From: Ruminiclostridium cellulolyticum H10
Lineage (GTDB): Bacteria > Bacillota > Clostridia > Acetivibrionales > DSM-1351
Direction of reading: 5' to 3'
Length of the DNA: 64,000 nucleotides
Assembly: GCF_000022065.1 (NCBI RefSeq)
Contig: NC_011898.1
Location: 1,076,001 to 1,140,000, forward strand
Part shown: piece by piece, positions 1 through 64,000 of the stretch
Layout: each line of letters begins with the position of its first letter
How positions within the stretch are numbered: the stretch's first letter is position 1
Position numbers and translations under genes: made by a program
Notes under the pieces: generated by a model
The model's input: only the letters and a program-made list of their open reading frames with translations
The model's database searches: none
What the model was told of the DNA's origin: nothing

Positions 1-26
1 TTATTATTATATATTTTGGAGGTCTT

Positions 27-641
27 ATGATTATTAAGAATGCTTCTCACGAGATTACGGCTGTAAAGCCAATTCAATATCCGGTAACGGGCTTTCCGGA
101 GATTGCTTTTGTAGGAAGGTCAAATGTAGGTAAATCGTCAATAATTAACACGTTGGTTAACAGAAAAAGCCTTGCAAGAGTAGGTTCTACCCCGGGGAAG
201 ACAAGGCAGATTAACTTTTTTGATGTAAACGGTGAATTTTATCTTGTGGATTTGCCCGGTTATGGCTTTGCCAATGTATCAAAAGAGATGAAAGCATCGT
301 GGCAGAATTTAATAGAGACATATTTGTATTCGAGAAAGGAAAACTTCCTTAAAATGGTTGTAATGTTGGTGGATATCAGACATTCTCCAAGTAAAGACGA
401 TATTATAATGTATCAGTGGCTAAAGGGTTTCGGTCTGGATACACTTATAATTGCCAACAAGGTTGACAAAATATCCCGGGGACAGATTCATGTTCGCATA
501 AATGACATACGTAAGGTACTGCAACTGGACGATGCAGAAAAGGTTATACCTTTTTCGGCGGAAAACCGCTTTGGATTGGAAAAGGTCTTGGCTGAATTTG
601 ACAATGTTTTGAGTATACCGGGTGAAGAACAGAAGGATTAG
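27..641 (+). CDS. engB: Ribosome biogenesis GTP-binding protein EngB/YsxC
   Basis: TRAFAC-class GTPase of 204 residues, the usual family length, needed for assembly of the large ribosomal subunit. The nucleotide-binding motifs are all visible: G1 GRSNVGKSS from residue 30, the TPGKT switch region, G3 DLPGYG near residue 75, G4 NKVD near 143 and G5 SAE near 174. A GGAGG sits four bases before the ATG, which fixes the start. It is followed after 14 bp by the DUF445 gene on the same strand, so they are probably co-transcribed. In many Firmicutes engB follows lon; the window begins just upstream, so that cannot be seen here. Family assignment is firm. Confidence 0.96.
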   Translation: MIIKNASHEITAVKPIQYPVTGFPEIAFVGRSNVGKSSIINTLVNRKSLARVGSTPGKTRQINFFDVNGEFYLVDLPGYGFANVSKEMKASWQNLIETYLYSRKENFLKMVVMLVDIRHSPSKDDIIMYQWLKGFGLDTLIIANKVDKISRGQIHVRINDIRKVLQLDDAEKVIPFSAENRFGLEKVLAEFDNVLSIPGEEQKD

Positions 642-655
642 GCAGGGAATTGGAT

Positions 656-1909
656 ATGGAAAAGTATACTTATACTGATGAAAATGAAAAGCTTAGAAAA
701 AAATTAAGGCTGATGAAAATTATTGCAACGTCACTTTTAGTTTTTATGACGCTTATATTTATTATTTTTAAAAGAATAGAGGGACGAGGGCTTCTGTATT
801 CGTCCATTGCGGCCTTTGCGGAAGCGTCAATGGTAGGTGCTCTTGCAGACTGGTTTGCTGTGGTGGCTCTTTTTAAACATCCGCTTGGTCTTAGGATTAT
901 TCCTCATACAGCCATTATTGCAAACAACAAATCAAGAATAGCCAGAGCTTTGTCTAACTTCGTGGTCTCTAATTTTTTTACACCTGACATTATTAAGGCC
1001 AAGCTGGACAAGGTAAGTATTTCAGAAACGGTTGCAGGCTATGTTGAAAAAAACAGAGATATAATTGTAAAAGCCATAGTCGTGAGACTTCCTTCATTGG
1101 CTGATTCCTTTATAAACGATGAAAAAGTCGGAACTTTTATAAAAAAGCAGCTTAAAAATAAAGCCGAAGATATAAGTCTCTACCCTCTATTGGGGAAAGG
1201 TTTAAGTCCTGTTGTTGAGTCAGGATATCACAAACCTCTGGTAAAAGGTCTGCTGAATGCTACATATAAATTTATCAGTGATAATAAGGACAAGACAATC
1301 CTTGTTTTGGGAGGAATAAATAAAACTTTTGCATTGCCTATTATAGGGGATTTGGTTTACCGAAAGATACTTGAATTTGTAATCAGGCAGATTGAAGAGA
1401 TAGATACAAATGAAGAGGCCGAAATAAACAAACTTTTGATGTCTGTCATTCCAAAGTTGATCGATGATATGAAAAATTCTCAGGAGCTTATTGATAAAGG
1501 GGAAGCACTCAAAGGGCAGATATTGAATTCCGATGTTTATAATATGGCTGTAAATGTGCTCACAGAAGAGATATTAGACTATAAAAATTCTTATTTTGAA
1601 AATGGCACTAAGCTTGAAGAAAAAGTCAGCTTGCTGATTGATACAGTAGTTAGTGGTATCAATAATAACGACACATTGCGTGAAACAATTGATAACACTG
1701 TAATTGGCGGTGTTGAAAGTATAGTTTCCCAATATGGTGACAGAGTAGGTTCCTTGATATATGAAACTATGGAAGGTTGGGAAACAAAAGATATGGTGGA
1801 TAAGATGGAGGTTCAGGTAGGAGCTGATTTGCAGTATATCAGAATTAACGGAACCGTAATAGGCGGTCTGGCAGGTCTGGTTATCCATTTGCTATCCCAG
1901 CTGTTTTAA
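656..1909 (+). CDS. DUF445 family membrane protein
   Basis: About 417 residues. A hydrophobic helix near the N-terminus (residues 25-40) is followed by a second membrane-associated stretch with the ASMVGALADWFAVVALF signature typical of DUF445 (YheB/YjiN-like) proteins. A long helical region follows, and a final hydrophobic helix ends the protein (GLAGLVIHLLSQL). The frame is open from a TTG at 650, but the ATG at 656 is better placed behind the GGCAGGGA at 641-648. No biochemical role is established for the family; envelope association is likely. Its place behind engB and before a cation efflux gene gives little functional hint. Confidence 0.85.
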   Translation: MEKYTYTDENEKLRKKLRLMKIIATSLLVFMTLIFIIFKRIEGRGLLYSSIAAFAEASMVGALADWFAVVALFKHPLGLRIIPHTAIIANNKSRIARALSNFVVSNFFTPDIIKAKLDKVSISETVAGYVEKNRDIIVKAIVVRLPSLADSFINDEKVGTFIKKQLKNKAEDISLYPLLGKGLSPVVESGYHKPLVKGLLNATYKFISDNKDKTILVLGGINKTFALPIIGDLVYRKILEFVIRQIEEIDTNEEAEINKLLMSVIPKLIDDMKNSQELIDKGEALKGQILNSDVYNMAVNVLTEEILDYKNSYFENGTKLEEKVSLLIDTVVSGINNNDTLRETIDNTVIGGVESIVSQYGDRVGSLIYETMEGWETKDMVDKMEVQVGADLQYIRINGTVIGGLAGLVIHLLSQLF

Positions 1910-1932
1910 TACTTATTAGAGAGGTTTAATAT

Positions 1933-2790
1933 ATGGATAGGTTCAAAATTACTCGGCTTGTTGCGGTATTTGGTATCGTAGCAAATGTTTTTCTTCTTTT
2001 CATAAAACTTGCGGCAGGCTTTATTAGCCGCAGTCAAGCTATGATTGCTGACGGCTTCAACAGTGCTGGGGATGTTTTTGCTTCGGTTATGACACTAGTG
2101 GGTAACAGTATTGCAAGCAAGCCTGAAGATAGTGACCATCCCTATGGACATGGCAAGGCGGAATACATTTTTTCCATGATTATAAGCATTTCTCTTATGT
2201 TTGTTTCATTTACAATTTTCAAAAGCTCACTTTCCTCAATAATAAATAAGGCGTCATTCACCGTATCATGGTTTTTGATAGCTACTGCGATAATTACCAT
2301 AGCAATCAAGCTGTCATTGTTTATTTATACCAGCCGTATTGGAAAGAGGATGGATAACCTTCTCGTTATTGCAAATTCTGAAGATCACAGAAATGATGTT
2401 TTTGTTACTTCAGGTACTATCCTTGGCATAATTATGGGATACCTTGGGTTTTCATGGGTAGACGGTGCTGTGGGTATACTTATTTCGCTTTGGATTTTCT
2501 ATACGGGAATCAAGATATTTATTTCGTCTTTTAAGGTTCTTATGGATACAAACATGGACCCGGCCTTCAAGGAGAATACGCTTAACCTGATACAAAGTAT
2601 TAGTGGAGTTGACCATGTTGACTCAATCAATGCAAAGCCCGTTGGAGAGGGTTTTATATTAATTATAAAGGTTTCTGTAGATGGAGAAATGTCTGTAAAC
2701 GAGAGCCACAAGATTGCCGGTAAAATTAAAGCAAAAGTAAAGGATATCAAAGGAATAAAGGATGCGGTTGTTCATATAAATCCGTGTTGA
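1933..2790 (+). CDS. Cation diffusion facilitator family transporter
   Basis: A 285-residue CDF protein, the standard length. It has about six hydrophobic segments, an N-terminal metal-site motif of the HxxxD/DxxxD type (MIADGFNSAGD near residue 37, then HPYGHGKAEY near 72), a second EDHRNDV motif near 150, and the C-terminal cytoplasmic CDF domain ending HINPC. These proteins export divalent metals (Zn, Fe, Mn, Co) against protons; the substrate cannot be told from sequence. The ATG follows AGAGAGG by eight bases. It lies 23 bp after the DUF445 gene and is the last gene of this co-directional run. Confidence 0.93.
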   Translation: MDRFKITRLVAVFGIVANVFLLFIKLAAGFISRSQAMIADGFNSAGDVFASVMTLVGNSIASKPEDSDHPYGHGKAEYIFSMIISISLMFVSFTIFKSSLSSIINKASFTVSWFLIATAIITIAIKLSLFIYTSRIGKRMDNLLVIANSEDHRNDVFVTSGTILGIIMGYLGFSWVDGAVGILISLWIFYTGIKIFISSFKVLMDTNMDPAFKENTLNLIQSISGVDHVDSINAKPVGEGFILIIKVSVDGEMSVNESHKIAGKIKAKVKDIKGIKDAVVHINPC

Positions 2791-2821
2791 GTTGATTGAT
2801 TAATTTTATTGATATAAAAAG

Positions 2822-2864
2822 CCGACCCCCAATCGTTAGATTTCGTCTAACTTTTGGGGGTCGG
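2822..2864 (-). terminator. Hairpin terminator resembling an IS3-family left end
   Basis: A 19-bp stem (two mismatches) with the loop TTTCG. Read on the minus strand the stem is followed directly by CTTTTTAT, so it is a good Rho-independent terminator for the minus-strand stalk-domain gene. Read on the minus strand the whole segment is nearly the same as the left-end hairpin of the IS at 5863-7401. Confidence 0.8.
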
Positions 2865-2908
2865 TTCAACTATCACGTTGGCTATTTATGTAAACACCCT
2901 GTTAATTC

Positions 2909-3925
2909 TTAATCACTTATTACAATGTTGGAGTCAGAAACATTTGCAGTATTCATGCCAAGAACCTCTTTAAAAAAGCTTAGAGGAACAAAAGTCTTTC
3001 CCTCTACTATTTCAGGGGCTGTTCCCAGCTGAATAGGGGCAGTTTTCATATAAATGTAGTAATCTTTGCCTATTGTCAAAGAAATGCCTTTACCCAGAGT
3101 TACTGTTTGTGTCTTGCCTTCCCAACTCACATTAAACCCCAAATATTCAGCAATTGCACGTAGAGGAACCATAAAAGTACCCTTTTTATTAGTGTATGCT
3201 GAAGGGGCTTCAATTGCCTCGTTGTTAACAACTATACTCATGGAAGCAGCATTATTACCGCTTAATATAGCCTTTTCCTCATCTGTCAGGTTATAGATAG
3301 GTTCAACAGCTTTCTCAGACAATACAACTATTTTATCCGGATTTGTTTGTGCAGGGATGCTCCTGGTAGATACGCCATAAATGACTACAAGATTTCTGTT
3401 TGCAAGTTCACCTTCAAAAGCTTTTCCATCCTGTGAGAATATTTCTGTTTCCTTAGAAATATTCAATTTCAAAAAATTGTCAGAACTGACTAAATCTTTA
3501 TCAAATCTGTCAACTTTTATACACTGTACTTTACTACTCGTAACATTAACAACTTCTATGTTATATTGTGGAGGGTAAATCATCAGCATTGGTGCATTCA
3601 CATCATAAAATCCTGTGATAACAGAACCGCTATCAATTTTTTCATTATTAATAACGTATGTACTATTTGATATTATCAGGTTTGCTTCTTGTCCCTCTTG
3701 ATTTTCTACAAGGACAAACTTTGAACCCTCCACGCCTTCAAAATCAGCTATTTCCTTAACTGTCCCTGTGAAAGAGCCAAATGAAGGTCGGTTCTCTGTA
3801 GTGTCAATTTGTTCATAAATATTGACTGCTTTAAGATTTTCTTTGTAATTTGCCAAAGACGGAATAGATGAAAGTGATAAGATTGTGACTACTAATAGAC
3901 CTGCTATTATTCTTTTGTTTTTCAT
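2909..3925 (-). CDS. Secreted copper-amine-oxidase-like stalk domain protein
   Basis: About 338 residues. An N-terminal signal peptide (KNKRIIAGLLVVTILSLSS, cleavage near PSLA-NY) is followed by about 190 residues without recognised similarity. The C-terminal 90 residues have the two half-repeats of the Cu_amine_oxidN1 (stalk) domain: FMVPLRAIAEYLGF with VSWEGKTQTV, then KTFVPLSFFKEVLG. Such domains are common in clostridial cell-surface proteins; despite the name they bind no copper and have no oxidase activity. A TTG lies further upstream at 3943, but the ATG at 3925 is preceded by AAGGGAG at the right distance, so I use it. Function unknown. Confidence 0.82.
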   Translation of the reverse strand: MKNKRIIAGLLVVTILSLSSIPSLANYKENLKAVNIYEQIDTTENRPSFGSFTGTVKEIADFEGVEGSKFVLVENQEGQEANLIISNSTYVINNEKIDSGSVITGFYDVNAPMLMIYPPQYNIEVVNVTSSKVQCIKVDRFDKDLVSSDNFLKLNISKETEIFSQDGKAFEGELANRNLVVIYGVSTRSIPAQTNPDKIVVLSEKAVEPIYNLTDEEKAILSGNNAASMSIVVNNEAIEAPSAYTNKKGTFMVPLRAIAEYLGFNVSWEGKTQTVTLGKGISLTIGKDYYIYMKTAPIQLGTAPEIVEGKTFVPLSFFKEVLGMNTANVSDSNIVISD

Positions 3926-4113
3926 AGTACTAGCTCCCTTCAAATTTATACTACATATTTATTAGACATCGAAATGTTATAAAAGTTCCCATAAAAACGA
4001 TTTAAAAAATTTTTGTTTTAAGTCACCCTTTCAGGGTACATATATAATTGTCGTTAAGACATCTAAATAAAACAAAAATAAAATATAAATTTATATTGGG
4101 AGGATTTTTTAGT

Positions 4114-4659
4114 ATGAAGAAATTTGTTTGTTCAATTTGCGGATATGTACATGTTGGAGACGAGGCACCTGATTTTTGTCCTCAATGTAAAGCACCAAAG
4201 GGAAAATTTATTGAACAGTCAGAAACATCAGAGCAGTGGGCAGATGAGCATAGAATAGGTGTTGCACAGGGTGTTGACAGCGAGGTTCTGGAAGGCTTGA
4301 GAGCCAATTTTGTAGGAGAGTGTACTGAGGTTGGTATGTATCTTGCTATGGCAAGACAGGCTGAGCGTGAAGGTTACCCCGAAATCGGTGCTTTTTATAA
4401 GCTTGCTGCATGGGAAGAAGCAGAACACGCTGCAAAGTTTGCAGAATTACTTGGCGAAGTTGTTCATGCCGACACTAAGAAAAACCTTGAGTTAAGAGCG
4501 GAAGCAGAAGCGGGAGCATGTAAAGGCAAGAAGGACCTTGCAACACTTGCAAAACAGCTTAACCTTGATGCAATTCATGATACTGTTCACGAAATGTGTA
4601 AAGACGAAGCTAGACATGGAGCAGGTTTTAAGGGTCTTTTGAACAGATATTTTAAATAA
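4114..4659 (+). CDS. Reverse rubrerythrin (N-terminal rubredoxin domain)
   Basis: 181 residues. The N-terminus is a rubredoxin-type iron centre (CxxC at residues 6-9, then CPQC near 24-27). It is followed by a ferritin-like di-iron four-helix domain with ExxH-type ligands ([30 protein letters not shown]). This order is reversed relative to classical rubrerythrin and matches the NADH-linked peroxide and oxygen reductases of clostridia. The cytoplasmic role is probably oxidative-stress defence. The ATG at 4114 follows GGGAGG; an in-frame upstream start at 4048 has no such signal. The gene is monocistronic and divergent from the stalk-domain gene. Confidence 0.93.
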
Positions 4660-4975
4660 AAAATAATACAATAAGATATGAAGAAATACAATTCTTACTA
4701 TTGGTAAACCGTTGAATACTAATGCTTTTGGGCTACAGTTCACGAAACTGATTTTGAGGATTGTATTTTTTTGTACTTTTGTTTGTTTTGGCGTTATTTA
4801 TTTTTGGTGGGAAAACGGTGGGAAATTTATCGAAATCAGTCCACAAACCATTTCTTTTCCCACAAATGGGGTGTAGATTAGAAGGGAACAGTGTTACAGG
4901 ACTTTTTTTAACAATTGTGTGGGAAAGAAATTATTGGCAGACTTCTCAACAATGATATAATGATATCGGGAATTT
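4660..4975 (+). other. Intergenic region upstream of an integrase remnant
   Basis: No gene is seen in these 316 bp. The stretch contains four copies of GTGGGAAA (listed separately). It also holds a distant inverted pair, AAATACAAT near 4684 and ATTGTATTT near 4764, which is not a convincing terminator because about 70 bp separate the arms. Confidence 0.5.
4807..4926. repeat. Four GTGGGAAA octamers, candidate integrase arm sites
   Basis: GTGGGAAA occurs directly at 4807-4814, 4818-4825 and 4919-4926, and inverted at 4856-4863. Clustered short repeats just upstream of a tyrosine integrase gene are where arm-type binding sites lie in phage and ICE attachment regions. Assignment as arm sites is inference. 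Confidence 0.45.
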
Positions 4976-5497
4976 TTGGGAAATAGGGTGAGAGGATTGA
5001 ACCGTAGCGTAAGAAAAAAAGGAGAATCATGGTCATTTAGATTAGATTTTGGAAAAATAGACGGAAAACGTAAACAGATTGAACGCAGCGGATTTAAGAC
5101 TGAAAAAGAAGCAAATGCGGCACTCTCTGAAGTTTTAAATGAGATTTATAAAACCGGTGTTTTTACCGAGAATAAAAAAGTAACCTTTCAACAGGCTTAT
5201 GATGAATTTTTAGAAAATGAAGCTCCAAATACTAGAAAATTTACAACCATTGTCCGATACAAGTCGTTATACAAAAACCATTTTCAAGATATTGCACCCA
5301 GATATTTGTTCAATATTACTGATAAAACCATTCAGGAATTTATAAATACTAAACAGCGACGAGTACGATAAATATATAACTTTTTTCATGTTATAATTAA
5401 CTATGCAGTGGCTAAAAAGTATCTAAAAGCCTCACCCATGGCAAATGTTTATCCGCCTAAGAAGAGCAATTTATCCCGGCTAACGGACAAATTGTAA
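4976..5497 (+). pseudogene. Truncated tyrosine recombinase (phage/ICE integrase)
   Basis: The first open part (to the stop at 5369-5371) encodes an arm-binding domain (KGESWSFRLDFGKIDGKRKQ, then FKTEKEANAAL) and the beginning of the SAM-like core-binding domain (VTFQQAYDEFLENEAP). The catalytic domain with the R-H-R-Y residues is absent. In the same frame after the stop, 5398-5497 reads NYAVAKKYLKASPMANV and looks like the end of the core-binding domain, so an internal segment has been lost. The start is uncertain: TTG at 4976 or 4997. This is an inactive relic of an integrated element. Confidence 0.8.
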
Positions 5498-5640
5498 GGC
5501 AGACGTTTTCGAATAACAGTCTGATACTGAAAGAAAACGAATTTGTATTCAAGCTTCCGCCCACATGGGTATATTCGATCCCATCATCAATACGGCGTGG
5601 AGATAAAATCAGCATAAATGAAATAGAATTAATACAGTAA
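5461..5640 (+). pseudogene. SAF-domain protein fragment
   Basis: An open stretch of 59 codons without a start reads EEQFIPANGQIVRQTF, then ENEFVFKLPPTWVYSIP and RRGDKISINEIELIQ before its stop. This is the pattern of an SAF/CpaB-like domain (hydrophobic strands with a PANG turn and a GDKI motif). It is 5'-truncated and overlaps the end of the integrase relic in another frame, so the junction is probably a deletion scar. In related genomes such proteins sit beside CpaE-like ATPase genes, which agrees with the next fragment; that context is recalled, not shown here. Confidence 0.5.
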
Positions 5641-5866
5641 CAATAACCAATGATATTGATTTATACAATGTGTTTTCAAATTCTAAGCTGTTTAGCGAAA
5701 TAAACATAGCATCCAGACTTGATGAAAAAATAGAATATGATTGCCTTGTTATTTCAGATAGGATATATAACATAAATGAATTGATACAGAGTGTAGAAAA
5801 AGGCATCAGGGCAAAGAAAATAACGTATCTTTTAAGTTCGGCAAAGAGCAGTCAATCGAGTTTGTA

Positions 5867-5910
5867 CCGACCCCCAAAAGTTAGACCATAATCTAACGAT
5901 TGGAGGTCGG
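5867..5910 (+). promoter_or_regulatory. Hairpin burying the orfA ribosome binding site
   Basis: An 18-bp stem with three mismatches forms between CCGACCCCCAAAAGTTAG and CTAACGATTGGAGGTCGG. The GGAGG of orfA (5902-5906) lies inside the 3' arm. Transcripts that read in from outside would fold this stem and block orfA translation. This is known for other IS elements and is inferred here. Confidence 0.6.
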
Positions 5911-5917
5911 TATTTTT

Positions 5918-6496
5918 ATGGCTAAATATTCTTTTGAATTTAAGAAACAAATTGTAAAAGCCTATCTAAATGGAGAAGGAGGATACGAGTATCTTGCAAA
6001 GCAGTATGATATCCCCTCGTTTAACAACATTAAGAAATGGGTCCTTAATTATAATGCTTTTGGCGACGAAGGTTTGGTGCGTTCTCGCAAACAAAAAAAA
6101 TACTCTTTCGAATATAAACTTCATGTTGTAGAATTATATTTAACAAGTGAGGTTTCATATCAAGAGTTAGCTATTCAAGAAGGAATTCGTAATCCTGCAC
6201 TGATTGTTAAGTGGGTGAACGATTTTCGGATTGCTGGTCCGGATGCTTTGAGACCTAAGAAGAAAGGTCGGAAGAAACCATTGAGCCTAAAAAGAAAAGT
6301 AACAGATACCAATGCAACTGAATCAATTATTGTTGATACTAGTGCTGAATATGTTAAACAGCTTGAAGATGAACTTTTAAAGTTACGTATAGAGAATGCC
6401 TATTTAAAAGAACTGAGGAGGCTGCGTTTAGAGGAGGAAACTCTTCTGAAAAAGCAGCGAGAATCGTCTACAGCCTCCGAGGAGATTTCAAACTAA
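5918..6496 (+). CDS. IS3-family transposase OrfA
   Basis: 192 residues with two helix-turn-helix units: SFEFKKQIVKAYLNGEGGYEYL near the N-terminus and a second SFEYKLHVVELYLTSE repeat near residue 65. A leucine-rich coiled coil follows (YVKQLEDELLKLRIENAYLKEL). This is the DNA-binding and dimerisation part of the transposase. The ATG at 5918 lies 11 bases after GGAGG at 5902-5906, which is folded into the left-end hairpin. It ends in a different frame from orfB, and the fusion probably arises by -1 slippage at 6403-6409. Confidence 0.92.
   Translation: MAKYSFEFKKQIVKAYLNGEGGYEYLAKQYDIPSFNNIKKWVLNYNAFGDEGLVRSRKQKKYSFEYKLHVVELYLTSEVSYQELAIQEGIRNPALIVKWVNDFRIAGPDALRPKKKGRKKPLSLKRKVTDTNATESIIVDTSAEYVKQLEDELLKLRIENAYLKELRRLRLEEETLLKKQRESSTASEEISN
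6403..6409 (+). other. Probable -1 frameshift site T TTA AAA
   Basis: The heptamer T TTA AAA is in the correct phase with orfA codons TTA and AAA. A -1 slip moves ribosomes into the orfB frame, which is open through this point. A purine-rich GAGGAGG follows at 6415-6421. The fused OrfAB would be 473 residues. X XXY YYZ heptamers drive -1 frameshifting in the IS3 family; use here is inferred. Confidence 0.65.
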
Positions 6497-6537
6497 AAGA
6501 CATTCTCGCAGTAGTAGGCTTTCCTAAAGCAACATAT

Positions 6538-7338
6538 ATGTATTGGCAGAAAAGATTTGATAGAGAGAATCCAGACAAAGAACTGGAAGATAAGATATTG
6601 GAGATTCATGAGAATAATAAGAATTATGGATATCGTCGTATGTATGGTGAACTCAGGAATCAAGAATTTATAGTAAACAAGAAGAAAGTACAGCGAATTA
6701 TGCAAAAGCTTAGTCTTCAAGTTACTTCTTTTACCAGAAAAAGTCGCAAGTACAGTTCTTATAAGGGAAAAGTTGGAACAGTTGCACCTAACAGAATCCG
6801 TAGACGTTTCAATACTCATATTCCACACCAGAAGATTACAACTGATACAACAGAGTTTAAATACTACGAAGTTGATTCCAAGGGACATATGACAATGCAT
6901 AAGCTTTACCTGGATCCTTTTATGGATATGTACAATAGTGAAATAGTAAGTTTCGGTATTGATAAACATCCATCTGCAGTAAATATTATGAGTGCACTTA
7001 ATAAAGCTATTGAAATCACATCTGATTGTCCTTATAGAAGAACATTCCATTCAGATCAAGGTTGGGCTTATCAGATGAAAGTATACTCACATCGTCTCAA
7101 AGAAGAACGGATTTTTCAAAGTATGTCTAGAAAAGGTAACTGCCATGATAATTCAGTAATGGAAAACTTCTTTGGTCTGCTAAAACAAGAGATATACTAT
7201 GGAGTTGTGTACTACAGCTACGAGGACTTAAAAAATGCAATAGAACGATACATAAAGTATTATAACGAGCAAAGAATTAAAGAGAAACTAGGATGGCTGA
7301 GTCCTGCTCAATACAGACTTAGGCTCTTGGCTGCATAA
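6538..7338 (+). CDS. IS3-family transposase OrfB (DDE catalytic part)
   Basis: 266 residues from the ATG at 6538, but the frame is open well upstream, and the product is probably made as an OrfAB fusion. It has the HTH_21 segment (YGYRRMYGELR near residue 37) and the rve DDE integrase core: D in TTDTTEF, D in FHSDQGWAYQM and E in ENFFGLLKQEIYYG. It ends with the typical YNEQRIKEKLGWLSPAQYR tail. No internal stop or gap is seen, so the element may still be active. Confidence 0.92.
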   Translation: MYWQKRFDRENPDKELEDKILEIHENNKNYGYRRMYGELRNQEFIVNKKKVQRIMQKLSLQVTSFTRKSRKYSSYKGKVGTVAPNRIRRRFNTHIPHQKITTDTTEFKYYEVDSKGHMTMHKLYLDPFMDMYNSEIVSFGIDKHPSAVNIMSALNKAIEITSDCPYRRTFHSDQGWAYQMKVYSHRLKEERIFQSMSRKGNCHDNSVMENFFGLLKQEIYYGVVYYSYEDLKNAIERYIKYYNEQRIKEKLGWLSPAQYRLRLLAA

Positions 7339-7502
7339 AAAATGCGTAACAAATATCAAAATCTGTTACGCAATAAAGTCTAACTTTTTGGGGTCACATC
7401 AGTTATTCCTCATTGACTGCTCTTTTAAAATCCAACGGAATAAGCATATTGCCTCCCGAGCTTACAGAAAGTCATATTTTGAAAATCATGAGCAAATATT
7501 AA

Positions 7503-7821
7503 GGCTGTAATTGTATGGCTAAGTGGTGTGAAAATAATTAATTAAGGAGATTGACAGCATCTTCACTCTTCAATTAATACTCAATATTAGTTTCAAAAAT
7601 GTCAGGTATCAGGATATAAATGTGGATAAACTGATTTTTAGTTGTTGCATTATAATTATTCAAAGGATAAATTGTACAGAAACTACAACAGTTACCTTAA
7701 ATCAACATAACCACCTTGACTTGGGTTTGATTTGTATGATAGAGTAAATACTGGGAAAAAATGTATGAATTCAATAATTGTTTATGATGTTTAGTATTGA
7801 ACAGGTGGGAGGATAAGAGAT
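7503..7821 (+). other. Intergenic region before the DUF362 gene
   Basis: 319 bp without a recognisable gene. I see only AT-rich sequence and the GGTGGGAGGA at 7804-7813 that serves as the ribosome binding site of the next gene. Confidence 0.4.
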
Positions 7822-8859
7822 ATGAATATGAAAAGTATGATAGGTATTGTTTTAAGCATTGTGATGATGTCTTCTCTCGTAGCATGCAGTAATGCTAAGG
7901 ACAGTGTTAATGAAGTTGTTGAGGTAACCTCATCATCAACCCCATCGTCAACCCCATCGTCAACCCCATCATCTACCCATTCACAAAGAGAAACTCCAAT
8001 CGTGTATATGACCACTGATATCAGCTCCAAGGGTTTGGTAGAGGTTTATAATGCACTGGACTGGACACCGAAAGGTAATGTTGCAGTGAAGCTCAGCACA
8101 GGTGAGCCGCCGTCGAGTTACTATCTGGATCCAAAATTGATTAAAGAACTGGTGCAGTCAGTCAAGGGTACAATTGTGGAATGTAATACAGCGTATGGAG
8201 GATCCCGCATCAGTACGGCCATGCATATGCAGGTTGCGAAGGATCATGGCTTTACGGAGATTGCAAAGGTGGATATTCAGGATGCCGACGGTTCAATGAG
8301 TCTGCCGGTAGTAGGGGGAACCCATTTGAAAGAAAATCTTGTAGGATCACACTTTTCCAATTATAATTCTTATCTTGTATTATCTCATTTTAAAGGACAT
8401 GAAATGGCAGGTTTTGGAGGGGCTATTAAGAATATTTCCATAGGTATTGGTTCGAGTGAAGGAAAATGTCTGATCCATACAGCTGGAAAAAGTAATACTG
8501 GCATATATGGCGGAGAACAGGATGACTTTCTGGAAGCTATGGGTGATGCGGGTAAGGCAGTTTCTGACAGCCTGGGAAACGGAAAGAATATTGTTTACAT
8601 CAATGTGATGAATAATATTAGTATAGATTGTGACTGTAACGGCTCTCCGGCAGAACCGGAGATTGATGATATTGGAATACTTGCATCCACTGATCCGGTA
8701 GCGTTAGACCAGGCATGTATCGATCTTGTATATGCTGCAAAAGGTAGTGAATCCCTCATAGGAAGAATTAAAGATTTGAATGGATTACATACGTTGGAGC
8801 ACGCAGAGAAAATTGGTCTTGGTTGTCGCACATATAAATTGGTGAATATTAATGATTGA
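7822..8859 (+). CDS. DUF362 domain lipoprotein
   Basis: 345 residues. It starts with a lipoprotein signal (hydrophobic stretch, lipobox LVAC with Cys near residue 22). A low-complexity SSTP linker follows, then a DUF362 domain with ECNTAYGGSR, GSHFSNYNSYLVLSHFKGH and GFGGAIKNISIG motifs and a C-terminal STDPVALDQACIDL. DUF362 proteins often accompany iron-sulfur or redox functions, but no cysteine cluster of the ferredoxin type is present here. It overlaps the permease gene by 8 bp (translational coupling), so the two products probably work together at the membrane. Molecular function is unknown. Confidence 0.82.
   Translation: MNMKSMIGIVLSIVMMSSLVACSNAKDSVNEVVEVTSSSTPSSTPSSTPSSTHSQRETPIVYMTTDISSKGLVEVYNALDWTPKGNVAVKLSTGEPPSSYYLDPKLIKELVQSVKGTIVECNTAYGGSRISTAMHMQVAKDHGFTEIAKVDIQDADGSMSLPVVGGTHLKENLVGSHFSNYNSYLVLSHFKGHEMAGFGGAIKNISIGIGSSEGKCLIHTAGKSNTGIYGGEQDDFLEAMGDAGKAVSDSLGNGKNIVYINVMNNISIDCDCNGSPAEPEIDDIGILASTDPVALDQACIDLVYAAKGSESLIGRIKDLNGLHTLEHAEKIGLGCRTYKLVNIND
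7933..7980 (+). repeat. 12-bp tandem repeat encoding the SSTP linker
   Basis: Four units of TCRTCAACCCCA-like sequence, with the last unit degenerate, lie in frame inside the DUF362 lipoprotein gene. They encode a flexible Ser/Thr/Pro spacer between the lipid anchor and the domain. Copy number could vary by slippage. Confidence 0.85.
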
Positions 8860-9748
8860 TATACTGCATCGTGAGTTTATATATTTATCCTATTACTTTA
8901 GTGTTCAGCTTGAACAGATTTTTACATATTGGCTGTTAGGCATGATCATAGGGTCTGCGGTGTCGGTGTTTGGTAAGGCACGAATACATCGGCTGTTTAG
9001 CGGCTTGCAGAATAAGAGGCTTGGGATATTAGGCATTTTCCTAGCCTGTTGTCTGGGGATAGCCTCTCCGCTTTGTATGTATGGAACGATTCCAATTGCT
9101 GCTTCCTTTTCGGAGAAGGGTATGAGAGACGACTGGCTGGCTGCTTTTATGATGTCATCGATTTTATTGAATCCTCAGCTGATTATTTATAGCGCAGCAT
9201 TGGGAACGAAGGCATTGATCGTGCGAATTGTCGCCTGCTTACTATGTGGATTTATAGCAGGGTTGATAATAAACATATTCTACAGGGAAGAATCATTTTT
9301 TAATTTCAGCGGTTTTTCTGAAATGAAAAGCAATGATACAGATCTCAACATTCTACTACGTTTCCTCAAAAATTTTGGAAGAAATGTGAAAGCAACCGGT
9401 CTGTACTTTCTTCTGGGAATTTTATTGTCTGCACTGTTTCAGAGATATGTACCAGCAGATGCATTTGCTGATCTATTCGGCAGTAACAAAGGATTCGGTG
9501 TACTGATGGCAGCCACCATAGGTGTTCCGCTTTATATGTGCGGAGGAGGAACGATACCGCTTTTGCGTCAGTGGATTTTTGACGGTATGAGTATGGGATC
9601 TGCAGCCGCTTTCATGATTACCGGGCCAGCCACGAAAATAACCAATTTGGGTGCAGTAAAAATTGTATTGGGTACCCGACGGTTTGTGCTGTATTTATCA
9701 TATATTATAATTTTTGCACTTTTAATTGGATTCTTATTAAACGTTTGA
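8852..9748 (+). CDS. Permease of the PF03773 (ArsP/DUF318) family
   Basis: 298 residues with about eight membrane helices arranged as two similar halves. The signature MYGTIPIAASFSEKGMRDDWLAAFMMSS lies in the first half and YMCGGGTIPLLRQWIFDGMS with TGPATKITNLGA in the second. Some members of the family export organic arsenicals or metals; most have no known substrate. The ATG overlaps the end of the DUF362 gene in a different frame. The pairing of a DUF362 lipoprotein with this permease suggests a two-component envelope system, as inference. Confidence 0.83.
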   Translation: MIDILHREFIYLSYYFSVQLEQIFTYWLLGMIIGSAVSVFGKARIHRLFSGLQNKRLGILGIFLACCLGIASPLCMYGTIPIAASFSEKGMRDDWLAAFMMSSILLNPQLIIYSAALGTKALIVRIVACLLCGFIAGLIINIFYREESFFNFSGFSEMKSNDTDLNILLRFLKNFGRNVKATGLYFLLGILLSALFQRYVPADAFADLFGSNKGFGVLMAATIGVPLYMCGGGTIPLLRQWIFDGMSMGSAAAFMITGPATKITNLGAVKIVLGTRRFVLYLSYIIIFALLIGFLLNV

Positions 9749-9973
9749 ATTCACTCCCTTTTAGTAAACTGAAAAAAGAGGTTATGACCACCTTGTTGGA
9801 GGCATGTAAAATACCCCGCAGATTTTATACCGATTTGCTGGGTATTGCCATGGGAGGATTAAAAATCAGTGGTCAACTTTTATGTTAATTTACAGGCCGC
9901 TAAAGAAACATTCAAACTTTGAATGATGGAGAATGAGGTTTTTTCACTACAGGCAAGAGGCGTTGAATGCGTA

Positions 9974-11125
9974 TTAAGAAAAAATACTTTTCCTTGAAAT
10001 GCTTAATAGTATTGGAACAACCAACAAGGCCATGGTTCCAAATATAATGTAAAATACAGAAGAGTTATCTAAAATTAAGCCTCCCAATGCACTTCCTAAC
10101 ACAATACCAAAGTTAAATGTACTGGACTGTAGAGAGGTTGCCACATCTTTTCCGGTTTCTACTTGTTTTGTTACCGCAGCTTGGAATATGGTAACAAGTG
10201 CTCCAAAAGAAACACCCCATAATAAAAAGGCAATATGAGAAATAAACATCATTCCTTGAAAGACTATAAATAAAAGCATTGTCCCTAAAGCTAAAGTTAG
10301 TTTGAAAATTATCAAAGAACCCAGGTGTGTATCTACGACTTTTCCAGCTATTACTACAGATATTATTGTTCCAATACCAAATAATGTAGATGCTATTTTT
10401 ATTCCCCCATAAAAGTTAAAATAACTGACCAACGGTGCAATATAGGTATACAATCCATAATGTGCCATAATTGTAAGCAAGGTCAATATTAAACAAACTA
10501 CAACACCTTTATTGCGGATAATAAAAAAAGGTGAATTTGTTTTTGTGCGTTTTTCTCCTTCCACGGATGGTAAATACATCTTCCCTAAAATTGCAATTAC
10601 AAAAATAACTGCAGAAAGCACAATAAATACTGTTCTCCACCCGAATTCAGTGCCTATTGTCGTCATTATGGGCAAGCCAATGCCCAGTCCAAATGTACTG
10701 CCGGACATTGTTACGGCAATTGCCCTTCCGTGTAAGTGTGGAGGCACAAGACGCATTGCATAGGCGGAAACCATTGGCCATAAAACCCCGGCGGCGATAC
10801 CACCTGCAAGTCTAGAAGCAGCTGTAATGTAATACGATGAAGTCAAAGCTATTATTAAATTTGAAACTCCAAATATAAGCATCAATATAAGTAAAAGCCT
10901 TTTTCTATTCATTTCTATAGTCCAAGTGATTAATGGAATAGTCCCAACCGCCGAAGCAATGGCATAAACGCTTACAAGTAAACCTATTTGTGCATAAGAT
11001 ACATCAAGCCCTCCACTCATTTGGGGAAGTATTCCTGATGGGACTAATTCTGATAGTATACCCATGAAAGTGACACTTGACATTATTAATAAAATCAACC
11101 ATGGAAAATTTTTTTCTTGGCTCAT
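9974..11125 (-). CDS. MFS transporter (AraJ/YdhP-like efflux)
   Basis: 383 residues with 12 predicted membrane helices, the usual size for DHA1-type drug or sugar efflux proteins. After helix 2 it has the NRKRLLLILM loop, and in helix 5 the GSTFGLGIGLPIMT motif resembling antiporter motif C. The start is fixed by GAAGGAGGC six bases upstream. It is divergent from the cytosine deaminase gene across 215 bp, so the two may share regulation. The substrate is unknown; a nucleobase or related compound is only suggested by the neighbour. Confidence 0.85.
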   Translation of the reverse strand: MSQEKNFPWLILLIMSSVTFMGILSELVPSGILPQMSGGLDVSYAQIGLLVSVYAIASAVGTIPLITWTIEMNRKRLLLILMLIFGVSNLIIALTSSYYITAASRLAGGIAAGVLWPMVSAYAMRLVPPHLHGRAIAVTMSGSTFGLGIGLPIMTTIGTEFGWRTVFIVLSAVIFVIAILGKMYLPSVEGEKRTKTNSPFFIIRNKGVVVCLILTLLTIMAHYGLYTYIAPLVSYFNFYGGIKIASTLFGIGTIISVVIAGKVVDTHLGSLIIFKLTLALGTMLLFIVFQGMMFISHIAFLLWGVSFGALVTIFQAAVTKQVETGKDVATSLQSSTFNFGIVLGSALGGLILDNSSVFYIIFGTMALLVVPILLSISRKSIFS

Positions 11126-11340
11126 GTTGCCTCCTTCTCCGCAGCTATTAATTATGCGGAACTACATTACGAACATGTAAATAGTTTAATCCTTCTTCGT
11201 TATTTTATTCGATTGAAAAAATATACCATATTCGTTAATCGTTATTTATTTCAAAAGTTGAATAAAAGCAATAATAATACAAAGACTACTGTCAAATAAA
11301 ATCATTATAATAATTAGATGTAAAAGGAGCTGTCAGAATT

Positions 11341-12597
11341 ATGAAGAAATTTACAAATGCGATTATTTATGGTTATAAAGATGCAAATGAGATTTTAGTA
11401 GAAAAAGGAGTTATCAAGGAGATTGGTAGAGAACTTGGCTCAGCTGATGAAGTTATTGATTTGGGTGGGAAACTGGTTATTGCACCCTATGTAGATCCTC
11501 ATCTACATTTAGATTATGTCTACACATTATCTGAGCTTGGGCAAAAAGGTGCTGGTTCAGGAACGCTTTATGAAGCAATTGAAATATGGCCAAAATTCAA
11601 AGAGAAGTTAACTGTAAATAGCGTTAAAAAACTTGCACTTAAGGGAATTAAAGATGAGGTTTCCCAAGGAGTACAACACATCCGTGCACAAACAGACGTT
11701 ACAGATCCAAATTTTACGGCTCTAAAAGCGATGTTGGAACTCCGAGAAGAATTAAAGAATATCGTTGAAATCCAAATCGTAGCATTCCCTCAACAAGGAA
11801 TGTACACTTATAAGGGTGGACGTGATTTAGTAGAAGAAGCTCTGAAGATGGGTGCCGATGTTGTTGGAGGAATTCCGCATTATGAGCCGGCTAGAGAATT
11901 TGGTGAAAAATCCGTTCACGACATAGTTGAACTTGCTTTGAAATACAATAAGCTTATAGACGTTCACTGTGATGAGACAGATGACCCGCAATCACGTTTT
12001 GTTGAGCTGTTAAATGCACTTGTTCTTATGGAGGATTACGGTACAAAAACTACTGCGAGTCATACTTGCTCATTTGGTTCAGCAGATGATTCATATGCAT
12101 ATAGAATGATAGACTTGTTCAAAAAGAGCAATATGAACTTCATATCTTGTCCAACTGAAAATGCATATCTTCAAGGCCGTCATGATTCATATCCTAAACG
12201 CCGTGGTCTTACAAGGGTAAAAGAATTCATGGAAAATGAAATTAATATTGCATTTGCACAAGATTCAATCAATGATCCTTGGTATCCAATGGGTAATGGT
12301 AATATGATGAATATTCTTGACAATGGTATTCATTTAGCACAAATCATGTCACCAGAACATATTGAAAAAGATTTAGATTTAATCACCTCCAATGGAGCTC
12401 AATGCTTAAATATCCAAGATAGATATGGATTGGATGTAGGTAAAGATGCAAACTTCATCGTTGTTGACGGAGACAGTCCATTCGATGTAATAAGAAATCG
12501 TGCTGGTGTTCTTGCTTCCATTAGAAAGGGAGAATATCTATTTAAACAAAATCCAGTAGAATATGAGGTTAAGCTTGATTTAGGCGTAAAATATTAA
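11341..12597 (+). CDS. codA: Cytosine deaminase (CodA-type amidohydrolase)
   Basis: 418 residues, close to E. coli CodA in length and aligned to it over its whole length as I recall that protein. Metal-binding DPHLHLDY, QHIRAQTDVTD, IDVHCDE, ASHTCSFG and FAQDSINDPWYP are in order, with QGRHDSYPKRRGLTRVKE between. The enzyme hydrolyses cytosine to uracil and ammonia in the cytoplasm (pyrimidine salvage). The second Asp of the E. coli HDD motif (D314) is Ser here, while the metal-binding Asp is kept, so substrate preference may differ (isoguanine, creatinine or modified cytosine are alternatives). Ribosome binding site AAAGGAG. No codB permease is present. Confidence 0.88.
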   Translation: MKKFTNAIIYGYKDANEILVEKGVIKEIGRELGSADEVIDLGGKLVIAPYVDPHLHLDYVYTLSELGQKGAGSGTLYEAIEIWPKFKEKLTVNSVKKLALKGIKDEVSQGVQHIRAQTDVTDPNFTALKAMLELREELKNIVEIQIVAFPQQGMYTYKGGRDLVEEALKMGADVVGGIPHYEPAREFGEKSVHDIVELALKYNKLIDVHCDETDDPQSRFVELLNALVLMEDYGTKTTASHTCSFGSADDSYAYRMIDLFKKSNMNFISCPTENAYLQGRHDSYPKRRGLTRVKEFMENEINIAFAQDSINDPWYPMGNGNMMNILDNGIHLAQIMSPEHIEKDLDLITSNGAQCLNIQDRYGLDVGKDANFIVVDGDSPFDVIRNRAGVLASIRKGEYLFKQNPVEYEVKLDLGVKY

Positions 12598-12630
12598 TGT
12601 AAATACTGACACCCTAAAATAAAGCCATGG

Positions 12631-12873
12631 CAAATAAAGATTACGGAAAATGAAGTTATTAAACAATTAAAAGCACTTTCAAATATAAAACCAACAGGGA
12701 TTATTAGTGCATCTACTAATTTCTCGGAAGGAAGAATGGAAGAAAAGGATGAGTCCATCTTCAGGATATAAGCAGTTCCTGGCCCTGAAATTTTGTGGAA
12801 CAAGAGTCCAGATACGGAAAATCCAAAGTATCGAAGCGAAATCTGGATTCCAGTAAAGAAAAAAGACTATTAA
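12631..12873 (+). pseudogene. GyrI-like / AraC effector-binding domain remnant
   Basis: One frame reads [19 protein letters not shown], meets an in-frame stop, then continues PGPEILWNKSPDT and YRSEIWIPVKKKDY. These are the start and end of the GyrI-like small-molecule binding domain with the middle missing. There is no N-terminal HTH and no start. It is a clear gene relic between codA and the SDR gene. Confidence 0.7.
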
Positions 12874-12896
12874 TTGCATCAATGTTTATGATTGAG

Positions 12897-12922
12897 GGTG
12901 CTCCTAGTTAGAGTGCCTTTTT
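12897..12922 (+). terminator. Weak hairpin followed by T-run
   Basis: GGTGCTC and GAGTGCC pair with two wobbles over a short loop and run into TTTTTT. It lies downstream of the effector-domain relic and could end transcription from codA. The rest of the gap to 13199 shows no gene. Confidence 0.5.
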
Positions 12923-13199
12923 TCGTAAACAATACGAGGGAGGGTTGATATATTCCCGTCTACCGATAGCCCCAAAAATAACAAAGGCTTATAAATAAAG
13001 GGTTTCCAACAATTTTAAATTCATTTGCCATCTGAGAGTTGTATAAACTTGTTGGAAATTCTATTTTTGCTATTTATGTAAACCTGTTAAATTCTGATAG
13101 TACCTTTTGTTCAGGGGCTATTATTTCTAGCTAAGATGTGTTATTATACATAAAGATTGTTAAATATATATCATAGCATATGAAGAAAGAGGTAATTAA

Positions 13200-13940
13200 A
13201 TGGCAAAAGTAGCAATAGTTACGGGTGGATCAAGAGGATTAGGCAGGGCAATGGTTCTACGACTGGGCAAAATGGGTTATAACGTTGTAATGAACTATGT
13301 TAGTGATTCAAGTGGAAAAGAATGTGAAAAGAACCTAGAAGAACTAAGAAAAATGGGTGTTGATGGTATTTATATTCAAGCAGATGCCTCTACCTATGAA
13401 GGTTGTGAAACAGTTGTAAAGGCAGCTGTCGAAAAATTTGGTGATAAAATTGATGTTCTAGTGAACAATGCGGGCGTAAGTAATAATGCAGAATTTTATA
13501 AACAAGACCATGCAGATTATGAATGGCTCATTAGGGTAAACTTGTTATCTGTCATGCACATGACACGTCTTGTACTGCCATACATGGTAGAAGCTAAAAA
13601 AGGAAATATCATTAATATCTCATCTATTGGTGGTTTAATGGGCGTTATTAACCAAGCTGATTATTGTGCAACAAAATCAGGAATTATAGGATTTACACGT
13701 GCATTAGCTCTTGAATATGCTAGTAGAAACATTCGTGTAAATGCAATTTGTCCAGGAATGATCGATACAGATATCTTAAAGGGCGTAAACCAAGATGAAT
13801 TAAATGCACTTGCAGCTACCATTCCTTTGGGAAAAATTGGTGACCCAGAATGCATTGCCGGATCAATGCAATACTTAATTGAAAACGACTACACAACAGG
13901 AGTCTATCTAACTCCTAACGGAGGAATTCACATGCCTTAA
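13200..13940 (+). CDS. SDR family oxidoreductase (FabG-like)
   Basis: 246 residues, a classical short-chain dehydrogenase. It has the TGGSRGLG cofactor loop at residues 8-15, NNAG near 89, the catalytic Ser in NISSIGG, and Tyr and Lys in YCATK, followed by the CPGMIDTDI loop. It reduces or oxidises a carbonyl or alcohol with NAD(P)(H) in the cytoplasm; the substrate is not evident, and FabG, an acetoacetyl-CoA reductase or a sugar dehydrogenase are all possible. It stands alone with its own terminator, so it is not part of a fab operon. Start ATG follows AGAGGT. Confidence 0.9.
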   Translation: MAKVAIVTGGSRGLGRAMVLRLGKMGYNVVMNYVSDSSGKECEKNLEELRKMGVDGIYIQADASTYEGCETVVKAAVEKFGDKIDVLVNNAGVSNNAEFYKQDHADYEWLIRVNLLSVMHMTRLVLPYMVEAKKGNIINISSIGGLMGVINQADYCATKSGIIGFTRALALEYASRNIRVNAICPGMIDTDILKGVNQDELNALAATIPLGKIGDPECIAGSMQYLIENDYTTGVYLTPNGGIHMP

Positions 13941-13972
13941 ACTTATGTGTGGCATGTACATCAATGGAATAT

Positions 13973-14016
13973 AAACTCCAAGGACTATTATAAACGTACC
14001 TTGGAGTTTTTTTTTC
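13973..14016 (+). terminator. Rho-independent terminator after the SDR gene
   Basis: An 11-bp perfect stem AAACTCCAAGG / CCTTGGAGTTT with a 15-nt loop is followed by nine Ts. Confidence 0.93.
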
Positions 14017-14384
14017 TTAGAAGCATACAAAGAATATAAGGCAATGTATCTTAAATAAATTTGCCTTCTAGAAGAAGGATAGGAAGCCTTAAAATGTTGT
14101 CCTTCTTTAAGGAACCACTAGGTCTTAGCACCATCATTTTTGTCGGTGAAGGCAACAGAGACATGCGTGAGAACTGAACATACTAGAATCCGCTGCAAAT
14201 CAAGTTTGAGAAATAAGTTATAGGAATGTGCTAAAATTTGAGGACATGAGAATGGTAATTTTCACGTCCTTTTTTATTTGTAATACAGCGGAAATGAGAA
14301 TATACTGTGAAAAATAAAAATGTGTACTTTACAACTCCATAACAAAACTTTGATAATATTGTTGAAATAAGGAGGTGGATCAAT
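14017..14384. other. Gene-free stretch with a hairpin
   Basis: No coding region is recognised. Near 14239-14275, GAGGACATGAGAA pairs imperfectly with TTTTCACGTCC and is followed by TTTTTT, a likely weak plus-strand terminator. Confidence 0.4.
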
Positions 14385-14645
14385 ATGGCATCTATTTTAA
14401 TCGTTGAGGACGAAACGGTAATCAATGAGCTAGTTAAAAGGAACCTGCAGCTCGTAGGGCATCAGTGTACCTCAATTTTTGACGGAAAAACCGCTGTTTT
14501 TGAAATACAACGCCAATGTTACGATCTGATAATATTAGATATTATGCTACCTGGACTCGACGGGTTTGAAGTGATAAAGCAATCTAGTGAAACTCCCACG
14601 ATTTTCCTGACTGCGAAAAGCAGTCTGGCCTATCGAATAGATTAA
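14385..14645 (+). pseudogene. Truncated response-regulator receiver domain
   Basis: 86 codons encode the first four-fifths of a CheY-like receiver: acidic pair in IVEDE, phospho-acceptor Asp in ILDIMLPGLDGFE near residue 53, and the conserved FLTAK. It stops at the position where the Lys-containing KPF loop and the OmpR-type DNA-binding domain should follow. It has a good start (GGAGGTGG before the ATG), but the product could not bind DNA. The 3' end is fused to an unrelated gene fragment, which indicates a deletion. Confidence 0.8.
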
Positions 14646-15003
14646 GGCGGGCCCTGACGCCTCCCTTGACGAAAGCAAATATGAAGTTGCAGCGAAAAAA
14701 CTGGCAGAAAAATATAATATCGTTCACAGCGACATTGAATCAATAAATTGCACCGGACAGGGAGCCAGCTTCTCAATGAATGCTATCGGTACTTACGGTG
14801 ACCCTGAGATCAGTTTTGAGATCCATGGTAAAAACGGCGAAGTGGCACTCATGACAATTTCCCGGTATGATCAGGTGTTGAAGGGCGTTGCGTATAATGG
14901 GCAATATAAATATCATTTGTTGAGGATTGAGGAAATGGAAAAGGAAGCACAGACCAAAGCGAAAGCAGATCAAAAAGAAGCAGCCACTGCGAGTGGAAAT
15001 TAG
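14641..15003 (+). pseudogene. C-terminal fragment of an unidentified protein
   Basis: The frame is open from 14641 with no start codon before the ATG at 14776. It reads DASLDESKYEVAAKKLAEKY, then SFSMNAIGTYGDPEISFEI, then RYDQVLKGVAYNGQYKYH, and ends in a charged KEAQTKAKADQKEA tail. It is probably the C-terminal half of a secreted or membrane-anchored protein whose front was lost in the deletion that also cut the response regulator. I do not recognise the family. Confidence 0.5.
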
Positions 15004-15069
15004 GCTCCTTCTTTAATAATAACATCAGACAATTAAAGAACATACTGAAAATGGGCTTGAGATAATTCT

Positions 15070-15115
15070 AAACTCACCGAGGCTGCTTTGAAAAGTAGCC
15101 TGGTGAGTTTATTTC
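15070..15115 (+). terminator. Hairpin terminator
   Basis: AAACTCACC pairs perfectly with GGTGAGTTT, and an inner AGGCT/AGCCT stem is present. It is followed by ATTTC, so the T-run is short. Confidence 0.7.
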
Positions 15116-15798
15116 ATAGATGAAATAGATAAAAATCATAAGCTAGAAATGAAGGTAAATAGCTTTGAAATTGTTGCTATTTATATATTTAGTTTATAAT
15201 ACTTTACTGGCAAGGAACTATCAGTTATTCACACCATCATTTTTGCCGATTCAAGGCACGTAGAAACCGTAGTAGGGCTATGACGAGTAGATTCGTAAAA
15301 GTGGTGGAGTTTAGCTATATAGGAGAGTTTTATTCGTTAAATAGAGAGAACAAATGTTAAGGCAAGCGAAGTACAATGAATGAGGTTACGGTTTGTGTGG
15401 TCTTCGACGTAACTTAAGTAAAATACAGGATTTATAAGCGTTTTATAAAATTAAGACACCCGTCACGGAGTGTCCTTTTGTTTAAGAGAATGTGTGTAAT
15501 ACTGTGAAACTTCTTAGATATTAGCACCGAAAGCCATAATACACACCAAGAATCCCTAATTTCCTTCAATTCTTTAATGATTGCTAAGCAACTCCATCCA
15601 TCGAGAATGGTGGATATAACCATTGGTTGAATGTGTCCTGTGACGGTTATAGAACAACTCTATATATTTAAAAACAGCTTTTTTGCCTCATCACGGGTAT
15701 TAAAAGTAATTCTTTATTTTTTCTTTATTTTATTTCCATCAGAACTATATTTTTTATAGGTATAGTAGTTAATGAAAACAAAACTAGGAGGAGTAACA
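15116..15798. other. Gene-free stretch before the CPBP operon
   Basis: No convincing gene is seen. It contains the hairpin GACACCCGTCACGGAGTGTC followed by CTTTT at 15455-15480 (a plausible terminator). Around 15255 a short open run reads FADSRHVETVV, which recalls the end of RNA methyltransferases but is too short to call. CCATCATTTTTGYCG occurs both here (15234) and at 14131. Confidence 0.4.
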
Positions 15799-16653
15799 AT
15801 GAAGAAATTAAAAGAAATAATATTAAAATACCCATTTATTTCATCAATTATAATAGTGGGGGTGGCAATTGCTATAACATATATCCCTTTACCATCAATG
15901 TTATCACAAAATATGGAGATCCAGTTGGCGGACTACTTGTCAGGAATTATTGAACAGATAGCAGTAAGTATTTTTTTGGTCATTGGATTAAAAAAGTTAG
16001 GATTATATGAGAGAGCTGGGTTTTCATTAAGAATAAAAAGTATGTGGCTAGTATGGCCTATTTTACTATTTATTCTGTTAAATGCTTCGGATATGTTAAC
16101 TGGAGAGATTAAAATTGATACAACAAGACCACTTGTTATATTGGCTTATTTGATGGTGTATTTATCAACAGGTTTTTTTGAAGAAATATTGTGCCGTGGA
16201 TTAGTATATTCACTTTTAATTAACAAGTGGGGAAGAAAAAGAAGTGGGTGTTATCTGGCAATGATCCTATCTAGCGTATCGTTTGGAATGGTTCATTTTA
16301 TTCATTACTTTTTAGGTGATGCATCATTGATAGCCACAATTGCGCAGGCAATATATGCTACATTTATAGGAGTATTCTTTGTAGCTTGCGTAGTAAGAAA
16401 TCATAGTATTTATCCAGCTATTATCTTGCATGGGATAGTAGATATTGCAGGAAGTCTAAGACAAATTGCAGTAGGTGGCGGAATTAACAAAGGGTATATT
16501 ACTATGCCATTAGAATGGGCAGTAGTTTATGTTATAATAGCATTACCATTATTCTTATATGGACTGTTTATTGTAAGAAAAGAATATCGAAATGGTATAA
16601 TTAAAAGTGGACAAGTAATGAATTATTTGGAAGTGGTGGAAGATTGGGTATGA
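15799..16653 (+). CDS. CPBP family intramembrane metalloprotease
   Basis: About 284 residues with seven or eight hydrophobic segments. The Abi/CPBP motifs are present: EEILCRG near residue 128, FGMVHFIHY near 165 and ILHGIVDIAG near 215, supplying the Glu and His residues of the membrane protease (CAAX prenyl protease relatives). The frame is open from 15772, but AGGAGG at 15785-15790 points to the ATG at 15799. Its stop overlaps the ATG of a response regulator, so protease, regulator and kinase form one operon. Such proteases serve in bacteriocin maturation or self-immunity; the role here is not proven. Confidence 0.88.
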   Translation: MKKLKEIILKYPFISSIIIVGVAIAITYIPLPSMLSQNMEIQLADYLSGIIEQIAVSIFLVIGLKKLGLYERAGFSLRIKSMWLVWPILLFILLNASDMLTGEIKIDTTRPLVILAYLMVYLSTGFFEEILCRGLVYSLLINKWGRKRSGCYLAMILSSVSFGMVHFIHYFLGDASLIATIAQAIYATFIGVFFVACVVRNHSIYPAIILHGIVDIAGSLRQIAVGGGINKGYITMPLEWAVVYVIIALPLFLYGLFIVRKEYRNGIIKSGQVMNYLEVVEDWV

Positions 16654-17345
16654 TGCAAAAGAATATGTTAGTAGTTGATGATGATGAAGATATCAGAGAA
16701 ATGATTGGTACTTATTTTACCAGAGAAGGGTATAAAGTTTGTTTTGCTAGTGATGGGAAAGAAGGATTAGAGCTAGCAAAACAAAATAACTATGCTATTA
16801 TTCTTTTGGATGTAATGATGCCGCAGATGGATGGTTATACTATGCTGGCAAATCTGAGGTTATTTAGTGATACGCCAGTCATACTATTAACAGCAAAGGG
16901 AGAGCAAATGTCTAAAGTAAAAGGATTTACTAAAGGTTGTGATGATTACCTTGTAAAGCCCTTTGATTTTGCTGAATTATCTTTACGTATACAAGCTATC
17001 TTAAAACGTGTAAATGATGTCGTCATAAAAGAAGAACCCAATATTCTCATAGTAAAAGACTTAAAAATAGATTTAGAAGGGCATAGTGTTAAGAAAAATG
17101 GAATAGAATTGGAGCTTACTTCAAAGGAATATAAAATTCTCCGAATTTTAGCATCTAATAGAGGAAGGGTATATTCAACAAAAATGCTATATGAAATAAT
17201 TTGGAAAGAACCATTTCTAGAGAATGATAACAGTGTTATTACTCATATGAGAAATTTAAGAGATAAAATTGGTGATAAAGTAAAAGATAGCAGATATATT
17301 AGGACTATCTGGGGAACGGGATATAAGATTGAAAAAGAAGATTAG
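16650..17345 (+). CDS. OmpR-family response regulator
   Basis: 231 residues: a receiver domain with DDDED, phospho-acceptor Asp54 in LLDVMMPQMDG, TAKG and DDYLVKPF, then a winged-helix DNA-binding domain (LTSKEYKILRIL, NSVITHMRNLRDKIGD and IRTIWGTGYKIE). The ATG at 16650 overlaps the protease stop (ATGA); an in-frame TTG at 16644 is less likely. It overlaps the histidine kinase gene by 17 bp. It most likely controls its own operon. Confidence 0.93.
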   Translation: MMQKNMLVVDDDEDIREMIGTYFTREGYKVCFASDGKEGLELAKQNNYAIILLDVMMPQMDGYTMLANLRLFSDTPVILLTAKGEQMSKVKGFTKGCDDYLVKPFDFAELSLRIQAILKRVNDVVIKEEPNILIVKDLKIDLEGHSVKKNGIELELTSKEYKILRILASNRGRVYSTKMLYEIIWKEPFLENDNSVITHMRNLRDKIGDKVKDSRYIRTIWGTGYKIEKED

Positions 17346-18696
17346 GTTACGTGTGGAATTGGTTTTTATAATGTTGTTATCGCTGATAATTGCATTTACA
17401 GTAGCAATTCTTATAAGAAATATTGGATTTGAATTTCATAAGGAATCAAAAGAAAAACGAATCAGTCAACGATATGAAGAATGCATTATAGAATTAGAAG
17501 ATAAGTTATTAAAAGTTGATATGAAAGATGTAAATAAGATAAATGCTATTTTAGAGGAAAATTATAGCCAATTGGTAGGATATGAGTTCTATGTAGTTGA
17601 TGAAAATGGAAGGGTTATTAGCAGTAGTACACCTGCCATGTTAGAAATAGATAAAGTACGTATAATAGATGGGGCAAGGGATTACCAGATATCAAAATCA
17701 GATGCTAATGTATTTAAAATTACAGGATGTGATAGTATCAAAAATGGGTACTATTTATATTATACTTATCTATATTTTGATGAGAATGACACAAGGATGG
17801 TAGCAGGAGCATTAATTGGAGCGGTAATTTGCTTTTTTTTCCTCATATGGGGTAGAATATCATACATTTCAACCATTCGTTTATCTGTAGATAAGATGAC
17901 TCAGGGGGATTTGAGTGAAAAAGTACCTTGTTGTTACAAGAATGAATTGAGAGGATTGGCAGAAGATATAAATAAAATGGCAGAAGCTCTGGAAAATGAG
18001 GAGCAGAAAAAGAATGAATTTCTGACTAATATTTCTCATGATATTAGAACACCATTAACTACTATTCTTGGCTATCTTAATATGATTAAGAATAAAAACT
18101 ATGATTCAGAGGAAGCGTTACAAGGTTATATACGGATTATGGAACGTAAGGGAAAGTTCCTTGCATCTATGTTGGAGGATTTTTTTCAGTATTCCAAGCT
18201 GGCGTCTCATGATATATCCATAAAATATACAAAACTGGATTTAAATGAATTATTACGTCAAATGAAAGAAGATGAGGAAGAAGAATTCTTGGCAAAAGAA
18301 TTGAAATTAGAATTGCAATTATATCCCGAAGTAATCTACTGTATGGGAGATCCAGAGTTATTAGCTAGGGTGGTAGGAAATTTGTTATCTAATTCAATAA
18401 AATATTCCCAAATGAATACATCAGTTCTTATGAAAAGCAGCATCGAGAAGGTTAATTACATAAATTATGGTGTGTTTTCAATCAGCAATGTTCCACAGGA
18501 ATCTATATCAGAAGAAGAAGTATCACGACTTTTTGAGCGACTATATAAGAGAGATAATGCAAGAAAAGAAGAAGGAAGTGGCTTGGGATTATCAATAGCA
18601 AATAATATAATAAAATTGCATGGTGGTAAAATCGAAGGACATTTCGTGGAAGAACGATTAATATTTAAAGTATATGTTAGGATGCAGAAGCTTTAG
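17329..18696 (+). CDS. Sensor histidine kinase (OmpR-partner type)
   Basis: 455 residues: a membrane helix at 8-28, an extracytoplasmic domain of about 125 residues, a second helix near 160-180, a HAMP-like segment, a HisKA domain with His237 in SHDIRTPL, and an HATPase domain with N-box NLLSNSIKYS and G-box GSGLGLSI. Translation appears to start at a TTG (17329) inside the regulator gene, with GGGATAT upstream, which implies coupling. The kinase domain resembles kinases for cell-envelope and antibiotic stress, and the operon partner CPBP protease agrees with that, but the signal is unknown. Confidence 0.92.
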   Translation: MKKKIRLRVELVFIMLLSLIIAFTVAILIRNIGFEFHKESKEKRISQRYEECIIELEDKLLKVDMKDVNKINAILEENYSQLVGYEFYVVDENGRVISSSTPAMLEIDKVRIIDGARDYQISKSDANVFKITGCDSIKNGYYLYYTYLYFDENDTRMVAGALIGAVICFFFLIWGRISYISTIRLSVDKMTQGDLSEKVPCCYKNELRGLAEDINKMAEALENEEQKKNEFLTNISHDIRTPLTTILGYLNMIKNKNYDSEEALQGYIRIMERKGKFLASMLEDFFQYSKLASHDISIKYTKLDLNELLRQMKEDEEEEFLAKELKLELQLYPEVIYCMGDPELLARVVGNLLSNSIKYSQMNTSVLMKSSIEKVNYINYGVFSISNVPQESISEEEVSRLFERLYKRDNARKEEGSGLGLSIANNIIKLHGGKIEGHFVEERLIFKVYVRMQKL

Positions 18697-18773
18697 TGGA
18701 TTCAAGGTTATAGTGCATTGAAAAATAATGAGTTAATTTTATAGGTAAAGTAGTTAATATGTTGAGGATTAAT

Positions 18774-18920
18774 ATGGGGTGGAATTTATTGGTATATATC
18801 AAAGGTCATGAATCGTCTCCATTAAAAATGGACTCAACGATACCGGAATTGGGATCAGGTCATGAGTCAATTAATGATTATGATATTATGGGAGACTGGA
18901 TAACTACATTTAAATCATAG
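18774..18920 (+). CDS. Small ORF, 48 residues, unknown
   Basis: The ATG is preceded by GAGGATTA at a suitable distance. The product begins MGWNLLVYIKGHESSPLK and ends NDYDIMGDWITTFKS. The amino-acid composition looks like real protein, and it may be a fragment of a larger gene. I recognise no family. The stretch from 18921 to 19043 holds no gene. Confidence 0.3.
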   Translation: MGWNLLVYIKGHESSPLKMDSTIPELGSGHESINDYDIMGDWITTFKS

Positions 18921-19043
18921 AACCAAGCCCCACCGCCCTGAAGGGCTCGTCCTCATATTGCCTGACGGGCTAGGCCCTCAAAATACAGGGATAGCATAGA
19001 AATATCATTATTAAAAATTATTGCCAGATTTAATCTATTATAG

Positions 19044-20308
19044 TGTCCTGAACGGTACTTGGGTTGACACTCCTCTGGGAAATATTAAGTTTTGTTTATT
19101 CGGCACTTCCAATATGGAGGTGCCTTTCTATGTCAAACCGGCGCCTGGTCTGATATCTTTTTTGCCCTCATCGCCGGGCGGGCTAGACCCTACAAATTAA
19201 CTCGCAGGATCATTCAGGAGCTTCTCTCGGGCAAGAGGCAAGCTGTCAAGAAATGTCTGCATCGGCGTCTTGCCTTTACACCTTTTCCCCTGATGTGTTC
19301 GCTCTTCGTTGTATTCCAGCATATAAAAATCCAAATCCTCCTGCATTTGTTCAACTGATTTATACATTGTCCTTCGGAATGCGGGTTTATAAAATTCATT
19401 CAGAATTGTTTGGTTAAAACGCTCGCATATACCGTTTGTTTGAGGGCTTTTAGCCTTTGTCATTGTGTGCTCAATGTCGTTCATCTGCAGAAATAACTCA
19501 TACAAGTGTTTCTCAGGTGCTCCACAGTACTCCGTTCCTCTGTCTGTGAGTACTCTCATTATCGGTATCATATGATTCTCAAAGAACGGTAAGACTCTGT
19601 CATTTAATATATCTGCTGCTGTTACTGGTACCTTGGCTGTATATAATTTTGCGAATCCCACTGCCGAATAAGTATCTATGGCAGTTTGCTGATATATACG
19701 TCCAACACCTTTGATATAGCCCACATAGAAAGTGTCCTGTGCCAGCAAATATCCCGGGTGCTGGGTATCTATCTCGTCTATGGATATATTCTTTTCCTGC
19801 TGTGCCTTTTCCAGAGCAGCGAGCTGATCTTCAGTGTAAAGTATGCCTTCCTTGGCAGCCTTTTCTTCAAGCTTTTTGAGTCTCTTGTCAAAGGTTTCTA
19901 TATTATATCTCTGCCAGATTGATCTTACCCCTCCGGCTGATACAAGAACTCCTTGTTTTCTCAGTTCGTTACTTGCCCTGAGCTGCCCGTATGCCGGCTT
20001 TTCATATGCTATTCTTAATACGGCTTCCTCAGTTTCTGGAGCAACCCTGTTTTTCATACAAGGCTTTCTTCTGGTCTTGTCCTTTAATCCTTCCAGACCA
20101 TTTTCCTCGTAAGCTTTCTTAATATCATAGAAGTGCTGTCTGCTGACTCCATGAATTTTACATGCTTCACTTACGTTTTGAAGATATTCGGCCAACTCAA
20201 TCAGGCTCATTTTGTTTTTAACTATACGATCTTGTGCTGTCATAATTGAAATCTCCTCCTACAATTTAATTATTGTCCAGAGGAGATATTGCCCAACATT
20301 ATTCAGAT
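19044..20308 (-). mobile_element. IS481-type insertion sequence
   Basis: A single DDE transposase gene lies between related ends. Inward from the left is TTGGG-N6-CTCCTCTGG (19059-19078), and the complement of the right end has the same pattern (20278-20297), both preceded by CTGAA. The outer edges are uncertain by a few bases and no target duplication was clear. It sits between the arms of a perfect 14-bp inverted repeat: AAATTATTGCCAGA at 19015-19028 and its complement at 20362-20375. Confidence 0.82.
19197..20243 (-). CDS. IS481-family transposase
   Basis: 348 residues. The N-terminal HTH contains EACKIHGVSRQHFYDIKKA, and the rve core has the first Asp in LLAQDTFYVG, the second in VLTDRGTEYCG and the Glu in GICERFNQTILNEF, with the tail YNEERTHQGKRCKGKTP. 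GGAGGAG precedes the ATG by eight bases. No disruption is seen, so it may be functional. A solo copy of the left end of this IS lies at 42054-42090. Confidence 0.92.
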   Translation of the reverse strand: MTAQDRIVKNKMSLIELAEYLQNVSEACKIHGVSRQHFYDIKKAYEENGLEGLKDKTRRKPCMKNRVAPETEEAVLRIAYEKPAYGQLRASNELRKQGVLVSAGGVRSIWQRYNIETFDKRLKKLEEKAAKEGILYTEDQLAALEKAQQEKNISIDEIDTQHPGYLLAQDTFYVGYIKGVGRIYQQTAIDTYSAVGFAKLYTAKVPVTAADILNDRVLPFFENHMIPIMRVLTDRGTEYCGAPEKHLYELFLQMNDIEHTMTKAKSPQTNGICERFNQTILNEFYKPAFRRTMYKSVEQMQEDLDFYMLEYNEERTHQGKRCKGKTPMQTFLDSLPLAREKLLNDPAS

Positions 20309-20519
20309 ACTGTCAAGTGAAGTCAATTCTCTAGCAATTATAGTACATAGAAACAGAACGCTCTGGCAATAATTTAAAATATATTATTAAAATTTTTGAG
20401 AGTTAATACTTTGGAAATACTTAGCCATCATTGAGTTTGAAAGGCTTCATACACAAAATTATTTACAGTCCCCTTTCGTGCTTAGCTTATTTATATTTCC
20501 TTATTGAAAAAGCTATATT

Positions 20520-21695
20520 CTACACAGGGAAAGATGATATAGTACCAAGCAGATACATTTTAATCATTGCAAAGTCGATGGAGTCAACTTGTCCGTTTCT
20601 ATCCACATCTGCATTTTTAAGAGCATCTCCCGTAAGCGGTGCTACATTAAGCATATGCATTTTTAAGAGTGCATAATCTGTTGCGTCAACTGAACCATCA
20701 CTATTCAAATCACCCAAGGTTTGAATAGGTTCTATATCTTGAAACAAATCCGGTAATATGTTATAAATGTACTGATTAATCCAATTCCATGCATGTGTAC
20801 CACCATTCGCAACCATAAAATAGAAATTTCCGTTTTTAACATCGGATGAATATATGAAAGTATTTGTGTATTTTTTCATTGCTTCTATCTGTGGCTTCAT
20901 ATTAGGATATGCAATATCGCCATCGCCTGTAGCACAGAACAGTTTGTAGTCTTGAGGTGCTTTATAACCGGATTTCTTTACAACATCTGCCAGATACTGT
21001 GCTGTTTCTCCAGGTTTACTGCTTCCTGCTGTTGAACCTAATGCCCAACAGTCACCGCTTAAAGGCATAAAATATTTAACATAGTCAAGGCAGTTAATAA
21101 ATGTGTACCATGTACATACCGAACCCATTGAGAATCCGCCAAATGCCCTGTGATCTCTGGAGGCCTTCATGTCCGCAGCACTATTTGATTTTAAATATGT
21201 ATTATATTTGGTTTCAACTAATGGAATAACTGAAGTAGTTAATTCCTGGGGGAAACCTGCAACATCATTATTACCTTTGTAAAATGATGGTGTAACAACT
21301 ATAACCGGTTTAATATCTCCCTTTGCAATCATATTATCAATTATTACTTTTAATTCCTTGTTCTGACCTGGTCCGCCGAATAATAAATTCTCATCTTCGC
21401 CGCCACCGTGCATCAGATATACAACGTTATACTTTTTAGAAGTATCAGACTGGCTATATCCGTTAGGAAGATAGACGTTAAAATACTTAGTATCGTTACC
21501 CCATCTGTAACTTAACCTTTCAATAGTGCCTTGCTTTGAACTATTCATTTTGTACTCATAAGGAAGTGGTTTGAAAACTTTCTCGCTAGCATCAGCAGCA
21601 GATACCGATGTATTAGTAGCAGCCACCAGACTCAGAGTCAGAATACCCGACAGAATAAAACACAAGCTCTTTTTAAAACCTTTTTTGCAAAACAT
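20520..21695 (-). CDS. Dockerin-bearing CE1-type esterase (feruloyl/acetyl)
   Basis: 391 residues: signal peptide (cleavage near VSA-AD, residue 33), an alpha/beta-hydrolase of the esterase D / XynZ feruloyl esterase group, and a C-terminal type I dockerin. The nucleophile is Ser189 in GFSMG. The VVYLMHGGGEDE oxyanion region is present, and the catalytic His is likely in GGTHAWN. The dockerin has two calcium loops (GDLNSDGSVDATDY and ADVDRNGQVDSIDF). It would act in the cellulosome on ester side chains of xylan. An upstream in-frame start at 21737 exists, but AAAGGAGG selects the ATG at 21695. Confidence 0.9.
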   Translation of the reverse strand: MFCKKGFKKSLCFILSGILTLSLVAATNTSVSAADASEKVFKPLPYEYKMNSSKQGTIERLSYRWGNDTKYFNVYLPNGYSQSDTSKKYNVVYLMHGGGEDENLLFGGPGQNKELKVIIDNMIAKGDIKPVIVVTPSFYKGNNDVAGFPQELTTSVIPLVETKYNTYLKSNSAADMKASRDHRAFGGFSMGSVCTWYTFINCLDYVKYFMPLSGDCWALGSTAGSSKPGETAQYLADVVKKSGYKAPQDYKLFCATGDGDIAYPNMKPQIEAMKKYTNTFIYSSDVKNGNFYFMVANGGTHAWNWINQYIYNILPDLFQDIEPIQTLGDLNSDGSVDATDYALLKMHMLNVAPLTGDALKNADVDRNGQVDSIDFAMIKMYLLGTISSFPV

Positions 21696-21939
21696 GATAC
21701 ATCCTCCTTTAAAATTTAAATAAATTATTACTTCCAACCCCTTATTACCAAGGCACAGTATAAATATATTTATTTGTGCCCTTCATTTGTAGATGATTAA
21801 AAAAAACCCGGACAAAAATGAAAAAATATTATAATCATTATACAATATTTTGTAAAAACATGCACCAAGAATTTACATTATATCAATCTACAGGAAATAA
21901 CAAAAGTTTCCCAGAAGGAATAAAAAGATAATCCTCAAT

Positions 21940-22038
21940 ATGGATTCAACAGCAGAAATAAAGGATAATAGAACATTTGTACCTGTAAAATACATAGCTG
22001 AAGCTGTTGGAGCTGATGTTCTTTTTGATATATTTTAG
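21940..22038 (+). pseudogene. Stalk-domain (Cu amine oxidase-like) fragment
   Basis: 33 codons read TAEIKDNRTFVPVKYIAEAV and then GADVLFDIF before the stop. This is one half-repeat of the stalk domain seen complete at 2909-3925. No signal peptide or remaining domain is present. The rest of the gap from 21696 to 22274 shows no other gene. Confidence 0.6.
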
Positions 22039-22274
22039 AAAGCCATCATGATGCAGGTAGATTGATAAATGTATTTGACCGATTGGTGCAACATGGCAAT
22101 AGTGTTATTGTAATAATATAAGAAGTAATAACGACTTATAAATTATGTGTACGTTTAGTGCACTTTTTATCAAAAAGCCGACAATAATATCTGTAAACTG
22201 TAAAAAAGAATACTTTTATAATATAATGTTAAAAGACAGTCTTAAAAAAGAGATGTAAGGAGATTAACTTAAAT

Positions 22275-24443
22275 ATGGGTTTTACATTAATATTAGCAGA
22301 AAAACCTTCGGTAGCAAGAGATTTGGCAAAAGTCCTGAACTGCGGGCAAAATGCCAATGGCTATATAATGGGAAAAAAATATATCGTAACCTGGGCCTTG
22401 GGACATCTTGTTACCCTTGCAGACCCTGAAGCTTACGGCAACAAGTACAAGACATGGAATCTGGAAGACCTGCCAATGCTGCCAAACAAAATGGAACTGG
22501 TAGTAATAAAGCAGACTGCAAAACAGTACGGAGTAGTCAGAGGTCTTTTGAACAGGGCCGATGTGGACGAGCTTGTAATAGCCACTGATTCCGGGCGTGA
22601 AGGTGAGCTTGTAGCCAGATGGATTATAATGAAGGCAGGATTTAAAAAGCCGATAAAGCGTCTATGGATTTCATCCCAGACGGACAAGGCCATAAAGGAA
22701 GGGTTTGCAAAATTAAGGCCTTCCAAGGAATACGACAACCTATACTATTCGGCACAGAGCAGGGCAGAAGCCGACTGGCTCATTGGTCTTAATGTCACAA
22801 GGGCATTGACCTGCAAATACAATGCTCAGCTATCAGCAGGGAGAGTACAGACACCTACACTTGCCATGATTGTAGAAAGAGAAGAGGAAATTCGTAAATT
22901 CAGGCCCAAGGACTATTGGACAATTTCCGCACAGTTTAACGGATTTACGGTACAGTGGCAGGATAGCAGAAACAATCAGACCAGAACTTTCAACAAAGAA
23001 GAGGCGGACGGAATAGTAGCTAAAATAACAGGACAGATGGGTGAAGTAGTTGAGGTAAAAAAAGAAACTAAGAAAGAATTGCCTCCATTGGCTTACGACC
23101 TGACAGAGCTGCAAAGAGATGCAAACAAAAAATTCTCATATTCAGCAAAACAAACCCTTAACATAATGCAGCGTCTTTATGAATCACACAAGCTGGTTAC
23201 GTATCCAAGAACAGATTCAAGGTACATAACGGATGACATTGTACCTACCTTGAACGAACGCTTGAAAAGCATAGCGGTGGGCCCTTATGCAAAGCTTGTA
23301 CAGGGAGTTATGAGAAACAAACCAAGTGTTACAAAAAGGTTTGTGGATAACAGCAAGGTTACAGACCACCATGCCATAATACCAACAGAACAATTTGTGG
23401 ACTTATTCTCACTGAATTCAGAAGAGAGAAATATATATGACCTTATAGTAAAAAGATTTATTGCAGTACTAAGCAAGCCGTTTGAATATGAGCAGACTAC
23501 AGTAAAGCTTGATATAGCAGGAGAAAGTTTTTATGCAAAAGGGAAAATTGTCAAATCATCGGGCTGGAAAACAGTCTATGACGGTTTTGGAAAACTTGAT
23601 GAAGACGATGAAGATGATAATGACCAGTCACTGCCGGATATCCAGAAGGGCCATAAGGCAAAAGTTGTCGGACCTAAATCAATAAACGGAAAAACAAAGC
23701 CACCCGCAAGGTATACTGAGGCCACTTTACTTTCTGCAATGGAGCATCCGGGGAAATTTGTTGACAACAAAGCGTTAAAGGAAGCCTTAGAAAGCACCAG
23801 CGGACTTGGCACACCAGCTACAAGAGCAGATATAATAGAAAAGCTTTTTAATACGTTTTATATAGAAAGAAAGGGTAAGGAAATTTACCCTACCTCAAAG
23901 GGAACTCAACTTATTTCACTGGTTCCTACTGATTTGAAATCTCCTGAACTTACTGCAAAGTGGGAGCAGCAGCTTACCCTTATAAGTAAAGGTAAAGTCA
24001 ATTCAAATGTGTTTGTAAATGATATGAAAAAATATGCAAGAAAATTAGTGGGAGCGGTTATAGCAAGTTCGGAACAGTTCAAACATGATAACGTAACCCG
24101 GGAAAAGTGTCCCGAATGTGGGAAATACCTTCTGGAAGTAAACGGTAAAAAAGGCAAAATGCATATCTGTCCTGACAGAGAATGTGGCTACAGAAAGTCT
24201 GTAACCGTAATATCAAATGCCAGATGCCCTGAATGTCACAAGAAAATGGAAATCAGAGGAGAGGGAGAAAATAAGTCATTTTACTGTTCATGCGGTTATA
24301 GGGAGAAGTTGGACGCTTTTAAGAAACGTAAAGGTCAACAGGTTGATAAAAGGGAGGTTGCCAAATTCATGAGGCAGCAGGAAAAGGACGAAAACATAAA
24401 CTCTGCACTTGCTGATGCATTGGCAAAGTGGAAAAATAATTGA
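22275..24443 (+). CDS. topB: DNA topoisomerase III
   Basis: 722 residues, a type IA topoisomerase that cuts one strand and passes the other. The Toprim domain has EKPSVARDLAKVL at the N-terminus and ATDSGREGE near residue 102. The catalytic tyrosine is in TYPRTDSRYI near residue 310. SAGRVQTPTL and the LGTPATRA motif are also present. The C-terminus carries two zinc-finger-like blocks (CPEC..CPDRECGY and CPEC..CSCGY). The ATG follows AAGGAG. It appears to be a free-standing gene, not within a mobile element. Confidence 0.96.
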   Translation: MGFTLILAEKPSVARDLAKVLNCGQNANGYIMGKKYIVTWALGHLVTLADPEAYGNKYKTWNLEDLPMLPNKMELVVIKQTAKQYGVVRGLLNRADVDELVIATDSGREGELVARWIIMKAGFKKPIKRLWISSQTDKAIKEGFAKLRPSKEYDNLYYSAQSRAEADWLIGLNVTRALTCKYNAQLSAGRVQTPTLAMIVEREEEIRKFRPKDYWTISAQFNGFTVQWQDSRNNQTRTFNKEEADGIVAKITGQMGEVVEVKKETKKELPPLAYDLTELQRDANKKFSYSAKQTLNIMQRLYESHKLVTYPRTDSRYITDDIVPTLNERLKSIAVGPYAKLVQGVMRNKPSVTKRFVDNSKVTDHHAIIPTEQFVDLFSLNSEERNIYDLIVKRFIAVLSKPFEYEQTTVKLDIAGESFYAKGKIVKSSGWKTVYDGFGKLDEDDEDDNDQSLPDIQKGHKAKVVGPKSINGKTKPPARYTEATLLSAMEHPGKFVDNKALKEALESTSGLGTPATRADIIEKLFNTFYIERKGKEIYPTSKGTQLISLVPTDLKSPELTAKWEQQLTLISKGKVNSNVFVNDMKKYARKLVGAVIASSEQFKHDNVTREKCPECGKYLLEVNGKKGKMHICPDRECGYRKSVTVISNARCPECHKKMEIRGEGENKSFYCSCGYREKLDAFKKRKGQQVDKREVAKFMRQQEKDENINSALADALAKWKNN

Positions 24444-24518
24444 CACCCAAACCTGATTTGTTGTATTATCATTATAATTTATATAGGTTAACTAGGATTA
24501 ATATTTCAGGAGGTTATC

Positions 24519-25328
24519 ATGAGCGTATTTGACAAACTTGATTTTCTAAAAACAAACATAAAAGCATTGGGAAGTGCTGCCGTAGCTTTTTCGGGCGGAG
24601 TGGACTCTTCCCTTTTATTAAAGGTTGCATATGATGTACTGGGGAACGGTGTTGTGGCAGTGACAGCACATTCTTCTACATATCCTGAAAGAGAGATGAA
24701 TGAAGCAAAGGAATTTACGGCAAACTATGGCATAAAACATAGAATAATAGATTCGGACGAGCTGGAAGTTAAAGGTTTTTCGGATAATCCCGTAAACCGC
24801 TGTTATTTATGTAAAAATGAGCTGTATGATAAAATCCAGTTAGTTGCAAAAGAAGAAAATGTAAAATATATTCTGGAAGGCTCCAACCATGATGATCTTG
24901 GGGACTACAGACCCGGCTTTCAGGCTGTTAGCGAACATGGCGTCCTCAGCCCTTTAAAGGATGCACTGCTTACAAAAGACGAAATACGTTTTCTTTCAAA
25001 GGAGATGGGTCTTAAAAGCTGGGACAAACCTGCATTTGCGTGCCTGTCCTCAAGATTTCCATACGGAGAGAAAATTACTCATCAAAGGCTCAGGATGATT
25101 GACAGGGCGGAGCAGCTATTATTAGACTTGGGCTTTAAGCAGGTAAGAGTGAGATTTCATGGAGATATAGCTAGAATTGAAGTTGGTCAGGAGCAATTCT
25201 TAAAATTTACTGATAATGAAATTAGAGAAAAAGTTTATTCAGAATTTAAAAAAATAGGATTTATGTATACTGCTCTGGATTTAAAGGGCTATAGAACGGG
25301 CAGCATGAACGAAGGATTAACGTTGTAA
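24519..25328 (+). CDS. larE: ATP-dependent sacrificial sulfur transferase LarE
   Basis: 269 residues of the PP-loop superfamily: SGGVDS at 25-30, RCYLCKNELYDKI, EGSNHDDLGDYRPG and ACLSSRFPYGE. LarE adenylates a pyridinium dicarboxylate and donates sulfur from a cysteine to build the nickel-pincer cofactor of lactate racemase; the Cys of ACLSSR is the expected donor or cluster ligand. No larA, larB or larC is nearby, so the partner genes lie elsewhere or this paralogue serves another sulfur transfer. It follows topB by 75 bp and has a strong AGGAGG. Confidence 0.9.
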   Translation: MSVFDKLDFLKTNIKALGSAAVAFSGGVDSSLLLKVAYDVLGNGVVAVTAHSSTYPEREMNEAKEFTANYGIKHRIIDSDELEVKGFSDNPVNRCYLCKNELYDKIQLVAKEENVKYILEGSNHDDLGDYRPGFQAVSEHGVLSPLKDALLTKDEIRFLSKEMGLKSWDKPAFACLSSRFPYGEKITHQRLRMIDRAEQLLLDLGFKQVRVRFHGDIARIEVGQEQFLKFTDNEIREKVYSEFKKIGFMYTALDLKGYRTGSMNEGLTL

Positions 25329-25344
25329 AGAAACAATATGGTTA

Positions 25345-25391
25345 TACTGCTGCAATAATTTGGTTATCACAACAGGATATTTGCAGCAGTA
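25345..25391. terminator. Bidirectional hairpin between larE and the Rrf2 gene
   Basis: A perfect 11-bp stem TACTGCTGCAA / TTGCAGCAGTA with a 25-nt loop lies between convergent genes. The T-runs on either side are poor, so the strength is uncertain. Confidence 0.6.
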
Positions 25392-25417
25392 AATCATTTT
25401 ATGGAAACAATTTATTA

Positions 25418-25864
25418 CTAAATATAATACATATAGGAATCGTCATCCGGATTTCTTTCAGCTTCAAAAACAAGATCCCTGAGAGTTGTATTTTTTAAAA
25501 CTTCACAAATTGATTCATCCAGCTTGTCCCAAACCAAGGAACTTATTGATTTTTCAATTCCTTCTGCCTGAGCAGAAACTGAACGTTCAGTCTTTTCAAA
25601 CAGACTTAATTCAACTGCTTGCAAAATATCATATGCAGTAATCCTTTCGGAGGATTTTGCTAGATGATATCCGCCCTGTGAACCCTTGACAGAGTTAACA
25701 AGCTTTGACCTTTTCAAAAGCGAAAAAACCTGTTCAAGATATATCTTAGAAATTCCCAATTTTTCTGAAATGCTTATTACAGTTACAAAATCACCGTTTC
25801 TGCCCAATTGAGCAACACATATCATAGCTGCTATCCCGTACCTGCCCTTTGACGAAATTCGCAT
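25418..25864 (-). CDS. Rrf2 family transcriptional regulator
   Basis: 148 residues with the Rrf2 winged helix: MRISSKGRYGIAAM at the start, SISEKLGISKIYLEQVFSLLKRSKLV as the recognition helix region and GSQGGYHLAKS as the wing. Members such as IscR, CymR and NsrR control iron-sulfur, cysteine or redox genes. The three-cysteine cluster loop of IscR and NsrR is not present, so it is closer to the CymR type, which responds through a partner. It has its own AGGAGG. Target genes cannot be read from the context. Confidence 0.9.
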   Translation of the reverse strand: MRISSKGRYGIAAMICVAQLGRNGDFVTVISISEKLGISKIYLEQVFSLLKRSKLVNSVKGSQGGYHLAKSSERITAYDILQAVELSLFEKTERSVSAQAEGIEKSISSLVWDKLDESICEVLKNTTLRDLVFEAERNPDDDSYMYYI

Positions 25865-26653
25865 AGATTCCTCCTATTTCATACTAATTATATATGTTTT
25901 ATTGAACCACATACTTATTAATGTGTCAACATTTTAGATTTGTTATTCAGGACATACACAATACATTAGCTGGAAAGACATATGCTAATGTTCTTGCTAT
26001 CCGCAAGGGAGATGGGAACAGAGAGGACATAAAAGCGAAAATGTCAAGAAGTTTATAGAGGAAGAGTGCAAAGGAGCAGTTGTTCCTTTTATTCTAAATT
26101 TGAAATAGAGGTATAATCAAGGGGTTGTCGCAAAATTAATTTTTATCTTTCTTAACCTGTACTTAGGAGTATAAATTGTATCAATGGAAGCTTGGTTAAA
26201 GATATTTGCAGATTTAATAATACTTTAGTTCAGTCGTAGCTAAAAAATATAATCTACACTTATCATCTTTAGTTGAAGGTTTTCCATTTTCAGTGATAGT
26301 AGATTCCATCTCAGACTGTTTATTAGTATCTCACATATTCTTATTGAAACAATTATCGGTATGATTTAAGGGGGATGTGATATTTAAAGTATCGACCGCC
26401 TCATTACTTACCATTATTACCATTATCTGTTTGACGAACTCTGCTATATAATATAATAATAAAATAACATCAAGTAATTATTACTCAAACATTTGATGCA
26501 AGATGGAAATATATGATGTAAAAAAAATATTCTGCGAAGGATTTTTATGCCAATTACGACTATCCTTTTGAATGTCTAAGACAAAGGATTCGAATTTTTG
26601 AGGTCTGCTGTCAGGACGAGAATAATTATGGATAATAGGGGAGGTTTGCCTAT
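25865..26653. other. Gene-poor stretch with a MetQ relic
   Basis: Apart from the relic at 25951-26108 I see no gene in these 789 bp. Around 26432 TTGACG is followed by overlapping TATAAT boxes at spacings of 10 and 15, which would be an atypical promoter for the sigma-factor operon. Confidence 0.4.
25951..26108 (+). pseudogene. MetQ/NlpA methionine-binding lipoprotein C-terminal relic
   Basis: The sequence reads TYANVLAIRKGDGNREDIKA in one frame, then after a frameshift VKKFIEEECKGAVVP in the next. This is the conserved C-terminal end of MetQ-type substrate-binding proteins of methionine ABC importers. No start, lipobox or main domain remains. Confidence 0.65.
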
Positions 26654-27067
26654 ATGAAAACGATTAAGAGTATTACGTTTCTGCTTGTCTTAACAATGTT
26701 TTTTACACTTGCTCTTGCCGCCTGCGGAGAGTCCGATACTGTTTCATACTATATAATTTCGGATAAGCAATACACCGAAAAGGCCGATTTGGAAAACGCC
26801 GCACAGCCGGAACAATTAACTGCGGGGCAGGATGTTTACGCCAGTGTATATTTTATCGAGTCCCCAAAGGGGATGGAGTATACCGCAAAATGGTCCATTA
26901 ACGGGAATGTAGTTAAAACCGATAAACAAAAAATGCACACCGATAAAAGTGGCATGATTGTTTTTTCTCTGGAAGGGGATAAGGTCATAGCAGGAACACT
27001 TAAATTTGAAATAAGTTATGGCGGTCATACTCTGGCTTCAAAGGAGCTTGTTATTGCCGAGGAATGA
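26654..27067 (+). CDS. Putative lipoprotein next to an ECF sigma gene
   Basis: 137 residues. The N-terminus is a lipoprotein signal with lipobox LAAC (Cys near residue 24). The mature part is about 110 residues with strands that look like a small beta-sandwich (VYASVYFIESP, YTAKWSINGNVV, GTLKFEISYGG). I recognise no named family. The ATG follows GGGGAGG. It ends 10 bp before the ECF sigma gene, so the lipoprotein is probably a target or a sensor of that system. Confidence 0.75.
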   Translation: MKTIKSITFLLVLTMFFTLALAACGESDTVSYYIISDKQYTEKADLENAAQPEQLTAGQDVYASVYFIESPKGMEYTAKWSINGNVVKTDKQKMHTDKSGMIVFSLEGDKVIAGTLKFEISYGGHTLASKELVIAEE

Positions 27068-27077
27068 GGATAGTCTG

Positions 27078-27632
27078 ATGAATAAGGCGGAAAATCGCAA
27101 GGAAGAAAAGTTCATCTCACTGTATCAGGCTTTCGTTGACGATATTTATCGGTATATTTTCCTACGCACAGGATTGGATACCACGCTGGCTGAAGATATG
27201 ACACAAGAGATATTTCTTAACGTGTTTAAAGGTATGGACGAGTTTAAAGGGCTGTGTTCGAACAGAACGTGGGTATTTAGAATTGCTAAAAATAGGCTCT
27301 TCGACTTCTATCGAAAGCAGTACCGACAAAAGATTGAGTTTGCTGACATCGACGATCCGCTTACCGAGGGTCTGAGTGATCCTGAGCAGGATACAGAAAA
27401 GCTTATGGAGTCGGCTCTTGAAAGTCAAATGGTCTGTGACTGCCTAAACAACATTCCCGGACATTACAGGATTACACTAATGATGAAATATGTTGACGGC
27501 AAAAGTGTCAAACAGATCGCTGAACTTACGGATAAGTCACCAAAAGCTATAGAAAGCTTGCTTCATAGATCAAAAAATGCTTTCATCAAAGAATACCGAT
27601 TACTCCGAAAGAAGGAGGGATTTGAGCTGTGA
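27078..27632 (+). CDS. ECF-type RNA polymerase sigma factor
   Basis: 184 residues with region 2 (FISLYQAFVDDIYRYIFLRTG, AEDMTQEIFLNVFKGMDEF, TWVFRIAKNRLFDFYRK) and region 4 (NIPGHYRITLMMKYVDGKSVKQIAELTDKSPKAIESLLHRSKN). The frame is open from 27018, but the conserved region begins after the ATG at 27078, which has GAGGATAG upstream. The stop overlaps the GTG of the next small gene, typical of sigma and anti-sigma pairs. Confidence 0.93.
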   Translation: MNKAENRKEEKFISLYQAFVDDIYRYIFLRTGLDTTLAEDMTQEIFLNVFKGMDEFKGLCSNRTWVFRIAKNRLFDFYRKQYRQKIEFADIDDPLTEGLSDPEQDTEKLMESALESQMVCDCLNNIPGHYRITLMMKYVDGKSVKQIAELTDKSPKAIESLLHRSKNAFIKEYRLLRKKEGFEL

Positions 27633-27886
27633 AAAAAGACAAAAAGGTTTACACTATATTGGAAAATTCTGCACTGCCAACAAAGCAGCAGAAGGAAAAA
27701 ATCCTTGATCAGATTCTGTTTGAGTACCGCAAAATTTACGTTTCACCCGCCGAGAAATTATTAAAGCTGATTATCGTATACCCTTGGCGTTTTGCCTTCA
27801 GTTTTTCCACATTACAGGCAGTGATATGTACTATGATCTGGGGAACAGGATATACAAACATGATACTCAGAGTCTTTGGAGGTTAA
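27629..27886 (+). CDS. Small membrane protein, probable anti-sigma partner
   Basis: 85 residues. The first 50 are soluble and charged (VYTILENSALPTKQQKEKIL, LFEYRKIYVSPAEKLLKL) and are followed by one membrane helix (FAFSFSTLQAVICTMIWGTG). It starts at a GTG that overlaps the sigma-factor stop. The soluble-then-membrane layout and position fit a short anti-sigma factor, but no zinc-binding HxxxCxxC motif is present. Function is inferred from position only. Confidence 0.65.
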   Translation: MKKDKKVYTILENSALPTKQQKEKILDQILFEYRKIYVSPAEKLLKLIIVYPWRFAFSFSTLQAVICTMIWGTGYTNMILRVFGG

Positions 27887-27890
27887 GAAA

Positions 27891-28454
27891 ATGAATTCCT
27901 TTTTTGAGATATTAAATCATCCAATGGAAGCATTTCGGAATAAAAATAAGGCTGCAACATGGCTCCTTGTTGTTTTTACCATAATAATCGACACAGTCTT
28001 TATTCCGCTTATGGACTGGTTTGCCGATGCTCAGCACCCAACTCCTAGCATTTACATGATACTGCGCACTACCTTATGGGGGTGTGTCAGCTATCTTGCG
28101 ATATGTGTTGTGTTTTGGGCCATTTGCAAATACTTAGGCAGCAAAACACGGCTTAAAACTTACATTCAGACATGGGGTCTGACCTTTTTCCCCACTCTGC
28201 TTTGTTCCTTTGCTGTTGCTTTCAGCGAGACCTTTTTTACTGTTTTCTGGAACAACAGTATCTGGGGTATTCTGTTGAGTATAGTATTTATCGGTATACT
28301 CATATGGAAAACGATTCTGTACGTGATTTTTTTGAGAGAAGTGGCGGGTCTGAAGGGTAATAGAATTATCGGAGCATTTGTCGTGATTGGAATCATGATT
28401 ATTGCACTGGCACTGTTCAACGGATATGTCGGGCTGAAAACACCCATCCTGTAA
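27891..28454 (+). CDS. Yip1-like multi-spanning membrane protein
   Basis: 187 residues with five hydrophobic segments. The N-terminus FFEILNHPMEAFRNKNK is the amphipathic start typical of Yip1-domain proteins, and the helices contain WLLVVFTIIIDTVF, YLAICVVFWAICKYLG and GAFVVIGIMIIALALF. GGAGG at 27877-27881 selects the ATG at 27891. It is the last gene of the lipoprotein-sigma-anti-sigma operon and probably acts in the envelope. No function is known. Confidence 0.7.
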   Translation: MNSFFEILNHPMEAFRNKNKAATWLLVVFTIIIDTVFIPLMDWFADAQHPTPSIYMILRTTLWGCVSYLAICVVFWAICKYLGSKTRLKTYIQTWGLTFFPTLLCSFAVAFSETFFTVFWNNSIWGILLSIVFIGILIWKTILYVIFLREVAGLKGNRIIGAFVVIGIMIIALALFNGYVGLKTPIL

Positions 28455-28724
28455 AAATGTATATACTATATTAATCCACCGATTATGGGATGCTATGGAA
28501 TTGCATATCTGTTGTTTGTGCGTTGATGATAAGCAAGTACTAAAGAAAAAGTTAATAATTTGTTAATTGCTTTTTATTATTTTAACGTTAAAAACCTTCC
28601 GTGATTAGTGGCCCTAGGTGTACATTACAATTACTCCTTCTTACAAAAGGCTTACCTCTAATTAATGTTTACTTAATATTTTATTTGTAAACTATAAATA
28701 AATATTAACAGTTGGAGGTACGAC

Positions 28725-30338
28725 ATGATTAAAAAAGCATTGTCTAGTAAGAGATTATTCACAGGTTTACTATGTTTAACAATGGCAATGGTATTGGCGT
28801 TGGGGACAGCTTTTTCATCCGCTAATGAGTCAAATTCAGGCATGCAAAATCGAGCGGTGGCATCAAGTACAGCAGAAGCTGCACTAAAAGCAACAGCAAC
28901 TACAACAAAGACTCCAAAGTACATATTTATGTTTATCGGGGACGGTATGGCAGCAGCTCAAGTAAACTTAGCTCAAATTTACAAGGGAAACAATAAACAT
29001 AATCAAATATCCTTAAAAGAACTTAGCTTTCAGGATTTTGAGGCAGTGGGATATCAAACAACTCATGATGCAACATCTTTTGCTCCGGATTCCGCATCTA
29101 CTGCAACCTCGTTGTCATCAGGATTTAAAACCTGGAGTGGAACTATTGGATTGAAGCCGGTAGGAAATAAATCAGGTAATAAACCAGAAAATGTTAATAG
29201 CTCTAATATTCCTCAAACTATAGCTGAAAGACTAAAAGCAGAGAAGGGTATGAAGGTTGGAATCATATCAACCGTAACAATTAATCATGCTACACCGGCA
29301 GCTTTTTATGCACATGTACCTTCAAGGAATGATTATTATGATATAGCTATGCAAATGGCTAAATCAAACTTTGATTATTTTGGTGGTGGTACTATAAACC
29401 AACCGACAGGACCAAAAAAGGATCAAAAGGATGCTTACGAAGTGATGAAACAAAACGGATATACAATAGCAAAAACAAAGAAAGACATTTTAGCCCTTAA
29501 CAGCAAATCAGGAAAAGTGTATGCCATAACTCCTGTGGTTCAAGATAGTGGTGCTATGCCGTATGCAATTGATAATAAAGCAGGCGATTTAACTCTCGCT
29601 GATTTTGTTAAGAAGGGCATAGATGTTCTTGATAACGAAAAAGGATTTTTCATGATGACTGAATCGGGAAAGATTGACTGGGCAGGTCACGCTAACGATG
29701 CAAAAGCAAATATCGGTGATGTTTTAGCATTTGATAATGCTATCCAGGTAGCTATAAATTTTGCTAATAAGCATCCGGATGAAACATTAATAATAGTAAC
29801 AGGCGACCATGAAACAGGTGGTATGACTATAGGTCAGGCAACAACAGGATATGATACAGCTTTTGAACTTTTAGATCACCAAAAGATGTCTTATGTTGCA
29901 TTCGATAATTTGATTAATGAGATGAAAGCCAAAAATCCAAAGTTATCATTTAACAAAGTACTTTCTGTAATTACTGAGAATTTTGGTCTTGTTAATGAAA
30001 CTACAGGTGATATTAGCCGTAAAGGTGAGCCCAGTTATATGACATTAGAATTGTCAGATAGAGAAATGTCAAAACTCAAAACTGCTTTTGCTGAAACAAT
30101 GGCAGAAGAACCTACTGATAATGAAGAAACCGATTTATTATACGGTGGTTATAATCCACTTTCAGTAACATTAACTCATATTTTAAATAACAAAGCGGGC
30201 ATAGGCTGGGCATCATATTCCCACACAGGAGTTCCAGTGCCGGTATATGCAACAGGTGCAGGAGCAGAGCTGTTCAATGGTGCATATGAGAACACTGATG
30301 TATACAACAAGTTGGTAAAAATTACAGATCTTAAATAA
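28725..30338 (+). CDS. Secreted alkaline phosphatase
   Basis: 537 residues of the PhoA family, with a signal peptide (hydrophobic GLLCLTMAMVLALGTAF). Active-site features are metal site FIGDGMAAAQ near residue 70, nucleophile Ser in PDSASTATS near 122, HATPAAFYAHVPSRNDY, TESGKIDWAGHAND, VTGDHETGG, and a last His in SHTGVPVPVYATG. It releases phosphate from monoesters outside the cell. GGAGG precedes the ATG. The upstream 270 bp contain TTTAC and TTAACA motifs that could belong to a Pho box, but spacing was not convincing. It lies alone with its own terminator. Confidence 0.93.
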   Translation: MIKKALSSKRLFTGLLCLTMAMVLALGTAFSSANESNSGMQNRAVASSTAEAALKATATTTKTPKYIFMFIGDGMAAAQVNLAQIYKGNNKHNQISLKELSFQDFEAVGYQTTHDATSFAPDSASTATSLSSGFKTWSGTIGLKPVGNKSGNKPENVNSSNIPQTIAERLKAEKGMKVGIISTVTINHATPAAFYAHVPSRNDYYDIAMQMAKSNFDYFGGGTINQPTGPKKDQKDAYEVMKQNGYTIAKTKKDILALNSKSGKVYAITPVVQDSGAMPYAIDNKAGDLTLADFVKKGIDVLDNEKGFFMMTESGKIDWAGHANDAKANIGDVLAFDNAIQVAINFANKHPDETLIIVTGDHETGGMTIGQATTGYDTAFELLDHQKMSYVAFDNLINEMKAKNPKLSFNKVLSVITENFGLVNETTGDISRKGEPSYMTLELSDREMSKLKTAFAETMAEEPTDNEETDLLYGGYNPLSVTLTHILNNKAGIGWASYSHTGVPVPVYATGAGAELFNGAYENTDVYNKLVKITDLK

Positions 30339-30365
30339 AAGTTTAGTGTAAATAGAACATACAAG

Positions 30366-30397
30366 AACAAGGCTGGAAGAGATTTCAGCCTTGTTTT
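30366..30397 (+). terminator. Terminator after alkaline phosphatase
   Basis: AACAAGGCTG / CAGCCTTGTT forms a 10-bp stem with a 10-nt loop and is followed by TTG. Confidence 0.85.
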
Positions 30398-30503
30398 GAT
30401 AAAAGGAGTACGATCTAAATTGAATTGATATTGACATTATGTCTAAATGTTACATAGTAGTTATTATACCTCAAAGGATATATTATTTCTGATAACCTAC
30501 ATT

Positions 30504-30557
30504 AGAAATACTAATTTACTGGGATTAAATCTCATCCGAATTAGTATTTCTTTTTTA
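30504..30557. terminator. Second hairpin with T-run
   Basis: A 13-bp perfect stem AGAAATACTAATT / AATTAGTATTTCT is followed by TTTTT on the plus strand. It may back up the alkaline phosphatase terminator. The interval from 30558 to 30871 shows no gene. Confidence 0.75.
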
Positions 30558-30871
30558 GTTTTAATAAAAAAACTAATTGGATAATTTTATTATTACACCC
30601 ATATATGGTATAATGTAGTTAAAATTAAAAAAAGACTAAATTTAGTTACATTTTCTGATTACTTATTTATTCGATGTATCGGATATTTAATTCAAACTAA
30701 CAAAAACAAACTCTTGCCATTGTGCCATCTTCCATAGCAGTAGAGAATATCCTGAAAATAAAACCTATGTTTCAAAAATGAGAAGCAAAGATTCGGACAC
30801 TGCCGGTTAACCGTGTTCTTTTAAAATCTCATATTTTGAATATAAATGAAAACTAATAAGAGTGGAGGTGA

Positions 30872-31027
30872 ATGTTTGATAAAGGCAGGTCTAAAATATT
30901 AATCTATTACCGGCACAGCATTGTTAAACACAAGGATAGCCTTGCAACCAGCGGTGGAAATATTGAGCTCCGTCTTGACAGCCTGAAGCCACGCAAGCTT
31001 GGGATGATAATTAAAATTCGCTGCTGA
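30872..31027 (+). pseudogene. Short ORF with a CBM6-like segment
   Basis: 51 codons from an ATG closely preceded by GTGGAGGTGA. The middle reads SLATSGGNIELRLDSLK, which matches the calcium-site strand of family 6 carbohydrate-binding modules. The sequence before and after does not continue the domain. It is most likely a remnant of a cellulosomal CBM6 protein upstream of the xylanase, though it could still be translated. Confidence 0.5.
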
Positions 31028-31141
31028 TGTGTAATTAAGTCATATATGGCGGTGGGACACAGATTATAGAATTGAGAATCGGTTAGCAAGGGCAGATATG
31101 TTATCTGCACAAATACTACTTTAAAAAAGGAGAGTTGATTT

Positions 31142-32413
31142 ATGAGAAAAAACAGTTTTAAATCGTTAGCAGTGGCACTTTCTGTCTTACTGACAGCTTT
31201 GATGGTTTGTTCATCTATGGTTAGTGCCGCTACTCCCACAGGTAAAAGGTTAAAAGATGTTCAAAGCAGGGTTCTGGTAGGAACCGAATTCTCTAGTGGT
31301 TTTACTAACATGGATTCCACATTTTTCAACACTGCTACTCCAGAATTTAATCTGGTAACAGCAGAAAATTGTATGAAATGGGATGCTTTAGAACCTTCAC
31401 AAAATAGTTTTAACTGGAACGAAGCAGATAAACTCATGAACTGGGCGAAAACTAACAATTATAAGGTTCATGGACATACGTTTGTTTGGCACAATCAAGC
31501 TCCAGGTTGGATACAAAATCTTAGTGCCAGTGCTATGGAGTCTGCCATGAACAATCATATTGACAAGGTAATGGGGCGTTATAAAGGCCAGATTCCTATT
31601 TGGGACGTAGCTAATGAAGTTTTTGAGGAAAACGGAAGCTACAGAAATTCCTTCTGGTATAGAACTATGGGTAAGAGCTTTATTGAGAAAGCATTTATCC
31701 GTGCTCGTGCTGCTGACCCTTCTGCCAAACTGGTATACAACGATTACAATCTTGAGTATACCGGACCTAAGTCCAACGCCGCCTATGAGATGCTCAAAGA
31801 CTTTAAAAGCCGTGGTATACCTGTAGATGGTATTGGGTTCCAGATGCACCTAGATATACAATACGCAATCGACTATAATGACTTCGCTAAGAATATGCAA
31901 CGTTTTGCAGATTTAGGCCTTGAGATATACATAACTGAGATGGATGTACGTGTATCCAGCAATACTAATTCGACTGAACTTCAAACTCAAGCAAGCTACT
32001 ACAAGAATATCATCGAGAAATGTATGGCACAGCCTGCTGTAAAGGCTATCCAGTTTTGGGGCTTCACAGATAAATATTCTTGGGTACCCGGAACATTCTC
32101 AGGCAGAGACAATGCTTTACTCTTCGATAAAAACTATAATCCGAAACCAGCTTATTATGCAGTGCAAGCAGCTCTCGCTACATCTCCTACACCAACAGTA
32201 ATATATGGTGACCTTGATGGCAGTGGCAGTGTTGATGCTTTAGATTATTCACTTATGAAGCAATATCTGTTGGGTTCAATAACCAAATTCCCATCTGAAA
32301 ATGGTTTGGTTGCTGCAGATGTAAATGCCAGCGGAACAGTAGATGCACTGGATTTCGCTGTTATGAAACAATATCTGATTGGCCTTATAACCAAATTCCC
32401 TGCCCAAGTGTAA
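31142..32413 (+). CDS. GH10 endo-1,4-beta-xylanase with type I dockerin
   Basis: 423 residues: signal peptide (cleavage near VSA-AT), GH10 TIM barrel and C-terminal dockerin. The acid/base Glu (about 159) is in WDVANEVFEE and the nucleophile Glu (about 265) in ITEMDVRV. VHGHTFVWHNQAP and LVYNDYNLEY line the subsites. The dockerin starts near residue 355 with two calcium repeats (GDLDGSGSVDALDY and ADVNASGTVDALDF) and lies after a short SPTPTV linker. It cleaves xylan chains within the cellulosome. The ATG follows AAAGGAGAG. It is monocistronic with a strong terminator. Confidence 0.96.
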   Translation: MRKNSFKSLAVALSVLLTALMVCSSMVSAATPTGKRLKDVQSRVLVGTEFSSGFTNMDSTFFNTATPEFNLVTAENCMKWDALEPSQNSFNWNEADKLMNWAKTNNYKVHGHTFVWHNQAPGWIQNLSASAMESAMNNHIDKVMGRYKGQIPIWDVANEVFEENGSYRNSFWYRTMGKSFIEKAFIRARAADPSAKLVYNDYNLEYTGPKSNAAYEMLKDFKSRGIPVDGIGFQMHLDIQYAIDYNDFAKNMQRFADLGLEIYITEMDVRVSSNTNSTELQTQASYYKNIIEKCMAQPAVKAIQFWGFTDKYSWVPGTFSGRDNALLFDKNYNPKPAYYAVQAALATSPTPTVIYGDLDGSGSVDALDYSLMKQYLLGSITKFPSENGLVAADVNASGTVDALDFAVMKQYLIGLITKFPAQV

Positions 32414-32435
32414 TTAAAGTTATAAAATATTAATT

Positions 32436-32477
32436 AGATATGCCAGTTTGCCACAGCAGACTGGCATATCTGTTTTT
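32436..32477 (+). terminator. Terminator after the xylanase
   Basis: AGATATGCCAGT / ACTGGCATATCT forms a 12-bp perfect stem and is followed by GTTTTTG. Confidence 0.92.
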
Positions 32478-32581
32478 GCTGTTTATAAAATTATTATACT
32501 TAGGTCTTCCATAAATGAAAATTCGACGAAATATGACAAAAAAATGCAAATATGCCTTACTGATGCAAAAAATTCATAAAT

Positions 32582-32610
32582 TTGACAATGAATAATTATT
32601 ATTGTATAAT
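32582..32610 (+). promoter_or_regulatory. Consensus sigma-A promoter
   Basis: TTGACA at 32582-32587 and TATAAT at 32605-32610 are separated by exactly 17 bp. The likely transcript start is near 32617. It drives the small ORF at 32669 and possibly the acc operon further on. Confidence 0.8.
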
Positions 32611-32668
32611 TCTTTTTATTAGAAGATAAGAAAATCCCACAAATCATGCAAATTCTTGGAGGAACAGA

Positions 32669-32755
32669 ATGATTTATGGGATCAACACCAGCAAAAACTT
32701 TGGGTTGTTTGCTTTCTTCATTCTATCACCTTTTTCTAATATTTTAAAGTACTAA
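32669..32755 (+). CDS. 28-residue hydrophobic small ORF in a hairpin leader
   Basis: The ATG has GGAGG seven bases upstream (32658-32662) and a consensus promoter about 60 bp before it. The product is short and hydrophobic (MIYGINTSKNFGL, then AFFILSPFSNILKY). A 14-bp stem with one mismatch pairs 32634-32647 with 32669-32682, placing the start codon in the stem and GGAGG in the 21-nt loop. It could be a leader peptide, a small membrane peptide or an IS relic. No gene was seen from 32756 to 33160. Confidence 0.45.
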   Translation: MIYGINTSKNFGLFAFFILSPFSNILKY

Positions 32756-33160
32756 TTGCTGCTAATCGTTGGTGGGGCACGTTAACAGTATTTTAGAAAA
32801 ACATTGTATGGTCTGTCTGTAACATAGTTAATATATCTATGCGTAAGGGCGAAGCTATGCAGAACAGGCTTTTATGAGGTGAATCAATATTAGCTGGTGT
32901 TGTATATTCATAAGTTGGAAGAGAGATAAAACAGTTACCAGCTTATTTGAGCCATTTACTCCTTTTATTGAATCAAATTTGTCTGATTAGCAGTATTTCA
33001 GATACATTCAATAAGCTATTAGTAAATCTAATAATTCTATCAGTATAAAATATCCTGGCACTAAGATGGTAAGGAAGAGAAAGGTTAGTTTTGCTTGGCA
33101 ATGTTTCATTGACTATTAAAAAAGTAACAATTGATATTTTAAATAAATGAGGGATGTTAA

Positions 33161-34702
33161 GTGATAAAAAAAGTACTTGTGGCCAATAGAGGTGAAATTG
33201 CAGTAAGAATTTTCAGAACACTACGAGAAATGGAGATTTCTACTGTTGCAGTATATTCCGATGATGACAGGGACAGTATATTTGTTCGATATGCAGATTA
33301 CAGCTATCCTTTAGAGGGAAATTCTGCAAAAGATACATATATGAATATTGAAAAAATAATTAAGATAGCTATAGAAGCAAAAGTTGATGCAATACACCCC
33401 GGATACGGTTTTTTATCTGAAAAAGAAGAATTCGCAAAAGCTGTTGAAGATGCAGGTCTTATCTTTATTGGGCCCAGTGCCCAAGTCATCAAATTGCTTG
33501 GAAATAAATTTGAAGCTCGAACTATAGCAGAAAGATTAAGTATTCCCTTGATTCCAGGATTAAACAGAGCTATCAATAACATTGCGGAGGCGGAACAAAT
33601 TGCTTCTTCAATCGGGTATCCTGTAATGATAAAGCCGGCTGCAGGTGGCGGCGGAAAGGGCATGTATATTGCAAAAAGTAAAGATGAATTAAAGGATGCC
33701 TTTTTCAAATCCCAGAGCATGGCTGAATCAATCTTTCATAATGACTCTGTTTTTATTGAGAGATATTACACTGATGTTCATCACATTGAGGTTCAACTTT
33801 TAGCAGATAAATACGGTAATGTTGTGCATTTAGGTGAGCGTGAATGCTCAATTCAAAGAAGATTTCAAAAGATAGTTGAAGAAGCACCCTGCTTGACTAT
33901 TTCTCAAGAATTAAAAAATGAAATATTTGAATATGCAGTTTCCATTGCAAAGGAAGTCCATTATACTGGTGCAGGAACTGTGGAATTCTTGTATAGCAAT
34001 GGTGAAGTATTCTTTTTGGAATTGAATACAAGAATACAAGTTGAACACGCTGTGACAGAAATGGTTACGGATATAGATATTGTAAAAATGCAAGTATTGA
34101 TTGCAGCAGGCAATGAACTGCCTATAAATCAGAACGATATAAGTTTTAAGGGTCATGCTATAGAGTGTAGAATTTATTCGGAAGATATAAAAAATGGTTT
34201 TATGCCTTCATCAGGAGCCATAACATATTATCAAGCACCGGATGGCATGGGAATAAGAGTAGATTCAGGAATAGCACAGAACTCCTTTATTAGTCATTAC
34301 TATGATTCTATGATTGCAAAGTTAATAGTTAAAGGAAATACAAGACAGGAAGCAATATGCAGGATGAGCAGAGCATTAGATGAGTTTATAATTGAAGGTG
34401 TTAAAACAGATATTGATTACCTTAAAGCAATAATGAAAGATACTTCATTTATAAATTTAGAGGTAAATACTGATTATTTAAAAGAAAAACATGAAGATTT
34501 AATAATTACAACCGAGAAAACAAAACCCGGTAAAAAGATACATAATCAACAAAACTATGAGTATTACAATTATATGTGCAAGCAGAATGAAAAAAGAATA
34601 AATTATAAAACTGAAACAATGAGCTTAGATTCCAAAGAGAATTTGTTACAACAATTTATTGATGAAATTTCTATGCCTAGCGAACTTTCAATTGATGGCT
34701 AA
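33161..34702 (+). CDS. accC: Biotin carboxylase, first copy (AccC-like)
   Basis: 513 residues, about 60 longer than standard AccC. The N-terminal domain has KVLVANRGEIAVRIFRTL. The ATP-grasp region has PAAGGGGKGM, ERECSIQRRFQKIVEEAP and LELNTRIQVEHAVTEM, followed by the C-terminal domain (MPSSGAITYYQAPDG, HYYDSMIAKLIVKG). It carboxylates biotin on the carrier protein with ATP and bicarbonate. The extra C-terminus (GKKIHNQQNYEYYNYM onward) is not recognised. It starts at GTG behind GAGGGA and is first in the five-gene acc operon. It is clearly different in sequence from the second copy at 35197. Confidence 0.92.
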   Translation: MIKKVLVANRGEIAVRIFRTLREMEISTVAVYSDDDRDSIFVRYADYSYPLEGNSAKDTYMNIEKIIKIAIEAKVDAIHPGYGFLSEKEEFAKAVEDAGLIFIGPSAQVIKLLGNKFEARTIAERLSIPLIPGLNRAINNIAEAEQIASSIGYPVMIKPAAGGGGKGMYIAKSKDELKDAFFKSQSMAESIFHNDSVFIERYYTDVHHIEVQLLADKYGNVVHLGERECSIQRRFQKIVEEAPCLTISQELKNEIFEYAVSIAKEVHYTGAGTVEFLYSNGEVFFLELNTRIQVEHAVTEMVTDIDIVKMQVLIAAGNELPINQNDISFKGHAIECRIYSEDIKNGFMPSSGAITYYQAPDGMGIRVDSGIAQNSFISHYYDSMIAKLIVKGNTRQEAICRMSRALDEFIIEGVKTDIDYLKAIMKDTSFINLEVNTDYLKEKHEDLIITTEKTKPGKKIHNQQNYEYYNYMCKQNEKRINYKTETMSLDSKENLLQQFIDEISMPSELSIDG

Positions 34703-34741
34703 ATAAATTTTTCGAAAACAATAACAAATGTGGGGGATGTT

Positions 34742-35179
34742 ATGAATATAGAGCAGATAAAAGAATTGGTTAAGATTGTAAACTCTTCTAACGTTAATAT
34801 CATAGAGATTAATGAAGGTGATAACAGAATAAGAATTGAAATGGAACGACAAAAAATTGAGTCCGTTTCAAAAAGTGAATTACAGCTAAATACTGTTATT
34901 GATAGTAATGAAGTTAATGCTGATTCAGTATCTGTAAACACATCAACAAAGGAGATTAAAGCTCCTTTGGTTGGAATATTCTATACTGCACCTAGTTCAA
35001 AAGATAAGGACTTTGTGGCAACAGGAGACAAAGTTATAAAGGGACAAGTCGTTTGTATAATTGAAGCCATGAAATTGTTCAATGAGATTGTTGCTGAAGA
35101 AGACGGTGAAATAGTAGAAATTTGTGCTCAAAACGGTGATGTAGTTGAATTTGGACAGCCAATTTTCAGATATATATAA
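34742..35179 (+). CDS. accB: Biotin carboxyl carrier protein of acetyl-CoA carboxylase
   Basis: 145 residues. The N-terminal helix region (MNIEQIKELVKIVNSSNVN) is followed by a linker and the biotinyl domain with IEAMKLFNEI. Lys111 is the biotin acceptor. The usual thumb segment and APLVGIFYTAPSSKDKDFV are present. The frame is open from 34730, but the ATG at 34742 follows GTGGGGGAT. It lies between the two biotin carboxylase genes, 39 bp after the first and 17 bp before the second. Confidence 0.94.
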   Translation: MNIEQIKELVKIVNSSNVNIIEINEGDNRIRIEMERQKIESVSKSELQLNTVIDSNEVNADSVSVNTSTKEIKAPLVGIFYTAPSSKDKDFVATGDKVIKGQVVCIIEAMKLFNEIVAEEDGEIVEICAQNGDVVEFGQPIFRYI

Positions 35180-35196
35180 TATTCCCGGAGGTAAAT

Positions 35197-36573
35197 ATGT
35201 TTAATAAAATACTTATTGCAAACCGTGGTGAAGTAGCTGTTCGAATTATACGTGCATGCAAAGAAATGGGAATATCGACAGTAGCAATATTTTCTGAAGC
35301 AGATAGGCATGCGTTACATGTAACACTGGCTGATGAAAGCTATTGTATAGGTCCTGCTCAAACGGGCAAGAGCTATTTAAATATGGTTGCCATTATAACT
35401 GTCGCTATCGCTTGCAATGCTCAGGCGATACATCCCGGTTATGGACTATTATCCGAAAACGCAAAATTTGTATCTCTATGTGAGAAGTGTAACATTGTTT
35501 TTATTGGACCTAGTGCAGATATAATATCAAAAATGGGAGATAAGGATAATGCCAGACGAATGATGCAAAATGCTTCGGTCCCAGTAATTCCAGGCAGTGA
35601 TATTATTGAAAATCCTAAGGATGCTATTAAAATTGCTAACGATATAGGTTATCCGTTACTAATAAAGGCAAGAGCTGGCGGTGGAGGAAAAGGTATAAGG
35701 CTTGTAAACAAAGAGGATGAGTTTGAAAGTGCATATCTAACTGCATCATCAGAGGCAAAAAGTGCTTTTGGAGATGGTGCGTGCTATATAGAAAAATATC
35801 TTTCACCGGTTAAGCATGTAGAAATGCAAATATTATGTGATAACTATGGAAAAGTTATTTGTCTTGGAGAAAGAGAATGCTCCTTACAGAGAAAACATCA
35901 AAAGCTAGTAGAGGAAAGCCCATCTACTGCAATAGACACAGAGTTACGGAAAAAAATGATGGAAGTATCCGTAAAAGTGGCGAAAGCTACTAACTATACC
36001 GGTGTGGGAACAGTAGAATTTTTACTTGATAAAGATAGTAATTTCTATTTCATGGAAATGAATACCAGACTCCAAGTTGAGCACCCTGTTACTGAAATGG
36101 TTACAGGAATAGATATTGTAAAATGGCAAATACGTATTGCGGCAGGAATGCCTTTAAATGTTGAACAAGAAAACATTCAAGTTAAAGGACATTGTATTGA
36201 ATGCAGAATAAATGCAGAAAATCCGCTAATGAATTTCAGGCCAAGTAGTGGAAACATCTCACTTTTACATATCCCTGGCGGGCCATGGGTAAGGTTTGAT
36301 ACGGCTATCTATCAGGATTATTATGTTCCACCATTCTACGACTCCATGTTAGGAAAGTTAATAGTATACGGTAGGACAAGGGAAGAGTCTATCAGAAAAA
36401 TGATGGTAGCTTTATCTGAATTAGTTATTGAGGGTATAGAACATAATAGTTTACTTCACATGAATATTATATCAAGTCAGATATTTAGAGAAGGCAGCTA
36501 TTCTACCGACCCAATTCATATCGAAAATATTTTAAATGAAATGAAAAATGGGAATGGAGCAACCATATGCTAA
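35197..36573 (+). CDS. accC: Biotin carboxylase, second copy
   Basis: 458 residues, the standard AccC length. ILIANRGEVAVRIIRACKEM, ARAGGGGKGIRLV, ERECSLQRKHQKLVEESP, MEMNTRLQVEHPVTEMVTG and RPSSGNISLLHIPGG are all present. It keeps the canonical HPVTEM of AccC, where the first copy has HAVTEM. CGGAGG precedes the ATG. Its stop overlaps the accD start by 7 bp. Given its length and motifs this copy is the more likely housekeeping subunit. Confidence 0.94.
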   Translation: MFNKILIANRGEVAVRIIRACKEMGISTVAIFSEADRHALHVTLADESYCIGPAQTGKSYLNMVAIITVAIACNAQAIHPGYGLLSENAKFVSLCEKCNIVFIGPSADIISKMGDKDNARRMMQNASVPVIPGSDIIENPKDAIKIANDIGYPLLIKARAGGGGKGIRLVNKEDEFESAYLTASSEAKSAFGDGACYIEKYLSPVKHVEMQILCDNYGKVICLGERECSLQRKHQKLVEESPSTAIDTELRKKMMEVSVKVAKATNYTGVGTVEFLLDKDSNFYFMEMNTRLQVEHPVTEMVTGIDIVKWQIRIAAGMPLNVEQENIQVKGHCIECRINAENPLMNFRPSSGNISLLHIPGGPWVRFDTAIYQDYYVPPFYDSMLGKLIVYGRTREESIRKMMVALSELVIEGIEHNSLLHMNIISSQIFREGSYSTDPIHIENILNEMKNGNGATIC

Positions 36574-37433
36574 AAAAAATATCATTTAAAAAACTCGAAC
36601 TCAAACCAGAACTTGAAAATAAAAATGAATCAACAATAATTCCTTGTGCACCTAAGGAACTGTTATTGATTTGTCCAAAATGCAAAAAGACATTGCTAAA
36701 GAGTGAACTGGCTGACAATCTTGATGTTTGCCGAGAATGTGGATATCACTTCAGAATAAGTGCAAGAAAAAGGATAGGCATAACAGTAGATAATGAGACA
36801 TTTGTAGAGTACGATAGAGAACTTAGATCTAAGAATATATTAAATTTTCCGGGATATGACGAAAAGTTAAAGACGGCAATAAAAGAAAACGGCGAAAATG
36901 AAGCTGTAATTTGCGGAATTGGTAAAATAGAAGGTTTTGAGTGTGCTATTTTTGCTATGGAACCATTTTTTATGATGGGGAGTATGGGTTGTGTTGTTGG
37001 AGAAAAGATAGCCAGGCTTTTTGAACTAGCCACTGACAAATCAATTCCTGTTATAGGTTTTACCGTCTCGGGTGGAGCTAGGATGCAAGAGGGCATTATG
37101 TCTTTGATGCAGATGGCAAAAATAAGTGGAGCTGTAAAGAGGCACAGTAATAATGGAAATTTGTATGTAGCAGTACTGACAGATCCGACCACCGGAGGAG
37201 TAACAGCTAGTTTTGCAATGCAGGGAGATATTATTGTTAGTGAGCCGGATACATTAATAGGCTTTGCCGGACCTAGAGTAATTGAACAAACAATCAGAAG
37301 ATCTCTTCCAGATGGATTTCAAAGGGCAGAATTTCTTATGGAAAGAGGATTCTTAGATAGTATTGTAGGCAGGAATGAGCTTAAGAAATACTTAGGAAAT
37401 ATATTAATGTTACATAACGTGGAGGCGAGATAA
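36567..37433 (+). CDS. accD: Acetyl-CoA carboxylase carboxyltransferase beta subunit
   Basis: 288 residues. A zinc ribbon (Cys36, Cys39, Cys55, Cys58) is followed by the crotonase-like carboxyltransferase domain with GFTVSGGARMQEGIMSLMQM, TDPTTGGVTASFA and GFAGPRVIEQT. With AccA it transfers the carboxyl group from biotin to acetyl-CoA to make malonyl-CoA. It overlaps accC by 7 bp and accA by one base, so translation is coupled. Confidence 0.96.
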   Translation: MLKKISFKKLELKPELENKNESTIIPCAPKELLLICPKCKKTLLKSELADNLDVCRECGYHFRISARKRIGITVDNETFVEYDRELRSKNILNFPGYDEKLKTAIKENGENEAVICGIGKIEGFECAIFAMEPFFMMGSMGCVVGEKIARLFELATDKSIPVIGFTVSGGARMQEGIMSLMQMAKISGAVKRHSNNGNLYVAVLTDPTTGGVTASFAMQGDIIVSEPDTLIGFAGPRVIEQTIRRSLPDGFQRAEFLMERGFLDSIVGRNELKKYLGNILMLHNVEAR

Positions 37434-38215
37434 TGAGTGCTTACGATAAAGTAATGGCGGCAAGGTCAAAAGATCGTCCCACATCAAAAGATTATATCAA
37501 GAATATTTTTACTAACTTTACGGAGTTTCATGGTGACAGACGATTTGGTGATGATAATGCCGTAGTTGCTGGGATTGGCTTGCTTGGAAATAGACCAGTT
37601 ACAGTAATAGCGCTAGAAAAAGGCCAAGATACTAAAGAAAGATTAAGCAGAAACTTCGGGTCCGCTCATCCGGAGGGATATAGGAAAGCTCTTAGGCAGA
37701 TGAAGTTAGCGGAAAAGTTTAACAGGCCGGTGGTATGCTTTATAGACACATCCGGGGCATATTGTGGAATTGGTGCCGAGGAAAGAGGACAAGGACAAGC
37801 AATAGCTGAAAACCTAATAACAATGATTGATTTGAAGGTACCGATTATCTCGATTCTTATAGGTGAAGGTGGCAGTGGCGGTGCTTTGGCCTTGGCAGTA
37901 GCTGATGAGGTTTGGATGCTGGAAAATGCAATATATTCTGTAATTTCGCCAGAAGGCTGTGCCAGCATTTTGTGGAAGGATTCAGCAAGAGTAAAAGAAG
38001 TAGCGGAATGTCTTAAACTTACTGCAGACGATTTGTATTCTCTTGGAGTTACTGATATGGTAATCAAGGAAAATGGTGGAGATTTTATTCGCGTGTATGA
38101 GGATTTAAGTAATAAAATCTTACATAGTATTAATAAATACTACGAGTTCTCTGCAGATAAACTTGTAAAAATGAGATTCGAAAAATATCAAAGATTGGGA
38201 ATGATAACTCAATAA
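37433..38215 (+). CDS. accA: Acetyl-CoA carboxylase carboxyltransferase alpha subunit
   Basis: 260 residues. Key motifs are FTEFHGDRRFGDD, NFGSAHPEGYRKALRQM, FIDTSGAYCGIGAEERGQGQAIA, GEGGSGGALALAVAD and VISPEGCASILWKD. It is shorter at the N-terminus than E. coli AccA, as in many Firmicutes. It is the last gene of the operon, and no clear terminator was found directly behind it. Confidence 0.96.
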   Translation: MSAYDKVMAARSKDRPTSKDYIKNIFTNFTEFHGDRRFGDDNAVVAGIGLLGNRPVTVIALEKGQDTKERLSRNFGSAHPEGYRKALRQMKLAEKFNRPVVCFIDTSGAYCGIGAEERGQGQAIAENLITMIDLKVPIISILIGEGGSGGALALAVADEVWMLENAIYSVISPEGCASILWKDSARVKEVAECLKLTADDLYSLGVTDMVIKENGGDFIRVYEDLSNKILHSINKYYEFSADKLVKMRFEKYQRLGMITQ

Positions 38216-38949
38216 ACAAACACGTCCCATAATACAGATCTTTCATGTCTTGTAAACAATTTAACAACTTACTGGTAGACTCACTTATAAGATTGAAGAA
38301 AGATTGGTTTCTCCTTTGAGGTCACACGTAAACCGTGTAATAGTATTTATAGGAACGACAGGAACTATTGAATTTTCTGCTCTATTGAAAGATAATCCCG
38401 ACATTTAGTTAGTTGAAATGGATACTGTAGAAGGTACATACGGAACTATCCGTTCAGGCCCTACAACCTGACGACGTAATGCTAAGACCAGCATTACTAA
38501 AACACTAATTTTACAAAAGTACAGACAGATATCCACTGAATAAAGCTACAAAAGCAGGTGGAATTTATTCTTGCACACAAAATCCCAGGTGCTTATTTAG
38601 CATGCTTTTAAATAGAATACTATCAGAATATAATCATTATATACATAAATTGGAATTTAATCTTACACGACCTTGGATTAAGCCATACCGGAATTTACTT
38701 TTTCATTTAACCTACTTGAAACTTCAGGACATAGTTAAAACTTATCAGTTCCTAAAGAGTTTAACGCAGTATGTAAAGAATTTTTAGCAAAGTACAATCA
38801 ATAAAGACTAACTATTAAAAGTCAAGTCTTAAAATGATATTTTGTAATTAAGTACAGAAATGAATTTTAGATATTTATGAACTTTGAAAACTGCATGACG
38901 AATAGAGCATCTTTAAAGGTGCTCAAAAAAGAAGTATTCAGAAAAAGTG
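38216..38949. other. Gene-poor stretch between accA and the IS110 element
   Basis: No intact gene in 734 bp. It contains a possible transposase relic at 38391-38471. At 38905-38924, GAGCATCTTTAAAGGTGCTC forms a short hairpin near the IS110 end. An 8-bp sequence GCATGACG at 38893-38900 is inverted at 40204-40211 and may mark the IS ends. Confidence 0.4.
38391..38471 (+). pseudogene. Possible IS30-type transposase relic
   Basis: The frame reads DNPDI, a stop, then LVEMDTVEGTYGTIRSGP. The EMDTVEG motif is typical of the catalytic core start of IS30-type transposases. Only about 25 codons remain, so this is a weak call. Confidence 0.3.
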
Positions 38950-40124
38950 CTAGGCAGCTTTAATGTATACCTGCTTTGTTTTTTCAAGATGGTATATAAC
39001 CCTTACAAGTTTTTTGGCAGCATGTGAAATTGCGACATTGTAATGCTTACCTTCACTACGTTTCTTTTGAAGATATGCTGCAAATGTAGGATCCCAATGA
39101 CAAACGAATTTTGTGGCATTGAATAGTGCATAACGCAAATATCTCAAACCACGCTTCTCCATGTGAGAATAAGAGGATTCCAATTGTCCTGACTGATAGG
39201 TTGATGGAGATAATCCTGCATATGCAAGTATTTTATCAGGCGAATTAAACCTGCTAAAATCACCAATTTCGGCAATAATCATTGCTTCCATACGATAATT
39301 GATTCCCGGAATAGTGAGTATCGGAGAAGATATTTCATCCATAATAGTTTTAATTTCAGCCTCGATATCATCAATTGCAGAATCTAATTCTCTAATTAAA
39401 GAAATGGTGTGCTTCATTTCTAGAGACTTAGCTGGAATTATTGAACCAATGGAAGTTCTAGCAGCTTCACGTATAGTAACAGCCATGTCTTTGCTATAGC
39501 GACCTCTTGAAGCTTCACTTAAAAGGTTTGTAAGCTTGGTTAAATGAGCAGCAGCTACTTTAGAAGCACCTGGGAACTCCTGTAACAAGGCATAGACAGA
39601 AGCCATATGTAAGGTTGGAACCAACTTTTCTAGTTCGGGAAAAGGATGTTAACAAGCCTTGATATAGATGTTTTTAGCTTAGCACGTTCCTGAACTTTAT
39701 CTAGACGGTAACGAGTTAGTGATTTTAGCTCTTCATTGTGGTAAGATGTATCTGAGTAAGGCTTGAGGGTTACATCAGACATTAACATCATAGCAATTGT
39801 ACGGGCATCAACTTTATCCGTTTTCGTCTTTCTAAGGCTTAGACTTTTTCTGTAAAGATTGGTATGTAACGGGTTGATAACAAAGGTGACCAGACCTTTA
39901 TCAAGAAGGAATCCCAGAAGATTGTAGCTGTAGTGTCCAGTAGCCTCAAGACCTACTTTTACTTTTCCAAAATCTGATGCAACGGATTTAATCTTTTGGA
40001 AAAGGCAATCGAAACCTTCAAGATTGTTTTGGATGGTAAAAGGTTTGAAAAGCACTTCTCCATCTGAATTAGTGATAAGGCAGTCATGCTTATCCTTAGC
40101 AACATCGATTCCTACGTATATCAT
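38950..40124 (-). pseudogene. IS110-family transposase broken by a one-base loss
   Basis: The N-terminal half (40124-39630) is a DEDD RuvC-like domain: MIYVGIDVAKDKHD, GLEATGHYSYNL, and KTDKVDARTIAMML. The C-terminal half (39624-38950) has the transposase_20 domain with PGINYRMEAMIIAEIGDFSRF and YAGLSPSTYQSGQ, and the catalytic Ser is likely within this region. The halves are in different frames. Near 39625-39632 the sequence reads LVNILFP then stops, while the next frame continues ELEKLVPT, so loss of one base explains the break. Together they match a full-length (about 390-residue) IS110 recombinase. The start follows AAGGAG. Confidence 0.9.
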
Positions 40125-40340
40125 CGAATACTCCTTAAAATAAAATTTGATACTGTTTTAGGACCACGGTGCTCTTTGCAGTTGTAACCTCGTTCTAAAT
40201 AAACCGTCATGCGGTATCTAACTGATTAACAAAGTAACAAAGAGACTGTGGTTAGAGCCTTTATTTAACCATCAAGTGGTAGGGGGAGTGAACTAATCCA
40301 CAGTATCTTAAAAACAGCATAGCTTAAACCTAAGAAAAGG
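40125..40340 (-). ncRNA. Candidate bridge-RNA region of the IS110 element
   Basis: The non-coding region upstream of the transposase is rich in structure. ACCACGGTGCTCTTTG (near 40163) pairs with CAAAGAGACTGTGGT (near 40238). GATACTGT (near 40150) is inverted as ACAGTATC (near 40302). AACCGTCATGCGGTA and AACCATCAAGTGGTA are imperfect direct repeats. IS110-family elements of one subgroup encode a bridge RNA in this place. Exact ends and guide loops are not resolved. Confidence 0.4.
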
Positions 40341-40381
40341 TAAAGAAAAAGCTATGACTATATAATACGAGGGGGAACACT

Positions 40382-41872
40382 ATGAAAAAAGTATTGATAG
40401 TAGGTGGAGGAATATCAGGGTTGTCCGCGGGGGTGTTTTCCCGACTTAATGGATTTGATACCGAGATATTTGAAGCACAAGCAAAACCGGGTGGGGAATG
40501 TACTTCATGGAAGAGAAAAGACTATATCTTTGATGGAGCAATAAGATGGTTAATTGGTACAAAAAAAGGTACCGCTGCTTACGATATGTTTAAGACATTA
40601 GGTGCTTTTGAAGACGATAAGATTGTAGTGGAAGAAATATTCTTAACTGTTGAACATAATGGTAAAAAGTTGTATTTCTATAGAGATGTAGATAAATTAA
40701 AAGAACACTTACTTGAAGTTGCCCCGGAAGATACAGAAATGATTAAGGAATTGTGTAAGTTTGCTAAGAAAGCAAAATCTTTTGAAACACCCGTAGATAA
40801 GCATATGCCTGAAATGACAATATTCGATAATATTAAGTTCTCAATGAAAATGTCCTCTATGGGACCTATTATGATGAAGTATGGAAAAGTTGATGGAATA
40901 GACTATTTTAAAAAGTTTAAGAGTACTCTTATTAGAAATGCACTAAAAACACTTGCTTTAGATACATTTCCGGCATATGCACCAATTGCTCTACTCGGAA
41001 CAGTAGTTTCTTATGATGGTGGATGGCCTTTGGGTGGATCAGCTGGTGTATCTGATAATATTTGTAATAAGTTCAAGGAATTAGGAGGTACTATTCATTT
41101 AAGTTCACCGGTTAAAAGAGTAATACAAGAAAATGGTAAGGCTGTTGGAATTGAATTAGATAACGGACAAGTTGTTAAGGGTGACTACGTTATATCTTCT
41201 ACCGATATAAGTATAACACTCAACAAACTATTAGAAGGAAAAATTAAAGACGAGGCATATAATGAGATTTTAAATAGTAACAGTGGAGAATATACATTTG
41301 CCAGCTGTGTTTTTGTTAGTTTAGGAATAGCCGCAGATTTATCAGAAGATGTATCTCCTCTTGTGGTTTCTCTTAATAAAGAACTTAAAATCGGTAATGA
41401 CTTAATAGGAGACATTTATGTCAATACATTTAAACATGAAAAGTCTTTTACACCAGAAGGAAAAACTGCTGCTGTCGTAACAATGGATGTATATGACTAT
41501 AATTATTGGAAAAAATTGTATGATACAGATGTTAATAAATATAAATCTGAAAAGGAACGAATTGCAAAAGCAATTATAGAACAGATTGAAATTATATATC
41601 CAAAGGCAAAAGGAAATATTGAGGTAGCAGAGGTTGCCACGCCAGTTACATATAATAGAATTTATGGGGCGTATAAAGGTGCCTGGATGGGATATGGAAG
41701 AAAAGTATCTGCAAAATACAGAAACCATAAATGTAAACTTGAGGGTATTGATAATTTTGCACTTGCAGGTCAGTGGATTTCAAGTCCGGGAGCTGTTACT
41801 ATCTCAGCTTCAACAGGAAAATTTGCAGTCCAAGAAATATGTAAACAAGCAGACATTAAATTTAGGTCTTAG
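40382..41872 (+). CDS. FAD-dependent phytoene desaturase-like oxidoreductase
   Basis: 496 residues of the CrtI / retinol saturase-like flavoprotein group. The N-terminal FAD site is VLIVGGGISGLSAGVFSRLNG, followed by KPGGECTSWKRKDYIFDGAIRW. The C-terminal FAD motif is GIDNFALAGQWISSPGAV with STGKFAVQEI. In clostridia such proteins are rarely tied to carotenoids; substrates are unknown hydrophobic or isoprenoid compounds. GAGGGGG precedes the ATG. It is followed by a truncated metallo-beta-lactamase relic that was probably co-transcribed. It is not homologous in detail to the five flavoproteins of the sugar locus. Confidence 0.85.
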   Translation: MKKVLIVGGGISGLSAGVFSRLNGFDTEIFEAQAKPGGECTSWKRKDYIFDGAIRWLIGTKKGTAAYDMFKTLGAFEDDKIVVEEIFLTVEHNGKKLYFYRDVDKLKEHLLEVAPEDTEMIKELCKFAKKAKSFETPVDKHMPEMTIFDNIKFSMKMSSMGPIMMKYGKVDGIDYFKKFKSTLIRNALKTLALDTFPAYAPIALLGTVVSYDGGWPLGGSAGVSDNICNKFKELGGTIHLSSPVKRVIQENGKAVGIELDNGQVVKGDYVISSTDISITLNKLLEGKIKDEAYNEILNSNSGEYTFASCVFVSLGIAADLSEDVSPLVVSLNKELKIGNDLIGDIYVNTFKHEKSFTPEGKTAAVVTMDVYDYNYWKKLYDTDVNKYKSEKERIAKAIIEQIEIIYPKAKGNIEVAEVATPVTYNRIYGAYKGAWMGYGRKVSAKYRNHKCKLEGIDNFALAGQWISSPGAVTISASTGKFAVQEICKQADIKFRS

Positions 41873-41891
41873 TAGGTGAAAAAATGCTTGA

Positions 41892-42032
41892 TTATATTTG
41901 CCAAAAACAAAGTGGCAAGCATTCGTTAATAATTGCTACATAATTCATAATACGGATAATAATCATGCCCTAATTGTTGATCCTTCATGGGAGGTAGAAT
42001 CAGCCGATTCAGAAAAGCGAGGGATAAAATGA
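41892..42032 (+). pseudogene. Metallo-beta-lactamase-fold protein N-terminal relic
   Basis: 46 codons without a start read KWQAFVNNCYIIHNTDN, then HALIVDPSWEVES. NCYI and ALIVDPSWE are the first two strands of the MBL-fold hydrolase. The HxHxDH metal site is missing because the gene stops just before a solo IS end at 42054. Confidence 0.6.
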
Positions 42033-42053
42033 AGACGTTTATATTCTATTAAA

Positions 42054-42090
42054 TGTCCTGAACGGTACTTGGGTTTACACTCCTCTGGGG
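42054..42090. repeat. Solo copy of the IS481-type left end
   Basis: 37 bp match 19044-19080 at 35 positions (TGTCCTGAACGGTACTTGGG at the outer end). No transposase or second end is nearby, so this is a remnant of an excised or deleted copy. Confidence 0.8.
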
Positions 42091-42192
42091 ACGCTGTAAA
42101 TAATTTTGTGTATGAACATGGGAAAATACTCCTTTATGGTTAGGGGTAAACCACAAGTACCTCGATATGCAGTTAAAATGGGTTGCGACTAT

Positions 42193-43074
42193 TCAGGAGT
42201 GTTTATGACATTCTAATACATATCTGGAGAAATCAAGTGCGGCCTGTGCTTCTCTATCCAGCATTTTCTCATCTGCACCGTTACTAATGTCACGCCAAAC
42301 CTTAATATTAGATCCGACAGTTCCGCCCATTCTAACAAAAGGTTCCATAACAACACTACCGTTATAACCTATGTCAGCAAGAGCCTCACCAATTTCTACC
42401 CATGGAATTCTTCCTCTGCCGGGAACTTTACGATTACATTCGCCAGTGTGTAAATGTCCCAAGTAAGAGCCCGCAGTCCTGATTGCACCTCCGATACTAT
42501 CTTCCTCAATATTCATATGGAAGGTATCAAGCATTACCTTTACATTGTTATGGTCAACCTGTTTTACAAAATCTACACCCTCTTGTGCTGTGTTAATTAA
42601 ATAATTCTCAAATCTATTAAGAACCTCTAGGCAGAAATCCACTCCACAGGCTTCGGCCACCTTAGCAACTTCTCGAACACTTTCAACGCTGCGTTCCCAA
42701 TCGCCTTTTTTATCAATTGTCTTTGTGTAATCTATCGGCCAATAAGAATATAAAGCCCCACCTATCAAATGTACATCCAGCTTGTAAAGTCGTTTGAGTA
42801 AATCGGTATAAAAAGCTTTAGCATTTTTGCGAATATCGGGGTCGGGAGAAGACAGGTTTTGTTCTGCACTAGGCCCATGGCCTACCGTAAGTGTAATTCC
42901 ATTGCCATGGGCACATGCCTTGAGCTCATTAATCTGAATGTCACTGTAAAAAGGTAGCGGTGAAGCTGCAATCTCTAGAATATCAAAACCAAGCTTTGCA
43001 ACCTTCTCAATATAGTATTTGTAATCAGCTTCCCATTCTTGTTCCCAATATGCGTAGTATATACCATGTTTCAT
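42193..43074 (-). CDS. D-psicose (D-allulose) 3-epimerase
   Basis: 293 residues, a TIM-barrel sugar epimerase. From memory it matches the characterised R. cellulolyticum H10 enzyme (DPEase) over its whole length. Metal ligands are Glu150 (CLEVLNRFEN), Asp183 (MLDTFHMNIEE), His209 (LGHLHTGECNR) and Glu244 (VVMEPFVRMGG). It interconverts D-psicose and D-fructose at C3, using Mn or Co. It has AAGGAGG before the ATG and is the distal gene of a minus-strand operon behind two FAD oxidoreductases. Its natural substrate in the cell is not established by the in-vitro activity. Confidence 0.97.
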   Translation of the reverse strand: MKHGIYYAYWEQEWEADYKYYIEKVAKLGFDILEIAASPLPFYSDIQINELKACAHGNGITLTVGHGPSAEQNLSSPDPDIRKNAKAFYTDLLKRLYKLDVHLIGGALYSYWPIDYTKTIDKKGDWERSVESVREVAKVAEACGVDFCLEVLNRFENYLINTAQEGVDFVKQVDHNNVKVMLDTFHMNIEEDSIGGAIRTAGSYLGHLHTGECNRKVPGRGRIPWVEIGEALADIGYNGSVVMEPFVRMGGTVGSNIKVWRDISNGADEKMLDREAQAALDFSRYVLECHKHS

Positions 43075-43106
43075 GTTAGTCCTCCTTAAAGGCAGAAAAA
43101 CTGATT

Positions 43107-44480
43107 TTATTCAGCAGGTTCCAGTATTACGTTGGAATTGCGAAGGATTTTACGAACTTCCTTTACATTCACCTGAGCGGGAAGGATATTGTGCTTAACT
43201 GCCAGTGCAGCACCTACACCGGCTCCCTCGCCTATAGCCATGCAGGTTGGCATAACCCTTGCTGAACTCATAACTACTGCATCCAGAGAAGCACATCTGC
43301 CGCTGAACATGAGATTGCCAATATCCTTGCTTACTGTACATCCGTATGGAATACCGTATGGCTTTATGCGCTTAACAATTGTACCTGCTCCTTTAGCTTC
43401 ATGTATATCAATTATGTAGGAACCTAGTGCCACAGTATCTTCCGGCACGTCGCCCACAATGATTCTGTCCTCTGTTAATTCGCAGATACCCTCGAAGCGA
43501 CGTGTTTCACGAATACCCATTGAAGGATATATCTGAGTTATATAGCAGTTTTCAAACCCGGGAACATGCTTTTTGAGGGTTTCCACCAGCTTAGGAATCT
43601 GTAAATGTCCCTCAATTTCTGAACGAGTCAAATCCAGCACATCACTGCCGTTGATTCCCAAATGCCTTGTAGAATTAATGTGCACCTCTCCAGGAATCAG
43701 ACTTTTAATGTAAATAAGGGTATCTCTATCAACAGGCAATTCGCCCTTTGCTTTAAGTTCAAGGAAAAGCTTACGAAGTCCAACCATTACATGGTATGGG
43801 TTAGAACGGAAAAAATCAGCGTTGTACTTGTCAAAGTCACATTCAATTGTATTACACAAACGCATCTGTTCAGGATCACTTGCGATAAATTCTATTGTTT
43901 TATCGGTATCAACGTTACCTAAAGTAAACATAAGAGTAGGCGGCTGTAACGCACCTGTGTCCTTTTGACCCATATTGTAGGTAGCACCAGCCATATAACC
44001 CATGTCACCATCTCCGCTAGCATCAATAAACACAGCAGCCTCAACCTCAATATGATAACCCTTCCCAAATAGCGTAACTGTTTTAATTTTACCATTCTCC
44101 ACATTGGTATCAATAATTTCTGTATGCAAGAGTATTTCTACGCCAGCATTGAGACACATTTCGAAAGCAACGACTTTAAAAATCTCATGGTCGTAAAGAG
44201 TTACAGAATTGTGCATAGGGCAGGGGTAATGATCTGTACAGGAATTACGTTTTTTGAGTTCATCAACAAGTTCTTGTGCAATACCAGCAGTTACGGGATT
44301 GCCGTCTTTGTCCAGATATCCTAACAACGGTAATCCTATTGTCAAATTACCACCGAGATATCCATTTTTCTCTACCAGAAGTACTTTTGCACCATTTCTG
44401 CTTGCCGCAATTGCTGCAGGGATGCCACCTGGGCCACCGCCAATGACAACTACATCATATTTTTTTTGGAGGGTTTTCAT
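43107..44480 (-). CDS. FAD-dependent oxidoreductase (PF12831), paralogue A
   Basis: 457 residues without signal peptide, so cytoplasmic. N-terminal FAD motif [18 protein letters not shown] with NGYLGGNL; then [54 protein letters not shown] and [14 protein letters not shown], ending [20 protein letters not shown]. These are the hallmarks of the FAD_oxidored family, which lacks well-defined substrates. The ATG at 44498 has no ribosome binding site; AAGGAG inside it directs initiation at 44480. It lies between paralogue B and the psicose epimerase in one operon. Confidence 0.9.
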
Positions 44481-44537
44481 AGTTTTGGTCTCCTTCATTT
44501 TATAGTTTTTATTTTAAATAATTGAAAATTATGGAAG

Positions 44538-45911
44538 TTAATCCTTAATAACAGCACCTTGCTCAATTAGAGTATTACGAAGCTTAACAATGTCCACATT
44601 CTCGGGACAAACACCACTTTTAAGTGCTATTGCAGCTGCTGTACCTGCCGCCTGACCCATGGCTACGCATGCAGGCATAACTCTAAAGCTTGCTGCGGCC
44701 TCTGAGGAACCGCATATACTGCGTCCTGCAACAAGCATATTGTCACAGTTCTCAGGAATCAGACATCGGTATGGTATGGTGTAGTATTTATCTACACAGG
44801 TAAAGGTGACACCGCCCCCGGTTGAATTGTGTATATCAATTGCATATCCAAAGGTACATATTGCATCATCAAAATGTTTGCGAGAGAGTATATCTTCTGC
44901 TGTTAGCTCGTATTTTCCTACAATGTGTCTGGTTTCACGAACTCCTAGTGCTGTAGCTACTTGGATAAGCTGAACATTCTCACAGCCAGGAAGGTATTTT
45001 TTCATAAATGCAATAACTTCCTGTACTTGACGTCTGCCTTCAATAAGTGCCTTAGTTATATCTGAAGTTTTGGTAGCATCAATATGTGCAATGCGAGTGG
45101 TATTTATTTTCCATCTTCCAAGTATATTCTGCTCATAGTTACCTAATTCGTTACGGTCAAGTGTCCAGTCACCGTTACGCTTAGCTTCTTCTACATACTT
45201 AGCAAAGCAATTGGCAACGTGGTTGTCTAAATTAGATTTATTAGCTTCAAGTTCCCCTAAATATTTCTCACGGTCAATATTACCAACTTCAAAGAAAAGG
45301 GAGGTAGGCTGCATAATGCCTGTTTCCTTGTTGCCAAGCCACGTAGGGACGCCTGCAAAATAGGCCACATCAGCATCACCGGTGCAATCTATGAATAGCT
45401 TTGCACGAATTGCTGCAATACCTTCCTTCATATTGACAATTACGTAATCTATTTTTTTATCCTTAGTGATGCAATCGGTAACCTGTACATTAAAGAGTAT
45501 TTGTGCACCTGATTCTAGAAGCATTTCTTCCATTACAACTGCAAGTACCTCCGACTGATATGGAGTAACATGTCTATGGCTTGCCATATAGTATGAAGAA
45601 AAAGAAGTCATACCTTCCACCTTAGATGGATGAATAGCACCACCACGGGCTTCGGTCCGAAGACAAAGTTCGTCGAAAATACCCTTAACTAATTGTTCTT
45701 CAGCATCATTATCATAGCAGGTCATAAATGGCCCCACCAGACCTGCTGTAGCCATACCGCCAATAATACTTAAGCGCTCAATCAGAAGTGTTTTCGCACC
45801 GTTACGTGCCGCTGCTATTGCCGCCCCGAAGCCTGCTGTACCGCCACCGATAACAAGTACATCTGTTTCTATTACGTTTTTAATGATTTTTGTGTATTGA
45901 ATTTCACTCAT
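44538..45911 (-). CDS. FAD-dependent oxidoreductase (PF12831), paralogue B
   Basis: 457 residues. VLVIGGGTAGFGAAIAAARNG with GGMATAGLVGPFMTCYDND, then DCTGDADVAYFAGVPTW, LGVRETRHIVGKYELTAEDIL, AIDIHNSTGGGVTF, PYRCLIPENCDNMLVAGRS and RVMPACVAMGQAAGTAAA. It is close in layout to paralogue C at 53898 (same length, same MSxxxYTK start and GPFMT segment), so B and C are probably a recent duplication split across the two arms of the locus. First gene of the minus-strand operon; CCAGGAGG precedes the ATG. Confidence 0.9.
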   Translation of the reverse strand: MSEIQYTKIIKNVIETDVLVIGGGTAGFGAAIAAARNGAKTLLIERLSIIGGMATAGLVGPFMTCYDNDAEEQLVKGIFDELCLRTEARGGAIHPSKVEGMTSFSSYYMASHRHVTPYQSEVLAVVMEEMLLESGAQILFNVQVTDCITKDKKIDYVIVNMKEGIAAIRAKLFIDCTGDADVAYFAGVPTWLGNKETGIMQPTSLFFEVGNIDREKYLGELEANKSNLDNHVANCFAKYVEEAKRNGDWTLDRNELGNYEQNILGRWKINTTRIAHIDATKTSDITKALIEGRRQVQEVIAFMKKYLPGCENVQLIQVATALGVRETRHIVGKYELTAEDILSRKHFDDAICTFGYAIDIHNSTGGGVTFTCVDKYYTIPYRCLIPENCDNMLVAGRSICGSSEAAASFRVMPACVAMGQAAGTAAAIALKSGVCPENVDIVKLRNTLIEQGAVIKD

Positions 45912-46426
45912 GGTATCCTCCTGGATATATTTTATGTTAACAAATTAAATTTCAATATATACTTTAGCGAAATTATTGTAAGAAAAAACTACTGTATTAG
46001 CATGGAGGATTTTAATTTATAAATTTATTTTCTTTAAATATAACATTAAATACTTTCAAGTCAACAGAACAGCAAAATGAGTAAAGGATAGTGATAGTTT
46101 TCAAATAAATAGAACATAACTTCTATATTTATCCCTGTATAAATTCTACAAAATATACCATTTTACGATTCAATATTTGATATTTCTACATATAAATATT
46201 GTTGGGAGATAATCTTTTGTGGTATACTATGACAAATAGATTCCCTAAAGAATTATTATAAATTCACAATTATATTCAGGTGTCTATACTATTTTTTATA
46301 AACAAATTAAGTTTCAAATCATCGCATTTATGTAAGTTAAACATGGTTTCTATGATAGATATCCAATTTCATGGCATAGGATTTATTATAATTTGAGCAT
46401 TAGATATTATCAGACGGGAGAAAATT
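45912..46426. other. Divergent regulatory region of the sugar locus
   Basis: 515 bp between the minus-strand epimerase operon and the YesN-type regulator. No gene is seen. It is very AT-rich and should contain both promoters and the regulator's sites. Two similar segments, AACAAATTAAATTTCAA at 45939 and AACAAATTAAGTTTCAA at 46301 (16 of 17 bases equal), are the best candidates for binding sites. Confidence 0.5.
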
Positions 46427-48046
46427 ATGTATAAAGCTATTATTGTTGATGATGAAGATTTGGTACGCCAAGGTTTAAAAAAACACTTTGATTGGAGCGA
46501 CCACAATATTGAGATAGTTGCCGATCTTTCCGATGGCCAGAAGGCATTTCAGTATGTGAAGGACAATCACGTTGATTTGGTCCTTACTGATGTCCTCATG
46601 CCTTATATGGATGGAATAACATTGGCAAAGAATTTACGAGAGCTTTATCCAGAGATAAAGATAATATTTATTAGTGGTCATGATGATGTAAGCTACCTAA
46701 AAAATGCACTTAAAGTCGAGGCTGTGGACTATATTCTTAAATCCATCGATTTAGACGAGCTTAAAGATACTGTTAGCCGAGTGGTAAATACTATGAATAC
46801 TGAGAATCAGAGTAAAAAAACCATGGCTGATATGGAAAATCTATTAAATCAGAGTTTTCCACTTTTACAAGAGCGTTTTTTTATCACAATGATCCGCGAT
46901 GATTTCGAAAATCCTGATATAATGAAAGAACGTATAGCATTTTTGAATATCCCACTCAATGATGAAATGTATTATTGTGTACTAGTAGTGCAAATACAGC
47001 GTATTTACAGCAAGTTTCATGTCTTAACGGAACGTGAGAGACAAATTCTTTCCCTTCAGATACAAAACGAATGTACAGAAGTTGGTAAACAGTATAGTGA
47101 TACCATTTGCTTTGAAAATAAACAAGGTGAATATGTTATGATATTGTCCTTATTAGAAGATGAATATGAAGAAACTCTCCTTGAAGTTTCCGAAAATCTT
47201 GACAAGCGTCTCAACGGTTATATGAATTTGCCAGTATCTATTGGTATAAGTGACAGATTTAAAGGGCTTGAAAATATAAAAGCATCTTATGAGAATGCAT
47301 CAAATTCCATAAGTAAACGGTATTTACTTGATGACGAACTGACCATTTCCGTTGATAAATACGAAATGGACGAAAGTCTCAAAGAATATAAGGAAAGAGC
47401 TAAAAAGAGTCTGCAAGAATGTTTAAGCTCTGGAAATACCGAACAGGTGTCTGAGGTACTCCGAGAGCTTTTCCATATAATAAGAGAAAAATTTCCAGAT
47501 GATGAAGAGCAGAATCTGATGATTTTTTTACTACTACTCCCAACACGCATAGTAACTGATATTAAAATAAATAAAAAAAGTGATTATTCCAACCAGCGAA
47601 TGATTTTAGAGAAATTTCTGTGCTGTGCGGATTTTGAAGAACAATGCCTTCTGATTCAAAAGCTCTATTTTGAGGTGGCAACCCTTATGAGCAGCATGAG
47701 CAAAACATATTCCCATACAATCATCAATCAGGTGCGAAAGACTATTGAGGAACGCTTTAAGGAACAGATATCAATAAGTACATTAGCAAGGGATGTTTAC
47801 TTAACACCCACATATTTATGCGTTTTGTTTAAACAAGTTACCGGAACTACAATAAATGATTATTTAACTCTGACTCGACTTGAGAAAGCAAAGAAGCTTT
47901 TATCAGATCCGTACATAAAACTGTATGATGTATGTTATGAGGTTGGCTATTTATCACCAAGCTATTTTTCCCGTTTATTTAAGAAATACACAGGAATCTC
48001 GCCTAGCGAATACAGGAATGTTGCAATAGCATCTTCCGAGCAATAA
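46427..48046 (+). CDS. YesN-type AraC response regulator
   Basis: 539 residues: receiver domain (IIVDDEDLVRQGL, phospho-acceptor Asp55 in LTDVLMPYMDG, ISGHDDVSYLKNAL, DYILKSID), a middle region of about 280 residues, and a C-terminal AraC DNA-binding domain (ISISTLARDVYLTPTYLCVLFKQVTG and VCYEVGYLSPSYFSRLFKKYTGISP). GGGAG precedes the ATG. It pairs with the kinase three bases downstream and very probably activates the ABC importer and flavoprotein genes on both sides. Confidence 0.94.
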   Translation: MYKAIIVDDEDLVRQGLKKHFDWSDHNIEIVADLSDGQKAFQYVKDNHVDLVLTDVLMPYMDGITLAKNLRELYPEIKIIFISGHDDVSYLKNALKVEAVDYILKSIDLDELKDTVSRVVNTMNTENQSKKTMADMENLLNQSFPLLQERFFITMIRDDFENPDIMKERIAFLNIPLNDEMYYCVLVVQIQRIYSKFHVLTERERQILSLQIQNECTEVGKQYSDTICFENKQGEYVMILSLLEDEYEETLLEVSENLDKRLNGYMNLPVSIGISDRFKGLENIKASYENASNSISKRYLLDDELTISVDKYEMDESLKEYKERAKKSLQECLSSGNTEQVSEVLRELFHIIREKFPDDEEQNLMIFLLLLPTRIVTDIKINKKSDYSNQRMILEKFLCCADFEEQCLLIQKLYFEVATLMSSMSKTYSHTIINQVRKTIEERFKEQISISTLARDVYLTPTYLCVLFKQVTGTTINDYLTLTRLEKAKKLLSDPYIKLYDVCYEVGYLSPSYFSRLFKKYTGISPSEYRNVAIASSEQ

Positions 48047-48085
48047 CATTTGCATAATAAATCGGTGTGTAGAAAGGGAATATCT

Positions 48086-49888
48086 ATGAATCGAATTAAG
48101 TTACGCGAGAAAATTTCCAAACGGATTATATATAGTGATAATATGCGTCTATCAAAACGAGCAATAGCTCTTTTTGCTTTTAGTGTAGTTATACCGCTCA
48201 CAATTATTGTATATTTGTATTCCATTCATTCTGCAAATATTATCGAGAATGAGCTTTCAAACAATATGCAATTGGCGGTCAGTCAAATAAAAAACAATTT
48301 AGATTACCGTTTTGAACAGATTTCTGAGAGTGCACTTTCAATTCTTAGCACAGCCTATCCTTACATTAGAAGTGGCAGTACTAGTGTTGAAACTCAGTTA
48401 AAAGAATATGATGAACTGAAATCTCTGGTTTCAGCATATGAAGGAAAACATATGATAAGTAAAGTGCGTCTATATGTGCCTTCTGGTAAAATTTATGCAA
48501 ATCAGCAGGAAACATTTTATTCTTTGCCGGAACTTACAGATCAATCCAGAGAAACATACCAAAGGGGGGTTATTTGGCTCAAAACCTATGGCTCACGTAT
48601 TTATGAGGGAAGAGGTTTAACTAATATTATATCCTGCCGTATGACTATTTCCAGTAAAACCAATTATGATGAGATCGCAAGTATACTACAATTAGATATA
48701 GAAGAGACCAAGCTTAGCAGAATATTTTCAGCGGGTATAAGCATTGATGAGGAAATTTACCTGGTAGATTCAGACGGAGTTATAATTTCACACCCCGATT
48801 CAGCCCTAATTGGTAAAAACGGTCTGTCCAATACCGAGCTCAGTACTGTATTGCTGAAGAAAACGGGACATTTGAGCGGAAATATGAGTCAAAACGCAGA
48901 TCTTGTGGCATTTTCAAAATTGAGTGCAACGGACTGGTACCTTGTTATGAGACTGCCTGCAACTGCCGTTTACGGCTCTGATGTTTTTTCATTTGACGTT
49001 ATGCGTGCTCTTCTGATTATTGCTGTTGTTGTGGTTTTTGTTATCTCATTAATTTTGATATATTCCAGTATTATAGAAAACACCATAAAACGGATAAATA
49101 ATGCTATCATGGTACTTAACAATGAAGGTATTGATCAAGTTGATAGCACCCTTTCAAAGAATAATAACAAATCACTTGCATTATTAGAGAATAACGCTAA
49201 CCAATTGGTTGTTACTATCAAGAGGTTAATGGAAGAATCATATGAAGCTAAATTGAAAGCACGTGATTATCAGTTAAAAGCTTTGCAGGCACAAATAAAT
49301 CCTCATTTTCTGTACAACACTTTAGATTCCATAAAATGGATGATATTAGAGGATCATAAGAAAGACAGTATATGGATGATTAATGCATTTTCAAAATATT
49401 TCCGCCTCAGCTTAAGCAAAGGCAGAGATGTTGTTACTCTTCATGATGAATTGGAGCTGATTCAGGCCTATATTGGAATTATGCAAAAAAGGTTTAGTAA
49501 TATTTCTACTATAGATATTAATATAGAAGATAATCTAAAGGAGTGTCTTATTCCTAAATTATCACTGCAACCATTAGTTGAAAATGCACTTAACCATGGT
49601 ATTCTGCACAAACAAGCCAGCGACGGTCAGCTTGTTATTACAGCAAAAGAGGAAAATGGTAAATTGGAAATCATTATTAAGGATAATGGTAAGGGAATGA
49701 GCCTGGAGCAACTAGAAAGACTCTTAAACGAAGAAAATAGTAACACAAAGGGTTATGGCCTTGGTAATGTAGATGAAAGACTCAAGCTATTTGGAGGGGA
49801 TGATTGTGGACTCACAGTAAGCTCCGAGTTAAATATAGGTACAACCGTTACCCTTTCGTTGCCCTTGAGGTACATGGACCAGGAATGA
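48086..49888 (+). CDS. YesM-type sensor histidine kinase
   Basis: About 600 residues. Membrane helix near 28-50 (ALFAFSVVIPLTIIVYLY), an extracytoplasmic dCache-like domain to about residue 300, a second helix (RALLIIAVVVVFVISLILIY), then the His_kinase domain (QAQINPHFLYNTLDSIKW) and HATPase (PLVENALNHGI, DNGKGM, GYGLGNVDERLKL). It senses an extracellular ligand, probably a sugar, and phosphorylates the YesN partner. An upstream TTG at 48050 is in frame, but GAAAGGGA selects the ATG at 48086. Confidence 0.92.
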   Translation: MNRIKLREKISKRIIYSDNMRLSKRAIALFAFSVVIPLTIIVYLYSIHSANIIENELSNNMQLAVSQIKNNLDYRFEQISESALSILSTAYPYIRSGSTSVETQLKEYDELKSLVSAYEGKHMISKVRLYVPSGKIYANQQETFYSLPELTDQSRETYQRGVIWLKTYGSRIYEGRGLTNIISCRMTISSKTNYDEIASILQLDIEETKLSRIFSAGISIDEEIYLVDSDGVIISHPDSALIGKNGLSNTELSTVLLKKTGHLSGNMSQNADLVAFSKLSATDWYLVMRLPATAVYGSDVFSFDVMRALLIIAVVVVFVISLILIYSSIIENTIKRINNAIMVLNNEGIDQVDSTLSKNNNKSLALLENNANQLVVTIKRLMEESYEAKLKARDYQLKALQAQINPHFLYNTLDSIKWMILEDHKKDSIWMINAFSKYFRLSLSKGRDVVTLHDELELIQAYIGIMQKRFSNISTIDINIEDNLKECLIPKLSLQPLVENALNHGILHKQASDGQLVITAKEENGKLEIIIKDNGKGMSLEQLERLLNEENSNTKGYGLGNVDERLKLFGGDDCGLTVSSELNIGTTVTLSLPLRYMDQE

Positions 49889-49949
49889 ATATAAAGTAAA
49901 TAACTCTATGAGGATAGTAATATTTATAGCTACTGTGAAACAGAGAAAA

Positions 49950-50017
49950 GAGCATAGGGACTGTTAGAATAGTATATATGTGGTTTATTCTACCAATCTC
50001 TATGTTCTATATTTTTA
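49950..50017 (+). terminator. Long hairpin after the two-component genes
   Basis: A 23-bp stem with two mismatches and some G-U pairs runs from AGAGCATAGGGA to CTCTATGTTCT and is followed by ATATTTTT. It separates the regulator genes from the ABC importer. Confidence 0.7.
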
Positions 50018-50261
50018 CCTTTTTAGTACTATTTCAATAAATTATAATACAAATTAAACAAATTTTTATGCAAATATAACAGTTTTGGATAAGAAATCAG
50101 AAGATTGAGTCATTCAACTTAGAATGTTTGTGTGCTAATATAAAAACATAGATTGAATACAAACTTTAACTGAAAGCTTTCAAAGTCTATATTCTACACA
50201 TTTTAAAATGTTCTATTATGTAAAGTTTCTACTGACAGGCAATTTTCGGAGGAATAATACT
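50018..50261 (+). promoter_or_regulatory. Upstream region of the ABC importer operon
   Basis: No gene. A perfect 12-bp palindrome TGAAAGCTTTCA at 50171-50182 resembles a shortened catabolite-control (cre) site that lacks the central CG. It could be an operator for the importer operon, at low certainty. Confidence 0.4.
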
Positions 50262-51230
50262 ATGAAAATGATTGCTTCAAAATCAAAAGCAAAAAACGAA
50301 ATACAAAAGCATTCTAAATTAGGAGCATATTTAAAAGAGCATTATCTCATGTATTTAATGCTGCTCCCCGGACTATTCTTTTTAATAGTCTATAAGTTCT
50401 TGCCACTGTATGGTATTACAATTGCGTTTAAGGATTATAGTATTTTTGCCGGTAATAATCCGTTGGATGCAATTGCAAAAAGCGAATGGGTAGGATTGCA
50501 GCATTTTGAACGATTATTCGCAAGTTCAGCGTTTATCAAAGTCCTTTTTAATACTTTGATTATTAACCTTTATAAGATTTTGTTTCTATTCCCAATTCCT
50601 ATAGTATGTGCGATTTTACTAAACGAAATCCGTAATAAAGTTTACCGTAAACTGGCACAGACCGCAATATATGTTCCATATTTCTTTTCCTGGGTTGTTA
50701 CGTTTGGTATTTTTTATTCTTTGCTAGGAACTTATGGAATTGTAAACACCGGGTTAGCTGCGTTTGGGTTTGAAAGGATTAGCTTTTTCGCGGACACAAA
50801 CGTGTTCCGTGGACTGTTAGTATTTACCGAGGGCTGGAAAGAAGTCGGTTGGAATACAGTTATTTATTTGGCAGCTATCACAGGTATTGACATTTCTCTC
50901 TATGAAGCGGCTCGAGTAGATGGTGCTTCCAAGATACGTCAAATCTGGCATATAACATTGCCGGGAATGGCATCTACCATCGTATTGATGCTGATTCTAA
51001 AGGTAGGGTATATCCTGGATACTGGATTTGAGCAGATTCTTGTATTCTACAATGCGACAGTGTACGATGTTGCGGATGTAATCCAAACTTATGTTTACCG
51101 TATGGGCTTAGGTCAATCAGATTTTGCCTTAGGAACTGCACTTGGTTTATTTAATTCGGTTGTAGCATTTATCTTAATTGTTGGTGCAAATTCTGTTTGC
51201 AAGAGGTTACTTCATAGGAGTATTTGGTAA
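50262..51230 (+). CDS. ABC sugar permease (LplB/YteP type)
   Basis: 322 residues with six membrane helices and the EAA loop EAARVDGASKIRQIWHITLPGM. It starts YLMYLMLLPGLFFLIVYKFLPLYG, the LplB pattern for importers of oligosaccharides and alditols. An upstream start at 50208 is in frame, but CGGAGG selects the ATG at 50262. With the next permease and the binding protein it forms a CUT1-like importer. No ATPase gene is present, so a shared MsmK/UgpC-type ATPase must be used. Confidence 0.93.
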   Translation: MKMIASKSKAKNEIQKHSKLGAYLKEHYLMYLMLLPGLFFLIVYKFLPLYGITIAFKDYSIFAGNNPLDAIAKSEWVGLQHFERLFASSAFIKVLFNTLIINLYKILFLFPIPIVCAILLNEIRNKVYRKLAQTAIYVPYFFSWVVTFGIFYSLLGTYGIVNTGLAAFGFERISFFADTNVFRGLLVFTEGWKEVGWNTVIYLAAITGIDISLYEAARVDGASKIRQIWHITLPGMASTIVLMLILKVGYILDTGFEQILVFYNATVYDVADVIQTYVYRMGLGQSDFALGTALGLFNSVVAFILIVGANSVCKRLLHRSIW

Positions 51231-51265
51231 TGAACTGAAAGTATATCTTGTTAGAGGTGAAAACT

Positions 51266-52162
51266 ATGTTATTGAAGAAAAAGAAAACGGGCATCCCGCT
51301 GGAAGCAAGTGAGAAGGTAATGGTAGTAATTTCCTATATTGTTATGAGTATACTTGCACTGTGTGCGATACTTCCCATTTTACACGTGCTATCTAAGTCA
51401 TTCAGTAGTGCGTCTGCTGTTACATCGGGTTCTGTATTATTTTGGCCTGTTGATATACAGTTCGAAACAATGGAATATGTTCTCAAGGAAACGACATTTT
51501 TACATTCTCTTAAAAATACCGTAATTGTTACGGTAGTGGGTACAATCATTAGTATGGCAGTAACAATTACAACTGCTTATCCACTATCCAAGCCCTCATT
51601 TAAGGGTCGTAAAGTCTTTATTATGTTATACATTATCAGCATGGTGTTCTTTGGTGGAATAATTCCTGCATATATGGTGGTTCGTACCCTAGGTATTATT
51701 GACACATTTGCAGCACTGATACTTCCGTTTTTTATAGTACATTTCAATATGTTCATTGTTAAAAATTATTTTGAAGGCTTACCTGAAAGTGTTGAAGAAT
51801 CGGCAAAAATTGACGGTGCCAGTGATGTAAGAATATTGATATCAATTGTGTGTCCAATGTCTAAACCTGTATTGGCGACAGTAGCTATGTTATACGCTGT
51901 TAATTATTGGAACAACTACTTCCATGCTGTTATGTATACCAATAGTACTGAAATGCAGACATTGCAGCTGTTTACCTACAACACTATAAGCAATACACAG
52001 ACAATTGTTGAGCGTCTTGTAGCAGGTAATTTCTCTAATGTTTCAATCGATGGAATTGTTTCAGCAGTAGTTGTTCTTTCACTAATACCTATTGTTGCAT
52101 TATACCCATTTGTTCAGAGATATATGGTTCAAGGTATTACGATTGGCTCAGTCAAAGGTTAG
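51266..52162 (+). CDS. ABC sugar permease (LplC/YtcP type)
   Basis: 298 residues with six helices and the EAA loop EESAKIDGASDVRILISIVCPMSKP. Second permease of the importer. An in-frame TTG at 51248 precedes it, but AGAGGTGAAAAC favours the ATG at 51266. Ends GITIGSVKG, which is typical of LplC/YtcP permeases. It follows the first permease by 35 bp and precedes the binding protein by 70 bp. Confidence 0.93.
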   Translation: MLLKKKKTGIPLEASEKVMVVISYIVMSILALCAILPILHVLSKSFSSASAVTSGSVLFWPVDIQFETMEYVLKETTFLHSLKNTVIVTVVGTIISMAVTITTAYPLSKPSFKGRKVFIMLYIISMVFFGGIIPAYMVVRTLGIIDTFAALILPFFIVHFNMFIVKNYFEGLPESVEESAKIDGASDVRILISIVCPMSKPVLATVAMLYAVNYWNNYFHAVMYTNSTEMQTLQLFTYNTISNTQTIVERLVAGNFSNVSIDGIVSAVVVLSLIPIVALYPFVQRYMVQGITIGSVKG

Positions 52163-52232
52163 CCAAACTTTAATTTATTTCACATGTAGTTTATCGGGAA
52201 ACCGATAAAAATAAAAAGGAGGAAGGGAAAAT

Positions 52233-53810
52233 ATGAAGAAGATTTTTGTATTATTTCTTGCGGTTTTGATGATTGTATCTAGCTTAGCAGCTTGTGGACA
52301 GAGCAGTAATTCCACTCCAAGTAACACCTCAACAGCAGGTACAGCAACTGGGGCGAAAGCTTTGGATGGCGAAAAGCCGGAACTCAAGTATCTTGGCTAT
52401 AACGTCAGCTTTGATCCTAACACTGACGGCATGGCAAAAATCTATGAAGAAAAAACAGGTTACAAAGTAAAGTACAACGTACTTCCCGCTGAAAATGCAG
52501 ATGAAAAGCTCCTTATGGAAGTTGCATCCGGTGCTGATTATGATGTAATTCAGGTGAGTGTATCTCAGTTCCAAACGCTTCTCTCACAAGGTGCTTTAAA
52601 GCCTCTTTCAGATTTGCTTGATAAGTATGGTCAGGATGTCCTAAAAGGTGTAAATGAAGATTCCTGGAAGGCTTGTTCAGGTTCGGATGGCAAAATCTAT
52701 GGTATTCCTTATAAATATCCATACCCGACTGAAATAACAACGTTCATGGTGGCAAGAATGGACTTGATGAAAGCAGCTGGTATTAATGAACTACCAAAAA
52801 CAATAGACGAATTCTACAACACCCTTGTTACTCTTAAAAAGTTTTATGGAGATAAATACATAATCTTCACTGGCCCGTTCCGTGCTGCCTCAGAAGCTTC
52901 AGTTAACTGGGATATCCCGCAAAGTATAACTTCTGCATTTGGTATCTACAATGACTGGATGGTTGATGAAAACGGTAAAGTCTACTACATGACTGAACAT
53001 AAGAATTTCTCAAAAATGATTGAATTCATGCAAAAACTATCAAAAGAGGGACTTATAGATCGTGATTGGGCGGTTAACAACACAACCACGGTTAATGAGA
53101 AATTATCTGCAGGAAAAGCAATAATAGCAGCTTCAAATCGTGTCGGTGTTGCTGTTACTACTCCAATCATGACAGGTAAAGATGGTTTGGGCCTTAAAAA
53201 CGAAGATCTTGGCTACATAGGTGCACTGGCAGGTTCTGACGGCACTTGCAAATATATGAAGACTGAAGCAATTAATCAGGTAACCTGTATACTGAAAAGC
53301 TCCAAGAATGCTGAGCATGTTATCAACTGGGTTAACGTTAAACAGCAAAATCAGCTTTACTTGAATATCGGTGTTGAAGGTACACACTTCACCTATGATG
53401 CTGATGGATCCATAAAACCGATTAATCCTATCTTTTCAGAGGAACGTGGTAATTCATACTGGTATCTTAACAGTACTAATGAGGAAGAGTTTGCAAAACA
53501 GTGGCCTTCCCGTGTTAGAAAGAGTGATGCTATGTGGGCTGCATTCGATGCAGTTACCAACAAAGCAAACAAAGATACACCAGATATTTTTGTAGATAAT
53601 ACTTTTGCATTCATGCCTTCATTGGAGAATTACTCCAAATATAATCAGTCATTATTTAAAGCTACCAGCGACTTCATTCTCCAGTTGATTGGTGGAACTA
53701 AGAAAATTGATGACCTCAAAACCTTCCAGTCAGACTGGACAAATAGTGGAGGCGAGAAGATAAAAACAGAAATGCAGAATTGGTATGACGACTTCTATGG
53801 TAAAAAGTAA
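52233..53810 (+). CDS. Extracellular sugar-binding lipoprotein (LplA/YtcQ type)
   Basis: 525 residues. Lipoprotein signal with lipobox LAAC (Cys near residue 21), then an NST-rich linker and a large type I sugar-binding fold (KPELKYLGYNVSFDPN, EEKTGYKVKYNVLP, SGADYDVIQVSVSQF). The size fits the LplA/YtcQ group that feeds permeases of the LplB/LplC type. AAAGGAGGAAGGG precedes the ATG. It ends 20 bp before a strong hairpin, which could raise its mRNA level relative to the enzymes behind it. Confidence 0.93.
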   Translation: MKKIFVLFLAVLMIVSSLAACGQSSNSTPSNTSTAGTATGAKALDGEKPELKYLGYNVSFDPNTDGMAKIYEEKTGYKVKYNVLPAENADEKLLMEVASGADYDVIQVSVSQFQTLLSQGALKPLSDLLDKYGQDVLKGVNEDSWKACSGSDGKIYGIPYKYPYPTEITTFMVARMDLMKAAGINELPKTIDEFYNTLVTLKKFYGDKYIIFTGPFRAASEASVNWDIPQSITSAFGIYNDWMVDENGKVYYMTEHKNFSKMIEFMQKLSKEGLIDRDWAVNNTTTVNEKLSAGKAIIAASNRVGVAVTTPIMTGKDGLGLKNEDLGYIGALAGSDGTCKYMKTEAINQVTCILKSSKNAEHVINWVNVKQQNQLYLNIGVEGTHFTYDADGSIKPINPIFSEERGNSYWYLNSTNEEEFAKQWPSRVRKSDAMWAAFDAVTNKANKDTPDIFVDNTFAFMPSLENYSKYNQSLFKATSDFILQLIGGTKKIDDLKTFQSDWTNSGGEKIKTEMQNWYDDFYGKK

Positions 53811-53830
53811 ATATATCAGCTAGTGTATTT

Positions 53831-53861
53831 TTTGTAGCAGTCCCAGTGGGGCTGCTACAAA
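53831..53861 (+). other. Intercistronic hairpin after the binding protein
   Basis: TTTGTAGCAG / CTGCTACAAA is a perfect 10-bp stem with an 11-nt loop. It has no T-run on the plus strand, so it is more likely a 3' stabiliser or partial terminator inside the operon than a full terminator. Confidence 0.6.
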
Positions 53862-53897
53862 ACTAAATAAACGAATTATAGAATAAGGAGAAAGAGC

Positions 53898-55271
53898 ATG
53901 AGCAAAGTAAACTATACAAAAGAACTTCCTGTTTATCGTGATATAGATATCCTTGTTGTTGGTGCAGGCCCAGCGGGTATCGGAGCTGCTATATGTGCAG
54001 CAAGAAACGGTGCAAAGACACTAGTGATTGATGACACCGGCTGTGTGGGAGGACAGGCTACCAACGGTCTGGTAGGCCCTTTTATGACTGTATATGATGC
54101 AAAGAGTGAAAAACAGATTATAAAAGGTATCTTTGAAGAAATAGTAAATCGCATGGTTGAAATGGGTGGTGCCATTCAGCCCAGTGAAGTGAGATCCAGA
54201 ACGTCTCGTGCAGGTTTCTATAAAATTGGTCATGACCATGTAGGACCCTTTGATCACGAGGCTTTAAAATTGGTTGCTTCAGACATGATTATTGAAGCTG
54301 GTGCAGAACTACTCTTACACACCCAGTTTATAGATGTACTAAAAGAGGATGATAAGATTGTTGGTGTGGTGATTGCGAACAAGTCGGGAATTTCCGTCAT
54401 ACGTGCAAAAATTATAATCGACTGTTCAGGTGATGCAGATGTGGCAGCGAGGTCCGGCGTAAAATATGAACTAGGTAACGTAAATGATGGCAACATACAG
54501 CCGGCGACTATGTTTTTCCGAGTTTGCAATGTTGATTCAGAAAGATTGAAGGCACATATTAAGGAGCATGAGGAGGAAATCCGTCCTTTCTATGGACCAT
54601 TCAGCTGGCTGATTAAGGAAAAACAAGAGGAATGGGGAGATGTTCCTCGTGCAGAGGTGTGTCTTTTTGAAAGTCCCGAACCCGGCGAATATCGTTTAAA
54701 CGTAACCCGTATTTTAGATATTGACGGGACGAATGCCGAGGATCTGACCAAGGCTGAATTAATCGGTATGAAGCAGGTACATAAAGTATTCAATTTTATG
54801 AAGAAATACGCAGTTGGTTTTGAGAATGCAAAGTTTATGGGTACAGCTGCCAGAATAGGAATTCGTGAAACCCGTCATATTGAAGGTCTGTACAAGCTGA
54901 CGGCAGACGATGTTTTAAATTGCCGAGTACCTGAAAACTCCATAGCCGTTCTGGCAACCAATATGGATACTCACAATAAGAGCGACCCGGGTGGAACATA
55001 TTATACCTTAGAAAAAGGCCCTTACTTTGGTGTACCGTACACTTGCCTGGTACCAAAGGGTGTAAGTAATCTCTTTGTAGCAGGGCGTTCACTCTCAGCT
55101 GATGCGATAGCCGGTTCGGCTACCCGTATGATACCTTGCTGTATTGTATTCGGGCAGGCAGCCGGAACTGCAGCAGCAATAGCTGTTAAGGAAGGTAGGC
55201 TCCCGGCTGATATTGATGTAGACGAGCTCCGTGCAACATTGAAAGAGCAAGGTGCATTTTTAGGTGACTAA
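53898..55271 (+). CDS. FAD-dependent oxidoreductase (PF12831), paralogue C
   Basis: 457 residues, cytoplasmic. ILVVGAGPAGIGAAICAARNG with GGQATNGLVGPFMTVYDAK, DCSGDADVAARSGVKYELG, GIRETRHIEGLYKLTADDVL, NKSDPGGTYYTLEKG, PYTCLVPKGVSNLFVAGRS and RMIPCCIVFGQAAGTAAAIA. Nearest in design to paralogue B. ATAAGGAG precedes the ATG. It is first of three consecutive flavoprotein genes downstream of the importer. The substrate is unknown; the FAD part is complete. Confidence 0.9.
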   Translation: MSKVNYTKELPVYRDIDILVVGAGPAGIGAAICAARNGAKTLVIDDTGCVGGQATNGLVGPFMTVYDAKSEKQIIKGIFEEIVNRMVEMGGAIQPSEVRSRTSRAGFYKIGHDHVGPFDHEALKLVASDMIIEAGAELLLHTQFIDVLKEDDKIVGVVIANKSGISVIRAKIIIDCSGDADVAARSGVKYELGNVNDGNIQPATMFFRVCNVDSERLKAHIKEHEEEIRPFYGPFSWLIKEKQEEWGDVPRAEVCLFESPEPGEYRLNVTRILDIDGTNAEDLTKAELIGMKQVHKVFNFMKKYAVGFENAKFMGTAARIGIRETRHIEGLYKLTADDVLNCRVPENSIAVLATNMDTHNKSDPGGTYYTLEKGPYFGVPYTCLVPKGVSNLFVAGRSLSADAIAGSATRMIPCCIVFGQAAGTAAAIAVKEGRLPADIDVDELRATLKEQGAFLGD

Positions 55272-55298
55272 TGATTATTAACTTTGGAGGATACAGGC

Positions 55299-56606
55299 AT
55301 GAGTTTTGAATCAGTATCATATCAGAAATCTTTGGAGGTAGCAGCCCATTATGATGTTGTTGTCATAGGCTCCGGCCCTGCCGGCATTTGTGCAGCTGTT
55401 TCAGCGGCTCGAATGGGGGCTAAAACTGCATTAATTGAGCGTTATGGTACCCTTGGTGGTAATTTGACAAATGGTGCTGTTGCACCAATTCTCGGAAGTG
55501 TATCGAGAGGAACATTACGAGATGAGCTTATTGTACGTCTTGGTGTTCCGGACAGCGACGAAACAGGTGTAACTCAACAAACTCACGACTTTGAAAAAGC
55601 AAAGCGCGTGCTTGTAGATTTTGCACATGAAGCAGGTGTTAAGATTTATTTACAAACCCCCGTTGTTGATACGATAACAGATGGAAAAAGGCTTACAGGT
55701 ATTGTCATTTCTCAAAAAACGGGTATGAAGGTAATCAGGGCAAAATCCTTTATTGATGCTTCCGGTGACGGTGATGTTGCATACTTTGCAGGTGCAGAAT
55801 ATGAAATGGGACGCGAAGGAGATTCCTTGCTACAACCTGTTACTTTGATGTTCCGCTTGCAGGGCGTTGAGGATGATGCACTAACTTGTATAGGTGAGCT
55901 TGACCACGTTACTTACAAAGGTGAAAGATTCCTTGATTATACAACCAGACTTTGCAACGAAGGCCATTTACCGCCTAATGCGGCATCGGTACGTTCATTC
56001 CGCACTTCTGTTCCCGGTGAACGTGTTATCAACACTACGCAGACAAATGGTATTTCTGCATTGTTAAGTGATGATTTGGAAAAGGCTGAGGTTGACCTAC
56101 GTGCCCAGATTGATGCTGTAACTGATTTTCTGCGAAAGTATGTTGATGGTTATCAGAATTGTTTTGTAAAGAGTACGGCAAATACTCTGGGAGTTCGTGA
56201 GACTCGCCGTTTTATTGGACAATATATGCTTCAGGACTTAGATCTTCGTACAGGAAGAAGATTTGAAGATGTTGTTGTTCACAAGGCAAGCTTTATAGTG
56301 GACATTCATAATCCAGCAGGTAGTGCACAGGCTGAAGGAGTACCTGAGGAGGTAATTCCTTATGATATTCCTTTGCGCAGTTTGATTCCAAAGAGCTTGG
56401 ATGGTTTAGTTCTTGCTGGAAGATGTATTTCGGGTACGCACCGAGCACATGCTTCTTATCGAGTTATGTCAATCTGTATGGCGATAGGTGAAGCGGCGGG
56501 TATAACTGCTGTACTAGCAGCACAAAAGGATATATCACCTCGTGAAGTTGATTTCAAAGATGTACAGAAAGTTTTGAGTGAACGGGGAGTTGAGCTTTTC
56601 GATTGA
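55299..56606 (+). CDS. FAD-dependent oxidoreductase (PF12831), paralogue D
   Basis: 435 residues. VVVIGSGPAGICAAVSAARMG with ERYGTLGGNLTNGAVAPILG, DASGDGDVAYFAGAEYEMG, LGVRETRRFIGQYMLQDLDLRTG, VDIHNPAGSAQ, IPLRSLIPKSLDGLVLAGR and RVMSICMAIGEAAGITA. A GRRFED insertion where B, C and E have LN makes it the most divergent in that loop. An in-frame TTG at 55284 exists, but TTGGAGG selects the ATG at 55299. 27 bp separate it from paralogue C. Confidence 0.9.
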   Translation: MSFESVSYQKSLEVAAHYDVVVIGSGPAGICAAVSAARMGAKTALIERYGTLGGNLTNGAVAPILGSVSRGTLRDELIVRLGVPDSDETGVTQQTHDFEKAKRVLVDFAHEAGVKIYLQTPVVDTITDGKRLTGIVISQKTGMKVIRAKSFIDASGDGDVAYFAGAEYEMGREGDSLLQPVTLMFRLQGVEDDALTCIGELDHVTYKGERFLDYTTRLCNEGHLPPNAASVRSFRTSVPGERVINTTQTNGISALLSDDLEKAEVDLRAQIDAVTDFLRKYVDGYQNCFVKSTANTLGVRETRRFIGQYMLQDLDLRTGRRFEDVVVHKASFIVDIHNPAGSAQAEGVPEEVIPYDIPLRSLIPKSLDGLVLAGRCISGTHRAHASYRVMSICMAIGEAAGITAVLAAQKDISPREVDFKDVQKVLSERGVELFD

Positions 56607-56663
56607 CTTATCTCTTTAGCTAAAAGTTTAGCCATATAGTTATTGGCACTGTAAGGAGGATTT

Positions 56664-57962
56664 ATGTTTATTATAGAAAGAGAAAAAAGAGTACCAGTAA
56701 TAGATAGCTACGACGTAATTGTATGTGGAGGAGGACCTTCCGGTATTATTGCAGCAATTGCTGCAGCCAGGAACGGTGCAAACACACTATTGATTGAGCG
56801 TTATGGATTTGTAGGAGGAATGGCGTCTAGTGCCCTCGTAACCCCTATCAGTATATTCAAGAAAAAGAAAAAGCTAATTATTGATGGAATCCCTTTCGAG
56901 CTTATGAAGCGGATAAGTGCTCTTAATGGGGCTGATATTTCCCTTGATAGCGGAAATGTTCCTGTAGACGATGAGGTATTCAAACTGGCTGCTCAGCAAT
57001 TACTTCTTGAAAGCGGTGTTACGCTGCTATATCATACATATTTTTCAGATTGTGTTATGACAGATGGAAAGGTTAGTCATATAATTGTACAGAACAAAGC
57101 TGGACAGGTAGCATATGAATGCAAGGCAGCCATTGACTGTACAGGTGATGCAGACCTGGTTCGGGCAGCCGGATTTGAGACTACCAAGGAAACCACGCTT
57201 CAGCCTGCATCTCTGTGGTTTCAACTCGGCGGTGTAGATACTGATGCACTCAAAGATTTATTCGTTGATGCTGTTGATGAAAAAATGCCTATCAGTTCTG
57301 AAATACGGGGAAGATTGAGTGAGCTTAACCAAAAAGGTGAGATGCCAATTTTCGGCGGGCCTTGGATAAGCAAGCATTTTCGGGATGGTATTGTTACCAT
57401 TAATTTGTTGCGTGAAAGCACTGATGCAAGCTCTCCCGAACAATTTACAAGGACTGAATGCAGTTTGCGGGAAAATCTGTTCAAAGTGATAAATATTATG
57501 CGGGAGAATTTTCCCGCCTTCAAAAATTGTTGGCTTTTAAAATCGGGAACACAGACTGGCGTACGAGAAACCTACCGTATTGTCGGAATGTATAAGATGA
57601 CAGCAGACGATGTACTCAATCCCAAGCAGTTTAAGGACACTATTGCAAAGGGAACTCACGTAATAGATATTCATAAGCCAGATAGTATTGAACAGGACTG
57701 CATTAGTTTAAAACAAGAATACAATATACCTTATGGTGTCCTCGTCCCTGTAAACAGTAAGAACCTGATTACTGCCGGACGCTGCGTATGTGCTGATAAC
57801 TCTGCTTTTGGTTCAATCCGGGTTATGGCAACCTGTATGGCAATGGGGCAGGCAGCAGGTACGGCTGCATCTATTTATTTGCAAAAGAATTGTTCTATGG
57901 ATACAATGGATACTGAGCTGTTGGTGAAAAAGCTGATAGAGCAGGGTGCTATTATTTGTTAA
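56664..57962 (+). CDS. FAD-dependent oxidoreductase (PF12831), paralogue E
   Basis: 432 residues. VIVCGGGPSGIIAAIAAARNG with ERYGFVGGMASSALVTPIS, DCTGDADLVRAAGFE, GVRETYRIVGMYKMTADDVL, GTHVIDIHKPDS, NIPYGVLVPVNSKNLITAGR and RVMATCMAMGQAAGTAAS. TAAGGAGG precedes the ATG. It lies 46 bp before the first zinc dehydrogenase. As with its paralogues the FAD site is intact and no partner subunit is obvious. Confidence 0.9.
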   Translation: MFIIEREKRVPVIDSYDVIVCGGGPSGIIAAIAAARNGANTLLIERYGFVGGMASSALVTPISIFKKKKKLIIDGIPFELMKRISALNGADISLDSGNVPVDDEVFKLAAQQLLLESGVTLLYHTYFSDCVMTDGKVSHIIVQNKAGQVAYECKAAIDCTGDADLVRAAGFETTKETTLQPASLWFQLGGVDTDALKDLFVDAVDEKMPISSEIRGRLSELNQKGEMPIFGGPWISKHFRDGIVTINLLRESTDASSPEQFTRTECSLRENLFKVINIMRENFPAFKNCWLLKSGTQTGVRETYRIVGMYKMTADDVLNPKQFKDTIAKGTHVIDIHKPDSIEQDCISLKQEYNIPYGVLVPVNSKNLITAGRCVCADNSAFGSIRVMATCMAMGQAAGTAASIYLQKNCSMDTMDTELLVKKLIEQGAIIC

Positions 57963-58008
57963 CATAAAACAGTTTATTAATTGTTCTGTAATGGAAAGGA
58001 GATGCACA

Positions 58009-59088
58009 ATGAGTATTATACCAAAAACAATGAAAGCTTTAGTAGCCTACGGAAAAGGGGATTACCGTTTTGAAACAAATTATCCTACACCGCAATGTGG
58101 GGCAGATGATATTATCATCAAAACAGAAGGCTGCGGTGTTTGTGCAAGTGATTTGAAGTGCCAACAAGGAGCAGCTATGTATTGGGGTGGTGATAATCAA
58201 CCAGCATGGGTAGAGCCACCATTTATTCCGGGACATGAATTTTTAGGTCGTATAGTTGAAGTAGGTGAAAACGTAAGGGATTTTCATGTAGGGGAAAGAG
58301 TAATAGCAGATCAGATTGTTCCATGCGGACAGTGCAAATTCTGCAAGACAGGTAGATATTGGATGTGCCAACCTCATGCAATATTCGGTTTCCAAAAAGG
58401 TAACAATGGTGGTATGGCTGAATATGTAAGATTCCCTAAAGCCTGTGTTATTTCTAAAGTACCAGAAGATATTCCTCTGAGTGCTGCTCTTTTGATTGAG
58501 CCTTATGGATGTTCCAAACATGCAGTAGACAGAGCACAAATTCGTAATGATGATATTGTAGTTATTTCCGGTGCAGGAACTCTTGGTCTCGGTATGATAA
58601 CATATGCAAGAATGCAAAATCCTAAAAAACTAATAGTACTTGATATGATTGATGTTCGTCTGGAAAAAGCAAAAGAATTTGGTGCAGATATAGTTTGGAA
58701 CCCATCAAAGGTTAATGTAGTGGAAGAAATTATGAAACTGACAGATGGTTATGGTTGTGATATTTATATCGAAGCTACAGGACATCCATCAAGCGTTATT
58801 CAAGGGCTTAACATGATAAGAAAATTAGGACGCTTTGTAGAATTCAGTGTATTTGCAGAACCAACTACGGTAGACTGGTCAATTATCGGTGACAGAAAGG
58901 AATTGGATATTCTCGGTTCCCATTTAAGCCCGTATTGCTACCCATTTGTAATTGAAAATATAAGAAACGGTAATTTAAAAACAAATGGACTTGTTTCAAA
59001 AACCTTTTCAATTGAAGATTGGGAAACAGCCTTTGAATATGCTTCTGGAAAATATGGTGATTTTAAAGTTGCAATTACCTTTGGATAA
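58009..59088 (+). CDS. Zinc-dependent MDR dehydrogenase (polyol type), first
   Basis: 359 residues. Catalytic zinc ligands appear in CGVCASDLK, PGHEFLGRIVEVG and the IEPYGCSKHA segment; the structural zinc site is CGQCKFCKTGRYWMC. The Rossmann fold has ISGAGTLGLGMITYA. The insertion MYWGGDNQPAWVEPP before PGHEF is like that of erythritol/L-threitol dehydrogenases as I recall them. An in-frame upstream start at 57946 overlaps paralogue E, but GAAAGGAG selects the ATG at 58009. It probably oxidises a sugar alcohol with NAD. Confidence 0.88.
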   Translation: MSIIPKTMKALVAYGKGDYRFETNYPTPQCGADDIIIKTEGCGVCASDLKCQQGAAMYWGGDNQPAWVEPPFIPGHEFLGRIVEVGENVRDFHVGERVIADQIVPCGQCKFCKTGRYWMCQPHAIFGFQKGNNGGMAEYVRFPKACVISKVPEDIPLSAALLIEPYGCSKHAVDRAQIRNDDIVVISGAGTLGLGMITYARMQNPKKLIVLDMIDVRLEKAKEFGADIVWNPSKVNVVEEIMKLTDGYGCDIYIEATGHPSSVIQGLNMIRKLGRFVEFSVFAEPTTVDWSIIGDRKELDILGSHLSPYCYPFVIENIRNGNLKTNGLVSKTFSIEDWETAFEYASGKYGDFKVAITFG

Positions 59089-59105
59089 AAAAGGAGGATT
59101 ATATT

Positions 59106-60116
59106 GTGAAAGCTTTCTTTATTGAAAAACCCAATTCGGGTATAGTACGAGATTCTGAAATACCTGTTCCTGCTGATGACGAGATATTGCTTGAGGTTAA
59201 GGCAGCAGGTGTTTGTGGTACTGACGTTCATATATATAAGGGTGAATATTTTGGGAGCTATCCAAGAATTCCGGGTCATGAATTCTCCGGTATTATAACA
59301 GATATTGGGAAAAAAGTTACTAAGTTCAAGATTGGGCAACGTGTTGCAGCAGATCCGAACATTTTCTGTGAGACATGTGATGCCTGTAAGGAAAATCGGC
59401 AGAACTTCTGCTCAGATATGGAAGTCGTGGGTGTTACAAGACATGGTGCCTTTGCTCAGTATCTAACTGTACCGGAGCGTTGTGTATTTGATGTTTCAGG
59501 ACTAACCTTTACTGAGGCCTCAATGGTAGAACCGTTAGCATGTGTGGTTTATGGACAAGAAAAGGCTGGTATACCATTAGGAGCTTCGGTGCTTATATTT
59601 GGTGCAGGACCAATAGGACTTATGCATTCTCAGCTCGCTGCTATAAATGGTGCGGCAAGTGTTACCGTTGTTGATCTCTTTGAGGATAAGCTTGCTTTAG
59701 CAAAAAAACTCGGAGCAGACCATACCTACACATCAGCAGAGTTTGAAAAGCTTGGATTGGTTAATTCCTTTGAAGTTGTTATTGATTGTACTGGTGTACC
59801 AAAAGTTATAGAGGGCGAAATAAAATATGTAAAGGACTCGGGCACAATACTTTTCTTCGGTGTATGTCCTGATAATAGTCAAATTACAATAAATCCTTAT
59901 GAAGTGTTTAAGCGTGAACTAAAGATTTGTGGGAGCTTTGCACTCAAAAAAACCTTTGGCAAAGCAGTTGCGTTTGCCAAAAGTGGTAAAATTAATTTGA
60001 TAGACCTTGTAGATAAGAAGCTTTTATTGGATGATGCACCAAAACTTTTTGAGGACATTGTAGCTGGCAATTCAGGACTTAAAACTATTTTTTACCCTAA
60101 CGGAATTGAAATATAA
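59106..60116 (+). CDS. Zinc-dependent MDR dehydrogenase (sorbitol type), second
   Basis: 336 residues. CGTDVHIYKGEYFGSYP, PGHEFSGIITDIG, structural zinc site CETCDACKENRQNFC, and Rossmann IFGAGPIGLMHSQLAA. Close in design to sorbitol, arabinitol and threonine dehydrogenase-type enzymes. It starts at a GTG behind AAAGGAGG, 17 bp after the first dehydrogenase, and precedes the PfkB kinase. Likely converts a polyol to a ketose or the reverse. Confidence 0.9.
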   Translation: MKAFFIEKPNSGIVRDSEIPVPADDEILLEVKAAGVCGTDVHIYKGEYFGSYPRIPGHEFSGIITDIGKKVTKFKIGQRVAADPNIFCETCDACKENRQNFCSDMEVVGVTRHGAFAQYLTVPERCVFDVSGLTFTEASMVEPLACVVYGQEKAGIPLGASVLIFGAGPIGLMHSQLAAINGAASVTVVDLFEDKLALAKKLGADHTYTSAEFEKLGLVNSFEVVIDCTGVPKVIEGEIKYVKDSGTILFFGVCPDNSQITINPYEVFKRELKICGSFALKKTFGKAVAFAKSGKINLIDLVDKKLLLDDAPKLFEDIVAGNSGLKTIFYPNGIEI

Positions 60117-60221
60117 TCTAGTGGAACATATTATATATTACATGCAATAATGACAAAGCCCTGTGAAATTTCATCGGTATATTCTAATAAATTATAATAA
60201 TTAGTGAAAGTTGGGTGAATT

Positions 60222-61187
60222 ATGATTGACGTTGTAGCTCTTGGGGAGCTTCTTATAGATTTTACACAGATTCGTTCCAACGATGATTCAGTCAGACGCT
60301 TTGAACAGAATCCGGGTGGGGCTCCGGCTAATGTATTAGCAGTATTATCCAAGTTTGGAGTAAAATGTGCTTTTATTGGTAAGGTAGGAAACGATGTGTT
60401 TGGAGAGTTTTTAAGGAAACAGCTTTTAGACCTTTCAATTGATTGTAGAAATCTTGTTTCAGATCCAAACCATAATACAACCTTGGCGTTTGTTACCTTA
60501 GACGATAAGGGGGATAGAAGCTTTAGCTTTTATAGAAATCATGGTGCTGATACCTGTCTTTCAGAAGAGGAAATTAATTTAGAACTTATTAAGAATAGTA
60601 AGGTATTCCATTTTGGAACATTGTCAATGACTCATGAGCCTTCGCTTTCCGCAACATTAAAAGCAGTTGAATATGCTAAGTCATGTGGGAAAGTAATTTC
60701 CTTTGACCCAAATTACAGAGCACTCTTATGGGATAATGTGGACAATGCAATATCAGCAATGAAATCCGGGCTAGAGTATGCTAATATTGCCAAGCTTTCT
60801 CTTGAGGAAGCACAAATGGTTACAGGAAAAACATTGCCTGAAGACTGCTTGAGAGAACTCCTGAAATATGATCTTGGCATTGTAGCTATAACAATGGGCC
60901 CTCAAGGCTGTGTTTACGCTACGGATAAGTACATGGGTTCTTTCCCGGAGTATCCGGCTAATGTTGTGGATACAACGGGGGCTGGAGATACTTTTTGGGG
61001 AACCCTTATATTTGGATTTTTAAATAACGGTGCGGATTTTGATGGGATTTCAGAAGAAAGGCTTTCTGAAATTGTACTAATGGCAAATATAGCTGCTGCA
61101 ATGAGTACCGAGAAAAAAGGTGCAATACCTTCAATCCCGGATTTTGCAAGAGTCAGGGCAGCTTTTGAAGAAATTAATGGCAAGTAA
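60222..61187 (+). CDS. PfkB family carbohydrate kinase (fructokinase-like)
   Basis: 321 residues. N-terminal ALGELLIDFTQI, NPGGAPANVLAVLSKFG, GKVGNDVFGEFL; C-terminal DTTGAGDTFWGTLIFGFL with catalytic Asp. This is the pattern of bacterial fructokinases (ScrK group) and related ketose kinases. It would commit the product ketose, for example fructose made from psicose, to glycolysis. Last gene of the arm, followed by a terminator. Confidence 0.92.
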   Translation: MIDVVALGELLIDFTQIRSNDDSVRRFEQNPGGAPANVLAVLSKFGVKCAFIGKVGNDVFGEFLRKQLLDLSIDCRNLVSDPNHNTTLAFVTLDDKGDRSFSFYRNHGADTCLSEEEINLELIKNSKVFHFGTLSMTHEPSLSATLKAVEYAKSCGKVISFDPNYRALLWDNVDNAISAMKSGLEYANIAKLSLEEAQMVTGKTLPEDCLRELLKYDLGIVAITMGPQGCVYATDKYMGSFPEYPANVVDTTGAGDTFWGTLIFGFLNNGADFDGISEERLSEIVLMANIAAAMSTEKKGAIPSIPDFARVRAAFEEINGK

Positions 61188-61255
61188 GCAATAGCGGGGA
61201 GAGAAATCACCCTGCCTAATTGACGAAATAGGATATTAATTAAATCTAAATGATG

Positions 61256-61298
61256 AAAAAACCATGTATATAGGGGAATTGCCTTATGCATGGTTTTT
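61256..61298 (+). terminator. Terminator of the sugar operon
   Basis: AAAAACCATG / CATGGTTTTT forms a 10-bp stem with a 23-nt loop and ends in a T-run that is part of the stem. Confidence 0.75.
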
Positions 61299-61380
61299 AC
61301 TTTATAGCTCAGAAGTGACATACCTATTATGGATTATATAGAAAAAATGGTATATAATGTATTGTGTGGGGGTGTTTCTA

Positions 61381-62016
61381 TTGAGACTTATAAATAAATG
61401 GTCATATTCTTGTGCAAAGGGTTTGGCAAATGTACTTGACGAAAATCATCAAAAAAAAGCGGAATATTATTTCGGCTTTCAGGTAGCCATCGGCAGTATT
61501 GTAAAAACTGCCTTATTAGTAGCTGTCTCAATGATTTTTGGCGTACTGATTCCTGCCTTGATAATATCCATATCATTTGCATTACTGCGAAAGGTAGCGG
61601 GAGGCTATCATATGGATACATATGGTAAATGCTTGCTGGTTTCAATAGCACTATTTGTTTTCGCAGCGTTGATTGCAAAGCATACTTACAGGTATTGGAG
61701 TATTGCATGGGTGATAATCTTGATAACCTTAACATTTACAATAGGGCTTTATGTATTGATCAGGTATGCTCCAAGGGATACTCCCAATAGATTAATTACA
61801 GACCCCCAAGAAATAAGGAAATTCAAGGCTTTATCCATTGCCTATATTTGTGTGTGGCTAGTGTTGGTTACAGTACTAACTATACTAGGAATGAAAATGT
61901 ATACCATTTTATTATGCTTTGGTGTATTGCAGGAATTATTCGCAATAACTCCAATAGGACATAAATTTTTTGACCGAATAAAATACGGTTTGGCCCCAAA
62001 ACAAAAGCCTTGCTAA
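61381..62016 (+). CDS. agrB: AgrB-type pheromone-processing membrane peptidase
   Basis: About 211 residues with six hydrophobic segments. The AgrB signature GGYHMDTYGKCLL holds the catalytic His and Cys of the peptidase that cleaves the AgrD precursor and closes its thiolactone ring. The frame is open from an ATG at 61357, but GTGGGGGTG lies just before a TTG at 61381, which is the likelier start. It is first of the agr set and about 270 bp before the receptor-like gene. Confidence 0.92.
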   Translation: MRLINKWSYSCAKGLANVLDENHQKKAEYYFGFQVAIGSIVKTALLVAVSMIFGVLIPALIISISFALLRKVAGGYHMDTYGKCLLVSIALFVFAALIAKHTYRYWSIAWVIILITLTFTIGLYVLIRYAPRDTPNRLITDPQEIRKFKALSIAYICVWLVLVTVLTILGMKMYTILLCFGVLQELFAITPIGHKFFDRIKYGLAPKQKPC

Positions 62017-62284
62017 ACAGCAAGGTTTTATTTTAACTTTTTTAGGTGAGGGAGAATACTTTTCAGATATTTGTGATATGAGATTATTTATATTATTTTC
62101 CGGTATGCCCTTTATTAAATAATCAAGAGATACATGTAAACAGCAGAATAACACCAATTTAGTTGGTCTTGTGTCGAAAAGTGTAACTATTTCATGGTTT
62201 ATAGGTCTTTCTCTGATTGTATTTACTTTGGAGATTTTATGTCATAAAATGGTTATAGTAAAAAAATGTAGGAGATGCATATAT

Positions 62285-63094
62285 ATGGTAATGAATTTGT
62301 ATATTTTATTTTTAGTATCATTGCCCGAATCGTTTTTAAATTTAATAATAGCCTTACTTATTACTACCAGAAAAGAAGATTTAAAAGTAAATAAGCGGAA
62401 TGTTATTAAATTTTCTACAACCATACTTTTAATGCTCCTTTCAACATGGATCATACGACCTATATCTCCTAATATCATAACAAGTGTTACATTACATACT
62501 ATTGCATACTCACTGATATTTATGCTGGTATATAAGATGAAGCTTATATATGCTTTATTCGGTATTTCATTTTTTTTACTGATAATAACTACAACTGAAA
62601 TTTTATATGCACCTTATGTGATTACATATATATTTAAAGGAATGGCCAATTTTCAGAATATTTATCATTGGTACGTGTTGCTTGCAATTCCGCAGCGAAT
62701 TTTTCAGGTAATAGTGATAGTATTTTTATGGAGACATGAAATCCTGTTAGCGACTAGGATAAACCGCCGGGTTCACAGATTATTTCTGGCATCATTTCTA
62801 CTGTTATTGTTTGGAGAACAATTGCTCTATTTCGTATTTCTTACCGTTTTTGAAAAGATGCAGTTAGTTTGTCAAATAACATTTTCTGTTTCCGTTTTTG
62901 TAATAGTATCGGTACTTAATATACTGATGTTTAAATTAATCTATACAGTAATTAATGGTTTAATAGTAAAGTCGTATAATAAATATTGCGAATTTGAGGA
63001 TGACGTAAAATTTGCTTTGGATGAAATACGTTCTTTGTTGGCAAATAACCAAGTGGATGAGGCAGTTAAGCTTATAGATTATATTACCGAGTAA
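62285..63094 (+). CDS. AgrC-like membrane receptor without kinase domain
   Basis: About 269 residues. Six or seven membrane helices occupy the first 220 residues, as in the sensor part of AgrC. The tail FEDDVKFALDEIRSLLANNQ followed by VDEAVKLIDYITE looks like the dimerisation hairpin of AgrC/Spo0B proteins, but the usual RHDxxN histidine is replaced by EDDV, and no HATPase domain follows. An open frame begins at 62171 with no good signal; TAGGAG selects the ATG at 62285. It may be a signal-binding protein that works through another kinase, or a decayed kinase. Confidence 0.7.
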   Translation: MVMNLYILFLVSLPESFLNLIIALLITTRKEDLKVNKRNVIKFSTTILLMLLSTWIIRPISPNIITSVTLHTIAYSLIFMLVYKMKLIYALFGISFFLLIITTTEILYAPYVITYIFKGMANFQNIYHWYVLLAIPQRIFQVIVIVFLWRHEILLATRINRRVHRLFLASFLLLLFGEQLLYFVFLTVFEKMQLVCQITFSVSVFVIVSVLNILMFKLIYTVINGLIVKSYNKYCEFEDDVKFALDEIRSLLANNQVDEAVKLIDYITE

Positions 63095-63122
63095 GTATCT
63101 AAACAGAGGGGAGGGAAGGATT

Positions 63123-63269
63123 ATGAAGTCAAAAATCAAATTTTTGCTTGCACCTTTGTCACTTATAATTACACAGCTTGCGTTATCAGGCGTTTGCACT
63201 GCGTGTAGCTCAACCTTTTATCAGCCAAAAGCACCAAAGCATTTGACGGCAAATAGAACGCATAGCTGA
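63123..63269 (+). CDS. agrD: AgrD-like cyclic lactone autoinducer precursor
   Basis: 48 residues, too short for routine ORF finding. Amphipathic N-terminus (MKSKIKFLLAPLSLII), then CTACSSTFYQPKAPKHL and a polar tail. The YQPKAPKHL block matches the QPxxPxxL recognition region of clostridial AgrD (for example the C. perfringens type). The predicted ring is Cys28-Ser-Ser-Thr-Phe32; a second Cys at 25 is an alternative. GGGGAGGGAAGG precedes the ATG. It follows agrB and the receptor-like gene in one unit. Confidence 0.85.
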   Translation: MKSKIKFLLAPLSLIITQLALSGVCTACSSTFYQPKAPKHLTANRTHS

Positions 63270-63298
63270 GTTTAATCGGAACAACCATGGAGTCAAGA

Positions 63299-63342
63299 CA
63301 AAAACACCTTAATTAATTTTTAAGTGTGTTTTTGTTTTTTTT
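63299..63342. terminator. Bidirectional terminator after agrD
   Basis: CAAAAACACCTTAA pairs with TTAAGTGTGTTTTTG (one bulge) and is followed by TTTTTTT on the plus strand. It lies between agrD and the convergent XRE gene. Confidence 0.85.
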
Positions 63343-63721
63343 CCTGCTTGATTAGCTTATTTAGAAGTTTTTCAAATTGGTTTATTTCGATATTTGAATC
63401 CTTTATCCTTACTGCAAGCTCAAGATAGGGTATAAAATCCTGATTCTTCAAATACTTCTCAAAAGCATATAATTCCGAACTGTATGGCTTTCTTTCGCTA
63501 GAAGGTATGTTTTCTATATGATCAGTAATTCCAAGCATATAGTCGGAGGATACATTAAAATGCTTTGAAAATTGTACAATAACATCTGGGTCTGGCTCTC
63601 TTTCACCAAGCTCATATTTTGAAATAGCTTCTCTGCTTTTACCTAAAGCTTTTGCCACTTCTTTTTGGGATTGTCTCTTAACATTACGTAAACTTTTAAT
63701 TCTCTCTGGCAATATATGCAT
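63320..63721 (-). CDS. XRE family transcriptional regulator
   Basis: 133 residues. HTH_3 at the N-terminus (ERIKSLRNVKRQSQKEVAKALGKSREAISKYELGEREPDPDV and SSDYMLG), followed by a helical C-terminal region of about 65 residues with a basic KLIKQEKKQKHT end. A GTG at 63730 is in frame; the ATG at 63721 follows GAGGTG and is preferred. It is convergent to agrD and divergent from a strong promoter at 63843, so it may repress the unseen gene beyond the window or respond to the agr signal. Confidence 0.9.
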   Translation of the reverse strand: MHILPERIKSLRNVKRQSQKEVAKALGKSREAISKYELGEREPDPDVIVQFSKHFNVSSDYMLGITDHIENIPSSERKPYSSELYAFEKYLKNQDFIPYLELAVRIKDSNIEINQFEKLLNKLIKQEKKQKHT

Positions 63722-63842
63722 CTTAATCACCTCAAGATACTATTATAAGTACTCATACCATTTTATGCAATATTTTTTATTAATCGACAAATCTATTTTT
63801 ATGCGACAATTGTAATTTATTATAAAAAATAACAAAATAAGG

Positions 63843-63871
63843 TTGACTGTTTCGCAAAATGGTATTATAAT
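63843..63871 (+). promoter_or_regulatory. Consensus sigma-A promoter with palindromes downstream
   Basis: TTGACT at 63843-63848 and TATAAT at 63866-63871 are separated by 17 bp. Downstream, GGTACGAGGCGTACC is a palindrome at 63879-63893, and GTACCAAC (63889) is inverted as GTTGGTAC near 63955. These may be operator or leader structures of a gene that lies beyond the window. Confidence 0.75.
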
Positions 63872-64000
63872 AAAATCGGTACGAGGCGTACCAACTTAAA
63901 ATGAATATAAACGACAAACTATCTTAAAAAGCACTTTAATTTTATTTAAATTCGGGTTGGTACACTTCTTTTCTATTTATAATACAAAAGGTATTGGTAT

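Follow-up and report, generated by a model that had tools for sequence, protein, structure and literature searches.

Five divergent PF12831 flavoproteins share a conserved, putatively sugar-catabolic locus with a D-psicose 3-epimerase in Ruminiclostridium cellulolyticum H10

The C-glycoside deglycosidase systems (DgpA with DgpB/C) oxidise a glycoside to its 3-keto form before cleavage. The logic of the locus described here would be similar, but no Gfo/Idh/MocA gene was matched in it. The myo-inositol (iol) clusters share with it a PF01261 protein, dehydrogenases and a PfkB kinase, and one homologous locus of the iol type (L159) carries a PF12831 protein; however, TPP-enzyme and KduI/IolB genes were not matched in the H10 locus. 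In the ycj cluster of E. coli (YcjN-YcjV), too, genes for sugar import stand with those for two sugar dehydrogenases and an epimerase/isomerase, but it has phosphorylases, and the sections of its description drawn on here name no PF12831 flavoprotein (PMC11543891). The epimerase of the H10 locus, unlike ycj, is a free-ketose 3-epimerase, and the full set expected of a ycj-type pathway (phosphorylases, sugar dehydrogenases, a 3-keto-glucoside isomerase and an importer) was not found, as phosphorylase and Gfo/Idh genes were unmatched. Within R. cellulolyticum itself, the cua cluster also places a two-component system by an importer and a cytosolic enzyme but, in the sections of its description drawn on here, handles cellobiose via a GH94 phosphorylase and has an additional binding protein with a presumed role in sensing (PMC5663094).

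The locus occupies positions 42193–61187 of the window, the whole 64,000-nucleotide stretch of contig NC_011898.1 that was analysed. On the reverse strand are the D-psicose (allulose) 3-epimerase E (42193–43074; 293 aa) and two PF12831 flavoproteins, F1 (43107–44498; 463 aa, E 1.4e-117) and F2 (44538–45911; 457 aa, E 7.4e-129). All of the other genes are on the forward strand, starting with a YesN-like response regulator (RR, 46427–48046) with receiver, GGDEF_2-like and AraC HTH domains (PF00072, PF17853 and PF12833) and a YesM-like sensor kinase (HK, 48050–49888; PF06580 and PF02518, with PF02743 under its cut-off), in which an in-frame ATG start codon can be read at 48086. These are followed by two CUT1-type permeases, P1 (50208–51230; PF00528), likely to start at ATG 50262 with GGAGG before it, and P2 (51248–52162; PF00528, one of 13 matches in the genome), and by a lipoprotein sugar-binding protein (SBP, 52233–53810; 525 aa, PF01547 E 3.7e-18) with the lipobox LAAC, identified by eye. 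One SBP_bac_1 protein and two BPD_transp_1 permeases thus stand in a row, as in a CUT1 importer; no ATPase gene was matched in the locus. The solved chains nearest to SBP (5ysb, 5xs8 and 5gub) matched weakly and over its N-terminal part, and its predicted model had a pLDDT of 37.5 (only 6 sequences, 76–96% identical to the query). We take the ligand class of these weak relatives to be oligosaccharide-type. Three further PF12831 flavoproteins come next: F3 (53898–55271; 457 aa, E 6e-124), F4 (55284–56606; 440 aa from a TTG, with an in-frame ATG at 55299; E 1.4e-120) and F5 (56664–57962; 432 aa, E 2.2e-113).

The row ends with two zinc-dependent medium-chain dehydrogenases (PF08240 and PF00107), D1 (57946–59088, with an in-frame ATG at about 58009) and D2 (59106–60116), and a PfkB kinase (K, 60222–61187; PF00294 E 3e-58). 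The sequence-only reading had listed a two-component system, importer, epimerase, five flavoproteins, two polyol-type dehydrogenases and a ketose kinase, and all of these genes are present; the label ‘polyol-type’ was not supported, as the solved chains nearest to D1 are L-threonine 3-dehydrogenase (2d8a and 2dfv) and the one nearest to D2 is an unassigned zinc dehydrogenase (4ej6), rather than polyol or sorbitol dehydrogenases. The nearest solved relatives of K are fructokinases; it scored 206 bits against the NCBIfam fructokinase equivalog, under the cut-off of 450, and we describe it as fructokinase-like without assigning it as a fructokinase. The window gave no Rfam match at gathering score.

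The identity of the epimerase is clear. Over 293 aa it does not differ from the D-psicose 3-epimerase crystallised as PDB entries 3vnk/3vni, and it scored 475 bits against the D-psicose 3-epimerase equivalog NF051856 (cut-off 300). It has E150, D183, H209 and E244, which we take to be its metal-site and catalytic residues, and these were kept in the 12 other epimerase copies compared. The tag Ccel_0941 and the enzyme assignment are given in PMC8576529, where Mu 2011 is cited for the H10 enzyme; its account of the epimerase, in the sections drawn on here, names the enzyme and does not name the surrounding flavoproteins, importer or two-component genes. A literature search with 12 locus tags, those adjoining Ccel_0941 being guessed by counting, found only Ccel_0941 in print in the collection searched, and in a transcriptome paper (PMC3656788) the text at 12 of the 15 places where the search terms fell contained no Ccel_094x tag, the sole Ccel_09 match being Ccel_0920. 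Since genes have been inactivated in R. cellulolyticum (PMC8576529), a locus of this cellulose-degrading organism in which five distinct PF12831 members are linked with an importer and an enzyme of known biochemistry is a practical place to learn what PF12831 proteins do. The substrate and pathway that the allulose epimerase serves in nature may also come to light there.

A PF12831 profile search of the H10 genome gave 13 matches, six of them near full length, and five of those six are F1–F5. With scores of 380–431 bits (cut-off 27) over profile positions 1–416, the five are full-length family members, yet their pairwise identities are 31–43%. In a tree, each formed its own clade with members from both Ruminiclostridium and Thermoclostridium-like genomes (SH-aLRT 99–100), with long branches leading in; the five are old clades that have been kept together in the two lineages, and a recent tandem duplication was rejected. 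All five keep the near-invariant polar residues of the family (E81, E121, Q201, N268, R323, E324, D357, H359, R397 and R410 in F3 numbering). Database and literature searches found no PF12831 structure or assigned reaction, and an AlphaFold2 model of F3 (pLDDT 84.5, pTM 0.90) returned only FAD-fold relatives among the 50 matches listed, none of them a solved protein related outside the FAD domain. The earlier impression that these flavoproteins fit no familiar pathway was therefore borne out, and their chemistry could be a new way of processing unusual sugars.

The best fold matches of F3 were geranylgeranyl-reductase-like 3oz2, monooxygenases and fumarate reductases, which would suit flavoproteins that, like ene-reductases, reduce the C=C bonds of unsaturated or dehydrated sugars. 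However, the query-normalised TM-score was below 0.5 in all 50 matches listed, so that the similarity comes mainly from the FAD domain, and no lyase was matched in the locus; we consider this explanation very unlikely.

Comparison between genomes showed that the locus is conserved. Among 11 Ruminiclostridium genomes searched, four including H10 have the order E F1 F2 / RR HK P1 P2 SBP F3 F4 F5 D1 D2 (D3) K, where D3, found in two sister genomes, is a sorbitol-dehydrogenase-like protein matching sorbitol dehydrogenase 1pl6. The order in genome G283 is F2 F1 D3 E / D1 RR HK P1 P2 SBP F3 F4 SDR FGGY F5, and parts of a locus of this type were found in four more genomes (G399, G128, G178 and G101). 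Two genomes (G021 and G022) have a second locus with an importer, a two-component system, E, D3-like and K-like genes and two PF12831 proteins, and in a related genome (G024) the flavoprotein/D2/kinase core lacks an epimerase and is accompanied by another importer. RR and HK, too, are less alike between H10 and G283 (63–64% identical) than the rest of the locus, so that a low value by itself does not mark out E. In the trees, a single clade for the Ruminiclostridium-main and Thermoclostridium-type epimerases was rejected (p-AU 2.2e-5), as was one for the main and second copies (p-AU 2.7e-5); for D3, a clade of the first kind was rejected at p 0.0094. Together with the core lacking an epimerase and the second epimerase locus beside another flavoprotein pair, this makes the epimerase look like an exchangeable downstream step that differs in origin between lineages. 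An epimerase match was present in 7/7 genomes with F4 at ≥78% identity, these seven representing two lineages only, against 32/391 overall; F4-like proteins (E ≤ 1e-70) occur in 32/391 genomes of the class. At 13/13 epimerase loci examined outside these locus types, the stretch read held no PF12831 gene. The sequence-only reading had joined the two arms into one locus, which conservation and the repeated pairing of separately derived epimerase and dehydrogenase modules with PF12831 flavoproteins uphold; it had also placed the epimerase at the centre, and we abandoned the epimerase as the organising gene, as it is of other origin or absent where the flavoproteins stay. The comparison supports one system with its centre elsewhere.

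The chances seem to us about even that this is a single carbohydrate-catabolic locus. A YesM/YesN-type pair would sense a small glycoside, oligosaccharide or polyol-bearing sugar, and the CUT1-type importer would take up the same compound. Cytosolic PF12831 flavoproteins, differing from each other in position or stereochemistry, would oxidise (or re-reduce) specific hydroxyls by means of FAD, yielding keto-sugar intermediates, with the zinc dehydrogenases carrying out NAD-linked redox steps. The psicose epimerase would epimerise the freed ketose at C3, and phosphorylation by the fructokinase-like kinase would bring it into glycolysis. Other lineages may complete this last part with a sorbitol-dehydrogenase-like enzyme partnered by an epimerase from a different source, and with an SDR plus an FGGY kinase or UlaE-like epimerase. 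Such a reading draws on the conserved gene set and the second locus, the five clades and their polar residues, the co-occurrence of F4 and epimerase, the intact epimerase active site and the separate sources of epimerase and D3. It draws also on homologs elsewhere: one of F4 lies within an inositol-type cluster (L159), and those of F3 adjoin GH3 genes in L178 (by scan) and in L179 and L181 (by eye). Against it stand the G024 locus, an F1+D1 pair with hydantoinase A in G665, the lack in H10 of a close D3 (best match 33% identical) that could link its flavoproteins to the ketose, and the fact that no flavin re-oxidation partner was matched among the locus genes.

The L159 run, in which the F4 homolog is accompanied by CUT1-type permeases as well as Gfo/Idh, TIM-barrel, TPP and KduI/IolB genes, would also fit catabolism of cyclitols or their glycosides, with the flavoproteins oxidising inositol-like rings, and scyllo-inosose 3-dehydrogenase is one of several families that D1 and D2 resemble. 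Their scores against that model (181 and 196 bits) are nevertheless far under its cut-off of 450, no TPP-enzyme, KduI/IolB or Gfo/Idh gene was matched in the H10 locus, and its epimerase and kinase suggest ketoses instead, all of which makes a cyclitol pathway highly improbable.

NAD-dependent glycosidases and 3-keto glycoside pathways are systems that might have flavin-dependent counterparts here, in a redox-neutral cleavage in which a ring hydroxyl (e.g. C3) is transiently oxidised, the aglycone eliminated and the electrons handed back. The PF12831 proteins of the locus gave no match to a separate NAD(P)H domain, so that electrons must go back to the substrate or to another protein; no glycoside hydrolase was matched in the locus despite the importer and its weakly oligosaccharide-type binding protein; and at least two PF12831 proteins were present at 8/42 homolog loci compared with 0/20 controls. 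Set against the unmatched Gfo/Idh/MocA gene, these points leave such cleavage unlikely in our estimation. We also regard as rather unlikely a multi-flavoprotein pathway of anaerobes in which divergent PF12831 sets would oxidise and re-reduce sugar hydroxyls via keto-sugars, as flavin-dependent epimerases or glycosidases, replacing glycoside hydrolases and passing their product to a ketose epimerase/kinase module that can be exchanged.

PF12831 flavoproteins turn up repeatedly in Bacillota, and the wider family is not specific to sugars, which counts against a sugar-only reading. No CUT1 permease was seen at 27/42 homolog loci, and epimerase-like, kinase-like and dehydrogenase-like genes were found at 4, 2 and 2 of the 42, respectively. 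Some homologs adjoin hydantoinase A genes, and TRAP or tricarboxylate-type transporters lie near others (by eye). The proposal that the flavoproteins of the locus should not turn up mostly in unrelated contexts had a mixed outcome: among the sequences fetched, all members of the F1–F5 clades were from loci like this one, but many other PF12831 loci showed no CUT1 permease and some adjoin hydantoinase genes.

The epimerase loci lacking a flavoprotein, and the G024 flavoproteins lacking an epimerase, could also mean that the locus juxtaposes two unrelated functions, a free-ketose arm (E and K) and a separate flavoprotein pathway. This seems quite improbable to us, given that E neighbours F1 on the same strand in all four Ruminiclostridium genomes with the locus and that epimerases from separate sources sit with PF12831 genes. 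The promoter comparison counts for it and against the single-locus reading: when the two intergenic regions were aligned from the four Ruminiclostridium genomes, no motif common to both arms rose above shuffles. The best cross matches of lengths 12, 16, 20 and 24 were reached by 59, 47, 46 and 18 of 60 shuffles, respectively, and a shared cis-element was rejected. Each region on its own has long conserved blocks. A repeat, ACAAATTAA(A/G)TTTCA, is present in two copies in the F2–RR region of H10, the second being poorly kept in 2/3 other genomes.

Re-examination of the region bore out the coordinates and gene calls that the sequence-only reading had claimed for it. The gene for a D-psicose 3-epimerase (E; 42193-43074, minus strand) shares an arm with two PF12831 flavoprotein genes (F1 and F2, minus strand). 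The plus-strand genes, the last ending at 61187, encode a YesN-like response regulator (RR), a YesM-like sensor kinase (HK), two CUT1-type permeases (P1, P2), a sugar-binding lipoprotein (SBP), three further flavoproteins (F3-F5), two zinc-dependent medium-chain dehydrogenases (D1, D2) and a PfkB fructokinase-like kinase (K). The 293 residues of E are identical to those of the solved D-psicose 3-epimerase 3vnk/3vni, and Ccel_0941 is given as the gene for this enzyme in the retrieved part of one paper (PMC8576529). The genome contains 13 PF12831 matches, six of them near full length, and F1-F5 are five of these six. Just outside the locus, an IS110-family transposase gene (38950-40124, minus strand) is split over two reading frames with PF01548 and PF02371 parts.

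Each of F1-F5 covered the whole length of the PF12831 profile (380-431 bits), and their pairwise identities were 31-43%. In an alignment of 36 PF12831 members, ten polar positions (E81, E121, Q201, N268, R323, E324, D357, H359, R397 and R410, F3 numbering) were conserved in 34-36 of the 36 rows; F1-F5 all retain these residues, and thus none appears degenerate. No signal peptide was evident on inspection by eye, so the five proteins were taken to be cytosolic. An AlphaFold2 model of F3 (pLDDT 84.5, pTM 0.90) gave a query-normalised TM-score below 0.5 for all 50 PDB matches listed, the first of which was the geranylgeranyl-reductase-like 3oz2. A profile of the 36 members had 287 PDB sequence matches, and among the 60 listed the matched stretch was the N-terminal FAD part. 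In the literature searched, the term PF12831 was found only in a survey of the Brucella flavoproteome.

The locus is conserved in four of the 11 genus genomes searched, namely that of the window, R. papyrosolvens (G021), G022 and R. hungatei (G018), with the common order E F1 F2 / RR HK P1 P2 SBP F3 F4 F5 D1 D2 K. G021 and G022 carry an additional sorbitol-dehydrogenase-like gene (D3) between D2 and K, and R. hungatei has an extra FGGY kinase and a sixth, shortened F4-like flavoprotein (L014, 16999-18009). In Thermoclostridium-like genomes the gene order differs: that of G283 is F2 F1 D3 E / D1 RR HK P1 P2 SBP F3 F4 SDR FGGY F5. In G399 a UlaE-like epimerase takes the position of the FGGY kinase, and a frame search of the locus found no intact SBP. 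Only the E end was present in G128 and G178, where the contigs stop. In T. caenicola (L104, 11834-13247) the C-terminal parts of F1 and SBP adjoin head to head, and the locus appears decayed, as after one deletion.

A tree was built by a quick method, without bootstrap, from 76 PF12831 proteins (89 of 380-520 aa collected, minus 13 near-duplicates from L012 and L045-L048). Each of F1-F5 formed its own clade with Ruminiclostridium and Thermoclostridium-type rows (SH-aLRT 99-100), on leading branches of 0.35-1.2 changes per site, the outer placement of F1 and F5 being unsure as they lie near long branches of other rows (a program warning). Recent tandem copying as the source of the five genes was rejected, since the clades are old and separate. 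The F1-F5 genes have remained together across both lineages.

The epimerase arm has separate origins. Between H10 and G283, identities were 71-85% for F1-F5, 78% for D1, 80-84% for the permeases and 78% for SBP; they were 63-64% for RR and HK and 54.5% for E. In an epimerase tree of 23 rows the Ruminiclostridium copies clustered with those of G389 and G230, near which no flavoprotein was found in the stretches read. With groups defined by locus type, but after the identities had been seen, a single clade of Ruminiclostridium and Thermoclostridium-type sequences was rejected both for E (lnL 43 worse, p-AU 2.2e-5) and for D3 (p 0.0094). G021 and G022 also possess a second locus (L205, L206). It encodes an epimerase (59%), D3-like and K-like proteins, an importer of the CUT1 type and a two-component system; two PF12831 proteins, 594 and 639 aa long, are encoded divergently. 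Its epimerase and the main one were likewise rejected as one clade (p-AU 2.7e-5), and its D3 grouped with that of the Thermoclostridium-type locus. Therefore an epimerase/dehydrogenase pair became associated with PF12831 genes at least twice, either by separate joining or by replacement, and the epimerase arm is an exchangeable part of the locus. Beside the second locus, L205 encodes a protein with weak similarity to glucose/sorbosone dehydrogenases (34.7 bits against a cut-off of 25).

The flavoprotein arm also occurs with another importer. The genus-mate G024 has a locus with F2/F3-like (51%), F4 (58%), F5 (50%), D2 (89%) and K (72%) counterparts; its importer differs, with permeases 23-26% identical and another SBP, and no epimerase was found beside it or genome-wide at E 1e-60. 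The sequence-only reading had proposed comparing the neighbourhoods of PF12831 genes and epimerases. Surroundings were read for 24 of 38 epimerase matches, the window included. Ten were of the main, Thermoclostridium-type or second-locus types, with PF12831 present, and none of 13 others had a PF12831 gene in the stretches read (BLAST against F1-F5; some stretches short); L103 ends at a contig edge.

Outside this locus type, 42 homolog loci (best hits of F3, F4 and F2, some on short contigs and several from a single genome) were compared with 20 control regions at round coordinates in four genomes. A CUT1-type permease was present in 15 of the 42 versus 2 of the 20 controls (one-sided Fisher test, p 0.03, on loci that are not independent), and two or more PF12831 genes in 8 versus none. 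By BLAST against the window locus, epimerase-like (4/42), kinase-like (2/42) and dehydrogenase-like (2/42) genes occurred in only a few, each absent from the 20 controls. The contexts included GH3 genes, an inositol-type catabolic run that also encodes a CUT1-type importer (L159), and Fe-ADH_2 genes (L152, L171, L173); in L152 a PF12831 member is fused to an F5/8 type C domain. PF12831 genes also adjoin hydantoinase A genes and membrane proteins (L218, L221, L228, L174), a different, recurring setting that counts against a pure sugar role of the family. In L218 an F1 homolog (51%) adjoins a D1 homolog (70%). F1 matches at E 1e-75 occurred in at least 13 of the 398 genomes searched across the phylum, a lower bound as at most four candidates were scored per genome.

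The RR and HK genes sit between the two arms; no motif common to both arms was found. In R. cellulolyticum a comparable pair, CuaS/CuaR, is linked to the adjacent importer (available part of PMC5663094), and eleven two-component loci have flanking CAZyme and transporter genes (PMC3656788); the present locus was not found among those described in the accessible portion of the latter paper.

A plausible route would start with uptake of a small glycoside or polyol-bearing sugar by the importer, whose SBP has only weak matches as its nearest solved relatives. F1-F5 would oxidise hydroxyls of the imported sugar, D1 and D2 would perform NAD-linked steps, and a ketose would be released, epimerised at C3 and its product phosphorylated by K. 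Neither a separate NAD(P)H domain in F1-F5 nor a gene for an electron carrier within the locus was matched, so the scheme needs either a partner protein encoded elsewhere or redox-neutral use of the flavin; the latter is the boldest reading compatible with the data. The closest described logic is that of the E. coli ycj keto-glucoside cluster, which, in the retrieved text of PMC11543891, has phosphorylases, unlike the present locus, and for which any PF12831 counterpart is not named there. We rate the locus as sugar-catabolic, with an enzyme set undescribed within the literature searched.

Downstream, at 61357-63094 (plus strand), come an AgrB gene, a short open stretch and then a gene for a membrane protein that no Pfam model matched, possibly an agr-type peptide signalling system adjoining the locus. 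Elsewhere in the genome, a second sugar locus (L207, G000:C1:1270000-1289900) contains a CUT1-type importer, a DeoC-type aldolase, two zinc dehydrogenases, an FGGY kinase and an arabinose-isomerase-like protein.
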